Below the pieces are notes generated by a model. The model did not search any database and was not told where the DNA came from. It worked only from the letters and a program-made list of their open reading frames with translations. From NCBI GenBank assembly GCA_017525235.1, contig JAFXTC010000053.1, positions 62,001 to 126,000 of the forward strand: a stretch of DNA of 64,000 nt, written 5' to 3'. This document shows, one piece after another, positions 1 to 64,000 of the stretch. Position 1 is the stretch's first letter; each line of letters starts with the position of its first letter. The translations under genes and the position numbers were made by a program. The DNA is from Bacteroidaceae bacterium (GTDB lineage: Bacteria; Bacteroidota; Bacteroidia; Bacteroidales; Bacteroidaceae).

Positions 1-801
1 TTCTTCTGGTTCGTGCCAGGCTGTTCCATACTTAAGTTTAAGTTGTTCAGCCTCTCCTAACTCTATGCTCTTTGTGCTGATGTCTGTTGTTACATTGTTA
101 CCTCCCAGTGGTATGACAACAAGATGGCGCAGTATATTGGAGTAATAAACAGAAATGGTAGTAGTGTCGGCTCCAAAATCTACCAGAGCACACCCTGAGC
201 GCTTTTCATTTGCGCTAAGCAGGCAATCTGCTAGACATATAGGTGAGATGAAGAGATCGGCCATTTCAAGACCTGCATTCTTTACACAGCGTTCTATGTT
301 TTCGCTCATGCCATTACGGGCGACAACATTGATGAAACGTGCCTCTATCTGTTCGCATTGCATGCCTACAGGGTCTTGAACATAACGGTTGCCTATTTTG
401 TATTCCTGTGGAATAACATCATGGATTTTTGCTTGAGGATATACAACCCCGTTATTAATCTCCTTGAGTTGGTCAATGATCTTGTTGTCAATCAGTGTTT
501 TCTCTGCGAATTGATAAGGAACGTTATTTTCCAAAGTCCTTAAAGATTGTCCTGATAGGCCCACAAAAACCCGTTTTGTACAAATGCCCAAGTCTTCATT
601 GATTTTCTTCACGACATGCGATATAGCTTGTGTCGTTTTGTCGATATTATCAACAAGTCCTTTTCTGATGGAATCGTTGGTTTCTTCTTGAGAAATAGCT
701 AAAATTCTCATGGTACCGTCAGGTTCCCTTTTACCAGCAATACCCCTAATGGCGGTGGAACCTAGTTCCACGGCAACGATAATGTCCTTTTCTGCTCCCA
801 T
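1..801 (-). CDS. ftsA: Cell division protein FtsA, N-terminal 267 residues (cut by window edge)
   Basis: Actin-like protein that ties FtsZ to the inner membrane and recruits later division proteins. The reading frame is open from the ATG at 799-801 down to base 1 with no stop, so the C-terminal part, including any membrane-targeting helix, lies outside. The visible protein starts MGAEKDIIVAVELGSTAIRG, the phosphate-1 loop of the actin/FtsA fold, and carries GLSGQS and, later, CALVDFGADTTTISVY, a phosphate-2-like loop. It is the last visible gene of the dcw operon and starts 3 bases after the ftsQ stop. ftsZ would be expected next. Family assignment is firm from motifs and gene order. Confidence 0.95.
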   Translation of the reverse strand, partial: MGAEKDIIVAVELGSTAIRGIAGKREPDGTMRILAISQEETNDSIRKGLVDNIDKTTQAISHVVKKINEDLGICTKRVFVGLSGQSLRTLENNVPYQFAEKTLIDNKIIDQLKEINNGVVYPQAKIHDVIPQEYKIGNRYVQDPVGMQCEQIEARFINVVARNGMSENIERCVKNAGLEMADLFISPICLADCLLSANEKRSGCALVDFGADTTTISVYYSNILRHLVVIPLGGNNVTTDISTKSIELGEAEQLKLKYGTAWHEPEE

Positions 802-804
802 AGT

Positions 805-1551
805 CTATATTGTTTTTGTGTTATTTTTCTTGGTACATACAATCTGTCCGTTATAAGACAAGTTAATAATGGAGTATTTGTTCCATCCTGTTTGGCTGAG
901 ACCATTCTTGTAGAATAACATCAAGTTCTCTAGTTTTTTCTTGAAGTTGTCGGCAGTCCCTAAGATTATCACATGTTCTCCAACCCTTGGATATAATTCT
1001 ATCTCATGTTTATCCGTTACGTGGATTTGCTCAATCTGCTTATCCCAAAAATCATCTTCATAGATGAATCTTATCAGTTCCATAAGGTTCTTCTTTGCAT
1101 AGTCTTTAGTGATGTTACCTGTTACGATACAAAGGTCAATGTTTATGTTGTCAACGGGCATGGTGGCACCCTTCCTGTCAAGGTAATAGTTTTCTCCGTT
1201 ATTTTGTACAATATGAACAATAGGTTGTTGTGGCATAATTTGGATACACAGATGGCTTGCTGCAGAGCAATAGCATCTGGCACTATCTATATAAGGATCC
1301 TTTTGAAGTATCTTCTCCAATCCTTGTATGTCGATGCTACTCAACTTTTGTCCTTCGGCAAAGACCTTGTTCTTCGTCAGAATGTTATAAATGTAATCAG
1401 TGCTCACGACTCCACCTTCCAGGCTGTCCATTATTTGTATGTCAACAGCCTCGCAGACACGTTCTTCCGTACGTTGGGAGAATTCTACTATTGCAAATAT
1501 CAGATAGCCTGCAACCAGTAGGAGAAGTATTATTTTGAGTGCAGTTTTCAT
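805..1551 (-). CDS. ftsQ: Cell division protein FtsQ
   Basis: Bitopic division protein of the FtsQ/DivIB family, a scaffold linking the FtsL side of the divisome to the septal synthase. It is 248 residues long. There is a short cytoplasmic start, one membrane helix at about residues 5-24, then a POTRA-like region (about 40-110) containing GLEKILQKDPYIDSARCY, and a beta domain. Sequence conservation in this family is low, so gene order carries much of the call. The start overlaps the murC stop by four bases (ATGA), which implies translational coupling. Confidence 0.9.
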   Translation of the reverse strand: MKTALKIILLLLVAGYLIFAIVEFSQRTEERVCEAVDIQIMDSLEGGVVSTDYIYNILTKNKVFAEGQKLSSIDIQGLEKILQKDPYIDSARCYCSAASHLCIQIMPQQPIVHIVQNNGENYYLDRKGATMPVDNINIDLCIVTGNITKDYAKKNLMELIRFIYEDDFWDKQIEQIHVTDKHEIELYPRVGEHVIILGTADNFKKKLENLMLFYKNGLSQTGWNKYSIINLSYNGQIVCTKKNNTKTI

Positions 1552-2927
1552 GATAGTGGTTTAAGTGTCTTTGTTATTTGGTCAGCATAATTCTCAATGT
1601 CTCCTGCTCCCAATGTGATGAGTACATCAAATCCCCCCTGACGTACAACATCGATAATTTCTTCTTTCTTGCACATTTGTTTTTTCACACCAGGACGTAG
1701 GTTATCGTAGATGAGTGCACTGGTCACACCTGGGATGGGTGCTTCTCTGGCAGGGTAGATATCAACGATGGCGACATCATCCAATAGGGAGAGGGCATCT
1801 GCAAAGTCACGATAAAAATCTCTGGTTCGTGTGTACAGATGAGGTTGGAAGATGACCTTGATTTTCTTTCCTTCATATAGTTGTTTGATACTAAGCAGGC
1901 TCTGGCGTATTTCCTCTGGATGATGTGCGTAGTCACTAAGATATACCATCTTATCAGTCTTCAGGCGGAAGTCGAATCTGCGGTCTACACCACCAAAGGA
2001 TTCCATTCCTTTGCGGATTTCTTCTTCGTTTGCACCTGCTATCTGAGCAAGAGCCATTGCAGCTATCCCGTTTTCAATGTTTACTGTCACGGGAACACCA
2101 AGTTTTATGTCTTTGATGTTTCCTAATGGTGATATAAGATCGAAAGAGATTTCCCCATTGCCTATCTTAACATTATCGGCACGGAAATCGCCTTCTTCCC
2201 TGCTGTAGGTGTAGGTGGTAACGCCTTTCTGCGTGTTGGGCTTCATCTTCAATCCTGTATGTAGAATCAGGTATCCTCCTGGCAGGATGAGACTGCTGTA
2301 TTTGCTGAAACTCTCTAGGTAAGCCTCTTCTGTTCCATAGATATCCAAATGGTCGGCGTCTGTGGCTGTGATGACGCTAGCAAAGGGAGTTAGCCAGTGG
2401 AAACTACGGTCGAACTCATCTGCTTCGATAACGACATAGGGACTATCTTTGCTGATGATATAGTTGGTGCCATAGTTTTTAGTGATTCCACCAAGGAAGG
2501 CATTACAGTCAATATGGCTCTGGTGCAACAAATGAGCTGCCATACTACTGGTGGTGGTTTTGCCGTGTGTACCTGCTACACAGAGTCCTTTCAACGAGCG
2601 GGTAAGCGTACCCAAAACCTGTGCACGTTTCTGAATCTCAAATCCTTTCTCACGGAAGTACACCAGTTCCTTGTGTTCTGCAGGGATGGCAGGTGTATAG
2701 ATAACCAAAGTAGAATCTGCGTTCTTGCATTCTGCTGGAATCTGCTCTACATCTTCAGAATAATGAATTATGGCCCCTTCTTCCTGCAGTTTCTTTGTCA
2801 GGTCACTGGGTGTTTTATCATATCCGCCCACAATTAACCCTTTGTGTATGAAATAACGGGCAATAGCGCTCATTCCTATACCGCCAATACCGACGAAATA
2901 TACAGACTTTATATCGTTTAGATTCAT
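1548..2927 (-). CDS. murC: UDP-N-acetylmuramate--L-alanine ligase
   Basis: Cytoplasmic Mur ligase that adds L-Ala to UDP-MurNAc using ATP, the first amino-acid step of peptidoglycan precursor synthesis. At 459 residues it has normal length. Visible features are the N-terminal dinucleotide-fold loop VGIGGIGMSAIA (about 12-23), the ATP loop GTHGKTTT at 119-126, ADEFDRSF, and the C-terminal-domain DYAHHPEEI. It lies between murG (5-base gap) and ftsQ (4-base overlap). The HH after DYA is typical of MurC and separates it from the other ligases in the cluster. Confidence 0.97.
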   Translation of the reverse strand: MNLNDIKSVYFVGIGGIGMSAIARYFIHKGLIVGGYDKTPSDLTKKLQEEGAIIHYSEDVEQIPAECKNADSTLVIYTPAIPAEHKELVYFREKGFEIQKRAQVLGTLTRSLKGLCVAGTHGKTTTSSMAAHLLHQSHIDCNAFLGGITKNYGTNYIISKDSPYVVIEADEFDRSFHWLTPFASVITATDADHLDIYGTEEAYLESFSKYSSLILPGGYLILHTGLKMKPNTQKGVTTYTYSREEGDFRADNVKIGNGEISFDLISPLGNIKDIKLGVPVTVNIENGIAAMALAQIAGANEEEIRKGMESFGGVDRRFDFRLKTDKMVYLSDYAHHPEEIRQSLLSIKQLYEGKKIKVIFQPHLYTRTRDFYRDFADALSLLDDVAIVDIYPAREAPIPGVTSALIYDNLRPGVKKQMCKKEEIIDVVRQGGFDVLITLGAGDIENYADQITKTLKPLS

Positions 2928-2932
2928 ATTCT

Positions 2933-4042
2933 CTATTCTTTTACTAATTTCAAAACTTCTTCTGCAATGACACGTGCAGAATCCTTATATGCCATCTTGT
3001 AGGCATTCTCTCCCAGCGTCTTCAGCTTGTCTGCGTTCACGACTGTTGTCAGAGCCAATGGGATAAGCTCAACTACAGCATTCGCATCCTTGACATACAG
3101 TGCAGCCTGTTTGTCGACCAGTGCCATCGCATTGTGTGTCTGATGGTCTTCTGCTACGTTAGGACTTGGTACCAGAATGCTGGGCTTTCCCAATAGGCAA
3201 AGTTCGCTTATGCTGCTGGCTCCAGCCCTGCTTATAACAAGGTCTGCCAGGCGGTATGCCATATCCATCTGACTGATGAAGTCTGTTATGTACAGGTTAC
3301 TGGGCACCTCCTTGTTTCTCAGTTCGTTGGCTATAGCCTCTTTATAGTACCCTCCAGTCTGCCAGATGAACTGAACGGGCATCTGGGCAATCTTGTCCAA
3401 ATTCTGCAGTACGCTCACATTCATGGTTTTGGCACCTAGACTTCCTCCAACCAGAAGAATGGTAGGTACGTTTGCCTTGAGGTTAAAGGCGTTGGCAGCC
3501 TCTTCTTTTGTTATGTTGTTGTTTATCAGATTCTGGCGGACAGGATTGCCAGTGAGCATTATTTTCTCTTTGGGGAAGAAGCGTTCCATTCCCTCGTAAG
3601 CTACACAAATCTTGCTAGCTTTCTTGGCAAGTGTTTTGTTTGTCAGTCCTGCAAAGCTGTTCTGCTCCTGAATCAGGCAGGGAATGCCCAACTCATATGC
3701 AGCATTCAGTGTGGCGGAGCTGGCATAGCCGCCCACTCCTACGGCAACATGTGGCTTAAACTGGCGTATGGTTTTCTTGATAGCCTTTTTGCTTCGCAGG
3801 AAATCCCACAGCACCCCGATGTTGCCAGGCTTCCATAGTGGTCGTAATAAACCTCTGACAGGTAGTCCCACAATCTTGTAGCCGGCTGCAGGAACTTTTT
3901 GCATTTCCATCCTTCCCTCTGCACCGACGAAAAGAATCTCCGCATTGGGACGCAGTTCTTTCAGTGCATTGGCAATACTTACCGCAGGAAAGATATGTCC
4001 CCCAGTTCCACCACCGCTTATTATGACTCTCAAATCTTCCAT
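2933..4042 (-). CDS. murG: UDP-GlcNAc:undecaprenyl-PP-MurNAc-pentapeptide GlcNAc transferase
   Basis: Peripheral membrane glycosyltransferase (GT28) that turns lipid I into lipid II. It is 369 residues long. The N-terminal glycine-rich loop GGGTGGHIFPA lies at about 10-20, GVGGYASS in the N domain, and the C-terminal donor-binding region has LLVGGSLGAKTMN and VISRAGASSISELCLLGKPSILVP (partial quote of the conserved stretch). It follows ftsW after 13 bases and precedes murC, the usual dcw position. Confidence 0.97.
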   Translation of the reverse strand: MEDLRVIISGGGTGGHIFPAVSIANALKELRPNAEILFVGAEGRMEMQKVPAAGYKIVGLPVRGLLRPLWKPGNIGVLWDFLRSKKAIKKTIRQFKPHVAVGVGGYASSATLNAAYELGIPCLIQEQNSFAGLTNKTLAKKASKICVAYEGMERFFPKEKIMLTGNPVRQNLINNNITKEEAANAFNLKANVPTILLVGGSLGAKTMNVSVLQNLDKIAQMPVQFIWQTGGYYKEAIANELRNKEVPSNLYITDFISQMDMAYRLADLVISRAGASSISELCLLGKPSILVPSPNVAEDHQTHNAMALVDKQAALYVKDANAVVELIPLALTTVVNADKLKTLGENAYKMAYKDSARVIAEEVLKLVKE

Positions 4043-4055
4043 ATACCTTATTATA

Positions 4056-5249
4056 TTATATAGAATACTCTTCTTTTTTCTTAGCTGTTCTGCTTACGCT
4101 TAGAATCATTCCAAAGTAGGCACAGTTTACAAACGTGCTGGTTCCGCCTCGACTGATTAATGGAAGCGGCTGCCCGGTTACAGGGAATGCACCTGTGGCA
4201 ACAGCCATGTTCACCATCGCCTGTATTACTATCATTAGTGCCAATCCCATTACCAGATACGAAGGGAACCTCGACTTACACCTGCTGGCAATCTTCATGG
4301 ACTGCCACATTAGGAGTAAGTAAAGGAACATCACACCAAAAAGACCGAAGATTCCGGTTTCTTCTATTATAATCGCATAGATAAAGTCGGAATATGCCTG
4401 AGGGAGATAATCCCGTTGTACAGAATTGCCAGGTCCTTTACCTATGATGCCGCATGTGCCAATGGCAATGTTGGCATGTGTAACTTGTATGTTTTCTGTC
4501 AAAGGATATTTGTTGGGATCTTCAGGAATCTCATGATTCGTGGTAAGTCGGTGTACCCAAGTAGGAATTCGATGTAGGGGGCCTTGTGCCATCTTTTCCA
4601 TCGTCTCCTCAGATTTCGATAAGGTATAGACCGTTGTCCCTCCTAATATGGCCCCAGCAAGAACTAATCCTACAATAATTGCCAGATATTTCTTAGGTGC
4701 CTGGGCATAGAAGAGTATACCAAAAATGGTGATACCGATAATACCTGCGGTGGAGAGATTCTCCGTTGCTATGAGAAGCAGGACGAAAGCCGTTACGCCC
4801 AGCACCCATTTGGTGCCGATTTTAGAGGCTCCTTTTTCATCTCTTGATGTTGATAAGATAAAAGCTGTGAATCCGATAAGCCCCATTTTTGCCAATTCAG
4901 AAGGTTGGAAGGAAATTTTTCCTATCTCAAGCCATCTGGCGCCACCGTTAATCTTGGTAGTAAACAACACGATAATAAGCAGTAGGATGGACAATGCTAA
5001 TACAACAAGTGAACCAAGTTTGAACCAATTGCATGAAATCTGGGTGATAATCCATGCAAAGACGATTCCTATTCCAAGGAATGCACTATGTCGTAATACG
5101 GGATCCCAATAGTGTCCGTTAGAATAGGTCATTGTACTGGTTGCACTATAAACCTCAATTATGGATATCATGCAGAGGAATAGGAATACCATCCATATTA
5201 CCATGTCTCCTTGCAGCCAACTTTTTTCTTTAAGATTGCTTATTGTCAT
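4056..5249 (-). CDS. ftsW: Lipid II polymerase FtsW (SEDS family)
   Basis: Integral-membrane glycan polymerase of the SEDS family that works with the class B PBP encoded upstream (ftsI) at the septum. The 397-residue protein is strongly hydrophobic, consistent with about ten membrane segments. Conserved SEDS features are GGARWLEIGKISFQPSEL in the first half and PLPLISRGGTS at about 361-371. Placement between murD and murG supports FtsW over RodA. The gap to murD is 50 bases, one of the larger gaps in the operon, but no promoter match was seen in it. Confidence 0.95.
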   Translation of the reverse strand: MTISNLKEKSWLQGDMVIWMVFLFLCMISIIEVYSATSTMTYSNGHYWDPVLRHSAFLGIGIVFAWIITQISCNWFKLGSLVVLALSILLLIIVLFTTKINGGARWLEIGKISFQPSELAKMGLIGFTAFILSTSRDEKGASKIGTKWVLGVTAFVLLLIATENLSTAGIIGITIFGILFYAQAPKKYLAIIVGLVLAGAILGGTTVYTLSKSEETMEKMAQGPLHRIPTWVHRLTTNHEIPEDPNKYPLTENIQVTHANIAIGTCGIIGKGPGNSVQRDYLPQAYSDFIYAIIIEETGIFGLFGVMFLYLLLMWQSMKIASRCKSRFPSYLVMGLALMIVIQAMVNMAVATGAFPVTGQPLPLISRGGTSTFVNCAYFGMILSVSRTAKKKEEYSI

Positions 5250-5299
5250 ATTTTGTTGTTCCTTTTTCTTCTTTAACGTTTCTTCCTGATAAGTCCTTC

Positions 5300-6640
5300 T
5301 TACAATGCTCTGACTAATTCCTTGAATTGCTCGCCTCGGTCCTCCATATTTTTGAAAAGGTCAAAGCTGGCACAGCAGGGACTCAGCAATACCGTATAAC
5401 CCGGTTTTGCCATTTTCACACATTCCGCCACACAGTCTTTCATGCTGTGCGTATCTGCTATGGGTATTCCCATGCCGTCGAAGAAATTGTGTAACTTTGT
5501 GTTGTCGGCTCCCAGGAATACCAAGCCCGCACATTTGGTTTTTACCAAATCCTTGATGGCATTATAGTCATTTCCCTTGTCTTTACCTCCAATAATAAGT
5601 ATGGTAGGAGTCGTCATACTTTCCAGAGCATACCAACAGGCGTCAACATTTGTCGCCTTTGAATCGTTTATGTATTGTACGCCGCCAACACGAGCCACAT
5701 TTTCCAGTCGGTGCTCTACGCCCTCAAAGTCGCCAAGGCTTTGTTTAAGCGTTTCGTCTTTGATACCGCTCAGGTGAGCAGCAATTCCGGCTGCCAAACT
5801 GTTGTACATGTTGTGCTTGCCGTGTAAGCTAAGGCTTTCCTGTTCCATATTGAACGGGGTGGGGCGTTCGATTACATAATGCCCGTCGTTAATGTAGCCA
5901 ATCATGCCGTTCTTCTTGAGAATACTGAAGGGGCACAACTGAGATTTGATTCCGTATTTTTTCAGTTCCTTGGCAATGATGGGGTCGTCTGCCCAGTATA
6001 CAAAAGCATCTTCTTCTGTCTGGTTCTGTAGAATACGCATCTTGGCATCCGTATATTCTTGCATACTGTTGTTGTAGCGGTCCAGATGGTCAGGCGTGAT
6101 GTTCAGCAGCACGGCAATGTTGGCACGGAACTTATACATGTTGTCAAGTTGGAAACTACTGAGTTCAATGATGTAGTAATCATATTCTTTGCCTTCGGCA
6201 ATCTGAAGCGCTAGACTTCTTCCTATGTTACCTGCTAGTCCAACGTTATAACCTGCATTTTTGAAGATGTGATAGATGAGGCTGGTGGTTGTAGTCTTGC
6301 CGTTTGAGCCTGTAATACAGATCATCTTGGCGTGGGTATATCGTCCGGCAAACTCTATTTCATTTATGATAGGTATTCCTGCTTCCTTGGCTTTAATAAT
6401 CATAGGTGCGTTCTCAGGAATACCAGGACTCTTGATGATTTCTTTGGCATTCAGAATCTTTTCTTCGGTATGATGTCCTTCTTCCCATTCAATGGCATAT
6501 TGCTCCAGCATACTCTTGTATTCTGGCTTTATCATTCCCATGTCGCTGACAAAGACCTCAAAACCTTTTTTGAGGGCAAGGACAGCTGCACCTACACCGC
6601 TCTCGGCTGCGCCTAAAACAACAATTCTATCTTTCATCAT
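5300..6640 (-). CDS. murD: UDP-N-acetylmuramoyl-L-alanine--D-glutamate ligase
   Basis: Cytoplasmic Mur ligase adding D-Glu to UDP-MurNAc-L-Ala. It is 446 residues long. Visible are the N-terminal VLGAAESGVGAA loop (about 8-19), the ATP loop GSNGKTTT at 111-118, LNITPDHLDRY, INDSKATNVDA and the C-terminal LLSPCCASFDLFKNMEDRG, which is characteristic of MurD. Two in-frame ATGs open the gene (6640 and 6637); either is plausible. It begins one base after the mraY stop, so the two are tightly coupled. Confidence 0.96.
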   Translation of the reverse strand: MMKDRIVVLGAAESGVGAAVLALKKGFEVFVSDMGMIKPEYKSMLEQYAIEWEEGHHTEEKILNAKEIIKSPGIPENAPMIIKAKEAGIPIINEIEFAGRYTHAKMICITGSNGKTTTTSLIYHIFKNAGYNVGLAGNIGRSLALQIAEGKEYDYYIIELSSFQLDNMYKFRANIAVLLNITPDHLDRYNNSMQEYTDAKMRILQNQTEEDAFVYWADDPIIAKELKKYGIKSQLCPFSILKKNGMIGYINDGHYVIERPTPFNMEQESLSLHGKHNMYNSLAAGIAAHLSGIKDETLKQSLGDFEGVEHRLENVARVGGVQYINDSKATNVDACWYALESMTTPTILIIGGKDKGNDYNAIKDLVKTKCAGLVFLGADNTKLHNFFDGMGIPIADTHSMKDCVAECVKMAKPGYTVLLSPCCASFDLFKNMEDRGEQFKELVRAL

Positions 6641-6641
6641 C

Positions 6642-7907
6642 TTATCTTATCTTTAATGTCACTATGGTAAGTGCTGCTAGTATAATGGTTACAATCCAGA
6701 ATCGGACTGTTATTTTTGATTCAAGCCAACATCCTTTGGGCCAGTTGATAAGCACCTTGAAGTCAGCAGGAAGCTGACCTGGTGCCACCCTGAATGTGTC
6801 ATGAATGGGTGCACGCTTAAAGACACGCCACTTTTGTCCTCGCTTATTTCCCATTTTTGCATATCTGGTTTGGAGCAGAACACTGACACTCTCCATAAAG
6901 AATATAAAGCAAAGCAGGGGAATCAGCAGTTCCTTGTGAATGATGATAGCTGCAACGGCTATGATTCCACCTATAGCAAGACTGCCCGTGTCACCCATAA
7001 ATATCTGGGCAGGATATGCATTATACCACAAGAAGCCTATTAATGCTCCTACGAATGCCAACAAGAAGATTACCATCTCCTCGCTTCCTGGAATAAACAT
7101 GATATTCAGGTATCCAGCCATCACGATATGGCTGCTTACGTATGCCAAAATAGCTAAAGCCACTCCAATGATGGCCGAGTTTCCTGCACACATACCATCC
7201 ATACCATCATTAAGGTTACAACCGTTGCTTACGGCCATTACCACAAAGGTTGTCATGAATACAAAGAATATCCAACCGGCTGCCGTACGGTATCTACCTA
7301 AAAAACGGAATATATCGCTATATTGAAGGTTATTATTCTTAACGAATGGGATGGTGGTTATGGTGCTCTTTACCGCTTCCCTTTTGTATGTTACCTCTTC
7401 CGTGGGGTTCTGAACTTCAGCTTTCACATTCTCGCGCACAACGGCATCGGGACTTAGCCATAAGGTCAGTCCGATGATAAGGCCTAGCAGAGCTTGACCA
7501 GCCAGCTTGTACAATGGGCGTAAACCATCTTTTGTGTGATTCATCTTAATGTAGTCATCAGCAAAGCCGAGAGCACCTAACCATATGGTTGTTAGAATCA
7601 TCAACAACATGTATATGTTACGTAATCTTCCCAACAACAAACAGGGTACTACTGTTGCAATGATAATAATCAGGCCACCCATTGTGGGAACTCCTTTCTT
7701 GTCCACTCCATAGGGGTCGATGCTCGCATTGCGGGCTTCCTCGTTGAAGCCACGTTGCTTCATCCATTTGATGAAATACTCTCCAAACCAAACAGAAATG
7801 ATTAATGAGAGCACCAATGTTAAGAGTGCACGGAATGAGATATATGACCAGAGGTGAGCACCGCTCACTCCATATTCTCCTAAATATCTGAACAAATAAT
7901 ATAACAT
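6642..7907 (-). CDS. mraY: Phospho-N-acetylmuramoyl-pentapeptide transferase
   Basis: Polytopic membrane enzyme that transfers phospho-MurNAc-pentapeptide to undecaprenyl phosphate, making lipid I. Catalytic signatures are visible: FADDYIKM, NLNDGMDGMCAG and MGDTGSLAIGG. At 421 residues it is longer than the roughly 360 residues of enterobacterial MraY. The extra length is mainly a polar stretch at about residues 160-205 that contains several charged residues and interrupts the helices, a form I associate with Bacteroidetes. A 56-base gap filled with low-complexity repeat separates it from murE; murF, often found here in other phyla, is absent. Confidence 0.96.
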   Translation of the reverse strand: MLYYLFRYLGEYGVSGAHLWSYISFRALLTLVLSLIISVWFGEYFIKWMKQRGFNEEARNASIDPYGVDKKGVPTMGGLIIIIATVVPCLLLGRLRNIYMLLMILTTIWLGALGFADDYIKMNHTKDGLRPLYKLAGQALLGLIIGLTLWLSPDAVVRENVKAEVQNPTEEVTYKREAVKSTITTIPFVKNNNLQYSDIFRFLGRYRTAAGWIFFVFMTTFVVMAVSNGCNLNDGMDGMCAGNSAIIGVALAILAYVSSHIVMAGYLNIMFIPGSEEMVIFLLAFVGALIGFLWYNAYPAQIFMGDTGSLAIGGIIAVAAIIIHKELLIPLLCFIFFMESVSVLLQTRYAKMGNKRGQKWRVFKRAPIHDTFRVAPGQLPADFKVLINWPKGCWLESKITVRFWIVTIILAALTIVTLKIR

Positions 7908-7963
7908 ATATTGGTTTACTGTTTACGGTTTATTGTTTACAGTTGATAAATGCTAATTATAAA
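7908..7963. repeat. GTTTA-rich low-complexity spacer
   Basis: Spacer between murE and mraY made of repeated words such as GTTTACTGTTTACGG, TATTGTTTACAG and TTGATAAA. The same style of sequence occurs at 35858-35912, 37714-37749 and 63694-63850, so it looks like a dispersed spacer repeat rather than a gene-specific signal. No promoter match was found in it. Confidence 0.6.
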
Positions 7964-9442
7964 TTATGAATTAAGTGTCGTGATGTTTTGAACTAAGCCG
8001 AATGCTTCCTGTATTATCTCGTGATCGTCGAAGTGATGTTTTACACCCTGAATAATCTGATAATCCTCATGTCCTTTTCCTGCAACCAGAATTACATCTC
8101 CGGGTTGTGCCATTATACATGCTGTACGTATAGCTTCCCTACGGTCCACAATACTTAGGACACTACGGCGTTGTTTTTCTGTCAGTCCATCCAGCATGTC
8201 ATTGATTATCTCTTGCGGATCCTCGAATCTTGGGTTGTCGCTGGTGATGATTACACGGTCGCTATTCTTGACGGCTTCCTGCGCCATCAAGGGTCTTTTC
8301 CCCTTATCTCTGTTGCCACCTGCGCCGCATACGGTCCAGCATTGGCCGCGATGTTTCAATACTTCGTTAATGGTATCTAATACATTCTTCAGCGCATCAG
8401 GTGTGTGGGCATAGTCAACAATAGCTGTTACACCACTCTTGGAGCGGATGGTCTCGAATCTTCCGTTTACAGGCTTCAGGGCGCTCAGATGAATTAGTGT
8501 CTCCCTTGGCTCTGCCCCCATCATGATGGCTGCTCCGTAGATAGCCAGCAGGTTGCTTACATTGAAACGACCCACAAACTGAACGCATACCTCCTGGCCG
8601 TTAATTTCCAGGTTCATTCCCTCGAAGCTTTCCTCCAGAATCTTGGCTTTGAAGTCGGCTGTCGTACGTGTTGAGTATGTCTTAACAGTAGCCTTTGTGT
8701 TCTGAACCATCACGAATCCGTTCTTGTCATCAGCATTGGTGATGGCGAAGGCGCCTTTTGGCAAAGCATCGAAGAAAGCTTTCTTGGCATCTCTGTAGTT
8801 CTCAAAGGTCTTATGGTAGTCAAGATGGTCACGGGTCAGATTGGTAAAGATACCTCCGGCAAATGTCAAACCTCCTATTCTCTTCTGTGTTACGCTATGG
8901 CTGCTCACTTCCATAAATGCATATTCGCATCCTGCATCAGCCATTTGGCCCAGCAGTTTATTTAGGGTGATGGGGTCGGGTGTTGTACATTCTGTGGGAA
9001 CAGCTTTTCCGTCGATGTAATTGCAGACAGTACTGCATAGGCCGCATTTGTACCCCATGCGCCTAAACATATTATATAATACGGTAGCAATGGTCGTTTT
9101 TCCGTTAGTGCCGGTTACACCTATAAGCTTCATCTTTCCGGTAGGGTTGCCGAAGAAGGTTGTTGCCAAAGGTCCTACGGCATCATCCGTCTTACCATAT
9201 TGTATATAGGTAATTCCAACTTGGATGTCAGAAGGTATTTCTTCACATACAATAGCTTTTGCTCCAAGCTCTATGGCCTTGGCAATATAAGTGTGTCCGT
9301 CGACTTGTGTTCCTCGCATAGCCACGAACATGTTGTCGCTCTTTATCTGGCGTGAGTCTATCTCAATCCCGGTTATCTCTATGTCTGTGTCACCTATAAC
9401 CTTTATGGGACGGCATACATTTATTAATTGCGCTAATTTCAT
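7964..9442 (-). CDS. murE: UDP-MurNAc-L-Ala-D-Glu--meso-diaminopimelate ligase
   Basis: Cytoplasmic Mur ligase adding the third stem-peptide residue. It is 492 residues long. The ATP loop GTNGKTT is at 111-117, with STRTT and DYAHTPDAL further on. The C-terminal motif DNPR (402-405) is the established marker of meso-diaminopimelate specificity, as opposed to lysine-adding MurE proteins, so a DAP-type peptidoglycan is inferred. It follows ftsI after 11 bases. Confidence 0.96.
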
Positions 9443-9453
9443 AATTGTATGTG

Positions 9454-11589
9454 TTATTTTTTTGTTTGTTCTAATTGTATTGCTATCGTCTTTCCTCTCT
9501 CAGCGGTGGTGCCGGCAGGGATGCTCTGGCTCTTTACGCGTCCCTTACCATGCAAGCTTACCTTTAATCCTCGTTTCTGAAGTTCATATACAGCATCTCT
9601 TGCTCCCATGCCAATGACGTCAGGGACTTTGTCCTCTGGAATAGAGTCGGCTTTGGCTTCAAGTTGCGAATTTATGCCCAACTCTTTCATAATATGGTTT
9701 GAAATCTTTTCCTGTCCTCGTACAGAAGTTGGAATATATACAGAGTTGGAATCGCTGATTTCTTTGGCCTCATGAGTGTTTCCTTTGGCCATGATGTATT
9801 GCGAGATTTCGCTAAATACAGGACCACACTGACCGCCTCCGGATGCTGGCAGACCAGTCTTTACAATACATACTATACAACTGTATTTGGGTGCCTCGCT
9901 AGGGAAGTATCCGCAGAAACTTACCATATATCTTGTGGTGCCGCTGTGGTATCCGCCTCCACCTGCTGCTGCAATCTGTGCTGTTCCTGTCTTACCGCTT
10001 ACCTTGAAGTATTTGCCATTATTCCCTGCTTTCTTTCCCAGTCCCTTGCTAACAACCATCTCAAGGATTTCCTGAATGTCGGCCAGCGTACTGGGTTTAC
10101 ACATGTGCTCTTTTATAACCTCTGTCGGGAATTCGCGAACTACCTGTCCGTCTTTCAATTCGGCTGTCACGAAGCGTGGCTTAACCATCTTTCCTCCGTT
10201 GGCAATACCGTTGTAGAAAGCCAGTGTGGCAATCGGTGGCAGCATTGTCTCATATCCGATACTCATCCAAGGTAGGGCTGTGTTGCTCCAGTTTAACCAG
10301 AATCTGCCCTGTTTCTTGGGGTGGCGGACACGAGGCTCACCTTTTCCTACGAAGGGAAGATTCAACGGTAATCCTACTCCCAACTTGTTAAGACCACGAA
10401 CATATCTGTCTGGATCGTCTTTGTACGCATCGTCTATCAGTCTGCTGACTCCGATGTTTGAGCTGAACATCAGCACTTCAGGTACAGATAGATTTCCGTA
10501 TCCTCCTTTACGCCAGTTGTGGTCCTTCATCTGTCGTCCGTGCATTTGGAAGATTCCACTTCCTGTCTCTACGCGCGTGTTCTTATTTATTTTACCATCG
10601 TCTAGAGCAACCATAATGCTGGCCGTCTTAAAGGTGGAGCCTGGTTCCATCAGGTCGCTTACGGCATTGTTCTTGCACTCGTAATACTCGCCGTCAGACA
10701 TTCTGGTCAGGTTCACGATGGCTTTAACATCGCCCGTTTTCACTTCCATTACCACAGCCATGCCAATTTCGCCGCCAACTTCCTTCAGTTTATTGCGTAA
10801 GGCACGGTCGGCCATATCCTGGATATTGATATCAAGTGTTGTTAACAGATCGTTGCCGTTTTCTGGCGGCATATCTACAAACCTGATGCGTTTGTTGAGG
10901 ACTTTTGATGTATGGGAGGTTCCTGGTTTTCCTCGCAGGATGCTGTCAAAGCTCAACTCAAGTCCGCATTTTGCCTGAGCGCTGGAGTCGGCATACAAAT
11001 CGCCCAAGGTTCTGGATGCCAACATGCCGTATGGCTTCTTACGCTGCATAATCTCTTCGGCATGGAAGCCGCTTTTGTTGGTACGTTCCCTGAACATGGG
11101 CAGTTTCTTGCACTCCTTGTATTGTATGTACGAAGCCAGTTTTCCTGGGCAGATGTTCCAGGCAAATCTGCCACGCTCTTTGCCTTTAAGCAGGTGGTTC
11201 CTGAACCATGCGGCATCATGATTCTGGAAGATTCTTGCCAACCCTACTGAGATGCTGTCCAAGTCAACATTGAAGGCAGAATCTCTCCAGTGCTCAATCT
11301 TCTTCTGGCTTACGGAATCAGGATCGAAAACTTTGAAGTCCAAATACAAACGATATACCGGTATGGAGCCGGAAAGTACCTGGCCGTCAGCCGACAGGAT
11401 ATTGCCCCTGTTGGCAGGAATGGGAATATTCTCTGTGGTAAACCGCTTGTCCACTTGCTCCCAATAGTTGCTCTGCGGGGGCAGCATGGTATGAAGGGCT
11501 GTACCCAGTATGTATACGGCGATAATCGCAATCAACGCAAGGATGATGCGAAAGCGACCTATCGAATTATCGTTTTTTGTCGACTTCAT
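9454..11589 (-). CDS. ftsI: Septal penicillin-binding protein (class B) with C-terminal PASTA domain
   Basis: DD-transpeptidase that crosslinks septal peptidoglycan together with FtsW. The 711-residue protein has one membrane helix at about 14-34, a dimerisation domain, and a transpeptidase domain with all three active-site motifs: STFK at 318-321, SSN at 376-378 and KTG at 533-535. A PASTA domain (about 652-708, beginning [16 protein letters not shown]) follows. PASTA is absent from enterobacterial FtsI but found in SpoVD/PBP2x-like and Bacteroidetes homologues. It lies between the ftsL-like gene and murE. Confidence 0.95.
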
Positions 11590-11598
11590 TCGTTTCTT

Positions 11599-12048
11599 TT
11601 AATCGTTTGTTAGTTCATAGACGGGATCGTTACTAGAGCTGAGCGTACTGTCACCCATTGCTTTCAGCTGTTCTTCCAGTTGGCTTTGACGACAGCGTAG
11701 TGTCAACTCGCTGTTTCTTGTCATGCTCCTGTATTTCCAGTCCTGTAGCTCCTCGTGTAATTTGTCCTCTTCAATCATCTCGCTCTGGGCTTGATAACGG
11801 TTGGAAATGTAGATGATGATGCCAAAAAGAATCAACGCTAGCACTCCCAATTGCTTCTTAAACCATAACCCGTTGATACTTAGCGCTTTTAGAACATCTT
11901 TCAGGTGCTCCACATCTTTTTTGTCACTGTCATCCTCCTCGTTGACCAAAGCGTTATAGATCTTTCTTTTGCCGCTTTGTTCTTGGTCTTCAGAAGGTTG
12001 CGCTTCGTTCTTCTCCAGTTCCTCTATGTTATCTTTTATTTCTGCCAT
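11599..12048 (-). CDS. ftsL: FtsL-like division protein
   Basis: Small bitopic protein in the position of ftsL between rsmH and ftsI; in other bacteria FtsL works in the FtsQLB complex. It is 149 residues long, with an acidic cytoplasmic N-terminus (about 1-65), one membrane helix (about 68-88) and a C-terminal stretch rich in Glu, Gln and Leu that could form a coiled coil. The N-terminal tail is unusually long for FtsL and fits the Bacteroidetes FtsL-like family. It overlaps rsmH by 13 bases. The call rests on position and topology more than on sequence identity. Confidence 0.8.
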   Translation of the reverse strand: MAEIKDNIEELEKNEAQPSEDQEQSGKRKIYNALVNEEDDSDKKDVEHLKDVLKALSINGLWFKKQLGVLALILFGIIIYISNRYQAQSEMIEEDKLHEELQDWKYRSMTRNSELTLRCRQSQLEEQLKAMGDSTLSSSNDPVYELTND

Positions 12049-12965
12049 TTTTCTCCAATTCTAAGTTTTGCCGACCGGCTGCGGGGGTTCATTTGCACCT
12101 CTTCAGCCGATGCAGTAATCACGTTTCTGTTAATTGCCTTCAAAGGGGCTTTGCTTTGCCCAAAAAGGTCTGTTTCTGTCTTTCCTTCTACATTTCCGGC
12201 TTTGATGATGTTCTTCACCATCCTGTCTTCCAGCGAATGATAGGTCAGAATGGAAATTCTTCCACCCGGACTTAGTATTTCTACGGCTGCTGCCAACATT
12301 TGCCTGAGCGCAGACATTTCTCCGTTTACTTCTATCCGTAAAGCCTGAAATACGCGGGCCAGATCTTTCTTTTCTCTGTCGTAACCAAGGCAGGGCTTCA
12401 GGATTTCTGCCAGTTGTCCTGTGGTTTCCATCTCTGCTGTCGCTCTTGCCTTTACGATGACTGATGCCAGTTTTCTGCTGTTTTTCAGCTCTCCGTATAA
12501 GTAGAAAACATTTGCCAGTTGTTCCTCTGGGTAGTTTTTCAGTATGTCGCTTGCCGTTAGCTTGGCCGTCTGGTTCATTCTCATGTCCAGTTTGGCGTCG
12601 TAACGGAAGCTGAACCCCCGTTCTCCATCGTCCAGATGATGGCTGCTTACGCCTAGGTCGGCCAGTATTCCGTCAACTTGCTCTACGCCGAAATATTGCA
12701 TCCAGTTCTTCAGGAACCGGAAGTTGCTTCTTACAAACGTGAAAGTCTCTCCGTAGGCTTCCTCCAGGGGCTGGGCGTTTTTCTGTGCGTCCAGGTCTTG
12801 GTCAAAACTGTACAGATGACCACCTTTTCCCAGTCGGCTCAGAATCTCCCTGCTGTGTCCTCCTCCGCCAAAGGTAAGGTCAACATATATCCCGTCGGGC
12901 TTGATGTCTAGTCCATCTACTGTTTCTTTCAACAGAACAGGAATATGATAAACCTCGCTCCTCAT
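12036..12965 (-). CDS. rsmH: 16S rRNA (cytosine-1402-N4)-methyltransferase
   Basis: SAM-dependent methyltransferase (MraW) that N4-methylates C1402 in the decoding centre of 16S rRNA. It is 309 residues long, which is normal. The SAM-binding motif DLTFGGGGHS is at 29-38; ADLGVSSHHLDDGERGFSFR and the C-terminal NPRSRSAKLR are family signatures. It follows mraZ after 10 bases and overlaps the FtsL-like gene, typical of dcw clusters. Confidence 0.97.
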   Translation of the reverse strand: MRSEVYHIPVLLKETVDGLDIKPDGIYVDLTFGGGGHSREILSRLGKGGHLYSFDQDLDAQKNAQPLEEAYGETFTFVRSNFRFLKNWMQYFGVEQVDGILADLGVSSHHLDDGERGFSFRYDAKLDMRMNQTAKLTASDILKNYPEEQLANVFYLYGELKNSRKLASVIVKARATAEMETTGQLAEILKPCLGYDREKKDLARVFQALRIEVNGEMSALRQMLAAAVEILSPGGRISILTYHSLEDRMVKNIIKAGNVEGKTETDLFGQSKAPLKAINRNVITASAEEVQMNPRSRSAKLRIGEKWQK

Positions 12966-12975
12966 GGTAATTAAT

Positions 12976-13434
12976 TTACTTGCACTCTTGAGGTGCGTTC
13001 ATCATCTCTTCCAAACAATCTGCCAAAGCTTCAGGCTGACTGCTAAGGGCTTCTGCGTCTTGCTTGTTCCATACTTCTATGATGTTGTCAACACCAATGA
13101 AGCGTACGTCGTTCTTAATGTTTGCCTCTTCCAGATAGCGTTTGGGTATCAGAATTCGCCCTCCGCTATCCATCGAAACGGCTTCTGCACCAGCCACAAA
13201 CTGTCTGAGGGCATTACGGCCGTTTCTGTCAAACATGTTTGTGCGGGCAGTAATAGCATCCACCTGCTCGTTCCATACCTGTTGGGGGTACAGAGTCAGA
13301 CAGCGTTGGAAGATGTCACGACGCAATATCAGCCCCTGCTCTTCTTCTTTCTGAAGAATTTTTCTGAAGCTGCTAGGAACAAAAACGCGTCCCTTTTCAT
13401 CTACTTTGGCATCAATATTGCCTGTAAATCTCAT
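12976..13434 (-). CDS. mraZ: Transcriptional regulator MraZ
   Basis: DNA-binding protein that heads dcw operons; in E. coli it represses its own operon. It is 152 residues long with two SpoVT/AbrB-like halves, each with the DxxGR signature: DEKGR at 12-16 and DSGGR at 89-93. It is the first gene of the minus-strand cluster. About 32 bases upstream lies a -7 element, and just beyond that two TGGGG repeats 10 bases apart that resemble the known MraZ operator (see 13483-13497), which suggests autoregulation. Confidence 0.96.
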   Translation of the reverse strand: MRFTGNIDAKVDEKGRVFVPSSFRKILQKEEEQGLILRRDIFQRCLTLYPQQVWNEQVDAITARTNMFDRNGRNALRQFVAGAEAVSMDSGGRILIPKRYLEEANIKNDVRFIGVDNIIEVWNKQDAEALSSQPEALADCLEEMMNAPQECK

Positions 13435-13466
13435 TGCGTGTACTTAATTATATTAAATCTTGGGTG

Positions 13467-13474
13467 CAAAGATA
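13467..13474 (-). promoter_or_regulatory. mraZ promoter -7 element
   Basis: Read on the minus strand this is TATCTTTG, a full match to the Bacteroidetes -7 element TAnnTTTG, about 32 bases before the mraZ start. No good TTTG -33 element sits 19-21 bases upstream; the TGGGG repeats occupy that space. Confidence 0.75.
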
Positions 13475-13482
13475 ATAATTTT

Positions 13483-13497
13483 CCCCACAATTCCCCA
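13483..13497 (-). promoter_or_regulatory. Candidate MraZ operator (two TGGGG repeats)
   Basis: On the minus strand the sequence reads TGGGG-AATTG-TGGGG: two TGGGN words separated by 5 bases, a 10-base period. The published E. coli MraZ site is a series of TGGGN repeats with 5-base spacers, so the match is in word and spacing. The repeats lie directly upstream of the -7 element where a -33 element would be, a location suited to repression. Binding itself is inferred. Confidence 0.7.
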
Positions 13498-13652
13498 CAT
13501 TTTTTCAAAAAAAATTTTCAACAATCTGATAATTAACATTTCACCCTTTTTTGAGGAGTAAAGCCATAGTTTTGGTTTTCTTCGATGAAATGGAAGAATA
13601 TGCCCATTTTTGGCGTAGAATCACATCTGTGTGTACTTTTTTTCATTAATTT

Positions 13653-13684
13653 GTTGCATGGTGGGGAATTTTTCCGTACCTTTG
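13653..13684 (+). promoter_or_regulatory. Promoter of the cyclophilin gene
   Basis: GTTG at 13653-13656, a 20-base spacer and TACCTTTG at 13677-13684. Transcription would start near 13691, only about 10 bases before the ATG at 13702. This rules out the longer upstream start at 13585. A single TGGGG word (13662-13666) sits in the spacer, the same word found in the candidate MraZ operator. Confidence 0.75.
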
Positions 13685-13701
13685 CACAAAACATTAAAAA
13701 C

Positions 13702-14442
13702 ATGCCGCAAAAAAAGACTTATTTATTGCTTTTGTTGCTTCTTTTTGTATTTGCGCTTCCATCTCATGCAAAGAAAAAGGAGAAACGGGCAGTTGTTCGT
13801 ATGGAAACTTCCTGTGGTGTTATCAGGGTTGCTTTGTTTGATGAAACGCCAATTCATCGCGATAATTTTCTGAAATTGGCATCAAAAGGCTTTTTCGATG
13901 GCACACTTTTTCATAGGTGTATCAAGGATTTTATGATTCAGGGCGGTGATCCAGATTCTCGCAACGCGAAAAAGGGTCAACTCTTAGGCGAGAGTGATGC
14001 AGGATATAAATTGTATCCGGAGTTCTGCTTGCCTTATTTGTATCATTGGCGCGGTGCGTTGGCTGCGGCTCGTGAGGGTGATGATGTAAATCCTGACCAA
14101 TTGAGTAGCAGTAGCCAGTTCTATATTGTTTATGGAAAGAAACAGACACCTGCTGATATTAGAAAGGTTCGTTCGTCGTTAAGTGAAAAGGGAATTGATC
14201 TCACTCGACAAATGATTGATGACTATGAGATGCGAGGCGGAACTCCTCATCTTGATGGTCAGTATACGGTATTTGGCGAGGTAATTGAGGGGATGGATGT
14301 GGTAAAACAGATTCAGGCTGTTGCTACGGATAAAAATAATCGTCCGTTAGAAGATGTCATCATCTTGAAGATGAAAATAGAACAATACAGTAAAGTTAAG
14401 CCTAAGACCAAACGCGTCCCTAAAAGGTGTGTGTTGGGTTAG
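13702..14442 (+). CDS. Exported peptidyl-prolyl cis-trans isomerase (cyclophilin type)
   Basis: Cyclophilin-type PPIase that probably helps fold exported proteins in the periplasm. From the ATG at 13702 the protein has 246 residues: a Sec signal peptide (about 1-22, cleavage likely after SHA) and a cyclophilin domain with FHRCIKDFMIQGGDP and the QFYIVYGK stretch. The reading frame extends upstream to 13585, but the promoter -7 element at 13677 lies inside that extension, so 13702 is chosen. It is divergent from mraZ. A long hairpin overlaps its stop codon. Confidence 0.9.
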   Translation: MPQKKTYLLLLLLLFVFALPSHAKKKEKRAVVRMETSCGVIRVALFDETPIHRDNFLKLASKGFFDGTLFHRCIKDFMIQGGDPDSRNAKKGQLLGESDAGYKLYPEFCLPYLYHWRGALAAAREGDDVNPDQLSSSSQFYIVYGKKQTPADIRKVRSSLSEKGIDLTRQMIDDYEMRGGTPHLDGQYTVFGEVIEGMDVVKQIQAVATDKNNRPLEDVIILKMKIEQYSKVKPKTKRVPKRCVLG

Positions 14443-14477
14443 GTGTTAGGTTAGGTGTTTGAGCAACACCTAACCCA
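14435..14477 (+). terminator. Hairpin over the cyclophilin stop codon
   Basis: TGGGTTAGGTGTT (14435-14447) pairs perfectly with AACACCTAACCCA (14465-14477). An alternative inner pairing uses GGTTAGGTGTT (14449-14459) with a 5-base loop. The arms are built from repeated GTTAGGT words, and a related word occurs again near 14514-14535. There is no T-run after it, so it may be a repeat-derived RNA hairpin or an mRNA 3'-end protector rather than a classical intrinsic terminator. Confidence 0.5.
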
Positions 14478-14556
14478 CAACAACTACGATAACCGTCGGA
14501 CATTAGGAACCTTTGGGTTAGGAGGTTAGGTGTTTTTGTAACAAATGTTAAAAATG

Positions 14557-14644
14557 CCACGTGTAGACTTTGCCTTTTCCACGTGTAGACTTTGCCTTTT
14601 CCACGTGTCGCATTTGACTTTTCGACGTGTAGTCTTTTCTTTTC
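14557..14644. repeat. Four tandem 22-base repeats
   Basis: Units start at 14557, 14579, 14601 and 14623. The first two are identical (CCACGTGTAGACTTTGCC followed by TTTT); the third and fourth diverge but keep the ACGTGT core and the T-rich tail. There are no unique spacers, so this is not a CRISPR array. The block ends about 100 bases upstream of the first promoter of the lipoprotein array, so it could be a set of regulator sites. Copy-number variation is another possibility. Confidence 0.8.
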
Positions 14645-14744
14645 CCATTTGTCCTGTTGGTGCAAACGATTTTTGCTTGTATTCTGTTGAAATGGCTTTC
14701 AAAATTAACAAAATATTTCAATTATTCTCCGTTTTATCGATATT

Positions 14745-14776
14745 TTTGCGTTTTGTTAAGCGTGTTTGTATCTTTG
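14745..14776 (+). promoter_or_regulatory. Promoter P1 of the lipoprotein array
   Basis: TTTG at 14745-14748, a 20-base spacer and TATCTTTG at 14769-14776 form a perfect Bacteroidetes promoter. The predicted start near 14783 would leave a leader of about 160 bases before the gene at 14942. Confidence 0.75.
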
Positions 14777-14880
14777 CTTGTGTACCGTTTTTTGATATAA
14801 TACTACCAACATTTCTTATACTTTACCGATATTCTCTAATATTGCTACCATATTTAATAATAGGGGTAAGTAAATTAACG

Positions 14881-14888
14881 TACCTTTG
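14881..14888 (+). promoter_or_regulatory. Possible second promoter (-7 element) of the array
   Basis: TACCTTTG matches the -7 consensus. No TTTG lies 19-21 bases upstream, so this promoter would be weak or activator-dependent. It would give a leader of about 45 bases. Confidence 0.5.
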
Positions 14889-14941
14889 CAATCGAAATTA
14901 TATTATTTTGAAAAATTAACTCAAACAATATATTATCAGTA

Positions 14942-15781
14942 ATGAAACAGAAACATTTAATCTTTTGTATGGGAGTGAGCACTATGTTGCTCTTCGCATC
15001 ATGCTCTCAACGCGAGTTTGATTTAAATCCTGGCGGGAGCACCTCTAATGAACAGAATAAGGAACAAGGTTCTCTTGTTTTGAATCTGAATGCTTCAACA
15101 AACTTTGCCGAAACACGTTCCTTGAACGAGGCTGATTACAGAAACACACAGTATTACGATGTCAAGGTTATTAATGCAAGCACCGATAACGTTATTCTGG
15201 AGTGTAAAGCTTATCAGTTGGCAACCAATCTGCCCAAGACAGTTGATATAGGCAGTTATCGTATCGAGGCATCTTACGGAAAAGAATATGATGCCAGTCG
15301 TTCCGATTTTTATATGTTCGGTTCCGAAGTCGTTACTGTTAAGGCTAAAGAAGAAAAGGCAGTAACCGTAAACTGCACCCCAACTTGCGGAAAGATTTCT
15401 GTAGCCTGGGATGCTTCAATGTCTACCTATTACGATGAGTACAATGTAACATTTGGCGGCACCAAGAAATTGGGTGCCAAGACGCTTGCCTGGAGCAAGA
15501 CAGATTCTGAGCCTTGGTATGTTGCATTGGATAAAGAGGGTGAGACGGTTTCTTATACCATCAACCTGACAACGAAGGAGGCTTATCTTCCTAAGGATGC
15601 AAGCACTAATACGGGAACAGCAACAGGTACCTTTACCTTGGAGCGCAACAAGGCTCACAAGCTGACCATCAGACCCAATTATATTGAGACTACAGACGGT
15701 GGCATGAAGCTGACTATCACCATTGATGACAGCACAAATGACCACAATATAACATGGGAGGTTCCTGTAACTTGGATTTAA
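14942..15781 (+). CDS. DUF4493-type lipoprotein, array gene 1
   Basis: Predicted outer-membrane or surface lipoprotein of 279 residues; function unknown. The signal peptide ends in a lipobox with Cys21 (LLFASC). A strand-like GSLVLNLNA stretch follows (about 43-51), then ETRS with Arg59. The rest resembles the DUF4493 domain: alternating strands, GSYRIEASYG, DFYMFGSEVVTV and a VTVNCTPTCGKISV stretch before a second sandwich half. It is first in the array and 17 bases before gene 2. The Cys / strand / TR layout recurs in nine other array proteins and is discussed in the findings. Confidence 0.8.
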   Translation: MKQKHLIFCMGVSTMLLFASCSQREFDLNPGGSTSNEQNKEQGSLVLNLNASTNFAETRSLNEADYRNTQYYDVKVINASTDNVILECKAYQLATNLPKTVDIGSYRIEASYGKEYDASRSDFYMFGSEVVTVKAKEEKAVTVNCTPTCGKISVAWDASMSTYYDEYNVTFGGTKKLGAKTLAWSKTDSEPWYVALDKEGETVSYTINLTTKEAYLPKDASTNTGTATGTFTLERNKAHKLTIRPNYIETTDGGMKLTITIDDSTNDHNITWEVPVTWI

Positions 15782-15798
15782 TTTCCTGATAAATCACA

Positions 15799-17100
15799 AT
15801 GAAAACGATGTTTAGAATGAAAAATATAAAGACTTCGCTCCTAACAGGAGCGCTGAGCGTTGTTGCTCTTTCTTCTTGCGTAAGCGAGAATCTTGATTTT
15901 GGGAAGGCAGATAATACAGAAACAGGTGTGCTGGAACTGAGCGTAGATGTTGCACAGCCTCAGTCACGTGCCCTCACCGAAGTTACTTCTTACCCTGTTA
16001 TCATCTATGATGCCGAGGGAAAAGAGAAGTTCTCGTATAATTCTGTATCCGAGGTTCCTGCCAAGATTACCACAGGCGTCGGTAACTATACCGCGGTTTC
16101 TCATACTCCTGGCGGTCTTGAAAAGCAGATGTCTTACCCATACTATAAGGGAACAAAGGATTTCGAGATTTTAAAGGGTGTTACCTCTAGAGTAGAGGTT
16201 ATCTGCAAAATGCAGAACAGCCTTATTGTAGTTAATTACAATGGTGATTTCCGTGAGGTATTTACTGCTTGGGAGATTACACTTAGTGACGGCAGTGAAG
16301 CAGCGATATCTTTCACCAACACCTCTTCTTCTGCCCCTGTTTATTACTGGTTTGGCGAAACTGGTGCTGATGAGCTGACACTTAATTTCCGCGGAACTAC
16401 AGCAGATGGTAGTACTGTTGTTTCCCGTAACACACTGACCACAAGTCAGGCATCATCGGGTTATGACGATGGCCGCGAGAACTTCTCCGGTGGTGAGACC
16501 TTGACCCTTAACTTCACCCCCGCTGAGTCAGAAGACGGTAAGATTAATTCAATCACTATTAACGCTAATGTAACATTTACTGAGACCAACGAGACCATCG
16601 ACGTTGTTGTTGTCGACAAGTCTAATATGGATGATCCCGGTAACGACCCAGGCAATGATCCCGGTAACGATCCTGGTAATGACAAGATTTCACTTGATTT
16701 GCCAGCCCCCATTAGTTATCCTTTGTTTGGTGCAGCTAGCGTGGACAAATCTCTTGGTGATACCAAGATTTCAGCTGAAGATGGTATTAAGAGCATCATG
16801 GTGAAGGTTGAATCCACTAGCGCAGACATGATAAGTTCTCTTAACGATCTGAAGACACAATATGGTGTCGACTTCGTAAGTGGAGCCGAAATTGTTGAGA
16901 ATCAGGATATGGTTCGTCTCTTCAATGACCTTCAGCAACCTTTGTCAGTTCCTTCAGAGGGCGACAAGAGCTATACCTTCCCCATTGGTAATTTCTTCGG
17001 TTTGCTTCAAGTTCTTCAGGGTGAGCATACCTTCAACCTTACTGTAACCGATATGAATGGTGCAGTTAAGTCGGGAAAGGTTGTAATTACTATTCAGTAA
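15799..17100 (+). CDS. DUF4493-type lipoprotein with DPGN spacer, array gene 2
   Basis: Lipoprotein of 433 residues (shorter if translation begins at the ATGs at 15808 or 15817). Lipobox Cys27 (ALSSC), strand GVLELSVDV (43-51), then QSRA with Arg57. A DUF4493-like domain fills about 60-270. A linker of four DPGN units (near 279-294) joins it to a C-terminal domain of about 135 residues that I do not recognise. It is one of the longer array members, so it might present a distal domain. Function is not known. Confidence 0.75.
   Translation: MKTMFRMKNIKTSLLTGALSVVALSSCVSENLDFGKADNTETGVLELSVDVAQPQSRALTEVTSYPVIIYDAEGKEKFSYNSVSEVPAKITTGVGNYTAVSHTPGGLEKQMSYPYYKGTKDFEILKGVTSRVEVICKMQNSLIVVNYNGDFREVFTAWEITLSDGSEAAISFTNTSSSAPVYYWFGETGADELTLNFRGTTADGSTVVSRNTLTTSQASSGYDDGRENFSGGETLTLNFTPAESEDGKINSITINANVTFTETNETIDVVVVDKSNMDDPGNDPGNDPGNDPGNDKISLDLPAPISYPLFGAASVDKSLGDTKISAEDGIKSIMVKVESTSADMISSLNDLKTQYGVDFVSGAEIVENQDMVRLFNDLQQPLSVPSEGDKSYTFPIGNFFGLLQVLQGEHTFNLTVTDMNGAVKSGKVVITIQ
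16633..16680. repeat. Four 12-base repeats encoding (DPGN)4
   Basis: In-frame tandem units coding Asp-Pro-Gly-Asn four times with synonymous drift between units. They form a flexible linker inside array gene 2. Confidence 0.85.
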
Positions 17101-17145
17101 TGTGAGCGTTAATGTTATGCAATAATGAATAAAGAAAAGACACAA

Positions 17146-18948
17146 ATGAAAAAGATATATTCAATATTGACGATTATTTGCCTGGCATTATTTTCAGTTT
17201 CATGTGCCAATGAACTGCTGCAGGGTGAAACTCAAGACGAGGGAAAGGGTTACTTGAAACTGGATCTTACGACGCTGGTTTCAACCAACACCAATACCCG
17301 TGCAACAGATGTTCCTCAGGGTTATAATGCTAAGACTATAGCTGTAAAAATCACCGATTCAGAAGGTACAGTTGTTAAGGAAACCCAGGATGTTGCAAAC
17401 GATCAGGAGTTTAAGGGTAATATCATGCTTGCTCCTGGTACTTATTCTATTACAGCCTCTTCTGCTGGCTGGGATGGTTCAAACTCAGGTTTCGGTGTTC
17501 CTTATTATGCTGGTTCTACCAAGGCAACAATTAAGAAGAACACGCTGACACAGGCCAGCCTGACCCTTACACAGGCCAACGTGAAGGTTACTGTTAATTA
17601 TAGCGATAACTTCCGTACCTATTTCAAGCAGGCTAAATGTATTGTTACCTCTGGATTGGATGACGTAGCTATGCAGGTATTTAGCCTGAATACTGTAGGT
17701 GCTGCCTATTTCCCTGTTGCTCCTCTTAACTTCCTCTTGGCTGTTACCAACATGTCCGACCAGTCTTACACCATGTCGAAGGACATTACCGAAGTCCAGC
17801 CACGCGACCACTTTATTATCAATTATAAGATTGCTGATGCAGGTTCTATTGGCGGTATCACTGTTAAGATAGACGACGAAACGCATGATTATATTTTCGA
17901 TATCGAGGTTCCTCGCAAGAGCTCTACTTCTCTTAATGTTAGTGCAGCTAATGCCTTTACCACATTTGCTTATCTGACAGGTGCAGTTACTGCTAAGACA
18001 TCCGAGTTTAGCGAGTCTAACCTTACCCTCCAGTGGAAGAAGAGTTCTGATCTCGAGTGGACAAGTGTTCCTGCTTCAGCACTCACTAAGGGCGATGAAA
18101 GCACTTATACTTATAAGCTGGCTAACTTGACTCCCAATACAGAATACGTTTACCGTATGAATTACAACGATGGTAATGCCAACGTGAACAGTAATGAAGT
18201 AACATTCACAACTGAAAGTATTCTGCAGCCAGAGAATGCTGGTTTCGAGAACTGGTATAAGGACGGTGCTATCTGGTATCCCAATGCTCAGGGTAGCAGT
18301 TATTGGAGCACCAGTAACTCTGGTTCTGCAGGAACGATGGGCGAAAGCTACAATGTAACTACAGGTATTACCAGCGGTGCATACAACGGCACATCCGCTA
18401 ACCTCCAGTCTATGTATGTTATCATCAAGTTTGCTGCTGCAAGTATCTTCACAGGAACCTTCGATGGTATGATTGGTACCAATGGTGCTAAGTTAGGTTG
18501 GGGTGTTCCCTTCACCTCTCGTCCCGCAGCTCTCAAGGGTTATATGAAGTATACCACTGGCGGTATCAACCGTGGTAACCAGCCTTCTGGTGTTGGTGCT
18601 CCTGCAAAGGGCGACAACGATGCATGCCAGATCTTCTGCGCACTTCTCACAGAGCGTCTCAAAGTTGCTAACGCTAGCAACAGCGATGGTTATGAGCTTA
18701 GCACCACCTTCAACTGGCAGAACGATCCTCGCATTGTTGCTTACGGACAGATAACGCAGAATACTTCGGATGCTAATTGGAAGTCGTTCAATATACCATT
18801 GGTTTATCGCTCACTTACCACTAAGCCCAAGTACATGCTCATTGTCTGCTCATCCAGCAAGTGGGGTGACTACTTCTATGGTTACGACGGTGCAAATCTG
18901 AAGCTCGACGACTTCTCGTTCGAGTATGGTGAACCAACGTTCCAATAA
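17146..18948 (+). CDS. DUF4493 + PCMD lipoprotein, array gene 3
   Basis: Lipoprotein of 600 residues from the ATG at 17146 (MKKIYSILT); an in-frame ATG at 17125 adds seven polar residues before the signal peptide and is less likely. Lipobox Cys20, strand GYLKLDLTTL, then NTRA with Arg52. After the DUF4493-like domain comes an Fn3-like segment (LANLTPNTEYVYRMNYNDG) and a C-terminal domain of about 230 residues like the PCMD (putative carbohydrate metabolism) family, with NAGFENWYKDG, IIKFAAASIFTGTF and a final KLDDFSFEYGE. It shares this C-terminal domain with array gene 5. Carbohydrate binding is plausible but not shown. Confidence 0.78.
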   Translation: MKKIYSILTIICLALFSVSCANELLQGETQDEGKGYLKLDLTTLVSTNTNTRATDVPQGYNAKTIAVKITDSEGTVVKETQDVANDQEFKGNIMLAPGTYSITASSAGWDGSNSGFGVPYYAGSTKATIKKNTLTQASLTLTQANVKVTVNYSDNFRTYFKQAKCIVTSGLDDVAMQVFSLNTVGAAYFPVAPLNFLLAVTNMSDQSYTMSKDITEVQPRDHFIINYKIADAGSIGGITVKIDDETHDYIFDIEVPRKSSTSLNVSAANAFTTFAYLTGAVTAKTSEFSESNLTLQWKKSSDLEWTSVPASALTKGDESTYTYKLANLTPNTEYVYRMNYNDGNANVNSNEVTFTTESILQPENAGFENWYKDGAIWYPNAQGSSYWSTSNSGSAGTMGESYNVTTGITSGAYNGTSANLQSMYVIIKFAAASIFTGTFDGMIGTNGAKLGWGVPFTSRPAALKGYMKYTTGGINRGNQPSGVGAPAKGDNDACQIFCALLTERLKVANASNSDGYELSTTFNWQNDPRIVAYGQITQNTSDANWKSFNIPLVYRSLTTKPKYMLIVCSSSKWGDYFYGYDGANLKLDDFSFEYGEPTFQ

Positions 18949-18949
18949 T

Positions 18950-19879
18950 ATGGGTTTAAAACTGAGAAACAATAGTATTATGCTGATACTGCTGCTGGCT
19001 TTTATGCCGGTAGCAGTATTCGCGCAATATACTCCGTACTCGCAGGGGACGTTTGACGGCGTTGGTCAGATGTCTTATTCCGACATGATAAATGGCAAGA
19101 CACCGAAGCATGCCAAAAATAAATATAATAAGGTACGCGAGCAATACGAAATGAACCTCCAGAAACGCCATATCCAGCGCATAGACCGTGGTGACCTCAA
19201 AGCCGCATTTATTCCCAAGGGAATGTGGATGTGCGGTGCTACGGTAAACTTCCGCGAATGGGAAAACGAGAACCAGAACCTTCTGGTCTTGAAGAATCTG
19301 AATATGGAGGGATATACGTTTTCCGTATCTCCCTATGTAGGTTATTTCGTGGCAAAAAACCTTGCCTTAGGTGTGCGCTACAATTATAGTCGGAATTATT
19401 TCTATCTAGGCGATTTGGACCTCAATCTGGGCGAGGATTTCAATATCAACTTGGAGGATCTTAACTACCTGGAGCATAAGCATGAGGCAAGTTTCTTCAT
19501 GCGTAACTATATGCCTCTCTTCGGAAGTAAGATTTTTGGTGCTTTTGCCGAGGTGCGTGCTACCTATTCGCATGCTACAGGTCGTAATAGCACCGGAGAC
19601 CCCGCAAAAAACAATTTTGACGGAGCCTACGAGACGGTCAACAAGCTTCAGTTGGGCGTATCTCCCGGCTTGTGCGTCTTTGTAACTGATTTTGCTGCTG
19701 TTGAGACCTCTATAGGTGTTTTAGGTGTGGATTACAAATGGAGCAAGTTTAAGAATGTTCACCCCAATTCCAACCCTAACGAGCCTGTCCAATACGAGAG
19801 CGGCAGTAATCACAGTGGCGGTGCCAACTTCAGATTCAATATCTTCAGTATTCATATTGGTGTGACATTCTTCTTATAA
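18950..19879 (+). CDS. Outer-membrane beta-barrel protein, array gene 4
   Basis: Predicted porin-like outer-membrane protein of 309 residues from the ATG at 18950; a start at 18926 would overlap the previous gene. The Sec signal peptide ends near VFAQ, with no lipobox. A charged segment (about 30-75) is followed by amphipathic strands with alternating aromatic residues, and the C-terminus FNIFSIHIGVTFFL ends in Phe, as outer-membrane barrels do for Bam recognition. It starts one base after the array gene 3 stop, so the two are probably translationally coupled. It is the only barrel in the array and could anchor or export the lipoproteins. No family name could be given. Confidence 0.7.
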   Translation: MGLKLRNNSIMLILLLAFMPVAVFAQYTPYSQGTFDGVGQMSYSDMINGKTPKHAKNKYNKVREQYEMNLQKRHIQRIDRGDLKAAFIPKGMWMCGATVNFREWENENQNLLVLKNLNMEGYTFSVSPYVGYFVAKNLALGVRYNYSRNYFYLGDLDLNLGEDFNINLEDLNYLEHKHEASFFMRNYMPLFGSKIFGAFAEVRATYSHATGRNSTGDPAKNNFDGAYETVNKLQLGVSPGLCVFVTDFAAVETSIGVLGVDYKWSKFKNVHPNSNPNEPVQYESGSNHSGGANFRFNIFSIHIGVTFFL

Positions 19880-19881
19880 AG

Positions 19882-20043
19882 GACCCTCCCCTTCCCCCTC
19901 CCGTTAGGGTGGGGAATAGAATAGATAAAGAAGACAAAGAATATAATTAATGAAGCTTAAAAATATCAGATACGATATAACAGTTTTACGGAGCTTAAAC
20001 ATTAGTACTCCCCGCCCTACACGGGAGGGGATGGGGGTGGGTC
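19882..20043. repeat. GC-rich inverted-repeat element spanning the start of array gene 5
   Basis: Left arm 19882-19914 (GACCCTCCCCTTCCCCCTCC onward) and right arm 20009-20043 are inverted copies of each other with a few mismatches and one or two indels, about 162 bases end to end. A related G/C-rich block lies at 31569-31611. This has the shape of a small non-autonomous repeat. The right arm is read in frame as the start of array gene 5. Confidence 0.65.
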
Positions 20044-21761
20044 TGCTGTTCCTGTTTCTGTTTCTCTTTCTCTTATCTTCGTGTGCTATCAGTGATGATT
20101 TACCCCTTCCTTATTGTAATGTAGAGATTACTGCATTCGAGATAGAAGGACAGTGTGATTCGTTAGGACGTGAGACAGATGCCTATGTTGTAAACCCGAA
20201 GAATTCTACCATCGACCTGTGGGTAAACGACGCAGTAGATATTTCCCGTCTGCGTGTAAAGAAGATGAAGGTAAACTATGAGGCAAGTATTGCTGTTGAG
20301 AACGCTGGTACATATTTCCCCAGCAAATCGTTCTTTGTTAGCGGGCAATCCTGTTATGCTATGAAGGATTCTACCTATATCGGAAAGGACTGTTCAACGT
20401 TGGATTTCTCTCGTGAGCTTACTTTTGTGCTGACCGCTACACAGGAATGCCGCTGGAAGGTGCGTGTTCATCAGGTGATTAACCGTGAGATTGAGGTGGA
20501 GAATCAGGTGGGAACTCCTACGATAGATGTTTATAATCATAACGTGATAGTATATGTGGCACCTACTCAGGACCTTAAAACCGTCAAGGTTAAAAAGATG
20601 TCGTTGGGTGGTGCTCATGGCAAGGTTTCTCCAGATCCTACAGGAGAGATTCTCGATTTCAGCTGGCGTCGTACCTTCCAGGTTACCTATGCATGGTCAA
20701 AGACTTCCGAGTCATGGGATGTGTTTATTTATAATGCAGAAAAGGGACTTGCCACTACAGCTCAGGTGTTCCCTCATGCAAGCAGGGCTTATGTAAGCGG
20801 AAGTATGCAGAACGGTACCACGCCTAAGGTAAAATACCGTCAGCTGGGAAGCTCAGAATGGCAAACCGTTCCCTCCGATTATATGCAGATTAATACTGTC
20901 AGCTACGAGGCGGTAATAACAAACCTTCTTCCTGATGTAAGTTATGAATATCAGGTTACTGCGGGAAATTCCTCATCAGCAGTAAGTACATTCCACACTG
21001 CACTTAATATGCAGCTGGAGAATTCCAGCTTTGATGACTGGCATATTGTAGGCACGGGCACTCAGGCTCTTTACAATCCTTGGCGGGAAGGTGATACCTC
21101 TTATTGGGATACCGGTAACCGTGGGGCAACAACGGTAGGAGCCAGCAACAGTACATTTGCTACGGAGGGCGGACGTACATACGCCAACCTGCAATCCAAG
21201 TATATTGTCATCAAGTTTGCTGCAGGTAATATCTTCACGGGAACCTATCTTAAGACAGATGGTACAAATGGCGTGCTCAGCATGGGACGTCCTTTTAACA
21301 GTTTCCCCACCAAGATGCAGTTCGATTATACCTATAAATCCTCAATCGTGAATAAAGGTGGAGGCAAATGGGATGAGAAATATTCGCGCTACATTAGTCA
21401 GAAGACTTATGACGAGATGCGTGGCAAGCCCGATTCCTGCTGTATCTATATAGCTCTTATCGGCGACAAGGACGAGGAAATGTACGAGGGAGTTATATAT
21501 CCTTATATCATCCGTACACGTCCCAGCGAGTTGCATCTTTTTGACCCTAACAACGAGAATGTTATTGCATACGGACAGTTCACAAGCGGTGATGACCAAA
21601 CAGATTGGAAGACAAAGACTATTACCCTTGACTATCGTTACAAGAATCGTACACCCAAATATGTCATTGTGGTAATTTCCAGCAGTAAATACGGAGATTA
21701 CTTTATAGGAGGTGATGCCTCTTTGTTGAAGATAGACAACCTAAAGTTGATATATGACTGA
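19950..21761 (+). CDS. PCMD-type lipoprotein, array gene 5
   Basis: Lipoprotein of 603 residues as drawn. A long N-terminal extension leads to a very hydrophobic stretch (LLFLFLFLFLLSSC) with lipobox Cys at about residue 45. It has no TR motif after the Cys, unlike its neighbours. The middle has Ig-like repeats (KVKKMKV and KVKKMSLGG), then an Fn3-like segment (ITNLLPDVSYEYQVTAGN) and a C-terminal PCMD-like domain (SSFDDWHIVG, IVIKFAAGNIFTGTY, LKIDNLKLIYD) homologous to that of gene 3. The start is uncertain because the inverted-repeat element supplies part of it: from the ATG at 20031 the signal peptide would lack its positive charges. Confidence 0.72.
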   Translation: MKLKNIRYDITVLRSLNISTPRPTREGMGVGLLFLFLFLFLLSSCAISDDLPLPYCNVEITAFEIEGQCDSLGRETDAYVVNPKNSTIDLWVNDAVDISRLRVKKMKVNYEASIAVENAGTYFPSKSFFVSGQSCYAMKDSTYIGKDCSTLDFSRELTFVLTATQECRWKVRVHQVINREIEVENQVGTPTIDVYNHNVIVYVAPTQDLKTVKVKKMSLGGAHGKVSPDPTGEILDFSWRRTFQVTYAWSKTSESWDVFIYNAEKGLATTAQVFPHASRAYVSGSMQNGTTPKVKYRQLGSSEWQTVPSDYMQINTVSYEAVITNLLPDVSYEYQVTAGNSSSAVSTFHTALNMQLENSSFDDWHIVGTGTQALYNPWREGDTSYWDTGNRGATTVGASNSTFATEGGRTYANLQSKYIVIKFAAGNIFTGTYLKTDGTNGVLSMGRPFNSFPTKMQFDYTYKSSIVNKGGGKWDEKYSRYISQKTYDEMRGKPDSCCIYIALIGDKDEEMYEGVIYPYIIRTRPSELHLFDPNNENVIAYGQFTSGDDQTDWKTKTITLDYRYKNRTPKYVIVVISSSKYGDYFIGGDASLLKIDNLKLIYD

Positions 21762-21771
21762 TAAGAAATAA

Positions 21772-23565
21772 ATGAGAAGAATATATACCATATTATTCAA
21801 CCTGATGCTCCTTTTGGGCATTACAGCGATGCAGTCGTGCCAGAACGACTTGGATGCTGTAGTCGCTCAGGGCGGGCTGCATGTCACGTTGGGTAATGTG
21901 TCCTCTTCCATTGCTACCCGTTCTACTCCTGCAGAATTAGAGAAACCTACCGGGGATATGTTCAATGTTAAGGTTGAAGCCCAGAATGGTATGGTTAAGT
22001 ACAATGGCCCTCTTACTGACGAGACCATCACACTGCCAGGAGGAACCTATACAGTAACGGCAGAATATGGCGAAAACCCCATTCTTGCTCTGGATAAACC
22101 TTATTATATAGGAACGGAAGAGGTAGAGGTGGAAAACAACAAGGTCACAGATGCTACCATCAATTGTAAGGTAGGCAACGCCCTTGTTTCTGTTGTGTTT
22201 GGTGAGAATGCTGAGGAACGGGCACGTTTCAGCCGCTTCTACAGCGAATATGGCCTGAAGGTTAAGGTTGCCAACTATAGCATTGTCCTTTCAAACGCCA
22301 CGCCCAACGTCAGTGCCTACTTCCGTGCAGGAACTTCTATTGACTTGGAGTTTACGGGTGTGCTCAAGGATGCTGGCCTGCCTGTAAGTTGCGATTTGGA
22401 TTTGTCGCAGGTGGCAAACTTCCCCTCGACATTCCAGGCTGCAGACCATGCTATCGTAACACTTACTTTACCCGACCCGCAGAGTGCAATGGTTGTCTCT
22501 ATTACAAAGGTGGAGATGCAACAAGCCACGATGGACGAGACCATTCCTCTCAGCTGGCTGCCTATTGCTGTCGCATTGCCTGAGCACCAGTACGATATTA
22601 AGGGTGACCTCGTTGGCACCAACATTACCTTCCCTAATGCTTATCCAGGTTCTACTTGGAAAGCTGTTGTTGCCAAATCAGATGGTACGGTGGTACGTGC
22701 CGTGCAAGGAACGGGAAATCTTCTTTCCGACTACAGCAAGAATGCCGAATGGCCTTATCTGCCTGCCGGGCAGTATCGCGCTACCTATTATATTATAGAA
22801 GGCGAGACGGCAAACCTGACCAATACACGTGACTTCGTTATACGCAGTCCCAAGCTTACGGCAACAGTGGATGCCTGGACATCCTATGACAAATATCTGG
22901 CTGGGGATATAGCAGGCGCTAATGAATGTACCAACAGCACAGCATACGGATTCCAGAAGCATTTCTCCGTTTCGCAGACGTTGTATAATAACGATAAGTA
23001 CCGCAATCTTTATTCTTGGACGGCAACGGTAGACGGTAACTCCGTATCCATCAGTTCTAACGAGATTGCCAATTTGTCTTTTGCTGCTCATACCCTGAAG
23101 GTTACGGGTACATTCGACGGTACTACAGCAACAGCCCAGAAGACCTTGCATATCACAGGTCTGCCATACAATTCTGACGCCAATAAGTTCAGCGGATGGA
23201 CGGGCGGAAGTTGGAGCGACAGTGGTGACTCGGGTGGCGCACAAGCCCGTGAACCCGGTCAGCCTTGCTACCTTTTCACCTCCACCATCTATACACCCAA
23301 GTTCCATGCTCCCACCAACATCAATTACAGCATGACTTGGAATGAGTGGTTTTATGCCCTCTTCAACAATTATCGTAAGTCTAATTACGGATGGGTAGCT
23401 AATACCAGCACAACGCCAAGCGGCAAGTCAACCACCCCAAGCAACTATACCTGGACCTCTGTCTCAGAAGTGGGTACAATAAAGGCTTCTGCACCCTATT
23501 TCGGTATGACACATCAATCAAGTTATACATGGGGTATTAATACATTTAAGATATTGTATCAGTAA
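21772..23565 (+). CDS. DUF4493-type lipoprotein, long form, array gene 6
   Basis: Lipoprotein of 597 residues. Lipobox Cys23 (AMQSC), strand GLHVTLGNV, then ATRS with Arg50. A DUF4493-like domain (about 55-270) is followed by a C-terminal region of about 320 residues containing WKAVVAKSDGTVVRAV, WPYLPAGQYRATYYI and HITGLPYN. These same landmarks occur in array gene 8, so the two share a second domain set. That set is unrelated to PCMD. The gap from gene 5 is 10 bases. It is a candidate for a distal or ligand-binding subunit; function unknown. Confidence 0.75.
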   Translation: MRRIYTILFNLMLLLGITAMQSCQNDLDAVVAQGGLHVTLGNVSSSIATRSTPAELEKPTGDMFNVKVEAQNGMVKYNGPLTDETITLPGGTYTVTAEYGENPILALDKPYYIGTEEVEVENNKVTDATINCKVGNALVSVVFGENAEERARFSRFYSEYGLKVKVANYSIVLSNATPNVSAYFRAGTSIDLEFTGVLKDAGLPVSCDLDLSQVANFPSTFQAADHAIVTLTLPDPQSAMVVSITKVEMQQATMDETIPLSWLPIAVALPEHQYDIKGDLVGTNITFPNAYPGSTWKAVVAKSDGTVVRAVQGTGNLLSDYSKNAEWPYLPAGQYRATYYIIEGETANLTNTRDFVIRSPKLTATVDAWTSYDKYLAGDIAGANECTNSTAYGFQKHFSVSQTLYNNDKYRNLYSWTATVDGNSVSISSNEIANLSFAAHTLKVTGTFDGTTATAQKTLHITGLPYNSDANKFSGWTGGSWSDSGDSGGAQAREPGQPCYLFTSTIYTPKFHAPTNINYSMTWNEWFYALFNNYRKSNYGWVANTSTTPSGKSTTPSNYTWTSVSEVGTIKASAPYFGMTHQSSYTWGINTFKILYQ

Positions 23566-23572
23566 GACAATA

Positions 23573-24313
23573 ATGAAGAAGATACTCTACATACTAATCG
23601 CCATACTCAGCCTGACGGCTTGTCAGAACACAGAAATAGCGCCTGATGTTAAGACTGGTACGCTCGTCCTCAGCCTTTATCCAGGTCCCAGGCCTTCGGT
23701 TAAGACCCGCTCAAATCAAGACGATTTGCTGGCAATCCGCATTACCCGTAAGGATGGAAAGAATTTTGCCGATGGTAGTCAGTACTTAGAATATGTTGTT
23801 ACTGATGCTACTGAGAAGTTTATTATGGAAGAGGGTACCTTCCTCATTCATGCGTATTCGCAGAATCAGAATACTTGGCATAATGACAACGGTGGTAAGG
23901 GTAGTGCCTGCTATGTCGGTGATACAGAAGTAACCGTTGCACACGATTCCACCTCATACTGCATCTATGAGGTTCCCATGACCAACTATGCGGTAACACT
24001 TACTTTGCCTGAGCTTTTCCACGACCTCTTCTCCTCATATACGTTTACAGTAACCAGCGGAAACCGAACTGTTAGTTTGCGAGAAGGGGAAAAGGCATAT
24101 TTCTCGCCCTATGAGGCAGGCTTCACCTACCAGCTCTCTGCCACCAATATTGATGGCGACCAGCACAGTGCCTCAGCCATTCTATATACTAATGTTCAGC
24201 GTGGTAAGCTTTACAACCTTCGATACAGCTTTGCCAGTAGCAGTAACAGTGGCGGTATAGACATCATCATTTCTGACGATACAACAACAGACGATACAAA
24301 CATAGATTTCTGA
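23573..24313 (+). CDS. DUF4493-type lipoprotein, short form, array gene 7
   Basis: Lipoprotein of 246 residues, essentially one DUF4493-like domain. Lipobox Cys17 (SLTAC), strand GTLVLSLYPG, then KTRS with Arg46, the closest spacing in the set. The domain has EGTFLIHAYSQN, GDTEVTVAHDS and YNLRYSFAS, and ends in an acidic, Thr-rich tail. It starts 7 bases after gene 6. It belongs to the short class with genes 1, 9, 10, 11 and 13, which could be repeating subunits if these proteins polymerise. Confidence 0.75.
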   Translation: MKKILYILIAILSLTACQNTEIAPDVKTGTLVLSLYPGPRPSVKTRSNQDDLLAIRITRKDGKNFADGSQYLEYVVTDATEKFIMEEGTFLIHAYSQNQNTWHNDNGGKGSACYVGDTEVTVAHDSTSYCIYEVPMTNYAVTLTLPELFHDLFSSYTFTVTSGNRTVSLREGEKAYFSPYEAGFTYQLSATNIDGDQHSASAILYTNVQRGKLYNLRYSFASSSNSGGIDIIISDDTTTDDTNIDF

Positions 24314-24359
24314 TACCAGAAACATATCAAATATTTAATAACTTTAATTATTATAATGT

Positions 24360-26216
24360 ATGAAGAAAACAATGAAAAAAATTCATCTTTCACTTATCAC
24401 CTTGCTATATGCAGGTGTGATGGTTTTGGCATCTTGTGCCAACGAGGTGGATCTATTCTCTTCTGTCGGTCAGAAGCCGGAAGAGGGCATGGGAACCTTG
24501 GAGATTAGCTTAGAAGGTAATGTTGCCACCCGTGCCACAACCAAAGTCTCTCCAGAAGAGGCCAAGAAGTTCCTGATTACAATTTTCAAGGGGACAAGCG
24601 AGGTTATTCAAGAGGCGACTCCTTTAGAAAATATGGGTACGTCTCCTCGCTTGAATGCTGGCTATGGCTATTCTATTATGGCTGAGAGTTGTACAGAATC
24701 AGATGCAGAAAATGCCGAAGACGAAAACCAAATTAAATGGGGTAAGCGTCGTTATGTAGGCAGATCTCAGTCTTTTGCTATTATTGCAGGTGAGACCACC
24801 AAGGTATCTGTACCTTGTAAAGTTGCCAATGGCGGTGTAAGTGCGTATTTCGATCCGACCATTACATCCCACTTTACCGATTACAGTATAGCCATTATAA
24901 AGGATGATACTCAACCACGCGAAAACCTTGTCTTTAATTCCAGCAATTGTGATTATAAGGATGGCGACGATATAAAGCAAAGACAGATTGCTTATTTCAA
25001 TATTCCAGCGGAAGGACGTTCCATCCACTATAGCGTAACAGTGGGTAGTGTTACCAAGGAATATGTTCAAGTACTTGAAGTGGCTAAAATCAAGCGTATA
25101 GCTGTAAGTTACAAGTCAGGAACGTTCTCGCTTGAAATCAATGTCGAGGATGAGGAAATGTATATGACTGACGAGGTTACAATTGAGCCAGATCCCAGTA
25201 TTCATGATAATGTTCCAGTTGTTACTACCGAGAACAAATACGAGAATGGTGAACTGGTGGGAACCACACTCTCTGCTACAGATCCTTCTTATGATGTCGG
25301 GGCTACAGGGTGGTCGGCATTGGTGAAGAATGCCAGCGGCGATGTCGTTCGTACCTTGTCATCTGCCAAGGGAACCCTTACCTCTGGTTATGACGATGCT
25401 AACTGGCCTTATCTGCCCATGGGCAATTATGTGCTGGAATATACCTTCGAGAATTTCAAAGGTATTATGGAAACAAAGGAAACTGCCTTCAGTATCACGG
25501 AACAGCCGAACTTCCAGGTTACTCTGAATGCTCTTACCTCTTATAGTTATGCTACAGGTGATGGCACAACCAAGGATGTCGCTCAGGCAAATGCATGTGC
25601 AAACAACAAGATTTATGCACCAACAGTTACTGTAACGGGTATCTCTAATGCATTATTGGTTGCCAAGTATGGTCTTAGCATCACCTATAATAATGAAACT
25701 AAGAATAACACCAAGCAGGCTGTGTACTCCGATTTAACTAAGGATCCTGGATCATACACTCTTACTGCCTCTGTTACTTTTGCCGGTTTAGAGAAAAATG
25801 TCAGCAAGACGGTTTACATTACAGGTATTCCTTATGAAGCAGCTCCCCCAACTACGGGTAATGGTTGGACGAATCCTAATGGACAAGTTAATTGGAACTC
25901 GGATCATGCAAGGTTGGGTGCTGGTACAGCTGGCGAGCAGCGTATTGTAAAGTCGTTCAATATCCCAGCTAATGTAAATGTGGCTGCTTACGTAAAGGCA
26001 GATACACATGGTAGTGCTGTGGGTACTACGTTTACGTTCTATGTTGCAGGAGTGGACAAGCATCATGTTACTGTTAACGGAACTGGTGATAAATCCTCGG
26101 ATACTACGGTGTATGAAACCCTTACCCCTTCCAAGAACACTGTAGAATGCCTAAACAGCTATGGTATGGGTCTTACACATACCAAAGTTTACAAAGTAAC
26201 TGTTAAGTACAACTAA
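24360..26216 (+). CDS. DUF4493-type lipoprotein, long form, array gene 8
   Basis: Lipoprotein of 618 residues (614 from the second ATG at 24372). Lipobox Cys26 (VLASC), strand GTLEISLEG, then ATRA with Arg58, counted from 24360. The N-terminal domain carries GYGYSIMAESCTESDAE, a stretch shared with genes 9 and 13, and VSVPCKVANGGVSAYF. The C-terminal half has WSALVKNASGDVVRTL, WPYLPMGNYVLEYTF and YITGIPYE, matching the second half of gene 6. It thus combines an N-terminal half like genes 9/13 with a C-terminal half like gene 6, which suggests domain shuffling within the array. Confidence 0.75.
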   Translation: MKKTMKKIHLSLITLLYAGVMVLASCANEVDLFSSVGQKPEEGMGTLEISLEGNVATRATTKVSPEEAKKFLITIFKGTSEVIQEATPLENMGTSPRLNAGYGYSIMAESCTESDAENAEDENQIKWGKRRYVGRSQSFAIIAGETTKVSVPCKVANGGVSAYFDPTITSHFTDYSIAIIKDDTQPRENLVFNSSNCDYKDGDDIKQRQIAYFNIPAEGRSIHYSVTVGSVTKEYVQVLEVAKIKRIAVSYKSGTFSLEINVEDEEMYMTDEVTIEPDPSIHDNVPVVTTENKYENGELVGTTLSATDPSYDVGATGWSALVKNASGDVVRTLSSAKGTLTSGYDDANWPYLPMGNYVLEYTFENFKGIMETKETAFSITEQPNFQVTLNALTSYSYATGDGTTKDVAQANACANNKIYAPTVTVTGISNALLVAKYGLSITYNNETKNNTKQAVYSDLTKDPGSYTLTASVTFAGLEKNVSKTVYITGIPYEAAPPTTGNGWTNPNGQVNWNSDHARLGAGTAGEQRIVKSFNIPANVNVAAYVKADTHGSAVGTTFTFYVAGVDKHHVTVNGTGDKSSDTTVYETLTPSKNTVECLNSYGMGLTHTKVYKVTVKYN

Positions 26217-26238
26217 ACAGAAATAAAGAAAGCGTAAT

Positions 26239-27066
26239 ATGAAAACTAAGATTCAATATACAATCTTGCTGGCAGTAACAGCGTTGCTGGCTGGCTGTAA
26301 TAATGAGCAAGACCTATTCAATGTGTCTTCCAACAAGGGTTCTTTTGCCCTGAATCTGAATAATGGAGAAATTGTAGTTAACACCGAGACCCGTGCAGAC
26401 CCTCGAACCCTCTCTGCAACGGACGCTGCAAACTATAATATTATGGTTTACCAAAATAGTATTGAACTTTGGGGGCAGAAAAAGGAGTATTCAGCCCTTA
26501 CAGATGCTGACTGTATCCTCAGCGTCGGTAAAGGTTATGCTGTATATGCCGAAAGCTGCACTGAGGCAGAAGCTGAGACTGGTTTTGGTTGTCCACGCTT
26601 TGCAGGCATATCAGAATCTTTCGAGATAAAGGCATCCGAAACAACTCCTGTCAGTGTTACATGCACACCTGCCAATGGTGGTCTTTGCGTAGTCTTCGAT
26701 AAGAGTTTTACAGATGTCTTTGGAAAATATTGGGTTGAGACAAAGGACAGCCGTAACCTGGTTTTTAATAGTGAGAACATGGCTACCTTCACTAAAGTCA
26801 ATGGAAAAGACAAACGTTCGAGTGGTGCTGTTGCGTACTACAATATGGATCCTTCCTCTGAAGAAGGACAGACCGTTCAGCTTGAGATTCATGCAAAAGG
26901 CGCTATTACAATTACCAAGGATGTTTTAGTAAAGAAAGGTTTGGTTACTCGCTTTACTGTCAATGGTCCTGGCGCAGGTACTGGCAGCAATACGGGTACT
27001 ATTGACATTGAGATTGATTACGATGATGATTACGGAATAGATGATAATCCTATAAATCTTGATTAA
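26239..27066 (+). CDS. DUF4493-type lipoprotein, short form, array gene 9
   Basis: Lipoprotein of 275 residues. Lipobox Cys20 (LLAGC), strand GSFALNLNNG, then ETRA with Arg52. Includes GKGYAVYAESCTEAEAE and VSVTCTPANGGLCVVF, close to the matching parts of genes 8 and 13. The C-terminus IDIEIDYDDDYGID is strongly acidic. It has a 22-base gap from gene 8 and a 36-base gap to gene 10. Function unknown. Confidence 0.75.
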   Translation: MKTKIQYTILLAVTALLAGCNNEQDLFNVSSNKGSFALNLNNGEIVVNTETRADPRTLSATDAANYNIMVYQNSIELWGQKKEYSALTDADCILSVGKGYAVYAESCTEAEAETGFGCPRFAGISESFEIKASETTPVSVTCTPANGGLCVVFDKSFTDVFGKYWVETKDSRNLVFNSENMATFTKVNGKDKRSSGAVAYYNMDPSSEEGQTVQLEIHAKGAITITKDVLVKKGLVTRFTVNGPGAGTGSNTGTIDIEIDYDDDYGIDDNPINLD

Positions 27067-27102
27067 AGGCAAATAAATAAAAACGATAAATACATAAAAG
27101 TT

Positions 27103-27918
27103 ATGAAGAAATCAATTCTTTTAGCAAGTGCAGCTCTTGCTGCCTTGTCTTTCACTTCTTGCAACAACGAAGTGGATATGTTTGAACCTATCGGTTCTGA
27201 GAAGGCTACCATTAATCTGAACATCACCAATGATGATGCAATGTTAACTCGTGCAGGTGAAGGTGTAAAGACTGCCGATAAATCAAAATGGTATGCTAAG
27301 ATAGATACATATGATTCTCAATCCTGGAATCAAGCAACATGGGATGCAAAGACCTGGGTAAAAGCAAATACTCTAGAAGGTGTTACCCGTACTCCTGGTG
27401 ATTTTGTTATTCAGGTTGCTAACTACCCGGGAGAGGCTGCTGCTTATGCTAATACTGTAAATGATGGTGCCGGCGATGCTTACTACACATTAACAGATAA
27501 AGATATAACCTTACAAAGTGGTGTGAATAACCTGACTTTTGTATGTGGAACAGCAAAGAATGCCAGAGTCGTTCTGGATTGGGACGGTACTGCAAATGTG
27601 AATGGTCTTACAATGACAAGTGTTGTTGCTACCCAGACTTCTAAGAGCCGTTCATATACATTTACAGGCAATGGAACAGCATATTTCTATGCTGATGTTG
27701 ATATTGTATGTACCATTAATTATGTATATAATGAAGTTGAAAAGAGCATACAAAAGACTATAACAGCTCCCACTGCTGCTACCCAGTATGCATTCAACGT
27801 TAGTGCAAATTCAAATGGTACCATTACCACTCTGACCATTACTTATAACGATACGTTTGGTGATGGAACTCCTGTATCAGCTGAAATCGATGCTGCTACT
27901 GGTAACGAAGTAGAATAA
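27103..27918 (+). CDS. Lipoprotein with TR motif, array gene 10
   Basis: Lipoprotein of 271 residues. Lipobox Cys20 (SFTSC), strand ATINLNITNDD, then LTRA with Arg50. The body is less clearly DUF4493-like than its neighbours: it has a Trp-rich segment (QSWNQATWDAKTWVKAN) and Thr-rich strands, but keeps the same N-terminal plan and length. CNNEVDMFEPIGS after the lipobox resembles CANEVDLFSSVG in gene 8. A 183-base gap containing a MITE-like element follows it. Confidence 0.7.
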   Translation: MKKSILLASAALAALSFTSCNNEVDMFEPIGSEKATINLNITNDDAMLTRAGEGVKTADKSKWYAKIDTYDSQSWNQATWDAKTWVKANTLEGVTRTPGDFVIQVANYPGEAAAYANTVNDGAGDAYYTLTDKDITLQSGVNNLTFVCGTAKNARVVLDWDGTANVNGLTMTSVVATQTSKSRSYTFTGNGTAYFYADVDIVCTINYVYNEVEKSIQKTITAPTAATQYAFNVSANSNGTITTLTITYNDTFGDGTPVSAEIDAATGNEVE

Positions 27919-27933
27919 ACTAATCATAAGAGA

Positions 27934-28070
27934 GTATGCTAAAGCGTATTGGCTTATATACTGCAAAACAAAAGTCCGTACGGGACGGACTGCGAGTCCG
28001 CATGTTACGGACTCAGAGTTCGCTCCTTACGGAAAAAATGCTGCGTAGTTAGCTAATCGCTTTGGCATAC
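27934..28070. repeat. MITE-like element between array genes 10 and 11
   Basis: GTATGCTAAAGCG (27934-27946) is an inverted copy, one mismatch, of CGCTTTGGCATAC (28058-28070), and the similarity extends further inward in weaker form (TATTGGCTTA versus TTAGCTAA). The interior carries its own nested inverted words (AGTCCGTA / TACGGACT and relatives), so the whole 137 bases could fold as one structured RNA. No coding frame is inside. The element accounts for most of the unusually large gap here. Confidence 0.65.
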
Positions 28071-28101
28071 CCTTTCCTTTTTATCATTCAACAAACAAAA
28101 A

Positions 28102-28854
28102 GTGGAGAAGAACAATACAATCAATAACCTAAAGTTCTTGCTACTGATGGCAGCTGTAGTGTTTACTGCTTGCCAGACAGAAGAGGTGCCTCCTGTAACA
28201 GAGAGTGCCAAGACAGGTTGTATTGTACTCTCTGTTCCAGAGGTGGAAGTCTATACCGAAAGCGGAACCAGAGGCGAAGCCAATGGCAGTATTGACGACT
28301 ACACATATACACTGAATAGTGTTGAGGGTAGTGTCAACGAAGCTTCGAACGTACCTGTTATCTTCGATAATAATGGCACTGCCATCATCCCAGCTGGTAA
28401 GTATACGTTAACAGCTACCAGCAAGACGGCTCAGGATGAGGCTCCTTGGTATCAGGGCACGTCCAATTCCTTTACTTTAGGTGTTGGAGGAACCCAATCC
28501 GTCAGCATCAATCTTGACAAACCCAAGAATGCAGAGATTGCTGTTGCTTTCCAGACAAGCTTCACCACTCTCTACGAGAACTATTCTGTAACTATAGGAA
28601 CAAAATCTGTTTCCGCCAATGGCAACCTATATGCTATGCCCGGAGAGATTACCTACACCATCAAGGGCACTGCCAAGGCAGGCTCTCATGTATCAGACAT
28701 TCCTGCGGAAGGCGTCGAAGGCACTATTATCGTAGCAGCCGGGACCAGTTATCCGCTCAATATATCAGCCCAAGCCATTTCCGACCTCCTTATAGAGTTC
28801 GGTGGCACTCATGACGGTGAGTTCGATACCAAAGAATATCGCCCACTAAACTAG
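28102..28854 (+). CDS. DUF4493-type lipoprotein, short form, array gene 11
   Basis: Lipoprotein of 250 residues that begins with GTG at 28102; no in-frame ATG gives a good signal peptide. Lipobox Cys24 (VFTAC), strand GCIVLSVPEV, then GTRG with Arg57. The domain has AGKYTLTATSKT, WYQGTSNSFTLGVGG and an acidic end. Its start lies 31 bases after the MITE-like element, so the insertion may have replaced the native upstream region and left a GTG start. It is 4 bases before gene 12. Confidence 0.72.
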   Translation: MEKNNTINNLKFLLLMAAVVFTACQTEEVPPVTESAKTGCIVLSVPEVEVYTESGTRGEANGSIDDYTYTLNSVEGSVNEASNVPVIFDNNGTAIIPAGKYTLTATSKTAQDEAPWYQGTSNSFTLGVGGTQSVSINLDKPKNAEIAVAFQTSFTTLYENYSVTIGTKSVSANGNLYAMPGEITYTIKGTAKAGSHVSDIPAEGVEGTIIVAAGTSYPLNISAQAISDLLIEFGGTHDGEFDTKEYRPLN

Positions 28855-28858
28855 AATA

Positions 28859-31564
28859 ATGAAGCAAAAGCTACTATATATAATAATGTTTATCGCCGCC
28901 CTCGCCCGGAGTAATGGGGTGTGGGGGCAACAGTATTATCTATTAAATGATGGAACGAAATATACAAGGTCATGGTTGAATGGTGAGGGCGTAATACACT
29001 CTTATTTCTTTACTGGAACTAATACTGGTGAGGTCACCTTTTATGCACAAACCTCCATGACTACGACCAACAATGCTAAAAGAATTATTGTAAAAGAAAC
29101 TCTTGATGGTAATACATGGTCTGAAATTGAAACAATTACTATTGGAACTGGGAATAACACACAATATAAAAGTAGCAAATTAAATACAGCTGCTAAAGGC
29201 GTGCAATTTTATGTAAGAGGTGCTTATGATCGTTCTGTGTGGAATGTCCAAGTGAAACGAGCCACCACACTCACCGCATCAAATGTTTCCTTCAATGAGG
29301 CTTCGATAGGAACCACAAATGACAAAACAATTACTGTGACCTATAGCAATGGCTTCAACCCTCAAACCTTCTCTGCAATAACCAGTAGCACTGGTTTCTC
29401 GGTCAAGAGCATAAGTACAACAAACATAACAGCTGAAACTGGTACAATTGATGTGACATTTAGTTTTACCCCAACTTCAGCAACAAACTATTCTGGAACA
29501 GCAAGACTACAACTAGGTTCAGTAACTAAAGATATCTCTCTTAGCGGAACAGGAACAATAAACAAGGCTAATCCCGCTTTTGAATGGAATATTCCTTCAA
29601 CTGTCTATACAGGCCGATTATATACAAACGTTTTACAAACAAGTAATTCTGAATGTACTCCCACAATGATGGTCGAGCCTGAAACAATGGTGCCATATGT
29701 ACATTATTCTAACGGGAATCTTTTTTTTAGTAAGGTGGGGAATGTACGTATAACATTTAGTCAAGATGAATCTGACCATTTCAACAAATGGTCAGAAACT
29801 AATTATTTTACTATTGAAGAACCACAGAATCATGTTGAATTTACAATCAATGATGCGACAAAGTACAATATGTTTGTTGTAGAGGAAAGTAATTCTGATC
29901 GTATTGGATATGATAATGGAATAAGATTGGGTACGACAAATCAAATTGTAAGTGTTTCTGATCGTAGTGATAAATATGTAATTATTGAATTTTCAGGAAT
30001 ACCAGATAAGTTATCTTTCACAACAACCGTAGCTCAATCTGGTCTTATTCCTTCTGGAATCTCATTCTATGTACAGGAAATAGACGGAAATGGAGTTTAT
30101 TATAGTGATCCCGAACAATGGACTAGTACGGAAAAAGAAAATACTGTTAACAAACAATTACAGCCAACAACACGTAAACTGAAAGTTTGCTATTCTGGCA
30201 ATTATTGGGCTCATATCAAAAATTTGAAGGTTACCGAGCTAAAGAAATTCGATGTTGATAAAACTGAGTTGTTTTTTGGCGAAAATACTAAGGGAGAAAA
30301 TGTAGAAGAACAAACATTTGCTTTTGAACATTGTAACGCAGGAACTGATGTAACCATCACATCAAATGATGCCAATTTCGTTATCTATCCTACAACTCTC
30401 AATACAACAGGTGGTGATTTGATGGGGACACAGGTCATTACTGTGACTTATCTGAACAATACAACGGGTGTGCACAATGGAACCATAACCATCAGCGACC
30501 CCAATGGCACAAACTCTCCGATTACAATAAACGTTAGCGGAACCACGCAGACCACCTATTATACTCGTGCTGAAGCAGAGGCTGGAGTAGGTGGAAGCGC
30601 CTATGTTTCTTATGTTTCCAGCGAGGATGCAGCAGCAAACCAGCATACAAGTACTTCGCTGAAAATTAGTGAGCTGACATCTGAAGACAAAGCCACGAAT
30701 AATGCCTACTGGATTGCTATCCCAGAGCAAGGTTATACTTTTGTGGAGTGGCAGTGGCCTAATGGAACACAAGCCTCTACCAATGCTTCTGATAAATGGG
30801 AGGGATATGAGTATAATTCGGAGGATCAGAATAGTCCAACGGTTGTTAAGTTTAAGGCCGTCTTTGCCCCCAAGATATTGACGTTGCAACCAACCTCATC
30901 TACCTATACTGCGGATTATTATAAGACAGTTAATCTTGGCTGGGCTCTCAAGTCAGGATACTCCACCATAGCTCTGCCTTTCAATACTACTATACAGGAT
31001 ATTGTGGGCGCTGGCTATGATTCTTCTACAGATTGGGTGGCACAACTGAGCGTTGTTGCTTATAATGCACAGGATGGATATTCGCTTTATTTTGAGAAGA
31101 AGAGTGAAATTGTGGCTAATCAGCCTTATATCCTGCATTTGGGTTCGGCGGTTAATTCTCCTGTATTCACAAATGTGAGTGTTGTGGCTGCTGCAACAGC
31201 ATCCCAAAATGCGACAAAGGGTGTAAACCTCAATAAGTGGACAATGCACTCCAACTTTGCACCCGACTTCGATATGGAAGGATTTTATGGAATAGCTGGC
31301 GAGAAGATTAAGAAAGGTGTACAAGGGTCTACGCTTAGTGCTTTCCGTGCCTATATCACAGGACCTGCTGACCCATCGGTTCAGGTGAAGGCAGCTTATC
31401 TGGATTACGATGAGGCTGATGGCTTGCTGGAGGTGCTGAGAGGAGAGGCCCATAGTGCAGAAAGCGTTTACGACTTACAGGGGCGTCAGTTGCCTAAGGC
31501 ACAAAGAGGGCTTAATATTATAAGAGGAGCAGACGGAGTAGTGATGAAAGTTTTGAAAAAATAG
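28859..31564 (+). CDS. Large secreted protein with C-terminal sorting-type tail, array gene 12
   Basis: Secreted protein of 901 residues with a Sec signal peptide (about 1-23, ending VWGQ) and no lipobox or TR motif. It contains Ig-like segments of the type seen in choice-of-anchor proteins (TFSFTPTSATNYSGTARLQL and TISDPNGTNSPITINVSGT) and ends with VYDLQGRQLPKAQRGLNII plus GVVMKVLKK, the form of Prevotella type IX secretion tails. It would therefore reach the surface by another route than the lipoproteins around it. The first half looks richer in A and T than the flanking genes. Function unknown. Confidence 0.75.
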   Translation: MKQKLLYIIMFIAALARSNGVWGQQYYLLNDGTKYTRSWLNGEGVIHSYFFTGTNTGEVTFYAQTSMTTTNNAKRIIVKETLDGNTWSEIETITIGTGNNTQYKSSKLNTAAKGVQFYVRGAYDRSVWNVQVKRATTLTASNVSFNEASIGTTNDKTITVTYSNGFNPQTFSAITSSTGFSVKSISTTNITAETGTIDVTFSFTPTSATNYSGTARLQLGSVTKDISLSGTGTINKANPAFEWNIPSTVYTGRLYTNVLQTSNSECTPTMMVEPETMVPYVHYSNGNLFFSKVGNVRITFSQDESDHFNKWSETNYFTIEEPQNHVEFTINDATKYNMFVVEESNSDRIGYDNGIRLGTTNQIVSVSDRSDKYVIIEFSGIPDKLSFTTTVAQSGLIPSGISFYVQEIDGNGVYYSDPEQWTSTEKENTVNKQLQPTTRKLKVCYSGNYWAHIKNLKVTELKKFDVDKTELFFGENTKGENVEEQTFAFEHCNAGTDVTITSNDANFVIYPTTLNTTGGDLMGTQVITVTYLNNTTGVHNGTITISDPNGTNSPITINVSGTTQTTYYTRAEAEAGVGGSAYVSYVSSEDAAANQHTSTSLKISELTSEDKATNNAYWIAIPEQGYTFVEWQWPNGTQASTNASDKWEGYEYNSEDQNSPTVVKFKAVFAPKILTLQPTSSTYTADYYKTVNLGWALKSGYSTIALPFNTTIQDIVGAGYDSSTDWVAQLSVVAYNAQDGYSLYFEKKSEIVANQPYILHLGSAVNSPVFTNVSVVAAATASQNATKGVNLNKWTMHSNFAPDFDMEGFYGIAGEKIKKGVQGSTLSAFRAYITGPADPSVQVKAAYLDYDEADGLLEVLRGEAHSAESVYDLQGRQLPKAQRGLNIIRGADGVVMKVLKK

Positions 31565-31568
31565 AAAA

Positions 31569-31611
31569 GAGGAGCCACCCCATCGCTCCCTTTTTAGGAG
31601 GGGGAGAGACA
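31569..31611. repeat. GC-rich repeat related to the 19882-20043 arms
   Basis: GGAGCCACCCC...CTCCC-TTTTT-AGGAGGGGGAG contains a short inverted repeat and resembles the arms at 19882-19914 and 20009-20043. It sits in the 54-base gap before array gene 13. Confidence 0.5.
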
Positions 31612-31618
31612 GTAAAAA

Positions 31619-32407
31619 ATGAATAGATATAAGGTATATATGGTGTTGATTGCGGCTTTGACGGCATTCCTAATGATAGGATGTCAGGCCGAGAACGATC
31701 CCTTTGATTTGCCCGTGGAGCAAGAGGGGACCGGCCGGATAGCTTTACACATAACGGCAGACGGCAAGATGCAGACGCGTGCGCCGAAGACGCTGACAGA
31801 TGAGCAGAAAAACCAATACCTTATTACTATTCGGCAGGGAAACGTCTATTATGTTGATGCAAAGGTGCTGAGCCAGCTGGCGACAACAGACCTTACCGTT
31901 CCCGCAGGCTATGGTTATATGGTTATGGCTGAGAGCTGTAGTGCCAGTGATGCTATCAGCAAACCTACAATCTATGGTCAGCCTCGATTAGTGGGAACGT
32001 CGGCAACCTTCCCCGTTGTCAAGGACGAGACCTCAACGGCTAACGTCCTTTGCACGCCTGCTAATGCGGGTGTTATGGTGACAGCTGCTGATGAAACCTT
32101 TAATGAGATATTCTCTGATTACGTGATGACGGTAAGTCTGGGCAGCCGTGAGTTGACATTCACCCCCGAGAATGCTTCCATCGTAGGTTATTATAATGTG
32201 TCTTCGACAGCAAACCTGTCTTATTCACTTACTGCCACGCGTAGAGAGAATGGCGAGACGGCGTCTGTGTCATCTACTGCGGTTCTGCAACAAGGAAGGA
32301 TTACACAACTTTCATTACGCAGTACGCCAAAGGGCACCATCACACTTGGTATTACCTACGACGACACCTTTGTGACGGAAGACATAGAGATGGTGATTGA
32401 TCCTTAG
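31619..32407 (+). CDS. DUF4493-type lipoprotein, short form, array gene 13
   Basis: Lipoprotein of 262 residues, last in the array. Lipobox Cys22 (LMIGC), strand GRIALHITADG, then QTRA with Arg54. GYGYMVMAESCSASDA and VLCTPANAGVMVTA tie it to genes 8 and 9. A terminator hairpin starts 25 bases after its stop and overlaps the end of the convergent regulator gene. Function unknown. Confidence 0.75.
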   Translation: MNRYKVYMVLIAALTAFLMIGCQAENDPFDLPVEQEGTGRIALHITADGKMQTRAPKTLTDEQKNQYLITIRQGNVYYVDAKVLSQLATTDLTVPAGYGYMVMAESCSASDAISKPTIYGQPRLVGTSATFPVVKDETSTANVLCTPANAGVMVTAADETFNEIFSDYVMTVSLGSRELTFTPENASIVGYYNVSSTANLSYSLTATRRENGETASVSSTAVLQQGRITQLSLRSTPKGTITLGITYDDTFVTEDIEMVIDP

Positions 32408-32431
32408 AGAACAATGAAGAGATAATAAAAG

Positions 32432-32465
32432 GAGGAGCCTAATTTTGGAGGGCTCCTCTCTTTTT
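32432..32465. terminator. Bidirectional terminator between the array and the AraC-type gene
   Basis: GAGGAGCC (32432-32439) pairs with GGCTCCTC (32451-32458). On the plus strand a T-rich run (TCTTTTTCTC) follows; on the minus strand the flank reads CCTTTTATTATC. It overlaps the last codon of the minus-strand gene and would end transcripts from both sides. Confidence 0.8.
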
Positions 32466-33554
32466 CTCGTTCCAGAATTCGTCTAAAGTTATTCCTTCCA
32501 TTTTCAGGAAACAGGAACGTGCGGTTTGTATTGTACCGAAACCAGCGTCAGTAACCTCGTTGAGAGCCGTGATCTTGCCTCTTGTGATAAGACGTTTCAG
32601 TTCCTCAATGCGATAGCGGTTGATATAATCGTGTACATTATTATACTCCTGACTACGTACACACTGTAGGATTAAGTGACGATTGTAGCCTACAGCTTCG
32701 CAGAGACGGTCACGGCCAAAGGTGTTGTCTGTCCACTCGTCCTTGTGGTTTTGCATCCAGAACTCGATACGTTTGAAACGCAACAGGTTAGCTTCGTTAA
32801 AGTCTTCCTTTTCTGCCTTTTCAACAATATCTTCTGCCGGCTCTTCTTCGACTGCTATCAATACAGGCTTTGGCAGATGACTGGCCATATTCTCTAACGT
32901 ACGGAAGGCCAGATAGAGATTCAAAAGCGTGAATATGATAACGTAAACCATAAGTGCCGTAGGATTGTACAAAATGGAGACTACGGTAAAGAATACGACA
33001 GAAAAGCCCAGACACACACAATAGCCTATCAAATAGCTGGGGATGTCTGTGTTATGAACCAAACGGCGGGGAAGCAGGAAAATATTTATAATGTAATAGA
33101 TGCTGATACCAAGCGTCAGGATACGCAGCAAAACATCACTGGAAAGTAGATTCTGCGCCACTTCGTTGAAATCGTGTAAGATGACAATCTTGTTGCCCAT
33201 CAGTCTTGCAAAGGAATACACGACAATCAGGGCTATAACAGGCCGGGCATACTTAATCATACGCTTTGCCTGCAGGAAACCCGGCATGGGAATACTAAGT
33301 GGGAAGATACTCTGCAGATAGACGCAGGACAGAAGAGGGAGAATCATGGCTGGATGCATGATGCCAGGCTCGCCTTCTGAAATTTGATTGCTGATAAATG
33401 AGATACATGTTAAGGCGGTTCCGAAAATGCCGTTTACCCATGCCAGACAGAGGTATTGTACCTTGTGGCGTGCATAAATAGCCAATGTGGCACTTACGAC
33501 CAAATGGGCCGTTGCGCTGCATGCCAGTATCAATAGTATTGTGTTGGAATTCAT
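32439..33554 (-). CDS. Membrane-bound AraC-type transcriptional regulator
   Basis: Protein of 371 residues: an N-terminal half with about six or seven membrane helices (residues 1-225), an acidic linker (EEEPAEDIVEKAEKED), and a C-terminal region of about 110 residues that fits an AraC-type double helix-turn-helix (WTDNTFGRDRLCEAVGYN, then TALNEVTDAGFGTIQTARS and FLKMEGITLDEF). Such proteins would sense a membrane or periplasmic signal while binding DNA. It converges on the lipoprotein array and is divergent from the 33685 gene. Control of the array is an inference from proximity only. Confidence 0.8.
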   Translation of the reverse strand: MNSNTILLILACSATAHLVVSATLAIYARHKVQYLCLAWVNGIFGTALTCISFISNQISEGEPGIMHPAMILPLLSCVYLQSIFPLSIPMPGFLQAKRMIKYARPVIALIVVYSFARLMGNKIVILHDFNEVAQNLLSSDVLLRILTLGISIYYIINIFLLPRRLVHNTDIPSYLIGYCVCLGFSVVFFTVVSILYNPTALMVYVIIFTLLNLYLAFRTLENMASHLPKPVLIAVEEEPAEDIVEKAEKEDFNEANLLRFKRIEFWMQNHKDEWTDNTFGRDRLCEAVGYNRHLILQCVRSQEYNNVHDYINRYRIEELKRLITRGKITALNEVTDAGFGTIQTARSCFLKMEGITLDEFWNEKKRGALQN

Positions 33555-33578
33555 CTGTAATCAATTATTCTTCGCGGG

Positions 33579-33586
33579 CAAAGATA
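33579..33586 (-). promoter_or_regulatory. -7 element of the AraC-type gene
   Basis: Minus-strand TATCTTTG about 25 bases upstream of the start. No good TTTG at the expected -33 distance, so activity may depend on a regulator. Confidence 0.6.
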
Positions 33587-33625
33587 CTCATTTTATGTAT
33601 ATCAAGGTATATTTTTTCCAAAATA

Positions 33626-33657
33626 TTTGTCCTTTTAAGGTAAAAGGTGTACTTTTG
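33626..33657 (+). promoter_or_regulatory. Promoter of the 33685-37713 gene group
   Basis: TTTG at 33626-33629, a 20-base spacer and TACTTTTG at 33650-33657: a full match. The start would be near 33664, about 20 bases before the ATG at 33685. Confidence 0.8.
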
Positions 33658-33684
33658 TAATTCGTAAAGGTGTAATAGGATTTT

Positions 33685-34044
33685 ATGTCAAAACGCTTAG
33701 TTGTACGTACGATTGTTTTGTTGTTTGCTCTGTTGGTGTTGTTGCCAATAGGGGCTTCTATGCGTAAGAAGCGTGTGGTGGCAAAACCGGATACAACTTC
33801 GCTCGTGGAGAAAATTCAGGACTTTGGTCAGACGGGACGTATGAGTTGTTCAACATTTCCTGTAAAGATTAATACCAGCGGCAGAGCCGTCCAGATTCAA
33901 AGCGACCATAGCCAGATTCTTCCTATTTACACGCGAACTGGCGCTTTCTTTATGGCGGTGCGTTTGAATAAAGGCATGAACTGGCTAAATGGACTGCCGC
34001 GCGGACACTATTTTATTAACAATCGGCCCATTACAATCAACTGA
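33685..34044 (+). CDS. Small exported or membrane-anchored protein of unknown function
   Basis: Protein of 119 residues with an N-terminal hydrophobic helix (about 8-24) after basic residues, then a soluble domain with a short beta-like segment (LPIYTRTGAFFMAVRLNKG). No family recognised. It is the first gene after a strong promoter and lies 5 bases before glsA, so a link to lipid synthesis or envelope work is possible but unsupported beyond position. Confidence 0.7.
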   Translation: MSKRLVVRTIVLLFALLVLLPIGASMRKKRVVAKPDTTSLVEKIQDFGQTGRMSCSTFPVKINTSGRAVQIQSDHSQILPIYTRTGAFFMAVRLNKGMNWLNGLPRGHYFINNRPITIN

Positions 34045-34049
34045 GATCA

Positions 34050-34871
34050 ATGGCAGAGCAGGAGCATACTATTAAGGAGGTTGATCTTGATGAAATCATC
34101 CGCAAGAAGGCGGGTAAGAAGGCAAGGTATATTCCTCAGTTTGTAATCAACTGGCTTAAACGCATTATTCACCAAGAGTTCATCAATGTATACCTGCGCA
34201 AGGGTTATGTGGGTGTGGATTTCTGCAAGCATTGTGTAGAATACTTGGGTGTTACCGTTAATGTGGAAGGACGCGAAAACCTGCCTACAGACGGTCGCTA
34301 CTATACCTTTGTAAGCAATCACCCCTTGGGAGCCGTAGACGGTGTAACCTTGGGTTGGGTGATAGGTGAACAGTATGATGGTAAGATAAAATACCTTGTT
34401 AATGATTTGCTGATGAGTCTGGAAGGTTTGGCGCCTTTATGTATTCCCATTAACAAAATGGGCAAGAACGGCAGGAACTTTCCTGCTATGGTTGACGGTG
34501 CTTTCTCTGGAGAGAACCATGTGATTATGTTCCCGGCAGGCTTGTGCAGTCGTAAGAATGATGAGGGACAGATTAGAGACGTTTCCTGGAGCAAGTCGTT
34601 CATCACAAAAACCGTACAGCATCAGCGCGATGTTGTCCCTATTCATTTTGAGGGACAGTTATCGCCTCGTTTCTATAAGGTTGCCCGTTTCTGTAAGAAA
34701 TGGCATTTGCCTAATTTTGCACAGATTCTTTTGCCAGACGAGATGTATAAGAGCAATGGGAATGTTTACACAGTTAAGATAGGAAAGCCTATTGCATGGC
34801 AGACATTCGATAAGTCACAAACCCCATTGCAATGGGCACAATGGGTGAGGAATAAAGTATATGAAATATGA
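34050..34871 (+). CDS. glsA: Glycine lipid O-acyltransferase (GlsA-like, PlsC family)
   Basis: PlsC-type acyltransferase of 273 residues. In Bacteroides, GlsA adds the second acyl chain to N-acyl-glycine to give glycine (and flavo-type) lipids. Visible motifs are SNHPLGAVDG with His91 and Asp97, and FPAGLCSRK (161-169), the counterpart of the FPEGxRS motif. The box here has five residues between His and Asp instead of the canonical four. The next gene is the GNAT-type partner and overlaps by four bases, which supports the assignment over a general 1-acylglycerol-phosphate acyltransferase. Confidence 0.8.
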   Translation: MAEQEHTIKEVDLDEIIRKKAGKKARYIPQFVINWLKRIIHQEFINVYLRKGYVGVDFCKHCVEYLGVTVNVEGRENLPTDGRYYTFVSNHPLGAVDGVTLGWVIGEQYDGKIKYLVNDLLMSLEGLAPLCIPINKMGKNGRNFPAMVDGAFSGENHVIMFPAGLCSRKNDEGQIRDVSWSKSFITKTVQHQRDVVPIHFEGQLSPRFYKVARFCKKWHLPNFAQILLPDEMYKSNGNVYTVKIGKPIAWQTFDKSQTPLQWAQWVRNKVYEI

Positions 34872-35857
34872 TGGAGGAGATTATTAGCAGTATTCCACGC
34901 GAGTTATTGAAGGCGGAACTTACGCCTGACAAAAAGTTGCGCATGACCAACAAAAGCAGCAATGAGGTTTATGTGGTCACATGGCAGGATTCTCCCAACG
35001 TGGTTAGGGAGATTGGCCGTTTGCGCGAGATAGCTTTCCGTGCAGCAGGTGGTGGGACTGGTAAGAGTTTGGACTTGGATGAGTTTGATACCTGCGAGAA
35101 TCCTTATAAGCAGATATTGGTATGGGACCCCGAGGAGGAGGAGATAGTTGGGGGCTACAGATATATATTAGGTAAGGACTGGAAATATGACGAGGAAGGT
35201 CAGCCTATTCTGGCTACTAGCCACATGTTCCGTTTCAGTGATAAGTTCCTGAAGGAATATGCCCCTTGGACTATTGAACTGGGACGTAGTTTTGTTACGT
35301 TGGAGTATCAGAGTACATTGCGTGGCAGAAAGGGTATCTTTGCCTTGGACAATCTTTGGGATGGCCTGGGCGCTATTGTTGTAATTGAACCGACAGTCCG
35401 TTATCTCTTTGGCAAGTTTACCATGTATCCCAGCTACGACCGCATGGCTCGCGATATGATTCTCTATTTCCTGAACAAGCATTTCCCTGACCCCGATAAC
35501 TTGATATTCCCTATGCAGCCCTTGCAGTTGGAGCACGATACAGCGGAATTTGAGAAAATCTTTGTGGAGGATGACTTTAAGGCAGACTATCGTATTCTTA
35601 ACAGCGAGGTGCGTGCCCTGGGTTATAACATTCCGCCTCTGGTAAATGCCTATATGGGTTTAAGTCCTACCATGAAGCTTTTTGGAACAGCCATCAACGA
35701 TGGTTTTGGGGACGTGGAGGAAACGGGCATCCTGATAGCTGTCGACGAGATTCTGCAGGAGAAGCGCATGCGACACATTGATACCTTTGCCGCAGAACAC
35801 CCTGAGTTGGTGAAGATTACCAGTGGAGCCAACCGTATTTTCTATAAGCCGGAGTAA
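34868..35857 (+). CDS. glsB: Glycine N-acyltransferase (GlsB-like, GNAT fold)
   Basis: Protein of 329 residues of the GNAT/hemolysin-like acyltransferase type that acylates glycine in Bacteroides glycine lipid synthesis. Long conserved stretches are recognisable: REIAFRAAGGGTGKSLDLDE, ATSHMFRFSD, IELGRSFVTLEYQST, LDNLWDGLGAIV and FGTAINDGFGDVEETGILI. Its ATG overlaps the glsA stop. Two ATGs are adjacent (34868, 34871). Cytoplasmic, probably membrane-associated. Confidence 0.88.
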   Translation: MMEEIISSIPRELLKAELTPDKKLRMTNKSSNEVYVVTWQDSPNVVREIGRLREIAFRAAGGGTGKSLDLDEFDTCENPYKQILVWDPEEEEIVGGYRYILGKDWKYDEEGQPILATSHMFRFSDKFLKEYAPWTIELGRSFVTLEYQSTLRGRKGIFALDNLWDGLGAIVVIEPTVRYLFGKFTMYPSYDRMARDMILYFLNKHFPDPDNLIFPMQPLQLEHDTAEFEKIFVEDDFKADYRILNSEVRALGYNIPPLVNAYMGLSPTMKLFGTAINDGFGDVEETGILIAVDEILQEKRMRHIDTFAAEHPELVKITSGANRIFYKPE

Positions 35858-35912
35858 TTATTAGTTTACAGTTGATAGTTTACAGGTGAGAGTTGATAGT
35901 TTAGATAAGAAG
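35858..35912. repeat. GTTTA/GTTGA low-complexity spacer
   Basis: TTAGTTTACAGTTGATAG and close repeats before dgt. Part of the dispersed spacer family noted at 7908-7963. A frame through it extends dgt upstream to 35886, but the words are repeat-derived, so the start at 35913 is preferred. Confidence 0.6.
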
Positions 35913-37265
35913 ATGAATTGGAACCAACTGCTTTCCAACAAGCGGTTGGGGCAGGAGGGATTGTCTAACAGGAACGACGACCGTACGGAGTTCCAACGCG
36001 ACTATGACCGTTTGATTTTCTCAGCTCCTTTCCGTCGGTTGCAGAACAAGACGCAGGTGTTCCCTTTGCCTGGCAGCATCTTTGTGCATAACCGCCTGAC
36101 GCACAGTTTGGAGGTTAGCAGTGTGGGGCGTAGCTTGGGTAATGACGTAAGCCGACTTCTGTTGGAGCGTCACCCTCAGCTGGCAGATACTCATTTTACA
36201 GAACTGGGAAGTATTGTCAGTGCCGCCTGTCTGGCACATGATTTGGGCAATCCTCCCTTTGGACATAGTGGCGAGAAGGCCATAGGAACTTACTTCAGTG
36301 AAGGCGATGGTCAGTTCCTGAAGCACTATGTATGTGAAGAAACGGGCGACTGCCTGAACCCCAAGCAATGGGAAGACTTAATACACTTCGAGGGTAATGC
36401 CAATGCCTTCCGTCTGCTAACACATCATTTTAATGGTCGTAGGAAGGGTGGCTTTGTAATGACCTACAGCACCTTGGCAAGTATTGTCAAGTATCCTTTC
36501 TCTTCTGATTTGGCTGGAGAAAAACGCAAATTTGGCTTCTTCCGCAGCGAGGTGGGAGACTTTTGTAAGATTGCCGATGAACTGGGAATCCTGAGGTTGG
36601 ATGCACCAGAAGGTTCATACAAATATGCACGCTATCCGTTGGTTTACCTCGTAGAGGCTGCCGACGATATCTGCTACCAGATTATGGACATCGAGGATGC
36701 CCACAAGCTGAAACTGTTGACCACAGAACAGGTGAAGCGTCTCTTCCTGAACTATTTTGAGGAAAAGCAACGTGCCCGTATAGTAGAACGTATGGAGACA
36801 CTTGACGATGTGAACGAACAAGTTGTATATCTGCGTTCCTGCGTTATCAACTGCTTGGAGCAGGAGTGTGTACGTGTCTTTGTGGAGCATGAGGATGAGT
36901 TCCTGTCGGGAACCTTCCCAGGACCGCTTATCAAGCATATTGCCGAAATCCCAAGGAATGCTTACAAGGAGTGTGAGAAAATGGCTGTTGCTCACATCTA
37001 TCATTGCAAGGATGTGGTGGATATAGAGATTGCTGGTTACAAGGTAATTACCCAACTGACCGATCTAATGATAAAGGCTGTAACGGAGCCAGAAAAGGCA
37101 TTCTCTCAGTTGCTTATCAGCAGGGTAAGTTCGCAGTATCAGATTTCTGCTCCCACACTTTATGAGCGTGTAATGGCGGTTCTTGATTACATCAGTGGCA
37201 TGACGGATGTCTTTGCCCTGGATTTATATAGAAAGATTAACGGCATGAGTTTGCCTGATGTTTAA
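35913..37265 (+). CDS. dgt: Deoxyguanosinetriphosphate triphosphohydrolase
   Basis: HD-domain dNTP triphosphohydrolase that cleaves dGTP to deoxyguanosine and triphosphate; cytoplasmic. From the ATG at 35913 it has 450 residues. Metal ligands are visible: His64 (HSLEV), His109-Asp110 and His118 in [13 protein letters not shown], and a later Asp in [16 protein letters not shown]. The frame continues 9 codons upstream into spacer repeat; that part is not conserved-looking. dut follows, giving a nucleotide-pool pair. Confidence 0.93.
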
Positions 37266-37281
37266 TGTTCAATGTTCAATG
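37258..37281. repeat. TTCAATG repeat at the dgt/dut junction
   Basis: ATGTTTAATGTTCAATGTTCAATG: the same word that appears as a CCATTGAACATTGR repeat inside btuB (56407-56445, opposite strand). Read in frame with dut it gives MFNVQCSM; the btuB copy gives MFNGQCSM. Confidence 0.65.
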
Positions 37282-37713
37282 AAAATAAGGATAATCAATC
37301 GCAGTCACCATGCACTGCCCCAATATGCTACTGAACAATCAGCTGGTGTAGATTTGAGAGCTAATCTGGAGGCCCCCATAGAATTGCGCCCCATGGAGAG
37401 ACGTCTGATACCTACAGGTCTTTTCCTGTCATTGCCCAAAGGCTTCGAGGCACAGGTGCGTCCCAGAAGCGGATTGGCTCTGAAACGTGGCATCACGGTA
37501 TTGAATACTCCAGGTACCATAGATGCTGATTATCGTGGCGAGGTGGGCGTTATTCTGATAAACCTTTCGGAAGAGCCATTCATCATAGAAGATGGTGAGC
37601 GCATAGCGCAGATGATTATTGCCCGTCATGAACAGGCAGAATGGGAACAGGTGGAGGTTCTGGATGAGACAGAACGTGGCGCCGGAGGTTTTGGACATAG
37701 CGGAGTGAAGTAA
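37279..37713 (+). CDS. dut: Deoxyuridine 5'-triphosphate nucleotidohydrolase
   Basis: dUTPase that hydrolyses dUTP to dUMP, keeping uracil out of DNA and feeding dTMP synthesis. It has 144 residues from the ATG at 37279 (MKIRIINRS). The trimeric dUTPase motifs are present: [36 protein letters not shown] and the C-terminal [10 protein letters not shown] arm. An in-frame ATG at 37258 would overlap dgt and add seven residues coded by the TTCAATG repeat, so it is not chosen. Confidence 0.96.
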
Positions 37714-37749
37714 AGTTGAGAGTTTAGTGTTTAGAGTTTAGAGATTAGG
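37714..37749. repeat. GTTTAGAG low-complexity spacer
   Basis: AGTTGAGAGTTTAGTG followed by TTTAGAGTTTAGAG: same spacer family as 35858-35912, lying between dut and the TPR gene. Confidence 0.6.
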
Positions 37750-39474
37750 GTGAAGAGTAAACTGCTGATAATTATACTTCTTTGTAGTGGAACTTTGTTG
37801 GCTCAAACAAAGTTCGACTATTTTTATCTCGAGGCTGAGAAGAGTCGTCTTGCGGGTGATTATGCTTCTGCCTTGGAGTTGTATCAGCATTGCATGGAAA
37901 TCAATCCCAATGCGGCTGAGGCTGTTTACAATCTTGGTTTGATGAAATTGTTTCTCAGACGGGATAGCGTTGAGGTAGGCATTGATATGCTGAAGCAAGC
38001 CTGTGCTTTAGACTCCTGCAACCCTTGGTATCTTGAGACTTTGGCTAGCATTTATTTGAATGAACGTAAAACAAGTGCGGCTGTCCCGTTCTTGGAGAAG
38101 TTGGCGAAGATTCAGACCAAACGTACGGATGTGCTTTCGCAACTTGCCAGCATATATCGTGACGACGGGCATACCGACAAGGCCATAGAGGTGTTGAACC
38201 GCATAGAAACGCAGGAGGGAAAGTCTGTTCAACTGAGTATGGAAAAGTTCACCCTCTATATGAGCAAGGAGGAAGAAGACTCAGCTTTTATGGAATTGCA
38301 GAGCTTATGCGATGAGTATCCGCACGACTTGAACTATCGTGTCATCATGGCTAACCAGTATCAACAGGCCGGTCATCCCGACAAGGCCATGGATATATAT
38401 AATAATGTAAGGCAGAAGGATGCCCATAATCTGAATCTTCTCTTGGCAATGCTCAGTTACTACAGAACGACGGAAGATAACGGTCGTTTTGTGCAGCTTC
38501 GCGACTCTTTGCTTTTTGATGAAGGCAATACCAATGAGTTGCGTGTGGCCTTAATGAAAGACTATATTGATGAGGTTATACAGGATTCCACCAAATGCGA
38601 CGGTTTGTTGCAGACCTTTGATTCATTGTTGGCCAAGCCCCAAAAAGATGCGCAGTTGCTGATGTTGAAGGCCGCATATCTTACTTATGCAAAAGCGGGG
38701 GATGACAAGGTAGCTGAACTGCAGAAGCGTGTGCTTGAGGTGGAGCCAGGAAACCAGATGGCGCTGTCGCACCTTCTTCAGTATTATGCTCCCAAGAATA
38801 ATTTCGCGGCCATCGAAGATATCTGCCGTAAGGGCGTCAACTATCATCCTGAGGAGTTGGCTTACGCCTATTATCTGGGTTGGTCGTTGTATCAGCAGGA
38901 TAAGAAAAAAGAGGCCGCGGATGCATTTGTGCAAGGGATAAGGACAAAAACTGAAGAGGCACGACCCGCCTTGGTTTCTGATATGTATGCCGTTTTGGGC
39001 GACCTGTATTATCAGGAGGACAAACCTTTGGAGGCTTTTGCTGCGTACGATTCAGCCCTTGTCTATAAAGACGACAATATCAGTTGCTTGAATAATTATG
39101 CCTATTACCTGAGCCTGAGAAACGAACAGTTGGACAAGGCAGAGGAAATGAGCTATCGGACCATAAAGGCAGAGCCGGACAATATTACGTATCTGGACAC
39201 CTATGCTTGGATTCTGTTTATGAAGAAGGACTATACCAATGCCCGTATTTATATGGATAGGGTGGTGAAACCTAATTATTCCGATGAGGAGTTGCTGAAA
39301 ATAGCAGATTTGCAAGGCAATCTGATTGAACATGCCGGAGATATCTATGCAGAATGTGGTTCTCTGGATGTCGCCCTCCGCTATTGGAACCTAGCTTTCC
39401 AAAAGAAAGACGGCACATGCACCCCTCTGATTAAGAAGAAGATAAAGAAAAAAAAGTATATTAAATCCGAGTAA
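37750..39474 (+). CDS. Exported tetratricopeptide-repeat protein
   Basis: Protein of 574 residues that starts with GTG at 37750; the following MKSKLLIIILLCSGTLLAQ is a clear Sec signal peptide and supports that start. The rest is a chain of TPR units, for example DYASALELYQHCMEINPNAAE, DKAIEVLNRIE, DKAMDIYNNV and LEAFAAYDSALVYK, with the Ala/Gly/Tyr positions of the family. A basic C-terminus (KKKIKKKKYIKSE) ends it. It lies in a conserved-looking run with a DUF4292 lipoprotein and an EnvC-like protein, so an envelope assembly role is inferred. Confidence 0.85.
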   Translation: MKSKLLIIILLCSGTLLAQTKFDYFYLEAEKSRLAGDYASALELYQHCMEINPNAAEAVYNLGLMKLFLRRDSVEVGIDMLKQACALDSCNPWYLETLASIYLNERKTSAAVPFLEKLAKIQTKRTDVLSQLASIYRDDGHTDKAIEVLNRIETQEGKSVQLSMEKFTLYMSKEEEDSAFMELQSLCDEYPHDLNYRVIMANQYQQAGHPDKAMDIYNNVRQKDAHNLNLLLAMLSYYRTTEDNGRFVQLRDSLLFDEGNTNELRVALMKDYIDEVIQDSTKCDGLLQTFDSLLAKPQKDAQLLMLKAAYLTYAKAGDDKVAELQKRVLEVEPGNQMALSHLLQYYAPKNNFAAIEDICRKGVNYHPEELAYAYYLGWSLYQQDKKKEAADAFVQGIRTKTEEARPALVSDMYAVLGDLYYQEDKPLEAFAAYDSALVYKDDNISCLNNYAYYLSLRNEQLDKAEEMSYRTIKAEPDNITYLDTYAWILFMKKDYTNARIYMDRVVKPNYSDEELLKIADLQGNLIEHAGDIYAECGSLDVALRYWNLAFQKKDGTCTPLIKKKIKKKKYIKSE

Positions 39475-39521
39475 TCAGGATACTTAGAGTACCCAGAATT
39501 CTCCGAAAACAATCAAATAAG

Positions 39522-40373
39522 ATGAAGATTTACCATTATTTTCTTGTTTTAGCCAGTGTGCTTCTTCTTGCCTCTTGTGGCAGCAAGAAGAAAGTTATAG
39601 ATGCTGCGGGCGGTAATCCCATGTTGGAGAATCAGCCGAGTCTCACCGATATTGTTCAGAAAGTAAATGCCAATCGTGTAACAGAGCCCTGCGTAACAGC
39701 AAAGATTAATGTAGGTATAAGTTCTGCAAGAAAAAGCGCAAAAGTTGGCGGTACATTGAGAATGAAGCGTAATGATGTCATACAACTTTCGTTGGTGGCT
39801 TTGGGGCTGATGGAGGTTGGGCGCTTGGAACTGACACCCGATTATATGATGTTGATGGACCGCATGAACCATCAGTTTGTCAAGTGCGATTATGATGATG
39901 TAGATTTTTTCAGAGAGGCTGGAGTTAATTTCTATACGTTCCAGTCTTTGTTCTGGGATGAACTGTTTGTACTGAACAGCAAGGGTGAGGCTCCTGTTAT
40001 CGACAATTATAGCGTAAGGTCAGGTGATGATGGTGCCCAGTTGCTGAACACAAAGGGTAAAAACATGGCATTGACGTTTGTTGTGAATGCAGCGACCCAG
40101 ATTGTTGAAGAGACAAGGTTTTCTGTTGCAGAGGGAGAAGACCCTGTCCTGAAATGGAAATATGCTGACTGGACAAAGTTGGGTGATCGGAATTTCCCAG
40201 GTTTAATGAAAATAGCCATTGCCCTTTCCCATGATAACGTGGAGGCTGTTATTAAGATAGGGTCGGTCAAGTCTGATTCCAATTGGGAAACTAGGACAGA
40301 GATAAATAGGAACCGTTATAATGAGGTTCCTGTTGAGTCTGTTTTTGACAAGCTTATAAATGCGGCACAGTAA
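39522..40373 (+). CDS. DUF4292-type lipoprotein
   Basis: Lipoprotein of 283 residues; lipobox Cys19 (LLLASC) followed by basic residues. The mature part (ARKSAKVGGTLRMKRNDVIQ, GLMEVGRLELTPDYMMLMDR) fits the DUF4292 family, which I believe has a LolA/LolB-like fold; this would suggest a role in lipoprotein or lipid handling at the outer membrane. Neighbours are the TPR gene and the EnvC-like gene. Function is unproven. Confidence 0.8.
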   Translation: MKIYHYFLVLASVLLLASCGSKKKVIDAAGGNPMLENQPSLTDIVQKVNANRVTEPCVTAKINVGISSARKSAKVGGTLRMKRNDVIQLSLVALGLMEVGRLELTPDYMMLMDRMNHQFVKCDYDDVDFFREAGVNFYTFQSLFWDELFVLNSKGEAPVIDNYSVRSGDDGAQLLNTKGKNMALTFVVNAATQIVEETRFSVAEGEDPVLKWKYADWTKLGDRNFPGLMKIAIALSHDNVEAVIKIGSVKSDSNWETRTEINRNRYNEVPVESVFDKLINAAQ

Positions 40374-40399
40374 AAAAGATTAAGGATACAGCGTAATTG

Positions 40400-41725
40400 A
40401 TGAGAAGGTCTTTTTTCCTTTTGTTGTTTTTTGTCCTCTTGCCGATAGTTGTCTTTTCGCAAAACAGCAAGAAGGTGAAGGCTTTGCAGAAGCAGAAGGC
40501 TGAGCTACAGAATACTCTTAAGAAATCTAAGGATGAGCTGACAAAGACCAAGCAACAGGTAAAGGCGGGGCAGCAGAATATCCATTATATTGGTGTACAG
40601 CTGAATAATAGACTGGATCAGATTGTCGTTTTGGAGAAAGAAATCGACGAGTTGGATTCGCTTGTGATTCAGTTACAGGGCAGGATTCGGGAGAAAGAAC
40701 AGGAACTTAGGGAAAAACGCGAGAAACTGAGAATGGCTATTCGTTATGCCCGAACGCAGAAAGGACACACTTCCTCGCTGGTTTTTATCCTTTCTGCTAA
40801 AGATGTCAAGCAGATGTTCCGTCGTTCCCGTTTTGCCAAGGAATATGTCTCGTTCCAGCATAATCTAGGCGAGCAGATTCTCAAGAAGCAGGCTGAGCTG
40901 TTGGAAGAGCAGAATAAACTATTGGAAACGAAGAGCAAAAAGAGTAGTTTGGTGCATGAGGTGATGCTACAACGCAAGGATTTGGGAGCGCAACAGGTTC
41001 AGCAAAAGAAAAGGGTAGAAGGTTTGAAGAAGCAGGAATCTGGTCTGGCTGGAAAGATTGCCGAACAGCAGAAGCAGTTAAATGCCCTGAATAAAAAGAT
41101 TGACGACTTGATTGCATACGAGATAGAACAGGCTCGCAAGGCTGCCGAAGCTGCAGCTCGTAAGAAAGCTGCTGAGGAGGCTGCCCGTAAGAAAGCCGCA
41201 GAAGAGGCAGCACGCAAGAAGGCTGGCGGTAAGACTACCCCTGGTTCCAAAGCAACTAGTACGCCTACGCCGATTAAGCCAGATACGTGGCTAACGGCAG
41301 AGGATCGACAGTTGAATGGTACCTTTGAACAGAACCGCGGTCGTCTGCCTGTTCCTATCACTGGTCAATACATGATAGGCAACCGATTTGGTACGTATAC
41401 TGTGCCTGGTCTGAAGAATGTACAACTTGAGAACAAGGGAACCAACTATGTGGGCCGGCCTGGTGCCCGTGCACGTTCCATCTTTGCTGGCGAGGTAACA
41501 GCAGTCTTTCAGTTTGGCGGCTCGCGCAACGTGCTCATCCGTCACGGAAGCTACATATCAGTTTACTGTAATCTCTCTTCTGTAACGGTTACCAAGGGCC
41601 AAAAGGTAAACGCCAAGGATATTATCGGCACGGTTGCTGACGATGGTACCGGCAAATGTGTCCTCCACTTCCAACTCCGCAAGGAAACTGCCAAACTGAA
41701 TCCGGAATCCTGGATTGGAAGGTAG
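40400..41725 (+). CDS. EnvC-like murein hydrolase activator (degenerate M23/LytM domain)
   Basis: Exported protein of 441 residues from the ATG at 40400 (a TTG lies one codon earlier). Signal peptide to about residue 20, a long coiled coil (about 22-245), an Ala/Lys/Glu repeat (AARKKAAEEAARKKAAEE), then a LytM domain. Catalytic positions appear lost: the segment that should hold HxxxD reads NKGTNYVG, and the HxH before the end reads VLHF. Degenerate LytM plus coiled coil is the plan of EnvC, which activates amidases at the septum instead of cutting peptidoglycan itself. It is the last gene before a convergent M20 gene. Confidence 0.85.
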   Translation: MRRSFFLLLFFVLLPIVVFSQNSKKVKALQKQKAELQNTLKKSKDELTKTKQQVKAGQQNIHYIGVQLNNRLDQIVVLEKEIDELDSLVIQLQGRIREKEQELREKREKLRMAIRYARTQKGHTSSLVFILSAKDVKQMFRRSRFAKEYVSFQHNLGEQILKKQAELLEEQNKLLETKSKKSSLVHEVMLQRKDLGAQQVQQKKRVEGLKKQESGLAGKIAEQQKQLNALNKKIDDLIAYEIEQARKAAEAAARKKAAEEAARKKAAEEAARKKAGGKTTPGSKATSTPTPIKPDTWLTAEDRQLNGTFEQNRGRLPVPITGQYMIGNRFGTYTVPGLKNVQLENKGTNYVGRPGARARSIFAGEVTAVFQFGGSRNVLIRHGSYISVYCNLSSVTVTKGQKVNAKDIIGTVADDGTGKCVLHFQLRKETAKLNPESWIGR

Positions 41726-41748
41726 TTGCCAGTTGGGGCGGTATAACG

Positions 41749-42819
41749 TTATAACGTAATATCGTTATCTCGAAAAATGGAAAGGTAAAACTCTATTGCT
41801 TCCTGAATCTCCCTGATTTCAATGTGTTCGTCAGCCGTGTGGCTGCGGGAACTTTGGCCAGGCCCCATCTTCAGGCTGGGGAAGGGCATTAGGGCCTGGT
41901 CGCTGAGGGTTGGGGAACCAAAGGGTTGACCGCCAAGGGAGATAATCTTCTGCACCAAGGGGTGGGAAAGTTCTATGCAAGAAGAGTTCAGTCGGAAGGA
42001 GCGTGCCTGCACATCGCCCTGCACATGCTGGCAGATTTGTTGGTAGAGTTCCTCGTTAGAATATAATTCGTTTGACCTTACGTCTACCGTAAATACACAT
42101 TTGTCGGGAACGACGTTGTGTTGGGTTCCGGCATTGATGATGGTGACTGACATCTTTACGGGACCTAACAATTCCGATTCTTTTTCCCATTTATAGGTCT
42201 GGAACCATTGAATATCTTTCAGGGCGCGGTAAATGGCATTGTCGCCCTCATTTCGGGCAGCATGACCGGCCTTGCCATGAACTGTAACATCCAAAACCAT
42301 CAGCCCTTTCTCTGCGATGGCGGGCTGCATGCCGGTGGGTTCGCCTACAAGAGCTAGGTCTATGTGAGGCAACAAGGGTAATACGTGCTCTATGCCGTTC
42401 TTTCCGCTGACCTCTTCTTCGGCACTCATTAAATATATAAGGTTATAGGGGCGTTGCTGTTCACGGAGTACTCGGAATACCTGCAATAGGGAAACCAGGC
42501 TGGCACCGTCATCATTACTACCCAATCCGTATAATCTACCGTCTTCTATAACGGCTGTGAAAGGGTCGCGAGTCCAGTTGGATACTGGTTTTACCGTATC
42601 AATATGGGCATTCAGCAGAAGAGTCGGTTTTTCTGGATTATAATCGGGAGCCACAGACCACAGGTTGCAACCGTCAGCCTGCGTCGGCAGTTGGCATTCC
42701 TTCTCCATAAATTGTTTCAGAAACTGTGCGGCTTCTGCCTCGTTCCTGCTGGTACGTGGAATGCTGATAAGATTGCCTAAAAGTTCTATTGCCTGTTTTG
42801 TTAACCCCTCTTTACTCAT
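41749..42819 (-). CDS. M20 family deacetylase/peptidase (ArgE-like)
   Basis: Cytoplasmic zinc hydrolase of 356 residues. Metal and catalytic motifs: LLLNAHIDTV (His72, Asp74), GLGSNDDGASLV (bridging Asp at 103/104) and MSAEEEVSGKNG (catalytic Glu pair 134-135), with a dimerisation domain between. In Bacteroidetes, close relatives act in arginine synthesis on N-succinyl- or N-acetyl-ornithine/citrulline. No arg genes lie beside it, so substrate is not assigned. Two promoters face it. Confidence 0.85.
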   Translation of the reverse strand: MSKEGLTKQAIELLGNLISIPRTSRNEAEAAQFLKQFMEKECQLPTQADGCNLWSVAPDYNPEKPTLLLNAHIDTVKPVSNWTRDPFTAVIEDGRLYGLGSNDDGASLVSLLQVFRVLREQQRPYNLIYLMSAEEEVSGKNGIEHVLPLLPHIDLALVGEPTGMQPAIAEKGLMVLDVTVHGKAGHAARNEGDNAIYRALKDIQWFQTYKWEKESELLGPVKMSVTIINAGTQHNVVPDKCVFTVDVRSNELYSNEELYQQICQHVQGDVQARSFRLNSSCIELSHPLVQKIISLGGQPFGSPTLSDQALMPFPSLKMGPGQSSRSHTADEHIEIREIQEAIEFYLSIFRDNDITL

Positions 42820-42839
42820 TTTATGCCATTTAAGTTGAG

Positions 42840-42870
42840 CAAAGTTACGAAAAGTCGAGAACAGAACAAA
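42840..42870 (-). promoter_or_regulatory. Proximal promoter of the M20 gene
   Basis: On the minus strand: TTTG (42867-42870), 19-base spacer, TAACTTTG (42840-42847). Start would be about 10 bases before the ATG at 42819. Confidence 0.75.
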
Positions 42871-42922
42871 AGAAACTCGTTCTTTTTTATGTCGAGACGG
42901 AGTAAGTTAGGGAATTTATTCC

Positions 42923-42954
42923 CAAAGTTACGTTGTAATTCCAAAAAAAACAAA
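42923..42954 (-). promoter_or_regulatory. Distal promoter of the M20 gene
   Basis: On the minus strand: TTTG (42951-42954), 20-base spacer, TAACTTTG (42923-42930). It lies back to back with the plus-strand promoter that starts at 42959. Confidence 0.65.
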
Positions 42955-42958
42955 TTTA

Positions 42959-42990
42959 TTTGGCTTTTATCTTAAAAGATGTTATCTTTG
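42959..42990 (+). promoter_or_regulatory. Promoter of the acyl-CoA ligase gene
   Basis: TTTG at 42959-42962, 20-base spacer, TATCTTTG at 42983-42990; full match. Leader of about 18 bases to the ATG at 43015. Confidence 0.8.
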
Positions 42991-43014
42991 TGGTAATTTT
43001 AACAAAGAAACCAG

Positions 43015-44826
43015 ATGCAGAACAACAGTCCTTTATCAACACTTATTCATAGTCAGGCCAAGATATACGGTAACCGCACGGCTATGAAGTATAAAGACTA
43101 CACTGAGAATAAGTGGATGGACATCTCGTGGAATACATTCTCGGAAACAGTCCGCCTGGTTAGCAATGCCATGATGGACTTGGGCATCAGCATTCAGGAA
43201 AACGTTGCAGTATTCTCCCAGAATATGCCGGAATGCATGTACGTTGATTTTGGTGCTTACGCCATTCGTGCTGTAACCATTCCGTTCTATGCTACTAGCA
43301 GCGAGACGCAGGTGAAGTACATGGTCAGCGATGCCAAGGTCCGCTACATTTTTGTGGGTGAGCAATATCAGTATGATACGGCTTACCGTGTGCTAAAAAT
43401 TGAACATTGTGTTTGCGGACTGATTATCTTTGACCGCTCGGTAAAGAAAGATGAACAGGATAAGGTAAGCATGTACTTTGATGAGTTTCTGGAACTGGGG
43501 AATTCGTTTAAATATCAAACAGAGATAGATGTTCGGACGGCGGAATTGGATCAGGACGACCTTGCTAACATTCTTTATACTAGCGGAACAACGGGTTTGA
43601 GCAAGGGTGTTATGCTTACTCATCGTATGTACAATGCCGCTATCAGAGCGCATGAAGGTCAGCTGAATTTGAGCGACCAAGACTTGGTGATGAACTTTCT
43701 TCCTTTTACCCATGTCTTTGAACGTGGTTGGTCCTATCTGTGTATTGCCACAGGTTGCACGTTGGCCGTAAACCAAAGACCTACGGAAATCCTGCAGAAC
43801 CTTCGTGAAGTACACCCCACCTGTATGTGTGCTGTTCCCCGTTTCTGTGAAAAGGTGTATGCTGGTGTACAGGAAAAGATAAGTACTAGCAGCCCTATTC
43901 AGCGTAAGATGCTAGAGGATGCGTTGCGTGTGGGAAAGGAGTATAATGTCAATTACAAGATGAAAGGTTTGGAGCCTCCTTTATCATTGAAGATGCAGTA
44001 TCTTTTCTATGAGAAGACGGTCATCGCTCTGCTACTGAAGATGCTGGGTTTGGAACGTCACAACTTCTTTCCAACAGCAGGTGCTGCTATTTCAAAAGAA
44101 GTGGAGGAGTTTGTACATTCGGCAGGTATCATGATGATAGTGGGCTACGGTCTAACGGAAAGCACCGCTACTGTGACGTGCGATCGATGGTATAAGCCTA
44201 TCACCATTGGTTCTGTAGGTCGGTTGCTGGATGGCATTCAAGTTAAGTTTGCCGAGAACAACGAGATTCTTCTCAAAGGCGACACCATTACCAAAGGCTA
44301 TTACCGTAAGGCAGAAGTTACGGGATTGGTTGTTGATAAGGAGGGATGGTTCCATACAGGCGATGCCGGATATCTGAAGGATGGAGAACTTTTCCTGACA
44401 GACCGAATAAAAGACCTATTCAAGACCAGTAACGGAAAGTACATTGCACCACAGATGTTAGAGGCTAAATTGTGTGTGGACCGTTACATTGACCAGGTCG
44501 TTATCATTGCCGACCAGAAGAAGTTTGTCTCGGCGTTGATTATTCCAGAATACAAACTGCTGGAGCAGTATGCCAAGAGTCATAACATAACGTATCAGGA
44601 CAAGGAAGACCTCTGTCGAAACAAACAGGTGGTTCAGTTTGTTTTGGACAGACTAGAGACCATGCAGCAGGATCTCGCTTATTACGAGCAGGTGAAGCGT
44701 ATCACCTTGTTGCCGGAGCCTTTTAGCCTTGAACGCAGCGAACTGACCAACACACTGAAGGTTAAACGTGGTGTAATAAATGAGCGATATAAGGAAGAGA
44801 TAGATAAAATGTACGAGGAAGAATAA
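43015..44826 (+). CDS. Long-chain fatty acid--CoA ligase (AMP-forming)
   Basis: Adenylate-forming enzyme of 603 residues of the ACSL/FadD15-like type, activating fatty acids to acyl-CoA at the inner membrane. The nucleotide-binding loop YTSGTTGLSKG is at 188-198; GYGLTESTATVTCDRW and HTGDAGYLKDGELFLTDRIKDLFKT (partly quoted) hold the adenylate and hinge motifs. prfB follows after two bases. Chain-length preference cannot be read from sequence. Confidence 0.92.
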   Translation: MQNNSPLSTLIHSQAKIYGNRTAMKYKDYTENKWMDISWNTFSETVRLVSNAMMDLGISIQENVAVFSQNMPECMYVDFGAYAIRAVTIPFYATSSETQVKYMVSDAKVRYIFVGEQYQYDTAYRVLKIEHCVCGLIIFDRSVKKDEQDKVSMYFDEFLELGNSFKYQTEIDVRTAELDQDDLANILYTSGTTGLSKGVMLTHRMYNAAIRAHEGQLNLSDQDLVMNFLPFTHVFERGWSYLCIATGCTLAVNQRPTEILQNLREVHPTCMCAVPRFCEKVYAGVQEKISTSSPIQRKMLEDALRVGKEYNVNYKMKGLEPPLSLKMQYLFYEKTVIALLLKMLGLERHNFFPTAGAAISKEVEEFVHSAGIMMIVGYGLTESTATVTCDRWYKPITIGSVGRLLDGIQVKFAENNEILLKGDTITKGYYRKAEVTGLVVDKEGWFHTGDAGYLKDGELFLTDRIKDLFKTSNGKYIAPQMLEAKLCVDRYIDQVVIIADQKKFVSALIIPEYKLLEQYAKSHNITYQDKEDLCRNKQVVQFVLDRLETMQQDLAYYEQVKRITLLPEPFSLERSELTNTLKVKRGVINERYKEEIDKMYEEE

Positions 44827-44828
44827 TA

Positions 44829-45941
44829 ATGATAACAGCAGAACAATTAAAAGAGGTAAAAGAACGTACCGAGCAGTTAAACCGCTATTTGGATATCGAT
44901 GCCAAGCGGATGCAGTACGAAGAGGAGCAACTACGCACGCAGGCTCCTGAATTTTGGGATGACCAGAAACGTGCTGAGGCACAGATGAAACTGGTAAAGG
45001 GATTGGAGAAGTGGATAAAGGGATACGAAGAAGTAAAAACGCTATCAGACGAGTTGGAGACCGCTTTCGACTTCTATAAAGAGGAATTGGTAACAGAAGA
45101 AGAAGTTGACGACCTCTATGCTCGTGCTATTAAGGCTATTGAAGATTTGGAACTGAAGAATATGCTCCGTGGCGAAGGTGATTCAATGGACGCCGTGCTG
45201 AAGATTAATTCTGGAGCAGGTGGCACCGAGGCACAGGATTGGGCTCAAATGCTGATGCGTATGTATATGCGCTGGGCAGAAAACAATGGTTATAAGTGTG
45301 TGGTGAGTAACCTTCTTGACGGTGATGATGCTGGCATCAAGACCTGCACGTTGGAGATTCAGGGTGAATATGCCTATGGTTATCTGAAGAGTGAGAATGG
45401 TGTGCACCGTCTGGTTCGTGTTTCTCCCTATAATGCACAGGGCAAGCGTATGACTAGTTTCTCAAGTGTCTTCGTAACACCTTTGGTTGATGATACTATA
45501 GAGGTGAATATTGAACCGGCCCGTATCTCTTGGGATACTTTCCGAAGTAGCGGAGCTGGCGGTCAAAATGTAAATAAGGTAGAGTCTGGCGTTCGTCTGC
45601 GTTATCAATACAAGGATCCTTATACGGGAGAGGAAGAAGAAATTCTTATAGAAAACACTGAGACTCGCGATCAGCCCAAGAATAAGGAGAATGCTATGCG
45701 TATCCTTCGATCCATGCTGTACGATAAGGAAATGAAACATCGTATGGAGGAACAGGCCAAGGTGGAAGCTGGCAAGAAGAAGATTGAGTGGGGAAGCCAA
45801 ATACGCAGCTATGTCTTTGATGACCGCCGTGTAAAGGATCATCGCACCAACTATCAGACCAGTGATGTGGGCGGCGTTATGGATGGCAAGATAGATGCTT
45901 TCATTAAGGCTTACCTCATGGAATTTGGAGGACAGGAATAA
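44829..45941 (+). CDS. prfB: Peptide chain release factor 2
   Basis: Class I release factor for UGA/UAA stop codons. It is 370 residues in one uninterrupted frame. GGQ is at 244-246 (SGAGGQNVN). The tripeptide position that reads SPF in E. coli RF2 reads SPY here (199-201). The region where many bacteria have the +1 frameshift site (around residue 21, RYLDIDAK) is in frame: the CTT-TGA-C signal is replaced by TTG-GAT, so expression is not autoregulated by frameshifting. RF1 is excluded by alignment of the N-terminal domain and the missing PxT. Confidence 0.94.
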   Translation: MITAEQLKEVKERTEQLNRYLDIDAKRMQYEEEQLRTQAPEFWDDQKRAEAQMKLVKGLEKWIKGYEEVKTLSDELETAFDFYKEELVTEEEVDDLYARAIKAIEDLELKNMLRGEGDSMDAVLKINSGAGGTEAQDWAQMLMRMYMRWAENNGYKCVVSNLLDGDDAGIKTCTLEIQGEYAYGYLKSENGVHRLVRVSPYNAQGKRMTSFSSVFVTPLVDDTIEVNIEPARISWDTFRSSGAGGQNVNKVESGVRLRYQYKDPYTGEEEEILIENTETRDQPKNKENAMRILRSMLYDKEMKHRMEEQAKVEAGKKKIEWGSQIRSYVFDDRRVKDHRTNYQTSDVGGVMDGKIDAFIKAYLMEFGGQE

Positions 45942-45990
45942 ATTTGAAAGTTGCCAAACGAAAGAATGATAAACAAATACTATAGAAACA

Positions 45991-46128
45991 ATGAAAAAGA
46001 ACAAGAAGTCAGAAAAGATTTCCAAGAGAGATGCCGCTAATGGCAAGAGGGTTGTTGCTTACGTTGCTATTGCATTGATGGTGATGTTTGTGCTTATCTT
46101 TGTAGGAGCTGCTTATCTCTTTGAATAA
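45991..46128 (+). CDS. Small single-pass membrane protein, 45 residues
   Basis: ATG at 45991, TAA at 46126-46128. Very basic N-terminal half (MKKNKKSEKISKRDAANGKR) followed by one hydrophobic helix (about 21-43) and a final Phe-Glu. The layout is that of a cytoplasmic basic tail plus membrane anchor. It lies 49 bases after prfB and 14 bases before the CYTH gene, in the same direction. No family recognised; codon use looks like coding sequence. Confidence 0.75.
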   Translation: MKKNKKSEKISKRDAANGKRVVAYVAIALMVMFVLIFVGAAYLFE

Positions 46129-46142
46129 GAAAAGCATAAGAG

Positions 46143-46625
46143 ATGCATTTCGAGATAGAAAGAAAGTTCCTGGTTGTTGGAGAATTCAAAAGCCAGGCTT
46201 ATAATCATACGCATATACAGCAAGGGTATATTGCGTCGGGAAATGGAAGGACTGTGCGTGTCCGTATCCGTGATGACAAGGGTTACCTTACCATTAAGGG
46301 TCCTAGCGGAAAAGCGGGTCTTTCGCGTTATGAGTTCGAACGGGAAATTCCTTTGCAGGATGCGCAGGACCTGATGCAGATTTGTGAGCCAGGCATCATA
46401 GACAAGACCCGTTATCTCATAAAGGCTGAAGACGGAATCCACACGTGGGAGGTGGATGAGTTTCATGGCGATAACGATGGCCTCATAATGGCAGAGATAG
46501 AATTGGGTTCAGAAGATGAGTCTTTCACTAAGCCAGCCTTTATAGACAAAGAAGTAACAGGTGACCGCCGTTATTACAATTCCCATATGCGTAGGAATCC
46601 TTACAAATTCTGGCGGGAAGACTAA
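46143..46625 (+). CDS. CYTH domain protein (probable inorganic triphosphatase)
   Basis: Protein of 160 residues that is one CYTH domain, a tunnel fold using metal to hydrolyse triphosphates or bind organic phosphates. The signature EIERK is at 4-8, followed by KGYIASGNGRTVRVRIRD, LTIKGPS and the Glu/Asp/Arg strands of the tunnel. Single-domain bacterial members such as ygiF-like proteins are mostly tripolyphosphatases; adenylate cyclase or thiamine-triphosphatase activity cannot be excluded. Cytoplasmic. Confidence 0.88.
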   Translation: MHFEIERKFLVVGEFKSQAYNHTHIQQGYIASGNGRTVRVRIRDDKGYLTIKGPSGKAGLSRYEFEREIPLQDAQDLMQICEPGIIDKTRYLIKAEDGIHTWEVDEFHGDNDGLIMAEIELGSEDESFTKPAFIDKEVTGDRRYYNSHMRRNPYKFWRED

Positions 46626-46654
46626 AGCACTACCTGCCTTTTTCCTTAAGAAAA

Positions 46655-46700
46655 ATTACTGCCACACGTGAGAAATGTTTTTCCCTCGTGTGGCAGTAAT
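46655..46700 (-). terminator. Intrinsic terminator after the metallophosphoesterase gene
   Basis: ATTACTGCCACAC (46655-46667) pairs perfectly with GTGTGGCAGTAAT (46688-46700). On the minus strand a TTTTTCTT run follows. It lies between convergent genes and may also slow plus-strand transcripts, although there is no T-run on that side. Confidence 0.85.
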
Positions 46701-46717
46701 CAATAAATGGGGATCGA

Positions 46718-49678
46718 TTATTCCACGCCACCAAGTTGTTTGGCTTGTTCGTCGGTAAGGGCAACGTTCCAGAAACGTATCTCGGAGGTTTGGATGGCCT
46801 CTTCCTCGCCGTCTTCATCGGCAAAGAAGAGTGCACCGGTGGAGAGTTGCCAGTGCTTTGCCACGGCTGATGTGCTGGCTCCGACCTTTACACCATCTAC
46901 ATAAACAGTGGCTATGTTGTTATTCACGACGAAGAGGATGCGATACCAGTTGCCGTTCGTGAGGCTGCCATGATAACCCAGCCCGCCGGCATTCAGTCCA
47001 ACCATATTTTTGTTGATGAAGAGGCTACCGTCCTTGCTGTCGTCGAGTGCATTCTGAAGTAGGGGTATATAGGGAGAGTAATTGTCTGCCCTGACATCCC
47101 AAAGGATGGAGTAGGTGCTCATGCTCTGTACGCCAAGGTTTGAAGTCATGAGTAGGCTGGAATTTTTGGGAACATGAACTGCTCCGTTGCCTTCAGCAGG
47201 ACCTGTCACAGCAACAATGCCTGCATCGGTGAGACTGCTTACAATACTGACATTTCCTTTTGTATGAGTTGTACCCTGAAGAGTTGCAATACCTGTTCCT
47301 GCGAGTAAATCGGAGGTGTTGTTGAATGTCCAGTTTCCTATAGCCTCAGGCAGGGGATCGGGCTCAGAAGTTTCCCCTGTGGTGTTGCCGAGCGTAAGAA
47401 CCTGCTTGCTGGTAAGAGGCGTGTCCCAAAAGCGGATTTCCGAAGTCTCAATCCGATGTTCTTCACCGTCGTTGTCAATGAAGAAGAGCGCACCTGTACC
47501 CATTCCCCAGTTTGTAGCATTGGCCGATGTGGCCTGGCCTATCTGATGACCGTCCAAATAGATGGTGGGCATGTTGTTCTTGACGACAAAGACCACACGA
47601 TGCCATTTGCCGGAACTAAGGTTGCCGTTGTAGCTTAATCCGTTTGAGTTGAGACCGAGCTGTCCGTTTTTGATGAAGAAGCTGCCGTCCTTCGTGTTGG
47701 TAACATCGTTCTGGTAGATTGCCGTATATCCATCAAGTTCTTCCGAGCGGATATCGAAAAGGAAGGTGTAGCTGCCGAGTGTCTTTTCCTCAAGGTTGGA
47801 GGTCATCATCAAACCAACACCCACAGGAATCGCAACAGCCCCGTTGCCTTCTGTCTGACCAGCTACAGGCATAATACCCAAGGAAGCGAGGTCATCGTTG
47901 AATGCCATGCTGCCTGCTTTTAAGATAGCACCTGTAAGGGTAGCTGTGCCTGTGCCAGCCAGAAGGAAGTTTGCATCATTGAATGTCCACGTGCTGATGG
48001 CGTCGGGAACTGTCCCGTCATCATTTGATGTGGTGAAAGTGGCTGTGAGTGGTGCTGACTGGTTGTCCCAGGAGTCGTAGGCAATCACTTCCGCCGTATA
48101 TTCCGTGCCAGATGCCAGTCCGTCTACGTCACAGGTAAGACGCTTGGGCATATCAATGGTAAGATAGAATTGCGAGAAAATGAAGGAACTCTTGACAAGA
48201 GTGTTGCCTTTGAGAACGCGGACGTTGTAGCGGAAGACGCACTCGTTATCCGTGGCTTGAGGAAAGGTTATTTTTACATCCTCAGCAGTTGGCTTCACCG
48301 TCAGCTTTGCGTCGTCAGCAAACACAGGGGCAGGCAAACCATCGCGAAGTGTTATGCCGTTGGGATTGTCATCCTTATCGCGGATGTCTGCATATTGGAA
48401 CTGGCTGCCGTCGAAAGGTGCCTTCAATACCCAACGGTGTTCGGAATCAATCTCCACGTCGCGATAGGTGTCGTAACGGTGGATTTCGATGTCACCGTTA
48501 GGCTGCTCCACAAGAATCATGCCTTCTGTGACGTCTTTGAAACCTTCGGGGTGGATTCCTGCATCAACAGCACCTGGATTAATCTCAGAATAGGTGATGC
48601 TTGCCGTATTGATGGAAGTGTAGTAGTTGTTGCGTGAACTGTTGGGGTTAGCGCCCTGATGAATACTGCGGGGATCACCAATGGGATAGTGGCTGTGACC
48701 ACCGAAAACAACAACTTGAGGGTATTGGTTAAGGACTGGGTTCAGAACTTTCATTGCCCATGCGGCACCTTCAATTTCGCCCCATGAACTGTAGCATGTC
48801 CAGCGGGGAGGTACGTGTGTAAAGACAAAGATGGGTTTGCCAGGAGCATCTTCTGCAGCTTGTTTGAGATAGCGCTTAAGGGTATTAACTACAGTACTCG
48901 GGTAAGAAGCTGTGCCATTTGCTTCGTTATCGTCGTTATTGGCACCACCGCGGACGCTTATCAAAATAAAAGGATAACCTTTGATGAGGACATATTGGTC
49001 GAGAGGATAGGACTTGTTACCATTGAACTTCTTCAGTCCGCTTTTGTAGTTTGTCTGACCACTGCTGTTGTAGTTGTCGTGGTTGCCCATTGTGAAGAGG
49101 AAATTTTCGACGGGGTTAGGGAAATTCTCGTTATTGCCGAATAACTTCACGAACTCCGTGTATTGGTCTGTATCGCCATGGTCGGTAAGGTCTCCAACGA
49201 CTACCAACGCGTCAAGTTTGCTTTTGCTTGTCAGTCTTTGAAGTGTGTTCGAGACCTTCTCGGCATACTTTCCGCCATAGCTGTTACCAACGTGTGTGTC
49301 GGAGATAACAGCAAAGACAAGGCGAGCCTCCTGCTTGACGGTGATGAGCAACGGACGGAAATCCTTGCTGGTAATGGTAAGTGTAGCCTTGCGGGACTCT
49401 TCTGTTGTGTTCTCCGTTACGTTTAACACTAGCGTGTTATCATTCAGAGAAGGCTGACACCATTTGGCATCGCACAGCACAGCAGCTTTCCGCTGGTTCG
49501 TCTCAATATTAATAAAATGTGTAGTAGCGTTGAAAGGTAGTGTGATAACCCCGTCCTTGATTTCGTCAGCCGTAAAAGTGGCGGCACCGGGTGTGGCCAG
49601 CGAACTGACAACGTATTTCTGAGCCCAAGTCATTGAACATGGGACAAGGAGTATAAAAAGGAGAAAATATTTTTTCAT
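46718..49678 (-). CDS. Secreted metallophosphoesterase with two LamG-type domains
   Basis: Exported protein of 986 residues. Signal peptide (1-20); a BACON-like segment (about 45-117); a calcineurin-like phosphoesterase domain with Asp127-x-His129 (ISDTHVG), Gly162-Asp163 (VVGDLTD), GNHD at 198-201, a later THVP and GGHSH; an Fn3-like segment; and two concanavalin-like LamG domains (about 590-785 and 800-985) that repeat EIRFW and the KDGS/N-G-LS pattern. The enzyme part should hydrolyse a phosphoester outside the cytoplasm. It has no sorting tail. It follows the 49731 gene after 52 bases and is likely co-transcribed with it. Confidence 0.85.
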   Translation of the reverse strand: MKKYFLLFILLVPCSMTWAQKYVVSSLATPGAATFTADEIKDGVITLPFNATTHFINIETNQRKAAVLCDAKWCQPSLNDNTLVLNVTENTTEESRKATLTITSKDFRPLLITVKQEARLVFAVISDTHVGNSYGGKYAEKVSNTLQRLTSKSKLDALVVVGDLTDHGDTDQYTEFVKLFGNNENFPNPVENFLFTMGNHDNYNSSGQTNYKSGLKKFNGNKSYPLDQYVLIKGYPFILISVRGGANNDDNEANGTASYPSTVVNTLKRYLKQAAEDAPGKPIFVFTHVPPRWTCYSSWGEIEGAAWAMKVLNPVLNQYPQVVVFGGHSHYPIGDPRSIHQGANPNSSRNNYYTSINTASITYSEINPGAVDAGIHPEGFKDVTEGMILVEQPNGDIEIHRYDTYRDVEIDSEHRWVLKAPFDGSQFQYADIRDKDDNPNGITLRDGLPAPVFADDAKLTVKPTAEDVKITFPQATDNECVFRYNVRVLKGNTLVKSSFIFSQFYLTIDMPKRLTCDVDGLASGTEYTAEVIAYDSWDNQSAPLTATFTTSNDDGTVPDAISTWTFNDANFLLAGTGTATLTGAILKAGSMAFNDDLASLGIMPVAGQTEGNGAVAIPVGVGLMMTSNLEEKTLGSYTFLFDIRSEELDGYTAIYQNDVTNTKDGSFFIKNGQLGLNSNGLSYNGNLSSGKWHRVVFVVKNNMPTIYLDGHQIGQATSANATNWGMGTGALFFIDNDGEEHRIETSEIRFWDTPLTSKQVLTLGNTTGETSEPDPLPEAIGNWTFNNTSDLLAGTGIATLQGTTHTKGNVSIVSSLTDAGIVAVTGPAEGNGAVHVPKNSSLLMTSNLGVQSMSTYSILWDVRADNYSPYIPLLQNALDDSKDGSLFINKNMVGLNAGGLGYHGSLTNGNWYRILFVVNNNIATVYVDGVKVGASTSAVAKHWQLSTGALFFADEDGEEEAIQTSEIRFWNVALTDEQAKQLGGVE

Positions 49679-49730
49679 ATTAATCTTTATTATTCGTTAT
49701 TACGTTATATCGTTATTCCGTCATGGTGCC

Positions 49731-50483
49731 TTAGGGAACCATCACTTTTATCGTCTTTTGTGGCATCTTCACCATATAAACACCAGTAGCAAGGCGGGTC
49801 GTACGGGGCATTTCCTCGCCCTGTGCGTTAAATAGTTGCCACTTGGTACCATTAACGCTGATACGTTTGTTTGCTATACGGATAACAACGTCTTTACATT
49901 TGGTAGAACCGATACCCGTCTGAATCTCCACGGGCAAGAACTTCCATCCGATGACTGATGCATTTTCGTTCTCTGTTGGATATGCAATCGGCTCACCTCC
50001 TTCTTCTGCTACAGCCAGACAGCGGTTAACCCCATCGTCCTCTACACTCTCTATCCTAAAAGCACTTTCGCCCAATGCTGTCATGTTGAAGCCAGGAGAA
50101 TCGGTACCTACGAGTTGTGTGATGTTGTAATTGTCAGAGTAATTTGACTTGTTGCCTATCTGGTAGCCCGTAGCACGGTTCGTTATTACTACTTTTCCGT
50201 CCTCTCCTGCTGTCAGTTTCCATTGTGAGTGCTCTTCGCTTTCTTCCGTTTGCATCAGGAAAGCGTTAGTGTAGAACACTTGCAGGGGTGTCATCCCGTT
50301 GAAGTCTGTCATTGCCAAATGCTCCATTCCCGGCATAGCGCTGCAGATGCGGTACCAATAAACATCGTTTTCGGTGCTCATGTGCAACTCCGAATCAAAC
50401 TCTTGGGCTTCTGCTGTCAGTGACGCAAGCAGTAAAAAGCCCAATAGCATTTTTCTTGGTGTCTTGTAATTCATAGTGTTCAA
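49731..50483 (-). CDS. Secreted protein with C-terminal sorting-like tail
   Basis: Protein of 250 residues with a Sec signal peptide (about 1-26). The middle (WKLTAGEDGKVVITNRATG, GDNYNIT-like strands, RCLAVAEEGG) looks like the ricin-type lectin-like repeats common in Prevotella secreted proteins. The end, ISVNGTKWQLFNAQGEEMP then GVYMVKMPQKTIKVMVP, resembles a type A sorting domain for type IX secretion. It has its own promoter and lies upstream of the metallophosphoesterase gene. Ligand unknown. Confidence 0.65.
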   Translation of the reverse strand: MNTMNYKTPRKMLLGFLLLASLTAEAQEFDSELHMSTENDVYWYRICSAMPGMEHLAMTDFNGMTPLQVFYTNAFLMQTEESEEHSQWKLTAGEDGKVVITNRATGYQIGNKSNYSDNYNITQLVGTDSPGFNMTALGESAFRIESVEDDGVNRCLAVAEEGGEPIAYPTENENASVIGWKFLPVEIQTGIGSTKCKDVVIRIANKRISVNGTKWQLFNAQGEEMPRTTRLATGVYMVKMPQKTIKVMVP

Positions 50484-50521
50484 TAATATTATTTTAGATT
50501 AGAATATTGTTAACATGTTGA

Positions 50522-50552
50522 CAAAGGTACGGATTTTTTTTCTTACTCCAAA
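50522..50552 (-). promoter_or_regulatory. Promoter of the 49731/46718 gene pair
   Basis: On the minus strand: TTTG (50549-50552), 19-base spacer, TACCTTTG (50522-50529). It lies just after the terminator of the cobalamin operon, so the pair forms a separate transcription unit. Confidence 0.8.
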
Positions 50553-50589
50553 ATGAAAGGCGGAAATGTTTGCTACACATCATAGAAAA

Positions 50590-50620
50590 AGGCGAGACAC
50601 CATGTAACAGTGTCTCGCCT
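50590..50620 (-). terminator. Terminator of the cobalamin-riboswitch operon
   Basis: Minus strand AGGCGAGACAC, 9-base loop, GTGTCTCGCCT, followed by TTTTTC: an 11-base perfect stem with a T-run, 30 bases after the stop of the 1305-residue gene. Confidence 0.9.
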
Positions 50621-50649
50621 AATAATATTATTTCAAATTGGAGTAACGA

Positions 50650-53600
50650 TTACTTAATCATTACCTTCTTACCATTGATAATGTTCAGACCGCGTTGAGG
50701 TTTGTTCAAACGCTGACCTGTCATGTTGTAAACAACAGTGTCCTTAACGTCCTTAAGGTCCTTAATGCCAGTAGCAGCTTCGCTATCGAAGAAGAATGCC
50801 TTAACACCAGAACCTGCGATGTCAAGGTAACCCTTGCCCGCTGCAATGGTGCTTCCTGCGATTGCCTTATAGAAAGCGACTCCCTCTGAACCTTCTGCGA
50901 GGATGTACTGAGAGCCGTCGGCTGTAACATCTTTCAAAGCAGGCTTCAGCAAGTTACTTGCAACGGGTGCAGGAGCAGCGGCTGCAGTTGCCAATACATA
51001 TGCACCTTCAGCTGCCTTCAGTACAACCGCCTCACCAGCAGGAGCCTCGGTTATGGGAGTCAGATGCACATAACCTTCCATAGTAGATTCTGTCACAGCA
51101 TAAGCCTCAACAGAAGACTTGGAGAAATCAACATCCTTCTCTGCAATATATGTGGCATAGCCTGCTGCGGGAACGAAGACAACGTTCTTTTCGGGCAGAA
51201 TTTCTTCACCCTTGGCTCCGAAGTTGTCGAAGCAGAAGTAGGCTGGTGTATTCATACCCCAATCGCCATTATCCGTGCTGCTTAGAGCGAAGCCAATCTT
51301 GGCAACTTCACCAAGACTAGAGAGGTCAACATAGCGCCAGTCGTTTATGATGTAAGCCGTTGCCTCGTCGCGCAGGTCGGCAAGGTAGTAGTCCTTGGTG
51401 CCTGTCACCTCGTCATCAGCATCATAGCCAATAATGGTGAGTTTGAACCAGTCGCCCTTGTCGAACTTCTTGGCAGAATAATCGCCTAATGTCATTGATG
51501 TGTAGGCATAACTGCTGTTGGTGATATAGAAGCCAGGAACAACAGCAGGCTCGCTAAGCGTTACATAACAGGGACCGTTGAACTCTGCAGCGAAGGCAAC
51601 GCCGTATGTTGCGGAGCCGTCGTAGCCGCCGCCAACAACATTGTTCCACTGGTCATCGAGCGTCTCATACTTCGTCTCGGTGCGGTTAGCATAGCCGAAC
51701 CAGTACCAATAATCCCAATCGCTCATGCAGCCATGGGCAAACTCATAGTCGCCACTCACGAACTCGGTGCGCTCATCGTCCTCTTCAGTGCTGACGCTGA
51801 TGTGCCCGTCGGCAGGCACCTCAAGTTCCTCGAAGGTGGCAATCTCAAGAGGCAGAGCTACATTCTTCTCGGGTAGCACCTCTGTGCCCTCAGCACCAAA
51901 GTTGTCGAAGCAGAAGTAAGCGGGTGTGTTCATGCCCCAGTCGCCATTATCCGTGCTGCTCAGAGTAAAACCAATCTTGGCAACTTCACCAAGGCCAGAG
52001 AGATCAACATAACGCCAGTCGTTTATGATATAGGCTTTCTTGGCATCGCGCAGGTCGGCAAGGTAGTAGTCCTTAGTGCCTGTCACCTCGTCGTTGGCAT
52101 CATAGCCGATAATGGTGAGTTTGAACCAGTCGCCCTTTCCAAACTTCTTGGCGAAGCTGTCGCCGCCAGTCATCGAGTTGTAAGCATAACTGCTGTTGGT
52201 GATATAGAAGCCGGGAACGACAGCAGGTTCAGTCAGCAAGTTAACATAGCAAGGACCGTTGAATTCGGCAGCAAAAGCAACGCCATAGGTTGCGGAATCA
52301 TCGTAGCCGCCGCCAACAACATTGTTCCATTGGTCATCGAGCGTCTCATACTTCGTCTCGGTGCGGTTAGCATAGCCGAACCAGTACCAGTAATCCCAAT
52401 CGCTCATGCAACCGCTATTGAAGGCATAGTCGCCACTGGTAAAGAACTCACGCTCGTCGTCATCCTCTGTGCCAACGCTGATATGGCCATCAACGGGGTC
52501 TGTGATGTCTGTAATGTCCTCGAAGGTAGCCACAGCAGGAGAAGTGGCAGGAACGTCAACAGGCAGTTCAAGGGCAGGTACACGGCCGAAGACTGCGCTC
52601 TGCTGGATAGCGGTGAAGTTGGGAGAACGGCCTGTCGTCTTAGATGTGGCACGGTGGTTGCCGATGGGGTCGCCAAAGTAGCCAATGCCGAGAACGCCGT
52701 CAGTGAGCTCAACGGTTGCTGATGTCCAGTTGTCAGGCACAGTGAAGGAAACGGTCTGAGCGGTTGGGGTGGCAGCGAACATGTACTGGTTTGCCTTTCC
52801 CTTTGTCACAGTTATGCCTTCTGAAGCTTGCTTATAGTCAAGGAAAGCATTGAAGTTGTGGATACCTGCCAACTTGTTTGCCGGGTGATAGAGACCGGAG
52901 TACTGCACGGTAACAGCATCACCGGGCTTCACGCTAGTCACGACTTCATCGCCCACTTTAATCTCGCGGTGGCAAGGCTTGGCTGTGATAACCTGATAAA
53001 CGCTCTTACCGTCAGCGCCGGTGAGGCAGACGATGTTGCGTCCCTCGGTAAGGCGGACAGTGTAGCTGCCATCGGCATTAGCCGTAACGCCTTCGGCAGA
53101 GAAGCCTGTGTAGGAAGCAATGTTCTCGCCGATAACGGGACGGGCCAGAGTGACGGAGGTGACGCCCTCAGGTGTGAAAGTGTAGTCGAAGCCATCTTCT
53201 GTGTCGAGATAGTAGAGGACATCGAACTCTGCATCAAGCTTCTCCTTGGCAACCTTTGTGTCAACGCCGTTAACTTGTGTCAGATAGTTCTCGTTGATAG
53301 TCATGTTGGGAGTGATGCCGGTTGCTGCTGCGCCGACAGTCACAACGAAGCAACCAGTGTTTTCTGGCCAGATGGCTCCCCAATCGTTACCGCCCACGAA
53401 GGTTTTCGCCGTTGCACCTTCATACAAATCAAGGTGGATGGCATCGTAGGTGACAAGCACGATGGCTGTTCCTTCGCCTACTGCCGTCAGCAGTTCATCC
53501 TCCACCTTCACGACGCTTTCATCAGCCTCGCCGTTTAGGTTGACGACGGTGAAATGGTAGTCAGGTTCGATGAAGTAGTTTTCAGTGATAGAGTTGATAA

Positions 53601-54567
53601 GCTCCCAGTTGCGCATGGGCAGGATGTCGTAGGTGTCGCCCACGTTAGCGAGCTGCAAGTGTCCGCGCTCGTTGATGTTGAGGAAGAGGTCGCAAACATT
53701 GTACTTCGAGTTCGACATTACGTCGTGGTCGATGAATTTCGGACTCATAGTCTCCATGTCTGCGTCGGTAAAGACGAGTTCGGGACGCTTGGTCTCATCG
53801 AGGCTCATGGTGAAGAGACCGCCAAGTGTCAGCTTGCCTTCCTTGCTGACGCGGTAGTTGTACTTCTGCTTGTCACCAAGTTTGAAGGTATAGACTGTGC
53901 CGTCTCCGCTAACGCTTTCAGGCAGAACCTCCTTGAATGTCACGAAGTGAGTTGTCTTTGTACCAAGGAAGAGAGTTGCTCCGGCAGGAACGGTGATGCT
54001 GTACATCGCGCTCATTGGAGCCTCAGCACTGATGGAGGCATTGAAGGTCACTGTGCCTGTGTAGGAAGCTGTGAGGTAGCCTTCTGCCTGGCGAGCCTCG
54101 GAGGGGATGATGTCGAGGTAGTAAGTGTTGCCGCTGAACACCATGAACATCTTGTGGCCGTTGGTGTATTCGCCCATCGTGGTGTTCACGGGTTGGCCTT
54201 CCTTCGATGTGACATTGAGGTCGAAGGTGTAGTCGGTGCCATACTCCCAACCGCTGTTCTTCACGGTAATCTCGGGCGAGAAGATGGCGAAGGTTGTGTG
54301 GTCGGCATCAATGTCGAGCTGAATGGTGCCGCTCACGGTTTCACCGTCGGCTGCGGTGGCTGTAAGCAGATAGGAGCCATCGGGAGCATCGAAGGTGTAC
54401 TTGTTGCTGGTGGGGTCGCCCACAGCCACACTTTCGCTGGTCGTCATATTGACCAACGACTTGATAAGCTTACTCTTAGCGTTCATTGTCACCTCCACTT
54501 GGGTGGCAAAGGCATTGCTCGCTGTAATCAGCGTTAGTGCCATGATACTTAGTAGAAACTTCTTCAT
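50650..54567 (-). CDS. Large secreted protein with two DUF4465 copies and a sorting tail
   Basis: Exported protein of 1305 residues; signal peptide about 1-21. The first half has several Ig-like and heme/cobalamin-transport-type beta segments I cannot name. Two near-identical copies of about 226 residues follow (around 680-1130), each with SGDYAF-like, CMSDWDYWYWFGYANRTE and YFCFDNFGA, the pattern of DUF4465. The C-terminus (VYNMTGQRLNKPQRGLNII, NGKKVMIK) is a type IX sorting tail. It is third in the riboswitch operon. DUF4465 proteins at such loci have been described, as I recall, as cobalamin-binding BtuH; that link is from memory and unverified. Confidence 0.8.
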   Translation of the reverse strand: MKKFLLSIMALTLITASNAFATQVEVTMNAKSKLIKSLVNMTTSESVAVGDPTSNKYTFDAPDGSYLLTATAADGETVSGTIQLDIDADHTTFAIFSPEITVKNSGWEYGTDYTFDLNVTSKEGQPVNTTMGEYTNGHKMFMVFSGNTYYLDIIPSEARQAEGYLTASYTGTVTFNASISAEAPMSAMYSITVPAGATLFLGTKTTHFVTFKEVLPESVSGDGTVYTFKLGDKQKYNYRVSKEGKLTLGGLFTMSLDETKRPELVFTDADMETMSPKFIDHDVMSNSKYNVCDLFLNINERGHLQLANVGDTYDILPMRNWELINSITENYFIEPDYHFTVVNLNGEADESVVKVEDELLTAVGEGTAIVLVTYDAIHLDLYEGATAKTFVGGNDWGAIWPENTGCFVVTVGAAATGITPNMTINENYLTQVNGVDTKVAKEKLDAEFDVLYYLDTEDGFDYTFTPEGVTSVTLARPVIGENIASYTGFSAEGVTANADGSYTVRLTEGRNIVCLTGADGKSVYQVITAKPCHREIKVGDEVVTSVKPGDAVTVQYSGLYHPANKLAGIHNFNAFLDYKQASEGITVTKGKANQYMFAATPTAQTVSFTVPDNWTSATVELTDGVLGIGYFGDPIGNHRATSKTTGRSPNFTAIQQSAVFGRVPALELPVDVPATSPAVATFEDITDITDPVDGHISVGTEDDDEREFFTSGDYAFNSGCMSDWDYWYWFGYANRTETKYETLDDQWNNVVGGGYDDSATYGVAFAAEFNGPCYVNLLTEPAVVPGFYITNSSYAYNSMTGGDSFAKKFGKGDWFKLTIIGYDANDEVTGTKDYYLADLRDAKKAYIINDWRYVDLSGLGEVAKIGFTLSSTDNGDWGMNTPAYFCFDNFGAEGTEVLPEKNVALPLEIATFEELEVPADGHISVSTEEDDERTEFVSGDYEFAHGCMSDWDYWYWFGYANRTETKYETLDDQWNNVVGGGYDGSATYGVAFAAEFNGPCYVTLSEPAVVPGFYITNSSYAYTSMTLGDYSAKKFDKGDWFKLTIIGYDADDEVTGTKDYYLADLRDEATAYIINDWRYVDLSSLGEVAKIGFALSSTDNGDWGMNTPAYFCFDNFGAKGEEILPEKNVVFVPAAGYATYIAEKDVDFSKSSVEAYAVTESTMEGYVHLTPITEAPAGEAVVLKAAEGAYVLATAAAAPAPVASNLLKPALKDVTADGSQYILAEGSEGVAFYKAIAGSTIAAGKGYLDIAGSGVKAFFFDSEAATGIKDLKDVKDTVVYNMTGQRLNKPQRGLNIINGKKVMIK
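51190..52545. repeat. Tandem duplication of the DUF4465-coding segment
   Basis: Two successive copies with a period of 678 bases (226 codons), for example GTTGTCGAAGCAGAAGTA at 51223 and again at 51901. Long stretches are identical or nearly so, pointing to a recent in-frame duplication; boundaries are approximate. Confidence 0.85.
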
Positions 54568-54596
54568 GTTTTTTTAGATTTATAAAAAGTTAAACA

Positions 54597-55871
54597 TTAT
54601 TGATTGTATATTATTTTTTTCCCATCTTTTATATATATGAATCCCTTTTTCTGTTGACTTTTGACCTTCCTTCCACAAAGGTCATACATAGCGTCAACCC
54701 AATTTTCGTTTTCGTTAACGTTAATAGAACCTATTCCATCAATATATTCGTTTGTTGATAGCGCCAGAAAGTGCCCGGGATTAATATAGACTTTGTGCTT
54801 GCCAAGGAGTTGCCCATCGGGAGACCATTGGAAAAGATATCCTGCCCCTTCAAATGAACCGGCATCTGTGCCGTAGATGTATCCGGTATATGGGTTTACA
54901 TAGATACCGTATGGTTGGTCCATATTGACAAAATCCTCTTTCAATGTACCTGGCAGTTTCTCCTCTAAGCCTAGTTCTCCTTGGCTTTCTATCATAAGCC
55001 TTGGATTGATGGTCAGATAGGAGAATTCATATCCGCCTGTGATATAGGAGAAACTGGAGCCAATAGCTAGGAAATTGCCGTCAAGAGTGGTGCAGTTATA
55101 TGTAGCGGGCTTGTTGAATGTGATATAGCAATCTTCTTCGTTGAGCGCTTTCTCACAGTCGAAAATAAGCCCTGAAGCAGGCATCTCATAATAGTCGCCA
55201 GGCGAGTTGATGCAAAGATATTGCCCGCTCTGCGACATTTTGCCATAAAGATTAGGTACGTGTGTATCTATTTCTTTTTCTACTAGCATGGTGCTTGCAT
55301 TGATGATACTCACCGTTGTCTCATAGTCGTGGTCTTCTTGCATCGCATAACCGCCAGTATTGGCTACAAAGAGACGTCCGTTGTAAAGTGCAATGCCCTC
55401 TGGTTCGTAACCCACTTCACAAGTGGCAACGACCTTAAAGTTGCTGATGTCAATCTTTGCTACAAAGCCTTTGTCAAAGTATTGGGTCCCGTTCACTGTC
55501 TCGCACTCATGGCCATAACTGGTGACATAGACGTATCTTCCGTCGGTACAGAGTTTGCGGTTGTTGGGAATATCTTCCGTTGCAGCTACAGCCTTACCTT
55601 CAGGTGTAATGAACTGAACAATATTCGACCAGTTGATGGCGATGGCGATGAGATTTTCGTTTACCTGTATGATATCATTGGGCGTATCGCCAAGCTTGTA
55701 ACCATTCTGGTCACGGAACCATTGGTTACTTACAATTGTTCCGTCCTCAAAGTAAGTAAGGCGACCGTTGTCAGCTTGCCAAAGACCTTCGTTGAGGAGG
55801 AGAATCTTTTCTTGCGCGTACATACCGATTATATATAGGGCAAGGTTGAGGAATGTCAAGAGTCGTTTCAT
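54597..55871 (-). CDS. BtuG-like surface beta-propeller with C-terminal sorting tail
   Basis: Protein of 424 residues, probable seven-bladed propeller of the YncE/DUF5074 type. Sec signal peptide (1-19) without lipobox, then repeated blade-like words (KLCTDGRYVYVTSYG, GIALYNGRLFVANTGG, YGIYVNPYTGYIYGTDAGS). The last 35 residues (AMYDLCGRKVKSQQKKGFIY, KDGKKIIYNQ) form a type IX-style tail. In Bacteroides, BtuG is a surface lipoprotein that captures cobalamin and hands it to BtuB. Position beside btuB, a 4-base overlap with it and the shared riboswitch support the same role, with a different anchoring route. Confidence 0.82.
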   Translation of the reverse strand: MKRLLTFLNLALYIIGMYAQEKILLLNEGLWQADNGRLTYFEDGTIVSNQWFRDQNGYKLGDTPNDIIQVNENLIAIAINWSNIVQFITPEGKAVAATEDIPNNRKLCTDGRYVYVTSYGHECETVNGTQYFDKGFVAKIDISNFKVVATCEVGYEPEGIALYNGRLFVANTGGYAMQEDHDYETTVSIINASTMLVEKEIDTHVPNLYGKMSQSGQYLCINSPGDYYEMPASGLIFDCEKALNEEDCYITFNKPATYNCTTLDGNFLAIGSSFSYITGGYEFSYLTINPRLMIESQGELGLEEKLPGTLKEDFVNMDQPYGIYVNPYTGYIYGTDAGSFEGAGYLFQWSPDGQLLGKHKVYINPGHFLALSTNEYIDGIGSINVNENENWVDAMYDLCGRKVKSQQKKGFIYIKDGKKIIYNQ

Positions 55872-57904
55872 ACGCCAAATGATAAAGTGAGTTTATAGTT
55901 ACGACCAGGCATAGGGTAGCGTGGTAAGTGTTCGTATTGAATATCGAGTACGTCGCAGACTTCTAAACAGAGACCAAGTGATACTTTCTTTATATTATGG
56001 GTGTAGGACAGTTTAATGTCAACGTTATGATAAGGTGCGAGGATATCATCGGGGTCGGCTTTGCTCCACATGCGCTCTCCTACATAAAGATACGATGTGG
56101 TAAACTGGAGCGTTTTCCAACCAACTATTCCAGTAATCCCCGAAGAAAAGGCTGGCGAATAACAAATCGGCTTATCATACATATCTACGTCTGTCGGATC
56201 TGTTCGGTCAACATCCCTTTGCCAAGTGAGAGATGTGAGAAGTGAGAAATTCCACGTTTTCGTGTGATAATGTCCTTTGAGTGTTGCGTTCAATCCTCGG
56301 CAGAAGGTATAGCCGTAATTCATCATCGACCAAGTATATGTACCCTTGAGCGGCAGGCAGACAATGCGATTCTCTATTTTATTTTGATATATGTCGGCTT
56401 GAACATCCATTGAACATTGACCATTGAACATTGGCCATTGACAATGATATTCGAGGCCAAGGTTAAACTGCTTGGTATACTCTGGTTTAAGGTTACGGTT
56501 GCCTACCTGTGTATAATAAAGATCGTTGAGGGTTGGGGCCCGGAAGATTTCCTTGTACCAGCCTCGAACGGTTACCCCGTAAAAAGTGTAGGCCAAAGAT
56601 ACGGCAGGAGTCCATCTGTCTAGTGGGTCGGCTGCTCCTACATGCGCAAAGGTCCAGTCGGAATATCGTTGATGGAGTGCAGAGACTGCGGCTTGTATGT
56701 TCTTCCAATTCATCTGAGCGGCAAACACAAGTTTTTGGTCTACTCGTTTAACATCGTCAAAACGCTTCAGGTCGGCTTCCAAAATACTATACCTGATGTC
56801 GTAGCTTGAAGAGAACGACAGCCAGTCCCAAGGCATATAGGCAGCACAAAGAGCACTATAGACATCCTGTTGCCAATAGTGATTATCTACGCGGGGCGTA
56901 TTCTGGTTTTCTGGAAAATTAGTACAGTAGCGCAAGGATTCGTTGGTGTACTTGGCGTTGGCCTTGAATAAGAGTTTCTTTAAAAACCGCTCCTGATAGC
57001 TAGCTTGCACAAAGAAGTCGCGGTCCCATTCGCGACCAATATTTGTGTATTTGTCACTTAGCCTGCGTACAATACCACCCGGACAGCCCCGTTCTGAATC
57101 GTAATAATAAACATGTGAAGAGAAGCCACCCTTGAACAAGGCACCCTCAATGCGGCCGTATCGTATGTCGCTGTTGGAACGTCTGCCCACAGTATCTTCG
57201 TATTCTGAGTGGTAGCGGAAAGGATAATCGCCACGCGAACTACAGTATTCTCCATCAATGAAACCTTGCCATCCACGCCAGTTGAACTGTCCGTTTAACT
57301 TGGCCATCCAAGTATGGAATGATGCGTTGCGCAATTGTACAGAAATTGAATCGTGGGTAGGCCGACGCGTCTGTAGATAGACCGTAGCGCCAGATGCGTA
57401 CTCGCTAGCTGACTGACAGTAGTCAAGTTTGTTGGCATTGTAAAGCGCTACAGATTCCATACAGGAGAGTGAGAACTTGCCAAGATCAACAGTTCCGTTT
57501 TGGGCATTGGTTATACGGATGCCGTCTACATAAATACCCACATGCTGGGCTCCCAACGAGCGAACATTTACAGTCTTCAGTCCACCCAATCCGCCGTAGT
57601 CTTTTATTTGCACACCGGCAAAATATTTTAAGGCATCAGCTACCGATGTGGTGCTGAGTGCTTGTAGGTCGGCACCGCTCAGTGTCTGAGAAGTTGCAAT
57701 GGTTTTTGTGGGTAGTTTGACAGAAACTGTTACCTCGTGCATCTGCTTAATTGTATCTAGCTCGTTATTAGGATTCTGCGCACTGGCACTTGCTTTCACA
57801 ACAAATGCCAATGCGGTAGCCAGAATCGCTTGCAGATAGTAATTCCTTATGTTATGTTCACAGAACATTGCCACAATCTTCCTAAAGGTATGCCGGCTGG
57901 GCAT
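55868..57904 (-). CDS. btuB: TonB-dependent cobalamin receptor (BtuB-like)
   Basis: Outer-membrane receptor of 678 residues. The start is uncertain: the ATG at 57904 or one 12 codons later at 57868 (MFCEHNIRNYY), which gives a more usual signal peptide ending ASASAQ. A TonB-box-like segment (MHEVTVSVKLP), a plug domain (DALKYFAGVQIKDYGGLGGL, NVRSLGAQHVGIYVDGI) and a 22-strand-type barrel ending YKLTLSFGV are visible. The cobalamin riboswitch upstream assigns the substrate. A CCATTGAACATTGR repeat is translated within the barrel (about residues 486-500). Uptake needs TonB and an inner-membrane transporter, not seen here. Confidence 0.92.
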   Translation of the reverse strand: MPSRHTFRKIVAMFCEHNIRNYYLQAILATALAFVVKASASAQNPNNELDTIKQMHEVTVSVKLPTKTIATSQTLSGADLQALSTTSVADALKYFAGVQIKDYGGLGGLKTVNVRSLGAQHVGIYVDGIRITNAQNGTVDLGKFSLSCMESVALYNANKLDYCQSASEYASGATVYLQTRRPTHDSISVQLRNASFHTWMAKLNGQFNWRGWQGFIDGEYCSSRGDYPFRYHSEYEDTVGRRSNSDIRYGRIEGALFKGGFSSHVYYYDSERGCPGGIVRRLSDKYTNIGREWDRDFFVQASYQERFLKKLLFKANAKYTNESLRYCTNFPENQNTPRVDNHYWQQDVYSALCAAYMPWDWLSFSSSYDIRYSILEADLKRFDDVKRVDQKLVFAAQMNWKNIQAAVSALHQRYSDWTFAHVGAADPLDRWTPAVSLAYTFYGVTVRGWYKEIFRAPTLNDLYYTQVGNRNLKPEYTKQFNLGLEYHCQWPMFNGQCSMDVQADIYQNKIENRIVCLPLKGTYTWSMMNYGYTFCRGLNATLKGHYHTKTWNFSLLTSLTWQRDVDRTDPTDVDMYDKPICYSPAFSSGITGIVGWKTLQFTTSYLYVGERMWSKADPDDILAPYHNVDIKLSYTHNIKKVSLGLCLEVCDVLDIQYEHLPRYPMPGRNYKLTLSFGV
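56407..56445. repeat. CCATTGAACATTGR tandem repeat inside btuB
   Basis: Two full 14-base units (CCATTGAACATTGA, CCATTGAACATTGG) and a partial third (CCATTGACAATG). On the coding strand they encode the PMFNGQCSM segment. The same word occurs at the dgt/dut junction (37258-37281). Confidence 0.75.
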
Positions 57905-57961
57905 TTTCTTTTTCCATATGATTTTTTGTCATCCTTGTCCCGAGGATGCTTTTTTAACATG

Positions 57962-58110
57962 CAAAATGGCAGGTTTCCTGACTTTTGCCCGTCAGCGCGT
58001 CTTCCCGGAGTGTTTCCAGTGACGTTTTTGCGCTGCGAAGAAGGCAATTACAGTAGCGGGCACTGTTCCGGTCTTGCACCGGATTCCCTCTCTACTCTGC
58101 ATTTCTCACT
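57962..58110 (-). ncRNA. Cobalamin riboswitch
   Basis: On the minus strand the conserved core is easy to read: AGGGAATCCGGTGCAAGACC, then CAGTGCCCGCTACTGTAA, TCACTGGAAAC, GGGAAGACGC and finally the B12 box GTCAGGAAACCTGCC (complement of 57968-57982). Order and spacing match the adenosylcobalamin riboswitch class. It lies between the promoter at 58144-58174 and btuB, and should lower btuB operon expression when cobalamin is plentiful. Outer boundaries are approximate; an extra hairpin (58099-58124) precedes the core. Confidence 0.95.
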
Positions 58111-58143
58111 TAAAATGAGATGCAGGTATCACCATTTGCGCTG

Positions 58144-58174
58144 CAAAGTTACGAATAAGTGAGGATAATACAAA
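58144..58174 (-). promoter_or_regulatory. Promoter of the riboswitch-btuB operon
   Basis: On the minus strand: TTTG (58171-58174), 19-base spacer, TAACTTTG (58144-58151); a full match just upstream of the riboswitch. Confidence 0.85.
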
Positions 58175-58195
58175 ATAAAAATTTTATTTTTATTG

Positions 58196-58588
58196 TTATT
58201 TCTTGATGGAACCCATTTTCTTTAGTAAAAACCACCCTAACACATAAGCCACTGTGGCACCAGTAGCGTTTGCAAGCAGGTCAAGCCATTCGCCGCTACG
58301 GCAGGTTGTCAGATGTTCTTGGGCTAGTTCCAATAGTCCGCTCATAACGATGGGGCATAACCATCCAAATAATGTTATCTTGCCCACATGAATGCTCTCA
58401 TGTGTTCTCAGATATTCATACCAGATGACCAGACAGAAGCCTCCGTACATAACCATGTGTGTCCATTTATCTATAAACGGTACATCTTGGGCGTGAGGAA
58501 TATCGGGGATGGGGAACAATGAAAGGCAAATAATAACACATGCTGTGAACAATGCTAGAGGGTATTTGCAAATGTACTTTGTTTCCAT
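58196..58588 (-). CDS. VanZ-like membrane protein
   Basis: Membrane protein of 130 residues with four likely helices. It carries the VanZ-family landmarks FIDKWTHMVMYGGF, a middle SGLLELAQ and GEWLDLLANATGATVAYVLG. VanZ itself contributes to teicoplanin resistance in Gram-positive bacteria; for the many Bacteroidetes homologues the role is unknown. Divergent from the sodium symporter gene; upstream of, and in line with, the btuB operon, which has its own promoter. Confidence 0.85.
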   Translation of the reverse strand: METKYICKYPLALFTACVIICLSLFPIPDIPHAQDVPFIDKWTHMVMYGGFCLVIWYEYLRTHESIHVGKITLFGWLCPIVMSGLLELAQEHLTTCRSGEWLDLLANATGATVAYVLGWFLLKKMGSIKK

Positions 58589-58613
58589 TTTGAAAGTATA
58601 AACAAGTATTTTT

Positions 58614-58645
58614 GTTGCAAAGTTACAAAAATCTTTGTACTTTTG
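58614..58645 (+). promoter_or_regulatory. Promoter of the sodium symporter genes
   Basis: GTTG at 58614-58617, 20-base spacer, TACTTTTG at 58638-58645. Because it lies inside the upstream extension of the frame that opens at 58612, the symporter start is set at 58687. Confidence 0.75.
58618..58625 (-). promoter_or_regulatory. -7 element of the VanZ-like gene
   Basis: Minus-strand TAACTTTG about 30 bases upstream of the start at 58588. The -33 position is weak. It overlaps the divergent plus-strand promoter. Confidence 0.6.
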
Positions 58646-58686
58646 TGCGATTTTATCACTGCTTATCAGCGTTTTTGTTTAAAAAT

Positions 58687-60045
58687 ATGAACAACAGAGG
58701 GCGTTTTGACAGCAAACTTGGAGTGGTCTTGGCATCGGCAGGAAGTGCCGTTGGCCTCGGCAATATTTGGCGTTTCCCTACGGAAGTGGGGCAGAATGGT
58801 GGAGCAGCCTTTATTTTGGTTTATATAGCCTTTGTGTTGTTCCTTGCTCTTCCCGTGATGGTCAGCGAATTTGTCATAGGTCGTTCTTCGGGGGCCAATA
58901 TTGTTCATGCTTTCCGTAAACTTGCACCCACCAAATGGTGGATGATTGTTGGTTTTATGGGCGTGCTTGCAGGTTTTCTGGTACTTTCGTTCTACAGTGT
59001 AGTAGCAGGGTGGACGCTGAAATACACGATTGATGCCATTGCACACCGAATCAGTGGTACTGACCCGGCTCAGACTTTCAACAACTTTGTCTCAGATACT
59101 TGGAGTCCCATTTTTTATATGACTCTTTTTTTGCTGCTTACCCATTTTGTGGTGATACGTGGAATCAAAGGTGGAATAGAGAGGTACTCTAAACTAATGA
59201 TGCCTTTGTTGTTGTTAATTATAGTAATTTTGGTGGGTTGTTCTTTAGGTATGCCCGGTTCTGTAGAAGGTCTTCGCTTCCTTTTGAAACCAGATTTTAG
59301 CAAGGTAACACCTCACGTAGTGCTCAGTGCGATGGCGCAGGCTTTCTTCTCACTAAGTGTTGGTATAGGCTGTCTGGCAACATATGCTTCCTATTTCAAC
59401 AAGGACATGAATCTTTCCGGTTCTGCTGTTAATGTCTGCGCCATAGATACTATTGTGGCTATCATAAGCGGATTTATAATTTTCCCTGCTGTCTTCAGTG
59501 TGGAAGGCGTGCAGGCTGATGCAGGGGCAGGTCTGGTATTTATTACCCTGCCACATGTATTCAGCAGTGCTTTTTCGCAAATGCCTTTGGTGGGTTATGT
59601 GTTCTCAACCTTATTCTACTTGCTACTTTTACTTGCTGCCCTAACAAGCAGTATCTCCATGCATGAAATCTGTACGGCCTTCGTGAGTGAGCACTATAAT
59701 TTTAAGCGTAAATATGCCGCTACACTGGTAACATTGGTTTATTTGTTTTTGGGTGCCGCCTGTTCTCTTTCGTTTGGTCCGTGGAAAGATTGTAAATTGG
59801 CAGGAATGACCGTTTTTGACTGGTTTGATTTTGCTACAGCTATGTTTATTATGCCTGTTGGCGGAATCTTTATCTCGTTGTTTGTCGGTTGGCGTCTGGA
59901 ACGTGAACTGTTGACTAATGAACTTACCAACAATGGTATGTTAAAAGTTAAAGGTTTGAATGTACTTATCTTCCTGATAAAATGGGTGGCACCAATCGGA
60001 GTGGGGATGGTATTCTTGAACGAATTGGCAAAACTGTTTAATTAA
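58687..60045 (+). CDS. Neurotransmitter:sodium symporter family transporter, copy 1
   Basis: Inner-membrane sodium-coupled transporter of 452 residues, related to LeuT/TnaT-type amino-acid symporters. The unwound first-helix motif SAVGLGNIWRFPTEVGQNGG holds the sodium and substrate site; eleven or twelve helices are expected. The ATG at 58687 is chosen because the promoter -7 element lies upstream of it and downstream of the alternative start. A paralogue follows after two bases. Substrate is probably an amino acid or small amine but cannot be read. Confidence 0.9.
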   Translation: MNNRGRFDSKLGVVLASAGSAVGLGNIWRFPTEVGQNGGAAFILVYIAFVLFLALPVMVSEFVIGRSSGANIVHAFRKLAPTKWWMIVGFMGVLAGFLVLSFYSVVAGWTLKYTIDAIAHRISGTDPAQTFNNFVSDTWSPIFYMTLFLLLTHFVVIRGIKGGIERYSKLMMPLLLLIIVILVGCSLGMPGSVEGLRFLLKPDFSKVTPHVVLSAMAQAFFSLSVGIGCLATYASYFNKDMNLSGSAVNVCAIDTIVAIISGFIIFPAVFSVEGVQADAGAGLVFITLPHVFSSAFSQMPLVGYVFSTLFYLLLLLAALTSSISMHEICTAFVSEHYNFKRKYAATLVTLVYLFLGAACSLSFGPWKDCKLAGMTVFDWFDFATAMFIMPVGGIFISLFVGWRLERELLTNELTNNGMLKVKGLNVLIFLIKWVAPIGVGMVFLNELAKLFN

Positions 60046-60047
60046 GA

Positions 60048-61403
60048 ATGGCAGAAAAAAGGAAAAACTTTACCAGTAAACTGGGCGTTGTTTTGGCTGC
60101 TGCCGGCAGTGCCGTGGGGTTGGGGAATGTGTGGCGTTTCCCCACAGAGGTAGGTAACAATGGTGGTGCGGCTTTTATCCTTATATATTTATTATGTGTT
60201 TTAGGAGTTGGCGTTCCCGTCATGATGAGTGAGTTCCTTATAGGCAGACATACTCATGCCAATACCATTACTGCTTTCTCCAAGCTGGCACCTGGCAAAT
60301 GGTGGCGCATAGAGGGTGTGGCAGGCGTTTTCGTGGCATTCCTTATTCTTTCTTATTATACAATCATTAGCGGTTGGACACTTTATTATCTGGTGCAGTC
60401 GCTGAAGGGTAGTTTGCTGGTTAGTCAGGACTATTCCGCCTATTTCTCTTCTTTCGTTTCTAATTCTTATATACCATTGTTATATGCTGTTGTCTTTATG
60501 CTGATGACGCATCTGGTTATTGCACGTGGCGTACAGTCGGGGATAGAGCGGTTCTCAAAGATTATGATGCCCTTACTGTTGCTTATCATCGGTGTTCTTG
60601 TGGTATGTTCTTTTGGAATGCCTGGCGCAGGAACGGGATTACGATTCCTATTAAAGCCTGACTTCAGCAAGGTAACTGCCAGTGTCGTGCTAAGCGCAAT
60701 GGGGCAGGCATTTTTCTCCTTGAGTCTTGCTATGGGCTGCCTTTGCACTTATGCGTCTTACTTTACCCCTGACACCAAGTTGGTAAAGACAGCCTTTAGT
60801 GTTTGTTCCATAGATACTTTCGTAGCTATCCTGAGTGGTTTCATTATCTTCCCGGCCGTTTTCAGCGTTCCAAATGTTAATCCTGACGAAGGGCCTGGGC
60901 TTGTGTTTGTCACTCTTCCGCACGTCTTTAACACAGCCTTTCATAGTCTCCCTCTGTTGGGTTATCTTTTCTCAGGCTTGTTCTATTTACTCTTGCTATT
61001 GGCAGCACTGACAAGTGCCATGTCTTTGCACGAATCAGTAACGGCTTATGTTATAGAGTCCTTTAACATTCGTCGCCAGAAAGCATCGGCTTTGGTGTCT
61101 TTCTGTTGTATGGCTTTGGGCGTACTTTGCAGTCTTTCGTTTGGTGTATTAAGTGATTTTACTGTTTGTGGCCTTACCATTTTCGGACTTTTCGATTTCT
61201 GTGCATCAAAGATTATTATGCCTGCAGGAGGTCTTATTATCTGTCTCTTCACAGGTTGGTATCTTGACAGGAAGTTGGTTTACAACGAACTAACAAACGG
61301 AGAGACTGTTCCTTTCCGTATGTTCCGTGTTTACGTATTCCTTATCCGTTACGTGGTGCCCATAGCCATCATACTCATCTTTATTAACGAGTTATTAGGA
61401 TGA
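60048..61403 (+). CDS. Neurotransmitter:sodium symporter family transporter, copy 2
   Basis: Paralogue of the preceding gene, 451 residues, with GSAVGLGNVWRFPTEVGNNG at the sodium/substrate site and the same helix pattern (LRFLLKPDFSKVT, YASYF, SGFIIFPAVFSV occur in both). The high similarity and tandem placement indicate gene duplication. Differences in the central helices could mean different substrates. It overlaps the next gene by four bases. Confidence 0.9.
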   Translation: MAEKRKNFTSKLGVVLAAAGSAVGLGNVWRFPTEVGNNGGAAFILIYLLCVLGVGVPVMMSEFLIGRHTHANTITAFSKLAPGKWWRIEGVAGVFVAFLILSYYTIISGWTLYYLVQSLKGSLLVSQDYSAYFSSFVSNSYIPLLYAVVFMLMTHLVIARGVQSGIERFSKIMMPLLLLIIGVLVVCSFGMPGAGTGLRFLLKPDFSKVTASVVLSAMGQAFFSLSLAMGCLCTYASYFTPDTKLVKTAFSVCSIDTFVAILSGFIIFPAVFSVPNVNPDEGPGLVFVTLPHVFNTAFHSLPLLGYLFSGLFYLLLLLAALTSAMSLHESVTAYVIESFNIRRQKASALVSFCCMALGVLCSLSFGVLSDFTVCGLTIFGLFDFCASKIIMPAGGLIICLFTGWYLDRKLVYNELTNGETVPFRMFRVYVFLIRYVVPIAIILIFINELLG

Positions 61404-62347
61404 ATCGTCGTCTCCCATTCCTTTCCAATTCGGCTCGTAGGGGACTTCTTTTTCTGGAGTGGATAGTCATCATTGTTGTTTTGGCGGTTTTCATTTATTC
61501 GTGGCATAAGCCAAAGGAAACTGTTCCGCAGACGAAAGAGATTTCGTTGAAATCTTCTTGTACAGTGAGGAAAAAAGCAAGTCCCGGTTCTACTAACTTT
61601 GCGGTGCCCGTGGAAAAAGTAGAGACTTTTCCTTTCGACCCCAACACTGCTGACAGTACTACATTGTTAAGGCTGGGACTAGCTCCTTGGCAGGTGCGAG
61701 CGATGTATAAGTACAGAGCAAAACACGGTAGGTATCATACACCAGAAGACTTTAAGCGTTTGCCTGGCATGACGTATGAGTTATGGGAACGGCTAGGCCC
61801 TCAAGTAAGAATTGCCCGTCAGTTTCAATATATTGATGAAAGCGAAAAACATCCTTCTTTTCCTTCGAAGAATAGTTCAATGGCTCGGATATCCGAAAAA
61901 CCTGTCGTTCCTCAGGAAACGGATTCCGTACCAGTCCGTTTTCGTAAGTTTGCTACAGTTACTCTTGTAGATGTCAACAAAGCAGATACTGCAGAGCTGA
62001 TGCGCATTCCCGGCATTGGAGCATACCGGTCAAATAAAATTGTGGAGTACCGCCAAAAATTAGGAGGCTTCCTTCATGCGGAACAGGTGATGGAGGCTTG
62101 TGAGATGCCAGATGAGGTTTTGCAGTGGGTGACGGTTTCTGCGGATATTTCTGTAAGAAAGGTAAATGTGAATAAGCTCTCTTTGCAACGATTAATGTCT
62201 CATCCCTACATTTCTTTCTATCAGGCCCGTGCCATTGTGGAATACCGTAAGGCATATGGCGAGATAAAAGGTGTCGAGGACTTAAAGGGTTTGGAAGGCT
62301 TTAGCCCACAGAAAATTGAAAAGCTTCAACCATATCTCGAATTTTAA
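61400..62347 (+). CDS. Membrane-anchored helix-hairpin-helix protein (ComEA-like)
   Basis: Protein of 315 residues with one N-terminal membrane helix (about 17-36) and three helix-hairpin-helix segments: FDPNTADSTTLLRLGLAPWQ (about 74-130), VDVNKADTAELMRIPGIGAY (about 190-245) and VNVNKLSLQRLMSHPYI (about 255-312). ComEA-type HhH proteins bind DNA in competence systems; in Bacteroidetes many are of unknown role. Coupling to the symporter gene (ATGA overlap) seems to be positional. Confidence 0.85.
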   Translation: MNRRLPFLSNSARRGLLFLEWIVIIVVLAVFIYSWHKPKETVPQTKEISLKSSCTVRKKASPGSTNFAVPVEKVETFPFDPNTADSTTLLRLGLAPWQVRAMYKYRAKHGRYHTPEDFKRLPGMTYELWERLGPQVRIARQFQYIDESEKHPSFPSKNSSMARISEKPVVPQETDSVPVRFRKFATVTLVDVNKADTAELMRIPGIGAYRSNKIVEYRQKLGGFLHAEQVMEACEMPDEVLQWVTVSADISVRKVNVNKLSLQRLMSHPYISFYQARAIVEYRKAYGEIKGVEDLKGLEGFSPQKIEKLQPYLEF

Positions 62348-62411
62348 CCATGGTGCCATCATATCCGTTATTGGCGTCAGCTTGTTCTTTCTTGGAGAAT
62401 GAGATAAAAAA

Positions 62412-62443
62412 GAGATTCAATATCATCCCTGACCTTGAATCTC
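62412..62443 (-). terminator. Terminator of the tRNA-Phe transcript
   Basis: GAGATTCAA (62412-62420) and TTGAATCTC (62435-62443) form a 9-base stem. On the minus strand it is followed by TTTTTTATC, about 44 bases past the tRNA 3' end. Confidence 0.8.
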
Positions 62444-62486
62444 ACCTTAGAAATCTAATACCATGAAAAACACTTTTTGCTATTTG

Positions 62487-62559
62487 TGGTGCCACCAGGA
62501 ATCGAACCGGGGACACAAGGATTTTCAGTCCTTTGCTCTACCAACTGAGCTATGGCACC
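62487..62559 (-). tRNA. tRNA-Phe (anticodon GAA)
   Basis: The minus strand gives a 73-base cloverleaf beginning GGTGCCATAGCTCAG and ending TGGCACCA. Acceptor GGTGCCA pairs with TGGCACC; the anticodon loop CTGAAAA contains GAA; the T arm is GGTTCGATTCC. The 3' CCA is not encoded. It has its own promoter and terminator. Confidence 0.97.
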
Positions 62560-62582
62560 ATGGTTTTTCTCTAAGAGCAGTG

Positions 62583-62614
62583 CAAAGATAGATATTTTTA
62601 GTTAAACCTCCAAA
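62583..62614 (-). promoter_or_regulatory. Promoter of tRNA-Phe
   Basis: On the minus strand: TTTG (62611-62614), 20-base spacer, TATCTTTG (62583-62590), about 24 bases before the mature tRNA 5' end. It lies just downstream of the thiL stop. Confidence 0.85.
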
Positions 62615-62628
62615 CAAACGAGCGAAAA

Positions 62629-63693
62629 TTATTGGAGTGGATTCCACCCTTGTGCTTTCAGTTCAAATTCGCTGCCATCTCTGCATATAAGGACCTTACC
62701 CAGGCTCTCGTTGGTAATATATCCTATTACTCGTACATCTTCCAGTTTGTTGACCGCATCGTTCTGAGATAGGGGAACCGTGAAAAGCAACTCGTAATCC
62801 TCGCCGCCGTTCAGGGCACAGGTGGTGACGTTTAGATTCATCTCTTCTGCCATAGCCGCTGTCTGGTAGTCTAGGGGGATGCGGTCTTCGTAAACGCGGC
62901 AGCCTACTTGACTCTGCGAACAGATATGCAACAGTTCGCTGCTCAGGCCGTCGCTGATGTCCATCATGCTGGTGGGACGTATGTTAGCCTTTGCCAAAGC
63001 TTCTATGATGTCTCTGCGGGCTTCTGGCTTCAACTGTCTTTCCAACAGATATTCATAACCCGAAAAATCGGGCTGAAAAATATTTATAGTCGATGAGTTG
63101 TTCGTTGTTTTTTCATCTGACTTGTCAACTTGTGAAAGATATACCGCTTTTTCGCGCTCTAATAGTTGCAGACCCATGTAAGATGCTCCCAGATTGCCGC
63201 TGACGCAAATTAAATCTGTTTCCTTGGCTCCATTGCGGTATGCTATATCGGCCGGGAGGGCTTCTCCGATTGCTGTGATGCTGATTGCCAGTCCGGTCAA
63301 GCTACTGGTGGTATCTCCACCTACTATGTCGACGTGATGTTTCTCGCAGGCCAATTTCATGCCGTCATAGAGTTGCTCGATGTCTTCTACCGTGAACTTC
63401 TTGCTTACGGCTAGGCTTACTGTTATCTGGCGTGGAATGCCGTTCATGGCGTAGATATCACTCAGGTTTACCATTACAGCTTTGTATCCCAGATGTTTCA
63501 GGGGTACATACATTAAGTCAAAATGAACCCCCTCCATCAGCAAGTCAGTAGTCACCAATGTCTGTGTACCTTCTGTGGGTGAAAGAACGGCACAGTCATC
63601 TCCCACACCCTTCAGGGTTGTGGGATTCTCTATTTTTAAGCATTCTGTGAGTCGCCGTATTAGACCAAACTCACCTAATTCAGAAATCTCCAA
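62629..63693 (-). CDS. thiL: Thiamine-monophosphate kinase
   Basis: Cytoplasmic kinase that phosphorylates thiamine monophosphate to thiamine diphosphate, the last step of vitamin B1 cofactor synthesis. It is 354 residues long, normal for ThiL. Motifs: GVGDDCAVL (30-38), VNLSDIYAMNGIPRQITVSL, GGDTTSS, SGNLGAS, MDISDGLSSEL and GGEDYELLFT, as in AIR-synthase-like ATP-binding proteins. Its neighbour is a purine nucleoside phosphorylase gene, a pairing I believe is common in Bacteroidales. Confidence 0.95.
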   Translation of the reverse strand: MEISELGEFGLIRRLTECLKIENPTTLKGVGDDCAVLSPTEGTQTLVTTDLLMEGVHFDLMYVPLKHLGYKAVMVNLSDIYAMNGIPRQITVSLAVSKKFTVEDIEQLYDGMKLACEKHHVDIVGGDTTSSLTGLAISITAIGEALPADIAYRNGAKETDLICVSGNLGASYMGLQLLEREKAVYLSQVDKSDEKTTNNSSTINIFQPDFSGYEYLLERQLKPEARRDIIEALAKANIRPTSMMDISDGLSSELLHICSQSQVGCRVYEDRIPLDYQTAAMAEEMNLNVTTCALNGGEDYELLFTVPLSQNDAVNKLEDVRVIGYITNESLGKVLICRDGSEFELKAQGWNPLQ

Positions 63694-63850
63694 TTATCAA
63701 ATAGTTTATAGTTTAATGTTTATAGTTTAGAGTCAGTTTATGAGTTTAAAGTTTAGTGTGATTTTTTTCTTCATACATTCTACTATCTACCATTTAACTG
63801 GCTATATACTCTCAACTTTCAACTTACAACTCTCAACTTTCAATTTTCAA
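63694..63850. repeat. Low-complexity spacer between thiL and the phosphorylase gene
   Basis: Two blocks of short-word repeats: ATAGTTTATAGTTTAATG with variants, then AACTTTCAACTTACAACTC with variants (its complement-like form). Same spacer family as 7908-7963 and 35858-35912. No coding frame or promoter match seen. Confidence 0.65.
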
Positions 63851-64000
63851 TTATGAGCGTCTTATCATTTCCTCCATCAGGGCTGCCATCCTTGGCTGGG
63901 CCTCGTTGGCGGCCTTTTGTACATCTTCGTGAGTGACCTTAATAATTTTGCCGTTTAACCCTAGGTCAGTAATGATGCTGACGCCAAAACAGCGCATACC
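63851..64000 (-). CDS. Purine nucleoside phosphorylase, C-terminal 49 residues (cut by window edge)
   Basis: The frame runs from the window edge to a TAA at 63851-63853. The visible end, RCFGVSIITDLGLNGKIIKV followed by THEDVQKAANEAQPRMAALM, matches the C-terminus of PNP-I type purine nucleoside phosphorylases (inosine/guanosine phosphorylases), where ITDLG and the following SHEEV-like helix are conserved. This enzyme cleaves purine nucleosides with phosphate. The rest lies outside the window. Confidence 0.85.
   Translation of the reverse strand, partial: GMRCFGVSIITDLGLNGKIIKVTHEDVQKAANEAQPRMAALMEEMIRRS

Follow-up and report, generated by a model that had tools for sequence, protein, structure and literature searches.

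Could a row of neighbouring lipoprotein genes that belong, in a gut-type bacterium, to another Pfam family than the pilins encode a pilus-like fibre? The question is raised by 13 open reading frames, all on the plus strand, at positions 14942–32407 of the stretch analysed here (the window: 64,000 nucleotides of the Bacteroidaceae bacterium assembly GCA_017525235.1, contig JAFXTC010000053.1, 62,001–126,000 of the forward strand). In the type V pili of Bacteroidales, subunits are primed by removal of their first strand after an Arg, and the original prediction had compared the array with the precursors of these pili. We consider it reasonably probable, judging from sequence comparisons, that this array specifies a type V pilus-like fibre of a divergent kind on the cell surface, and that its common domain, DUF4493, belongs to the FimA/Mfa pilin superfamily as a remote branch.

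Ten of the 13 genes combine a lipobox Cys with a [TS]R[ASG] motif at residues 46–59, as had been predicted, and a lipobox was called in all ten of these proteins (by eye for the Cys of gene 6). DUF4493 (PF14900) scores above the curated Pfam cut-off in nine of the 13. The single-domain members are gene 1 (14942..15781; Cys21, TR-S at Arg59), gene 7 (23573..24313; Cys17, TR-S at Arg46), gene 9 (26239..27066; Cys20, TR-A at Arg52), gene 11 (28102..28854; Cys24, TR-G at Arg57) and gene 13 (31619..32407; Cys22, TR-A at Arg54). Gene 1 ends in ITWEVPVTWI, and 49 proteins were recognized as gene-1-like by their C-terminal pattern. Gene 10 (27103..27918; Cys20, TR-A at Arg50) is a divergent DUF4493 protein with no Pfam match, detected only by our own DUF4493 profile (E 3e-13). 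A long C-terminal region follows DUF4493 in gene 6 (21772..23565; Cys23 in MQSC, TR-S at Arg50) and gene 8 (24360..26216; Cys26, TR-A at Arg58), and in gene 2 (15799..17100; Cys27, SR-A at Arg57) the region C-terminal to this domain has a weak PKD-like match under the cut-off. Gene 3 (17125..18948; Cys27, TR-A at Arg59) joins DUF4493 to an Fn3-like region, under the cut-off, and a PCMD domain (PF13201). Nine of the ten Arg positions given in the original prediction agree with ours, which are counted from the listed starts; the exception is gene 3, where Arg59 becomes Arg52 when counted from the internal Met8, the start of seven of the 11 other rows in the alignment of this protein.

The motif is far more frequent in DUF4493 lipoproteins than in comparable sequence. 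We collected 423 DUF4493 proteins from the window and 80 related loci, and among the 378 that remained after removal of 45 without a lipobox call, 255 have [TS]R[ASG] between 12 and 50 residues past the Cys, compared with 2% for 39-residue segments drawn at random from these proteins. The 80 loci were kept from at least 413 confirmed stretches found through orthologs of gene 3, which is therefore present in them by construction; they include loci of the cultured species Phocaeicola barnesiae (L112) and Parabacteroides gordonii (L142). Other lipoproteins of the same loci carry the motif in 5 of 124 cases, a lopsided control composed of 69 PCMD-only proteins (none with the motif) and 55 others (five). 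All five show the strand and TR plan by eye and four resemble gene 10, which suggests that they are probably array members overlooked by the profile. Among 20 lipoproteins sampled outside the array in the window's own genome one has the motif; the sample is not random, as this one lies on a stretch chosen for its match to the Mfa2 family, and the proportion without it is 0 of 19.

In an alignment of 130 of the 312 non-redundant members (365 sequences passed the filters), the three motif columns hold T or S in 110 sequences (90 and 20), R or K in 118 (102 and 16) and A or S in 106 (93 and 13). An amphipathic strand precedes them, with hydrophobic residues (LIVMFYW) at fractions of 0.99, 1.0 and 1.0 at residues 25, 27 and 29, and 0.17, 0.02 and 0.02 at residues 26, 28 and 30. 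The linker ahead of the motif and the residues downstream of it are variable, and one column shortly past the Cys is E or D in 111 of the 130. At the level of sequence, these proteins offer a first strand followed by a T[RK][AS] that could be used as a cut-site.

The original prediction placed this cut after Arg. For the loci nearest the window (the window and L065–L097 without L095, a set defined by order in the search results and not by a tree), the ratio of Arg to Lys at the motif is 188:1, where Arg has a share of 0.34 in the background; these figures are uncorrected for shared ancestry. In the remaining loci, where the background Arg share is 0.26, the ratio is 85:56, and with Lys in 56 of 141 motifs the site is basic and not strictly Arg. 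The Lys/Arg background was considered as the driver of the choice between K and R per locus and was rejected (rho 0.24, p 0.07). Ahead of the site there is no depletion of R (2.0% versus 2.1%), and K is lower (3.5% versus 5.0%).

These patterns could reflect the fold alone: the strand and its basic residue would then be part of a stable sandwich of two domains, and the proteins would remain lipidated, monomeric surface binding lipoproteins. The frequent Lys would fit such an explanation, as would the start of the Pfam DUF4493 profile at this very strand, and the cleavage required by the pilus-like reading is something that we infer. However, the motif is flanked by variable sequence, the linker ahead of it and the residues downstream, and the 188:1 preference for Arg near the window, a ratio uncorrected for shared ancestry, is hard to attribute to charge alone in a Lys-rich background. 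We regard a purely structural role as quite unlikely.

The comparison of profiles by hhalign points to the pilins, with a moderate and remote similarity confined to the N-terminal half. The DUF4493 profile matches FimA-type pilins at 66%, Mfa2-type at 64% and Mfa_like_1 at 52%, whereas three profiles from the array give 0.1%, the reversed profile at most 0.7% and 20 block shuffles at most 1.2%. A generic sandwich fold was rejected as the source of the match, since CarbopepD_reg_2 (18 sequences) reaches 5.3% over 27 columns and Fn3 (10 sequences) 1.7%, in short stretches only. The full-length match takes in the lipobox Cys and the linker that all these lipoproteins have in common, and with the part after TR alone the values are 2.6% for FimA-type and 3.0% for Mfa_like_1; only the Mfa2-type similarity holds (67%). 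The C-terminal half, where the donor strand would be expected, shows no match to the pilin profiles (0.1–1.7%). In sequence, the analogy with type V pilins covers the order of lipobox, amphipathic strand and T[RK][AS] site and a moderate similarity of the N-terminal half, and does not extend to the C-terminal half.

The same test is weak between pilins too, as Mfa_like_1 scores just 7% against FimA-type and 2.1% against Mfa2-type profiles. The FimA–Mfa2 positive control, at 96.6%, is inflated because one protein (L178/L194) belongs to both sets, which are small (seven and 12 sequences). In the alignments the TR of DUF4493 falls on T[KR]A in both the FimA-type and the Mfa_like_1 profile. The FimA-family relative L178 matches the solved Mfa3 structure 5nf4 (E 1.7e-67), and its motif Arg coincides with the first residue of an R-A step in that structure, flanked by insertions of one residue. 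Among pilins in which a lipobox was called (22 of 29 Mfa_like_1, five of seven FimA-type and seven of 12 Mfa2-type), the looser pattern [TS][KR][ASGT] occurs in 14, three and two proteins, respectively, counts for which the chance rate is uncontrolled. Searches of the 13 array genes with PF13149, PF06321, PF08842 and PF15495 gave no matches at E up to 1. Fimbrillin_C, the only pilin family in the best 25 of 199 weakly matched families, was found in three of 130 relatives at an insignificant best E of 0.054.

No solved structure has a significant sequence match to DUF4493. BplA was rejected as a relative, its weak match (E 0.15) being absent with a larger profile and none of the papers listed on it being pertinent. 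The PCMD structures 4jrl, 4het, 3hbz and 3s30, named putative or hypothetical glycoside hydrolases, have their best match only in the PCMD part at the C-terminal end of the profile for gene 3, and DUF4493 lies outside the matched stretch.

If the array does encode a pilus-like fibre, each precursor would be lipidated at its Cys and exported to the surface, the polar-acidic stretch past the Cys resembling a Bacteroidetes export signal. The first amphipathic strand (G-h-x-h-x-h) would fill a groove of the N-terminal sandwich until a surface protease, by cutting behind the basic residue of T-[R/K]-[A/S], takes away both lipid and strand; the next subunit could then insert a strand of its own into the emptied groove. 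Members with a single domain may act as stalk or adaptor subunits, and gene 3, with its DUF4493–Fn3–PCMD architecture, is a candidate tip adhesin.

The protease was originally expected to be Arg-specific, and an Arg-gingipain-like enzyme was not found in this genome, which is 72.7% complete. Its one C25 match adjoins a PorV-like gene (by eye) and therefore looks like PorU, so that an Arg-gingipain was rejected as the processing enzyme. Within the genus, 3 of 12 genomes with the array and 10 of 25 without it have multiple C25 matches, some being weak or split into two parts. The genome also encodes a lipoprotein clostripain (C11), which is the better candidate for the cut. Across the genus, clostripain is present in 35 of 37 genomes, with or without the array, and is thus no specific partner of it. 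A 2025 review credits pilin cleavage to clostripain, and describes fragipain as cleaving and releasing many surface lipoproteins of Bacteroidales.

The fragipain substrates suggest another use for the site, in which clostripain or a similar enzyme cuts T[RK][AS] merely to shed DUF4493 proteins as soluble binding proteins that do not polymerize. Genes 3 and 5 have PCMD domains that might act by themselves. However, release alone needs neither the near-invariant amphipathic strand ahead of the site nor a domain whose profile resembles pilins, and we consider this scenario improbable.

The array also has a conserved core. Gene 4 (18926..19879) shows by eye a signal peptide and, at its C-terminus, a barrel-like strand (HIGVTFFL), and has no matches in Pfam or NCBIfam; its relative sits between the counterparts of genes 3 and 5 in most loci. 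Gene 5 (19950..21761) is a PCMD lipoprotein with neither DUF4493 nor a TR motif near its Cys, and is a candidate for a base subunit that would keep its lipid as an anchor. The two accompany the array in most loci, with the full run of this core in 69 of 81. This conservation, together with the many different subunits, could mean that strand exchange builds a fixed hetero-oligomer on the barrel and PCMD lipoprotein instead of a long fibre. The diversity of paralogs is nevertheless compatible with one repeating stalk subunit, and we rate a fixed complex as rather unlikely; as it overlaps with the pilus-like reading, the probabilities of the readings considered here do not sum to one.

The array also has short and long subunits in a cluster, as do the type V pili of Porphyromonas (FimA, Mfa1–5) and the Mfa_like_1 pilins of Bacteroidales. 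Gene 12 (28859..31564), 901 residues without a lipobox, has by eye a C-terminal tail like a T9SS sorting signal, without matches to T9SS HMMs, and may be comparable to Mfa5. The array differs from type V pili in its conserved core and in having up to ten TR subunits; a dedicated barrel is not known to be among the components of those pili. The original prediction of an undescribed polymerizing structure would hold for the family and locus, which appear undescribed, but not for the mechanism, which would be the known type V one. In the literature searched no paper names DUF4493, PF14900 or PF13201, and among the matches listed PCMD is used in other senses.

These results lead us to speculate, tentatively, that DUF4493 loci form a distinct type V-like pilus class across rumen and gut Bacteroidales: heteropolymers of up to ten strand-exchange subunits, primed by clostripain and not by gingipain, with a PCMD tip and a dedicated base formed by the conserved barrel in the outer membrane and by a PCMD lipoprotein that never loses its lipid. 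Should the pilus-like reading be correct, it would assign a function to DUF4493, which Pfam lists without one, and would widen the range of type V pili to genomes like this, in which the FimA and Mfa_like_1 families give no matches and Mfa2 one weak match. By naming a cut-site and a protease, it also bears on pilin processing in Bacteroidales without gingipains.

An invertible promoter upstream of gene 1 was rejected, as the inverted repeats there are short-spaced only. Convergent with the array lies a gene for a membrane protein (by eye; 32439..33554, minus strand) with an AraC-type HTH match under the cut-off at its C-terminus, a possible regulator.

The segment 14942–32407 contains thirteen open reading frames on one strand, with mostly small gaps between them. 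Pfam assigns DUF4493 (PF14900) to nine of these genes, which account for all nine DUF4493 matches in the source genome (2.6 Mb, 72.7% complete). Gene 10 is matched only by a profile built in this analysis, PCMD (PF13201) is present in genes 3 and 5, and the Pfam search returned no informative match for genes 4 (barrel-like) and 12. The original observation of ten lipoproteins with a [TS]R[ASG] motif (TR) after the lipobox Cys was borne out in 10 of 10 at the residues given, the position in gene 3 depending on the chosen start.

We compared the window with 80 loci of named public genomes (80 of at least 413 confirmed stretches were kept), and 80 of these 81 sources yielded 423 DUF4493 proteins. 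Among the 378 with a lipobox call, 255 carry [TS]R[ASG] between 12 and 50 residues after the Cys and 306 the looser [TS][KR][ASG]. Segments drawn at random from these proteins give chance levels of 2% and 9%, and other lipoproteins of the same loci 5/124 and 8/124. Lacking TR (0/69; T[KR] 1/69), the PCMD-only lipoproteins would keep their lipid. The five TR-positive controls, all among the remaining 55 (L072:20645–21538, L075:20839–21681, L078:17171–17929, L097:20612–21493 and L120:17343–19103, on stretches from other genomes), show by eye a strand-TR plan identical to that of DUF4493 members and are therefore probably divergent members overlooked by the profile. Four of them look, by eye, like gene 10, so our count probably understates the family. 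Outside the array, one of 20 sampled lipoproteins of the source genome has the motif, on a stretch fetched for its Mfa2-family match. The genome also has, away from the array, a lone Mfa2-family lipoprotein (L204:6257–7135; E 1.3e-5) with ASRAA after its first strand.

In 130 aligned DUF4493 members, the stretch after the Cys is variable and polar, with E or D at one column in 111, and resembles the Bacteroidetes lipoprotein export signal described in PMC5080379; export would be to the surface. It is followed by G in 128 of 130, by a hydrophobic residue at every second position in 99–100% and, after a variable loop, by T/S (110), R/K (118) and A/S (106). Judged from these residues, the region looks like a strand that could fill a groove, followed by a putative cut site. 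With kinship ignored throughout, Arg:Lys at the motif is 188:1 in the window and its nearest loci (L065–L097 without L095; Arg share elsewhere in the same proteins 0.34) and 85:56 in the other loci (background 0.26), and the use of K versus R varies between loci beyond permuted labels (132 versus at most 119 in 2000 permutations). The motif could possibly be a plain feature of the fold; the array most probably encodes a divergent system of the type V pilus kind, in which cleavage at the motif would permit strand exchange and fibre formation.

Type V pilins of the Mfa_like_1 and FimA types share the lipobox–strand–motif plan. Among lipobox-called accepted pilins of the same order, [TS][KR][ASGT] occurs in 14/22 Mfa_like_1, 3/5 FimA-type and 2/7 Mfa2-type proteins, some by chance. 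Profile-profile alignment of DUF4493 revealed moderate remote similarity to FimA-type (66%), Mfa2-type (64%) and Mfa_like_1 (52%) pilins over 110–128 columns, the TR falling on T[KR]A of the FimA-type and Mfa_like_1 profiles. Controls gave 0.1% (gene 5, barrel and PCMD profiles), at most 0.7% (reversed profile), at most 1.2% (20 block shuffles), 1.7% (Fn3, a sandwich fold) and 5.3% over 27 columns (CarbopepD_reg_2, likewise). It counts against the match that the full profile contains the lipobox Cys, which every one of these lipoproteins has; when the profile was cut down to the residues following TR, only the Mfa2 match persisted (67%), with 2.6% for FimA-type and 3.0% for Mfa_like_1. In L178, a FimA-family relative that matches solved Mfa3, the motif Arg falls on the Arg of an R-A step in Mfa3. 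The proposed likeness to type V pilins holds for the motif plan and, at moderate strength, for the profile match, but not for the C-terminal half of DUF4493 (only 0.1–1.7% against pilin profiles) or for Pfam, where array proteins matched no pilin family at E up to 1. DUF4493, PF14900 and PF13201 are named in no paper of the literature searched.

A search of the source genome for an Arg-specific protease, a check suggested at the outset, found a single C25 (gingipain/PorU-type) match, which looks like PorU because the adjoining gene is PorV-like by eye. There are three C11 (clostripain-family) matches, the best being a lipoprotein of 389 aa (L206:1615–2784, minus strand), a candidate surface processing protease; a 2025 review (PMC12632263) has type V pilins cut by a surface clostripain. 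Within the genus, 35 of 37 genomes have a C11 match, all 12 array carriers among them; its presence is therefore consistent with a processing role but not specific to genomes with the array. The same review describes fragipain freeing other surface lipoproteins, which supports the possibility that the motif is a release site for such proteins.

For the pilus-like reading, the locus offers candidate subunits. The run of DUF4493+PCMD, barrel-like and PCMD genes occurs in 69 of 81 loci by profile labels, its first member being present by construction of the search, and two DUF4493 genes immediately precede it in 58. DUF4493 matches occur in 15 of 61 genomes (12 of 37 within the genus), mostly on one contig per genome, and none was found at E 0.001 in 25 of the 37, which suggests, though these genomes are incomplete, that the array is gained or lost as a unit. 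Gene 3 would be the formal counterpart of type V tip pilins, of which C-terminal ligand-binding domains are typical (PMC12632263). Gene 12 (28859–31564, 901 aa) would correspond to Porphyromonas Mfa5, a fimbrial component and T9SS substrate (PMC5954841). By eye, the gene 12 product ends in a tail, YDLQGRQ...MKVLKK, much like a T9SS sorting signal, and a T9SS HMM search of gene 12 gave no match.

Convergent with the array, 32439–33554 (minus strand) encodes what is by eye a membrane protein with a C-terminal AraC-like HTH match below cut-off, possibly a regulator. The true start of gene 5 probably lies downstream of the listed one, because several orthologs have Cys at residue 18–26. A C-rich element (19882–19915) lies just upstream of gene 5 and a G-rich element (20010–20041) inside the listed gene, ahead of the signal peptide. 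Short overlapping inverted repeats surround GGTTAGGTGTT (14430–14543) in the gap that separates gene 1 from the PPIase gene.
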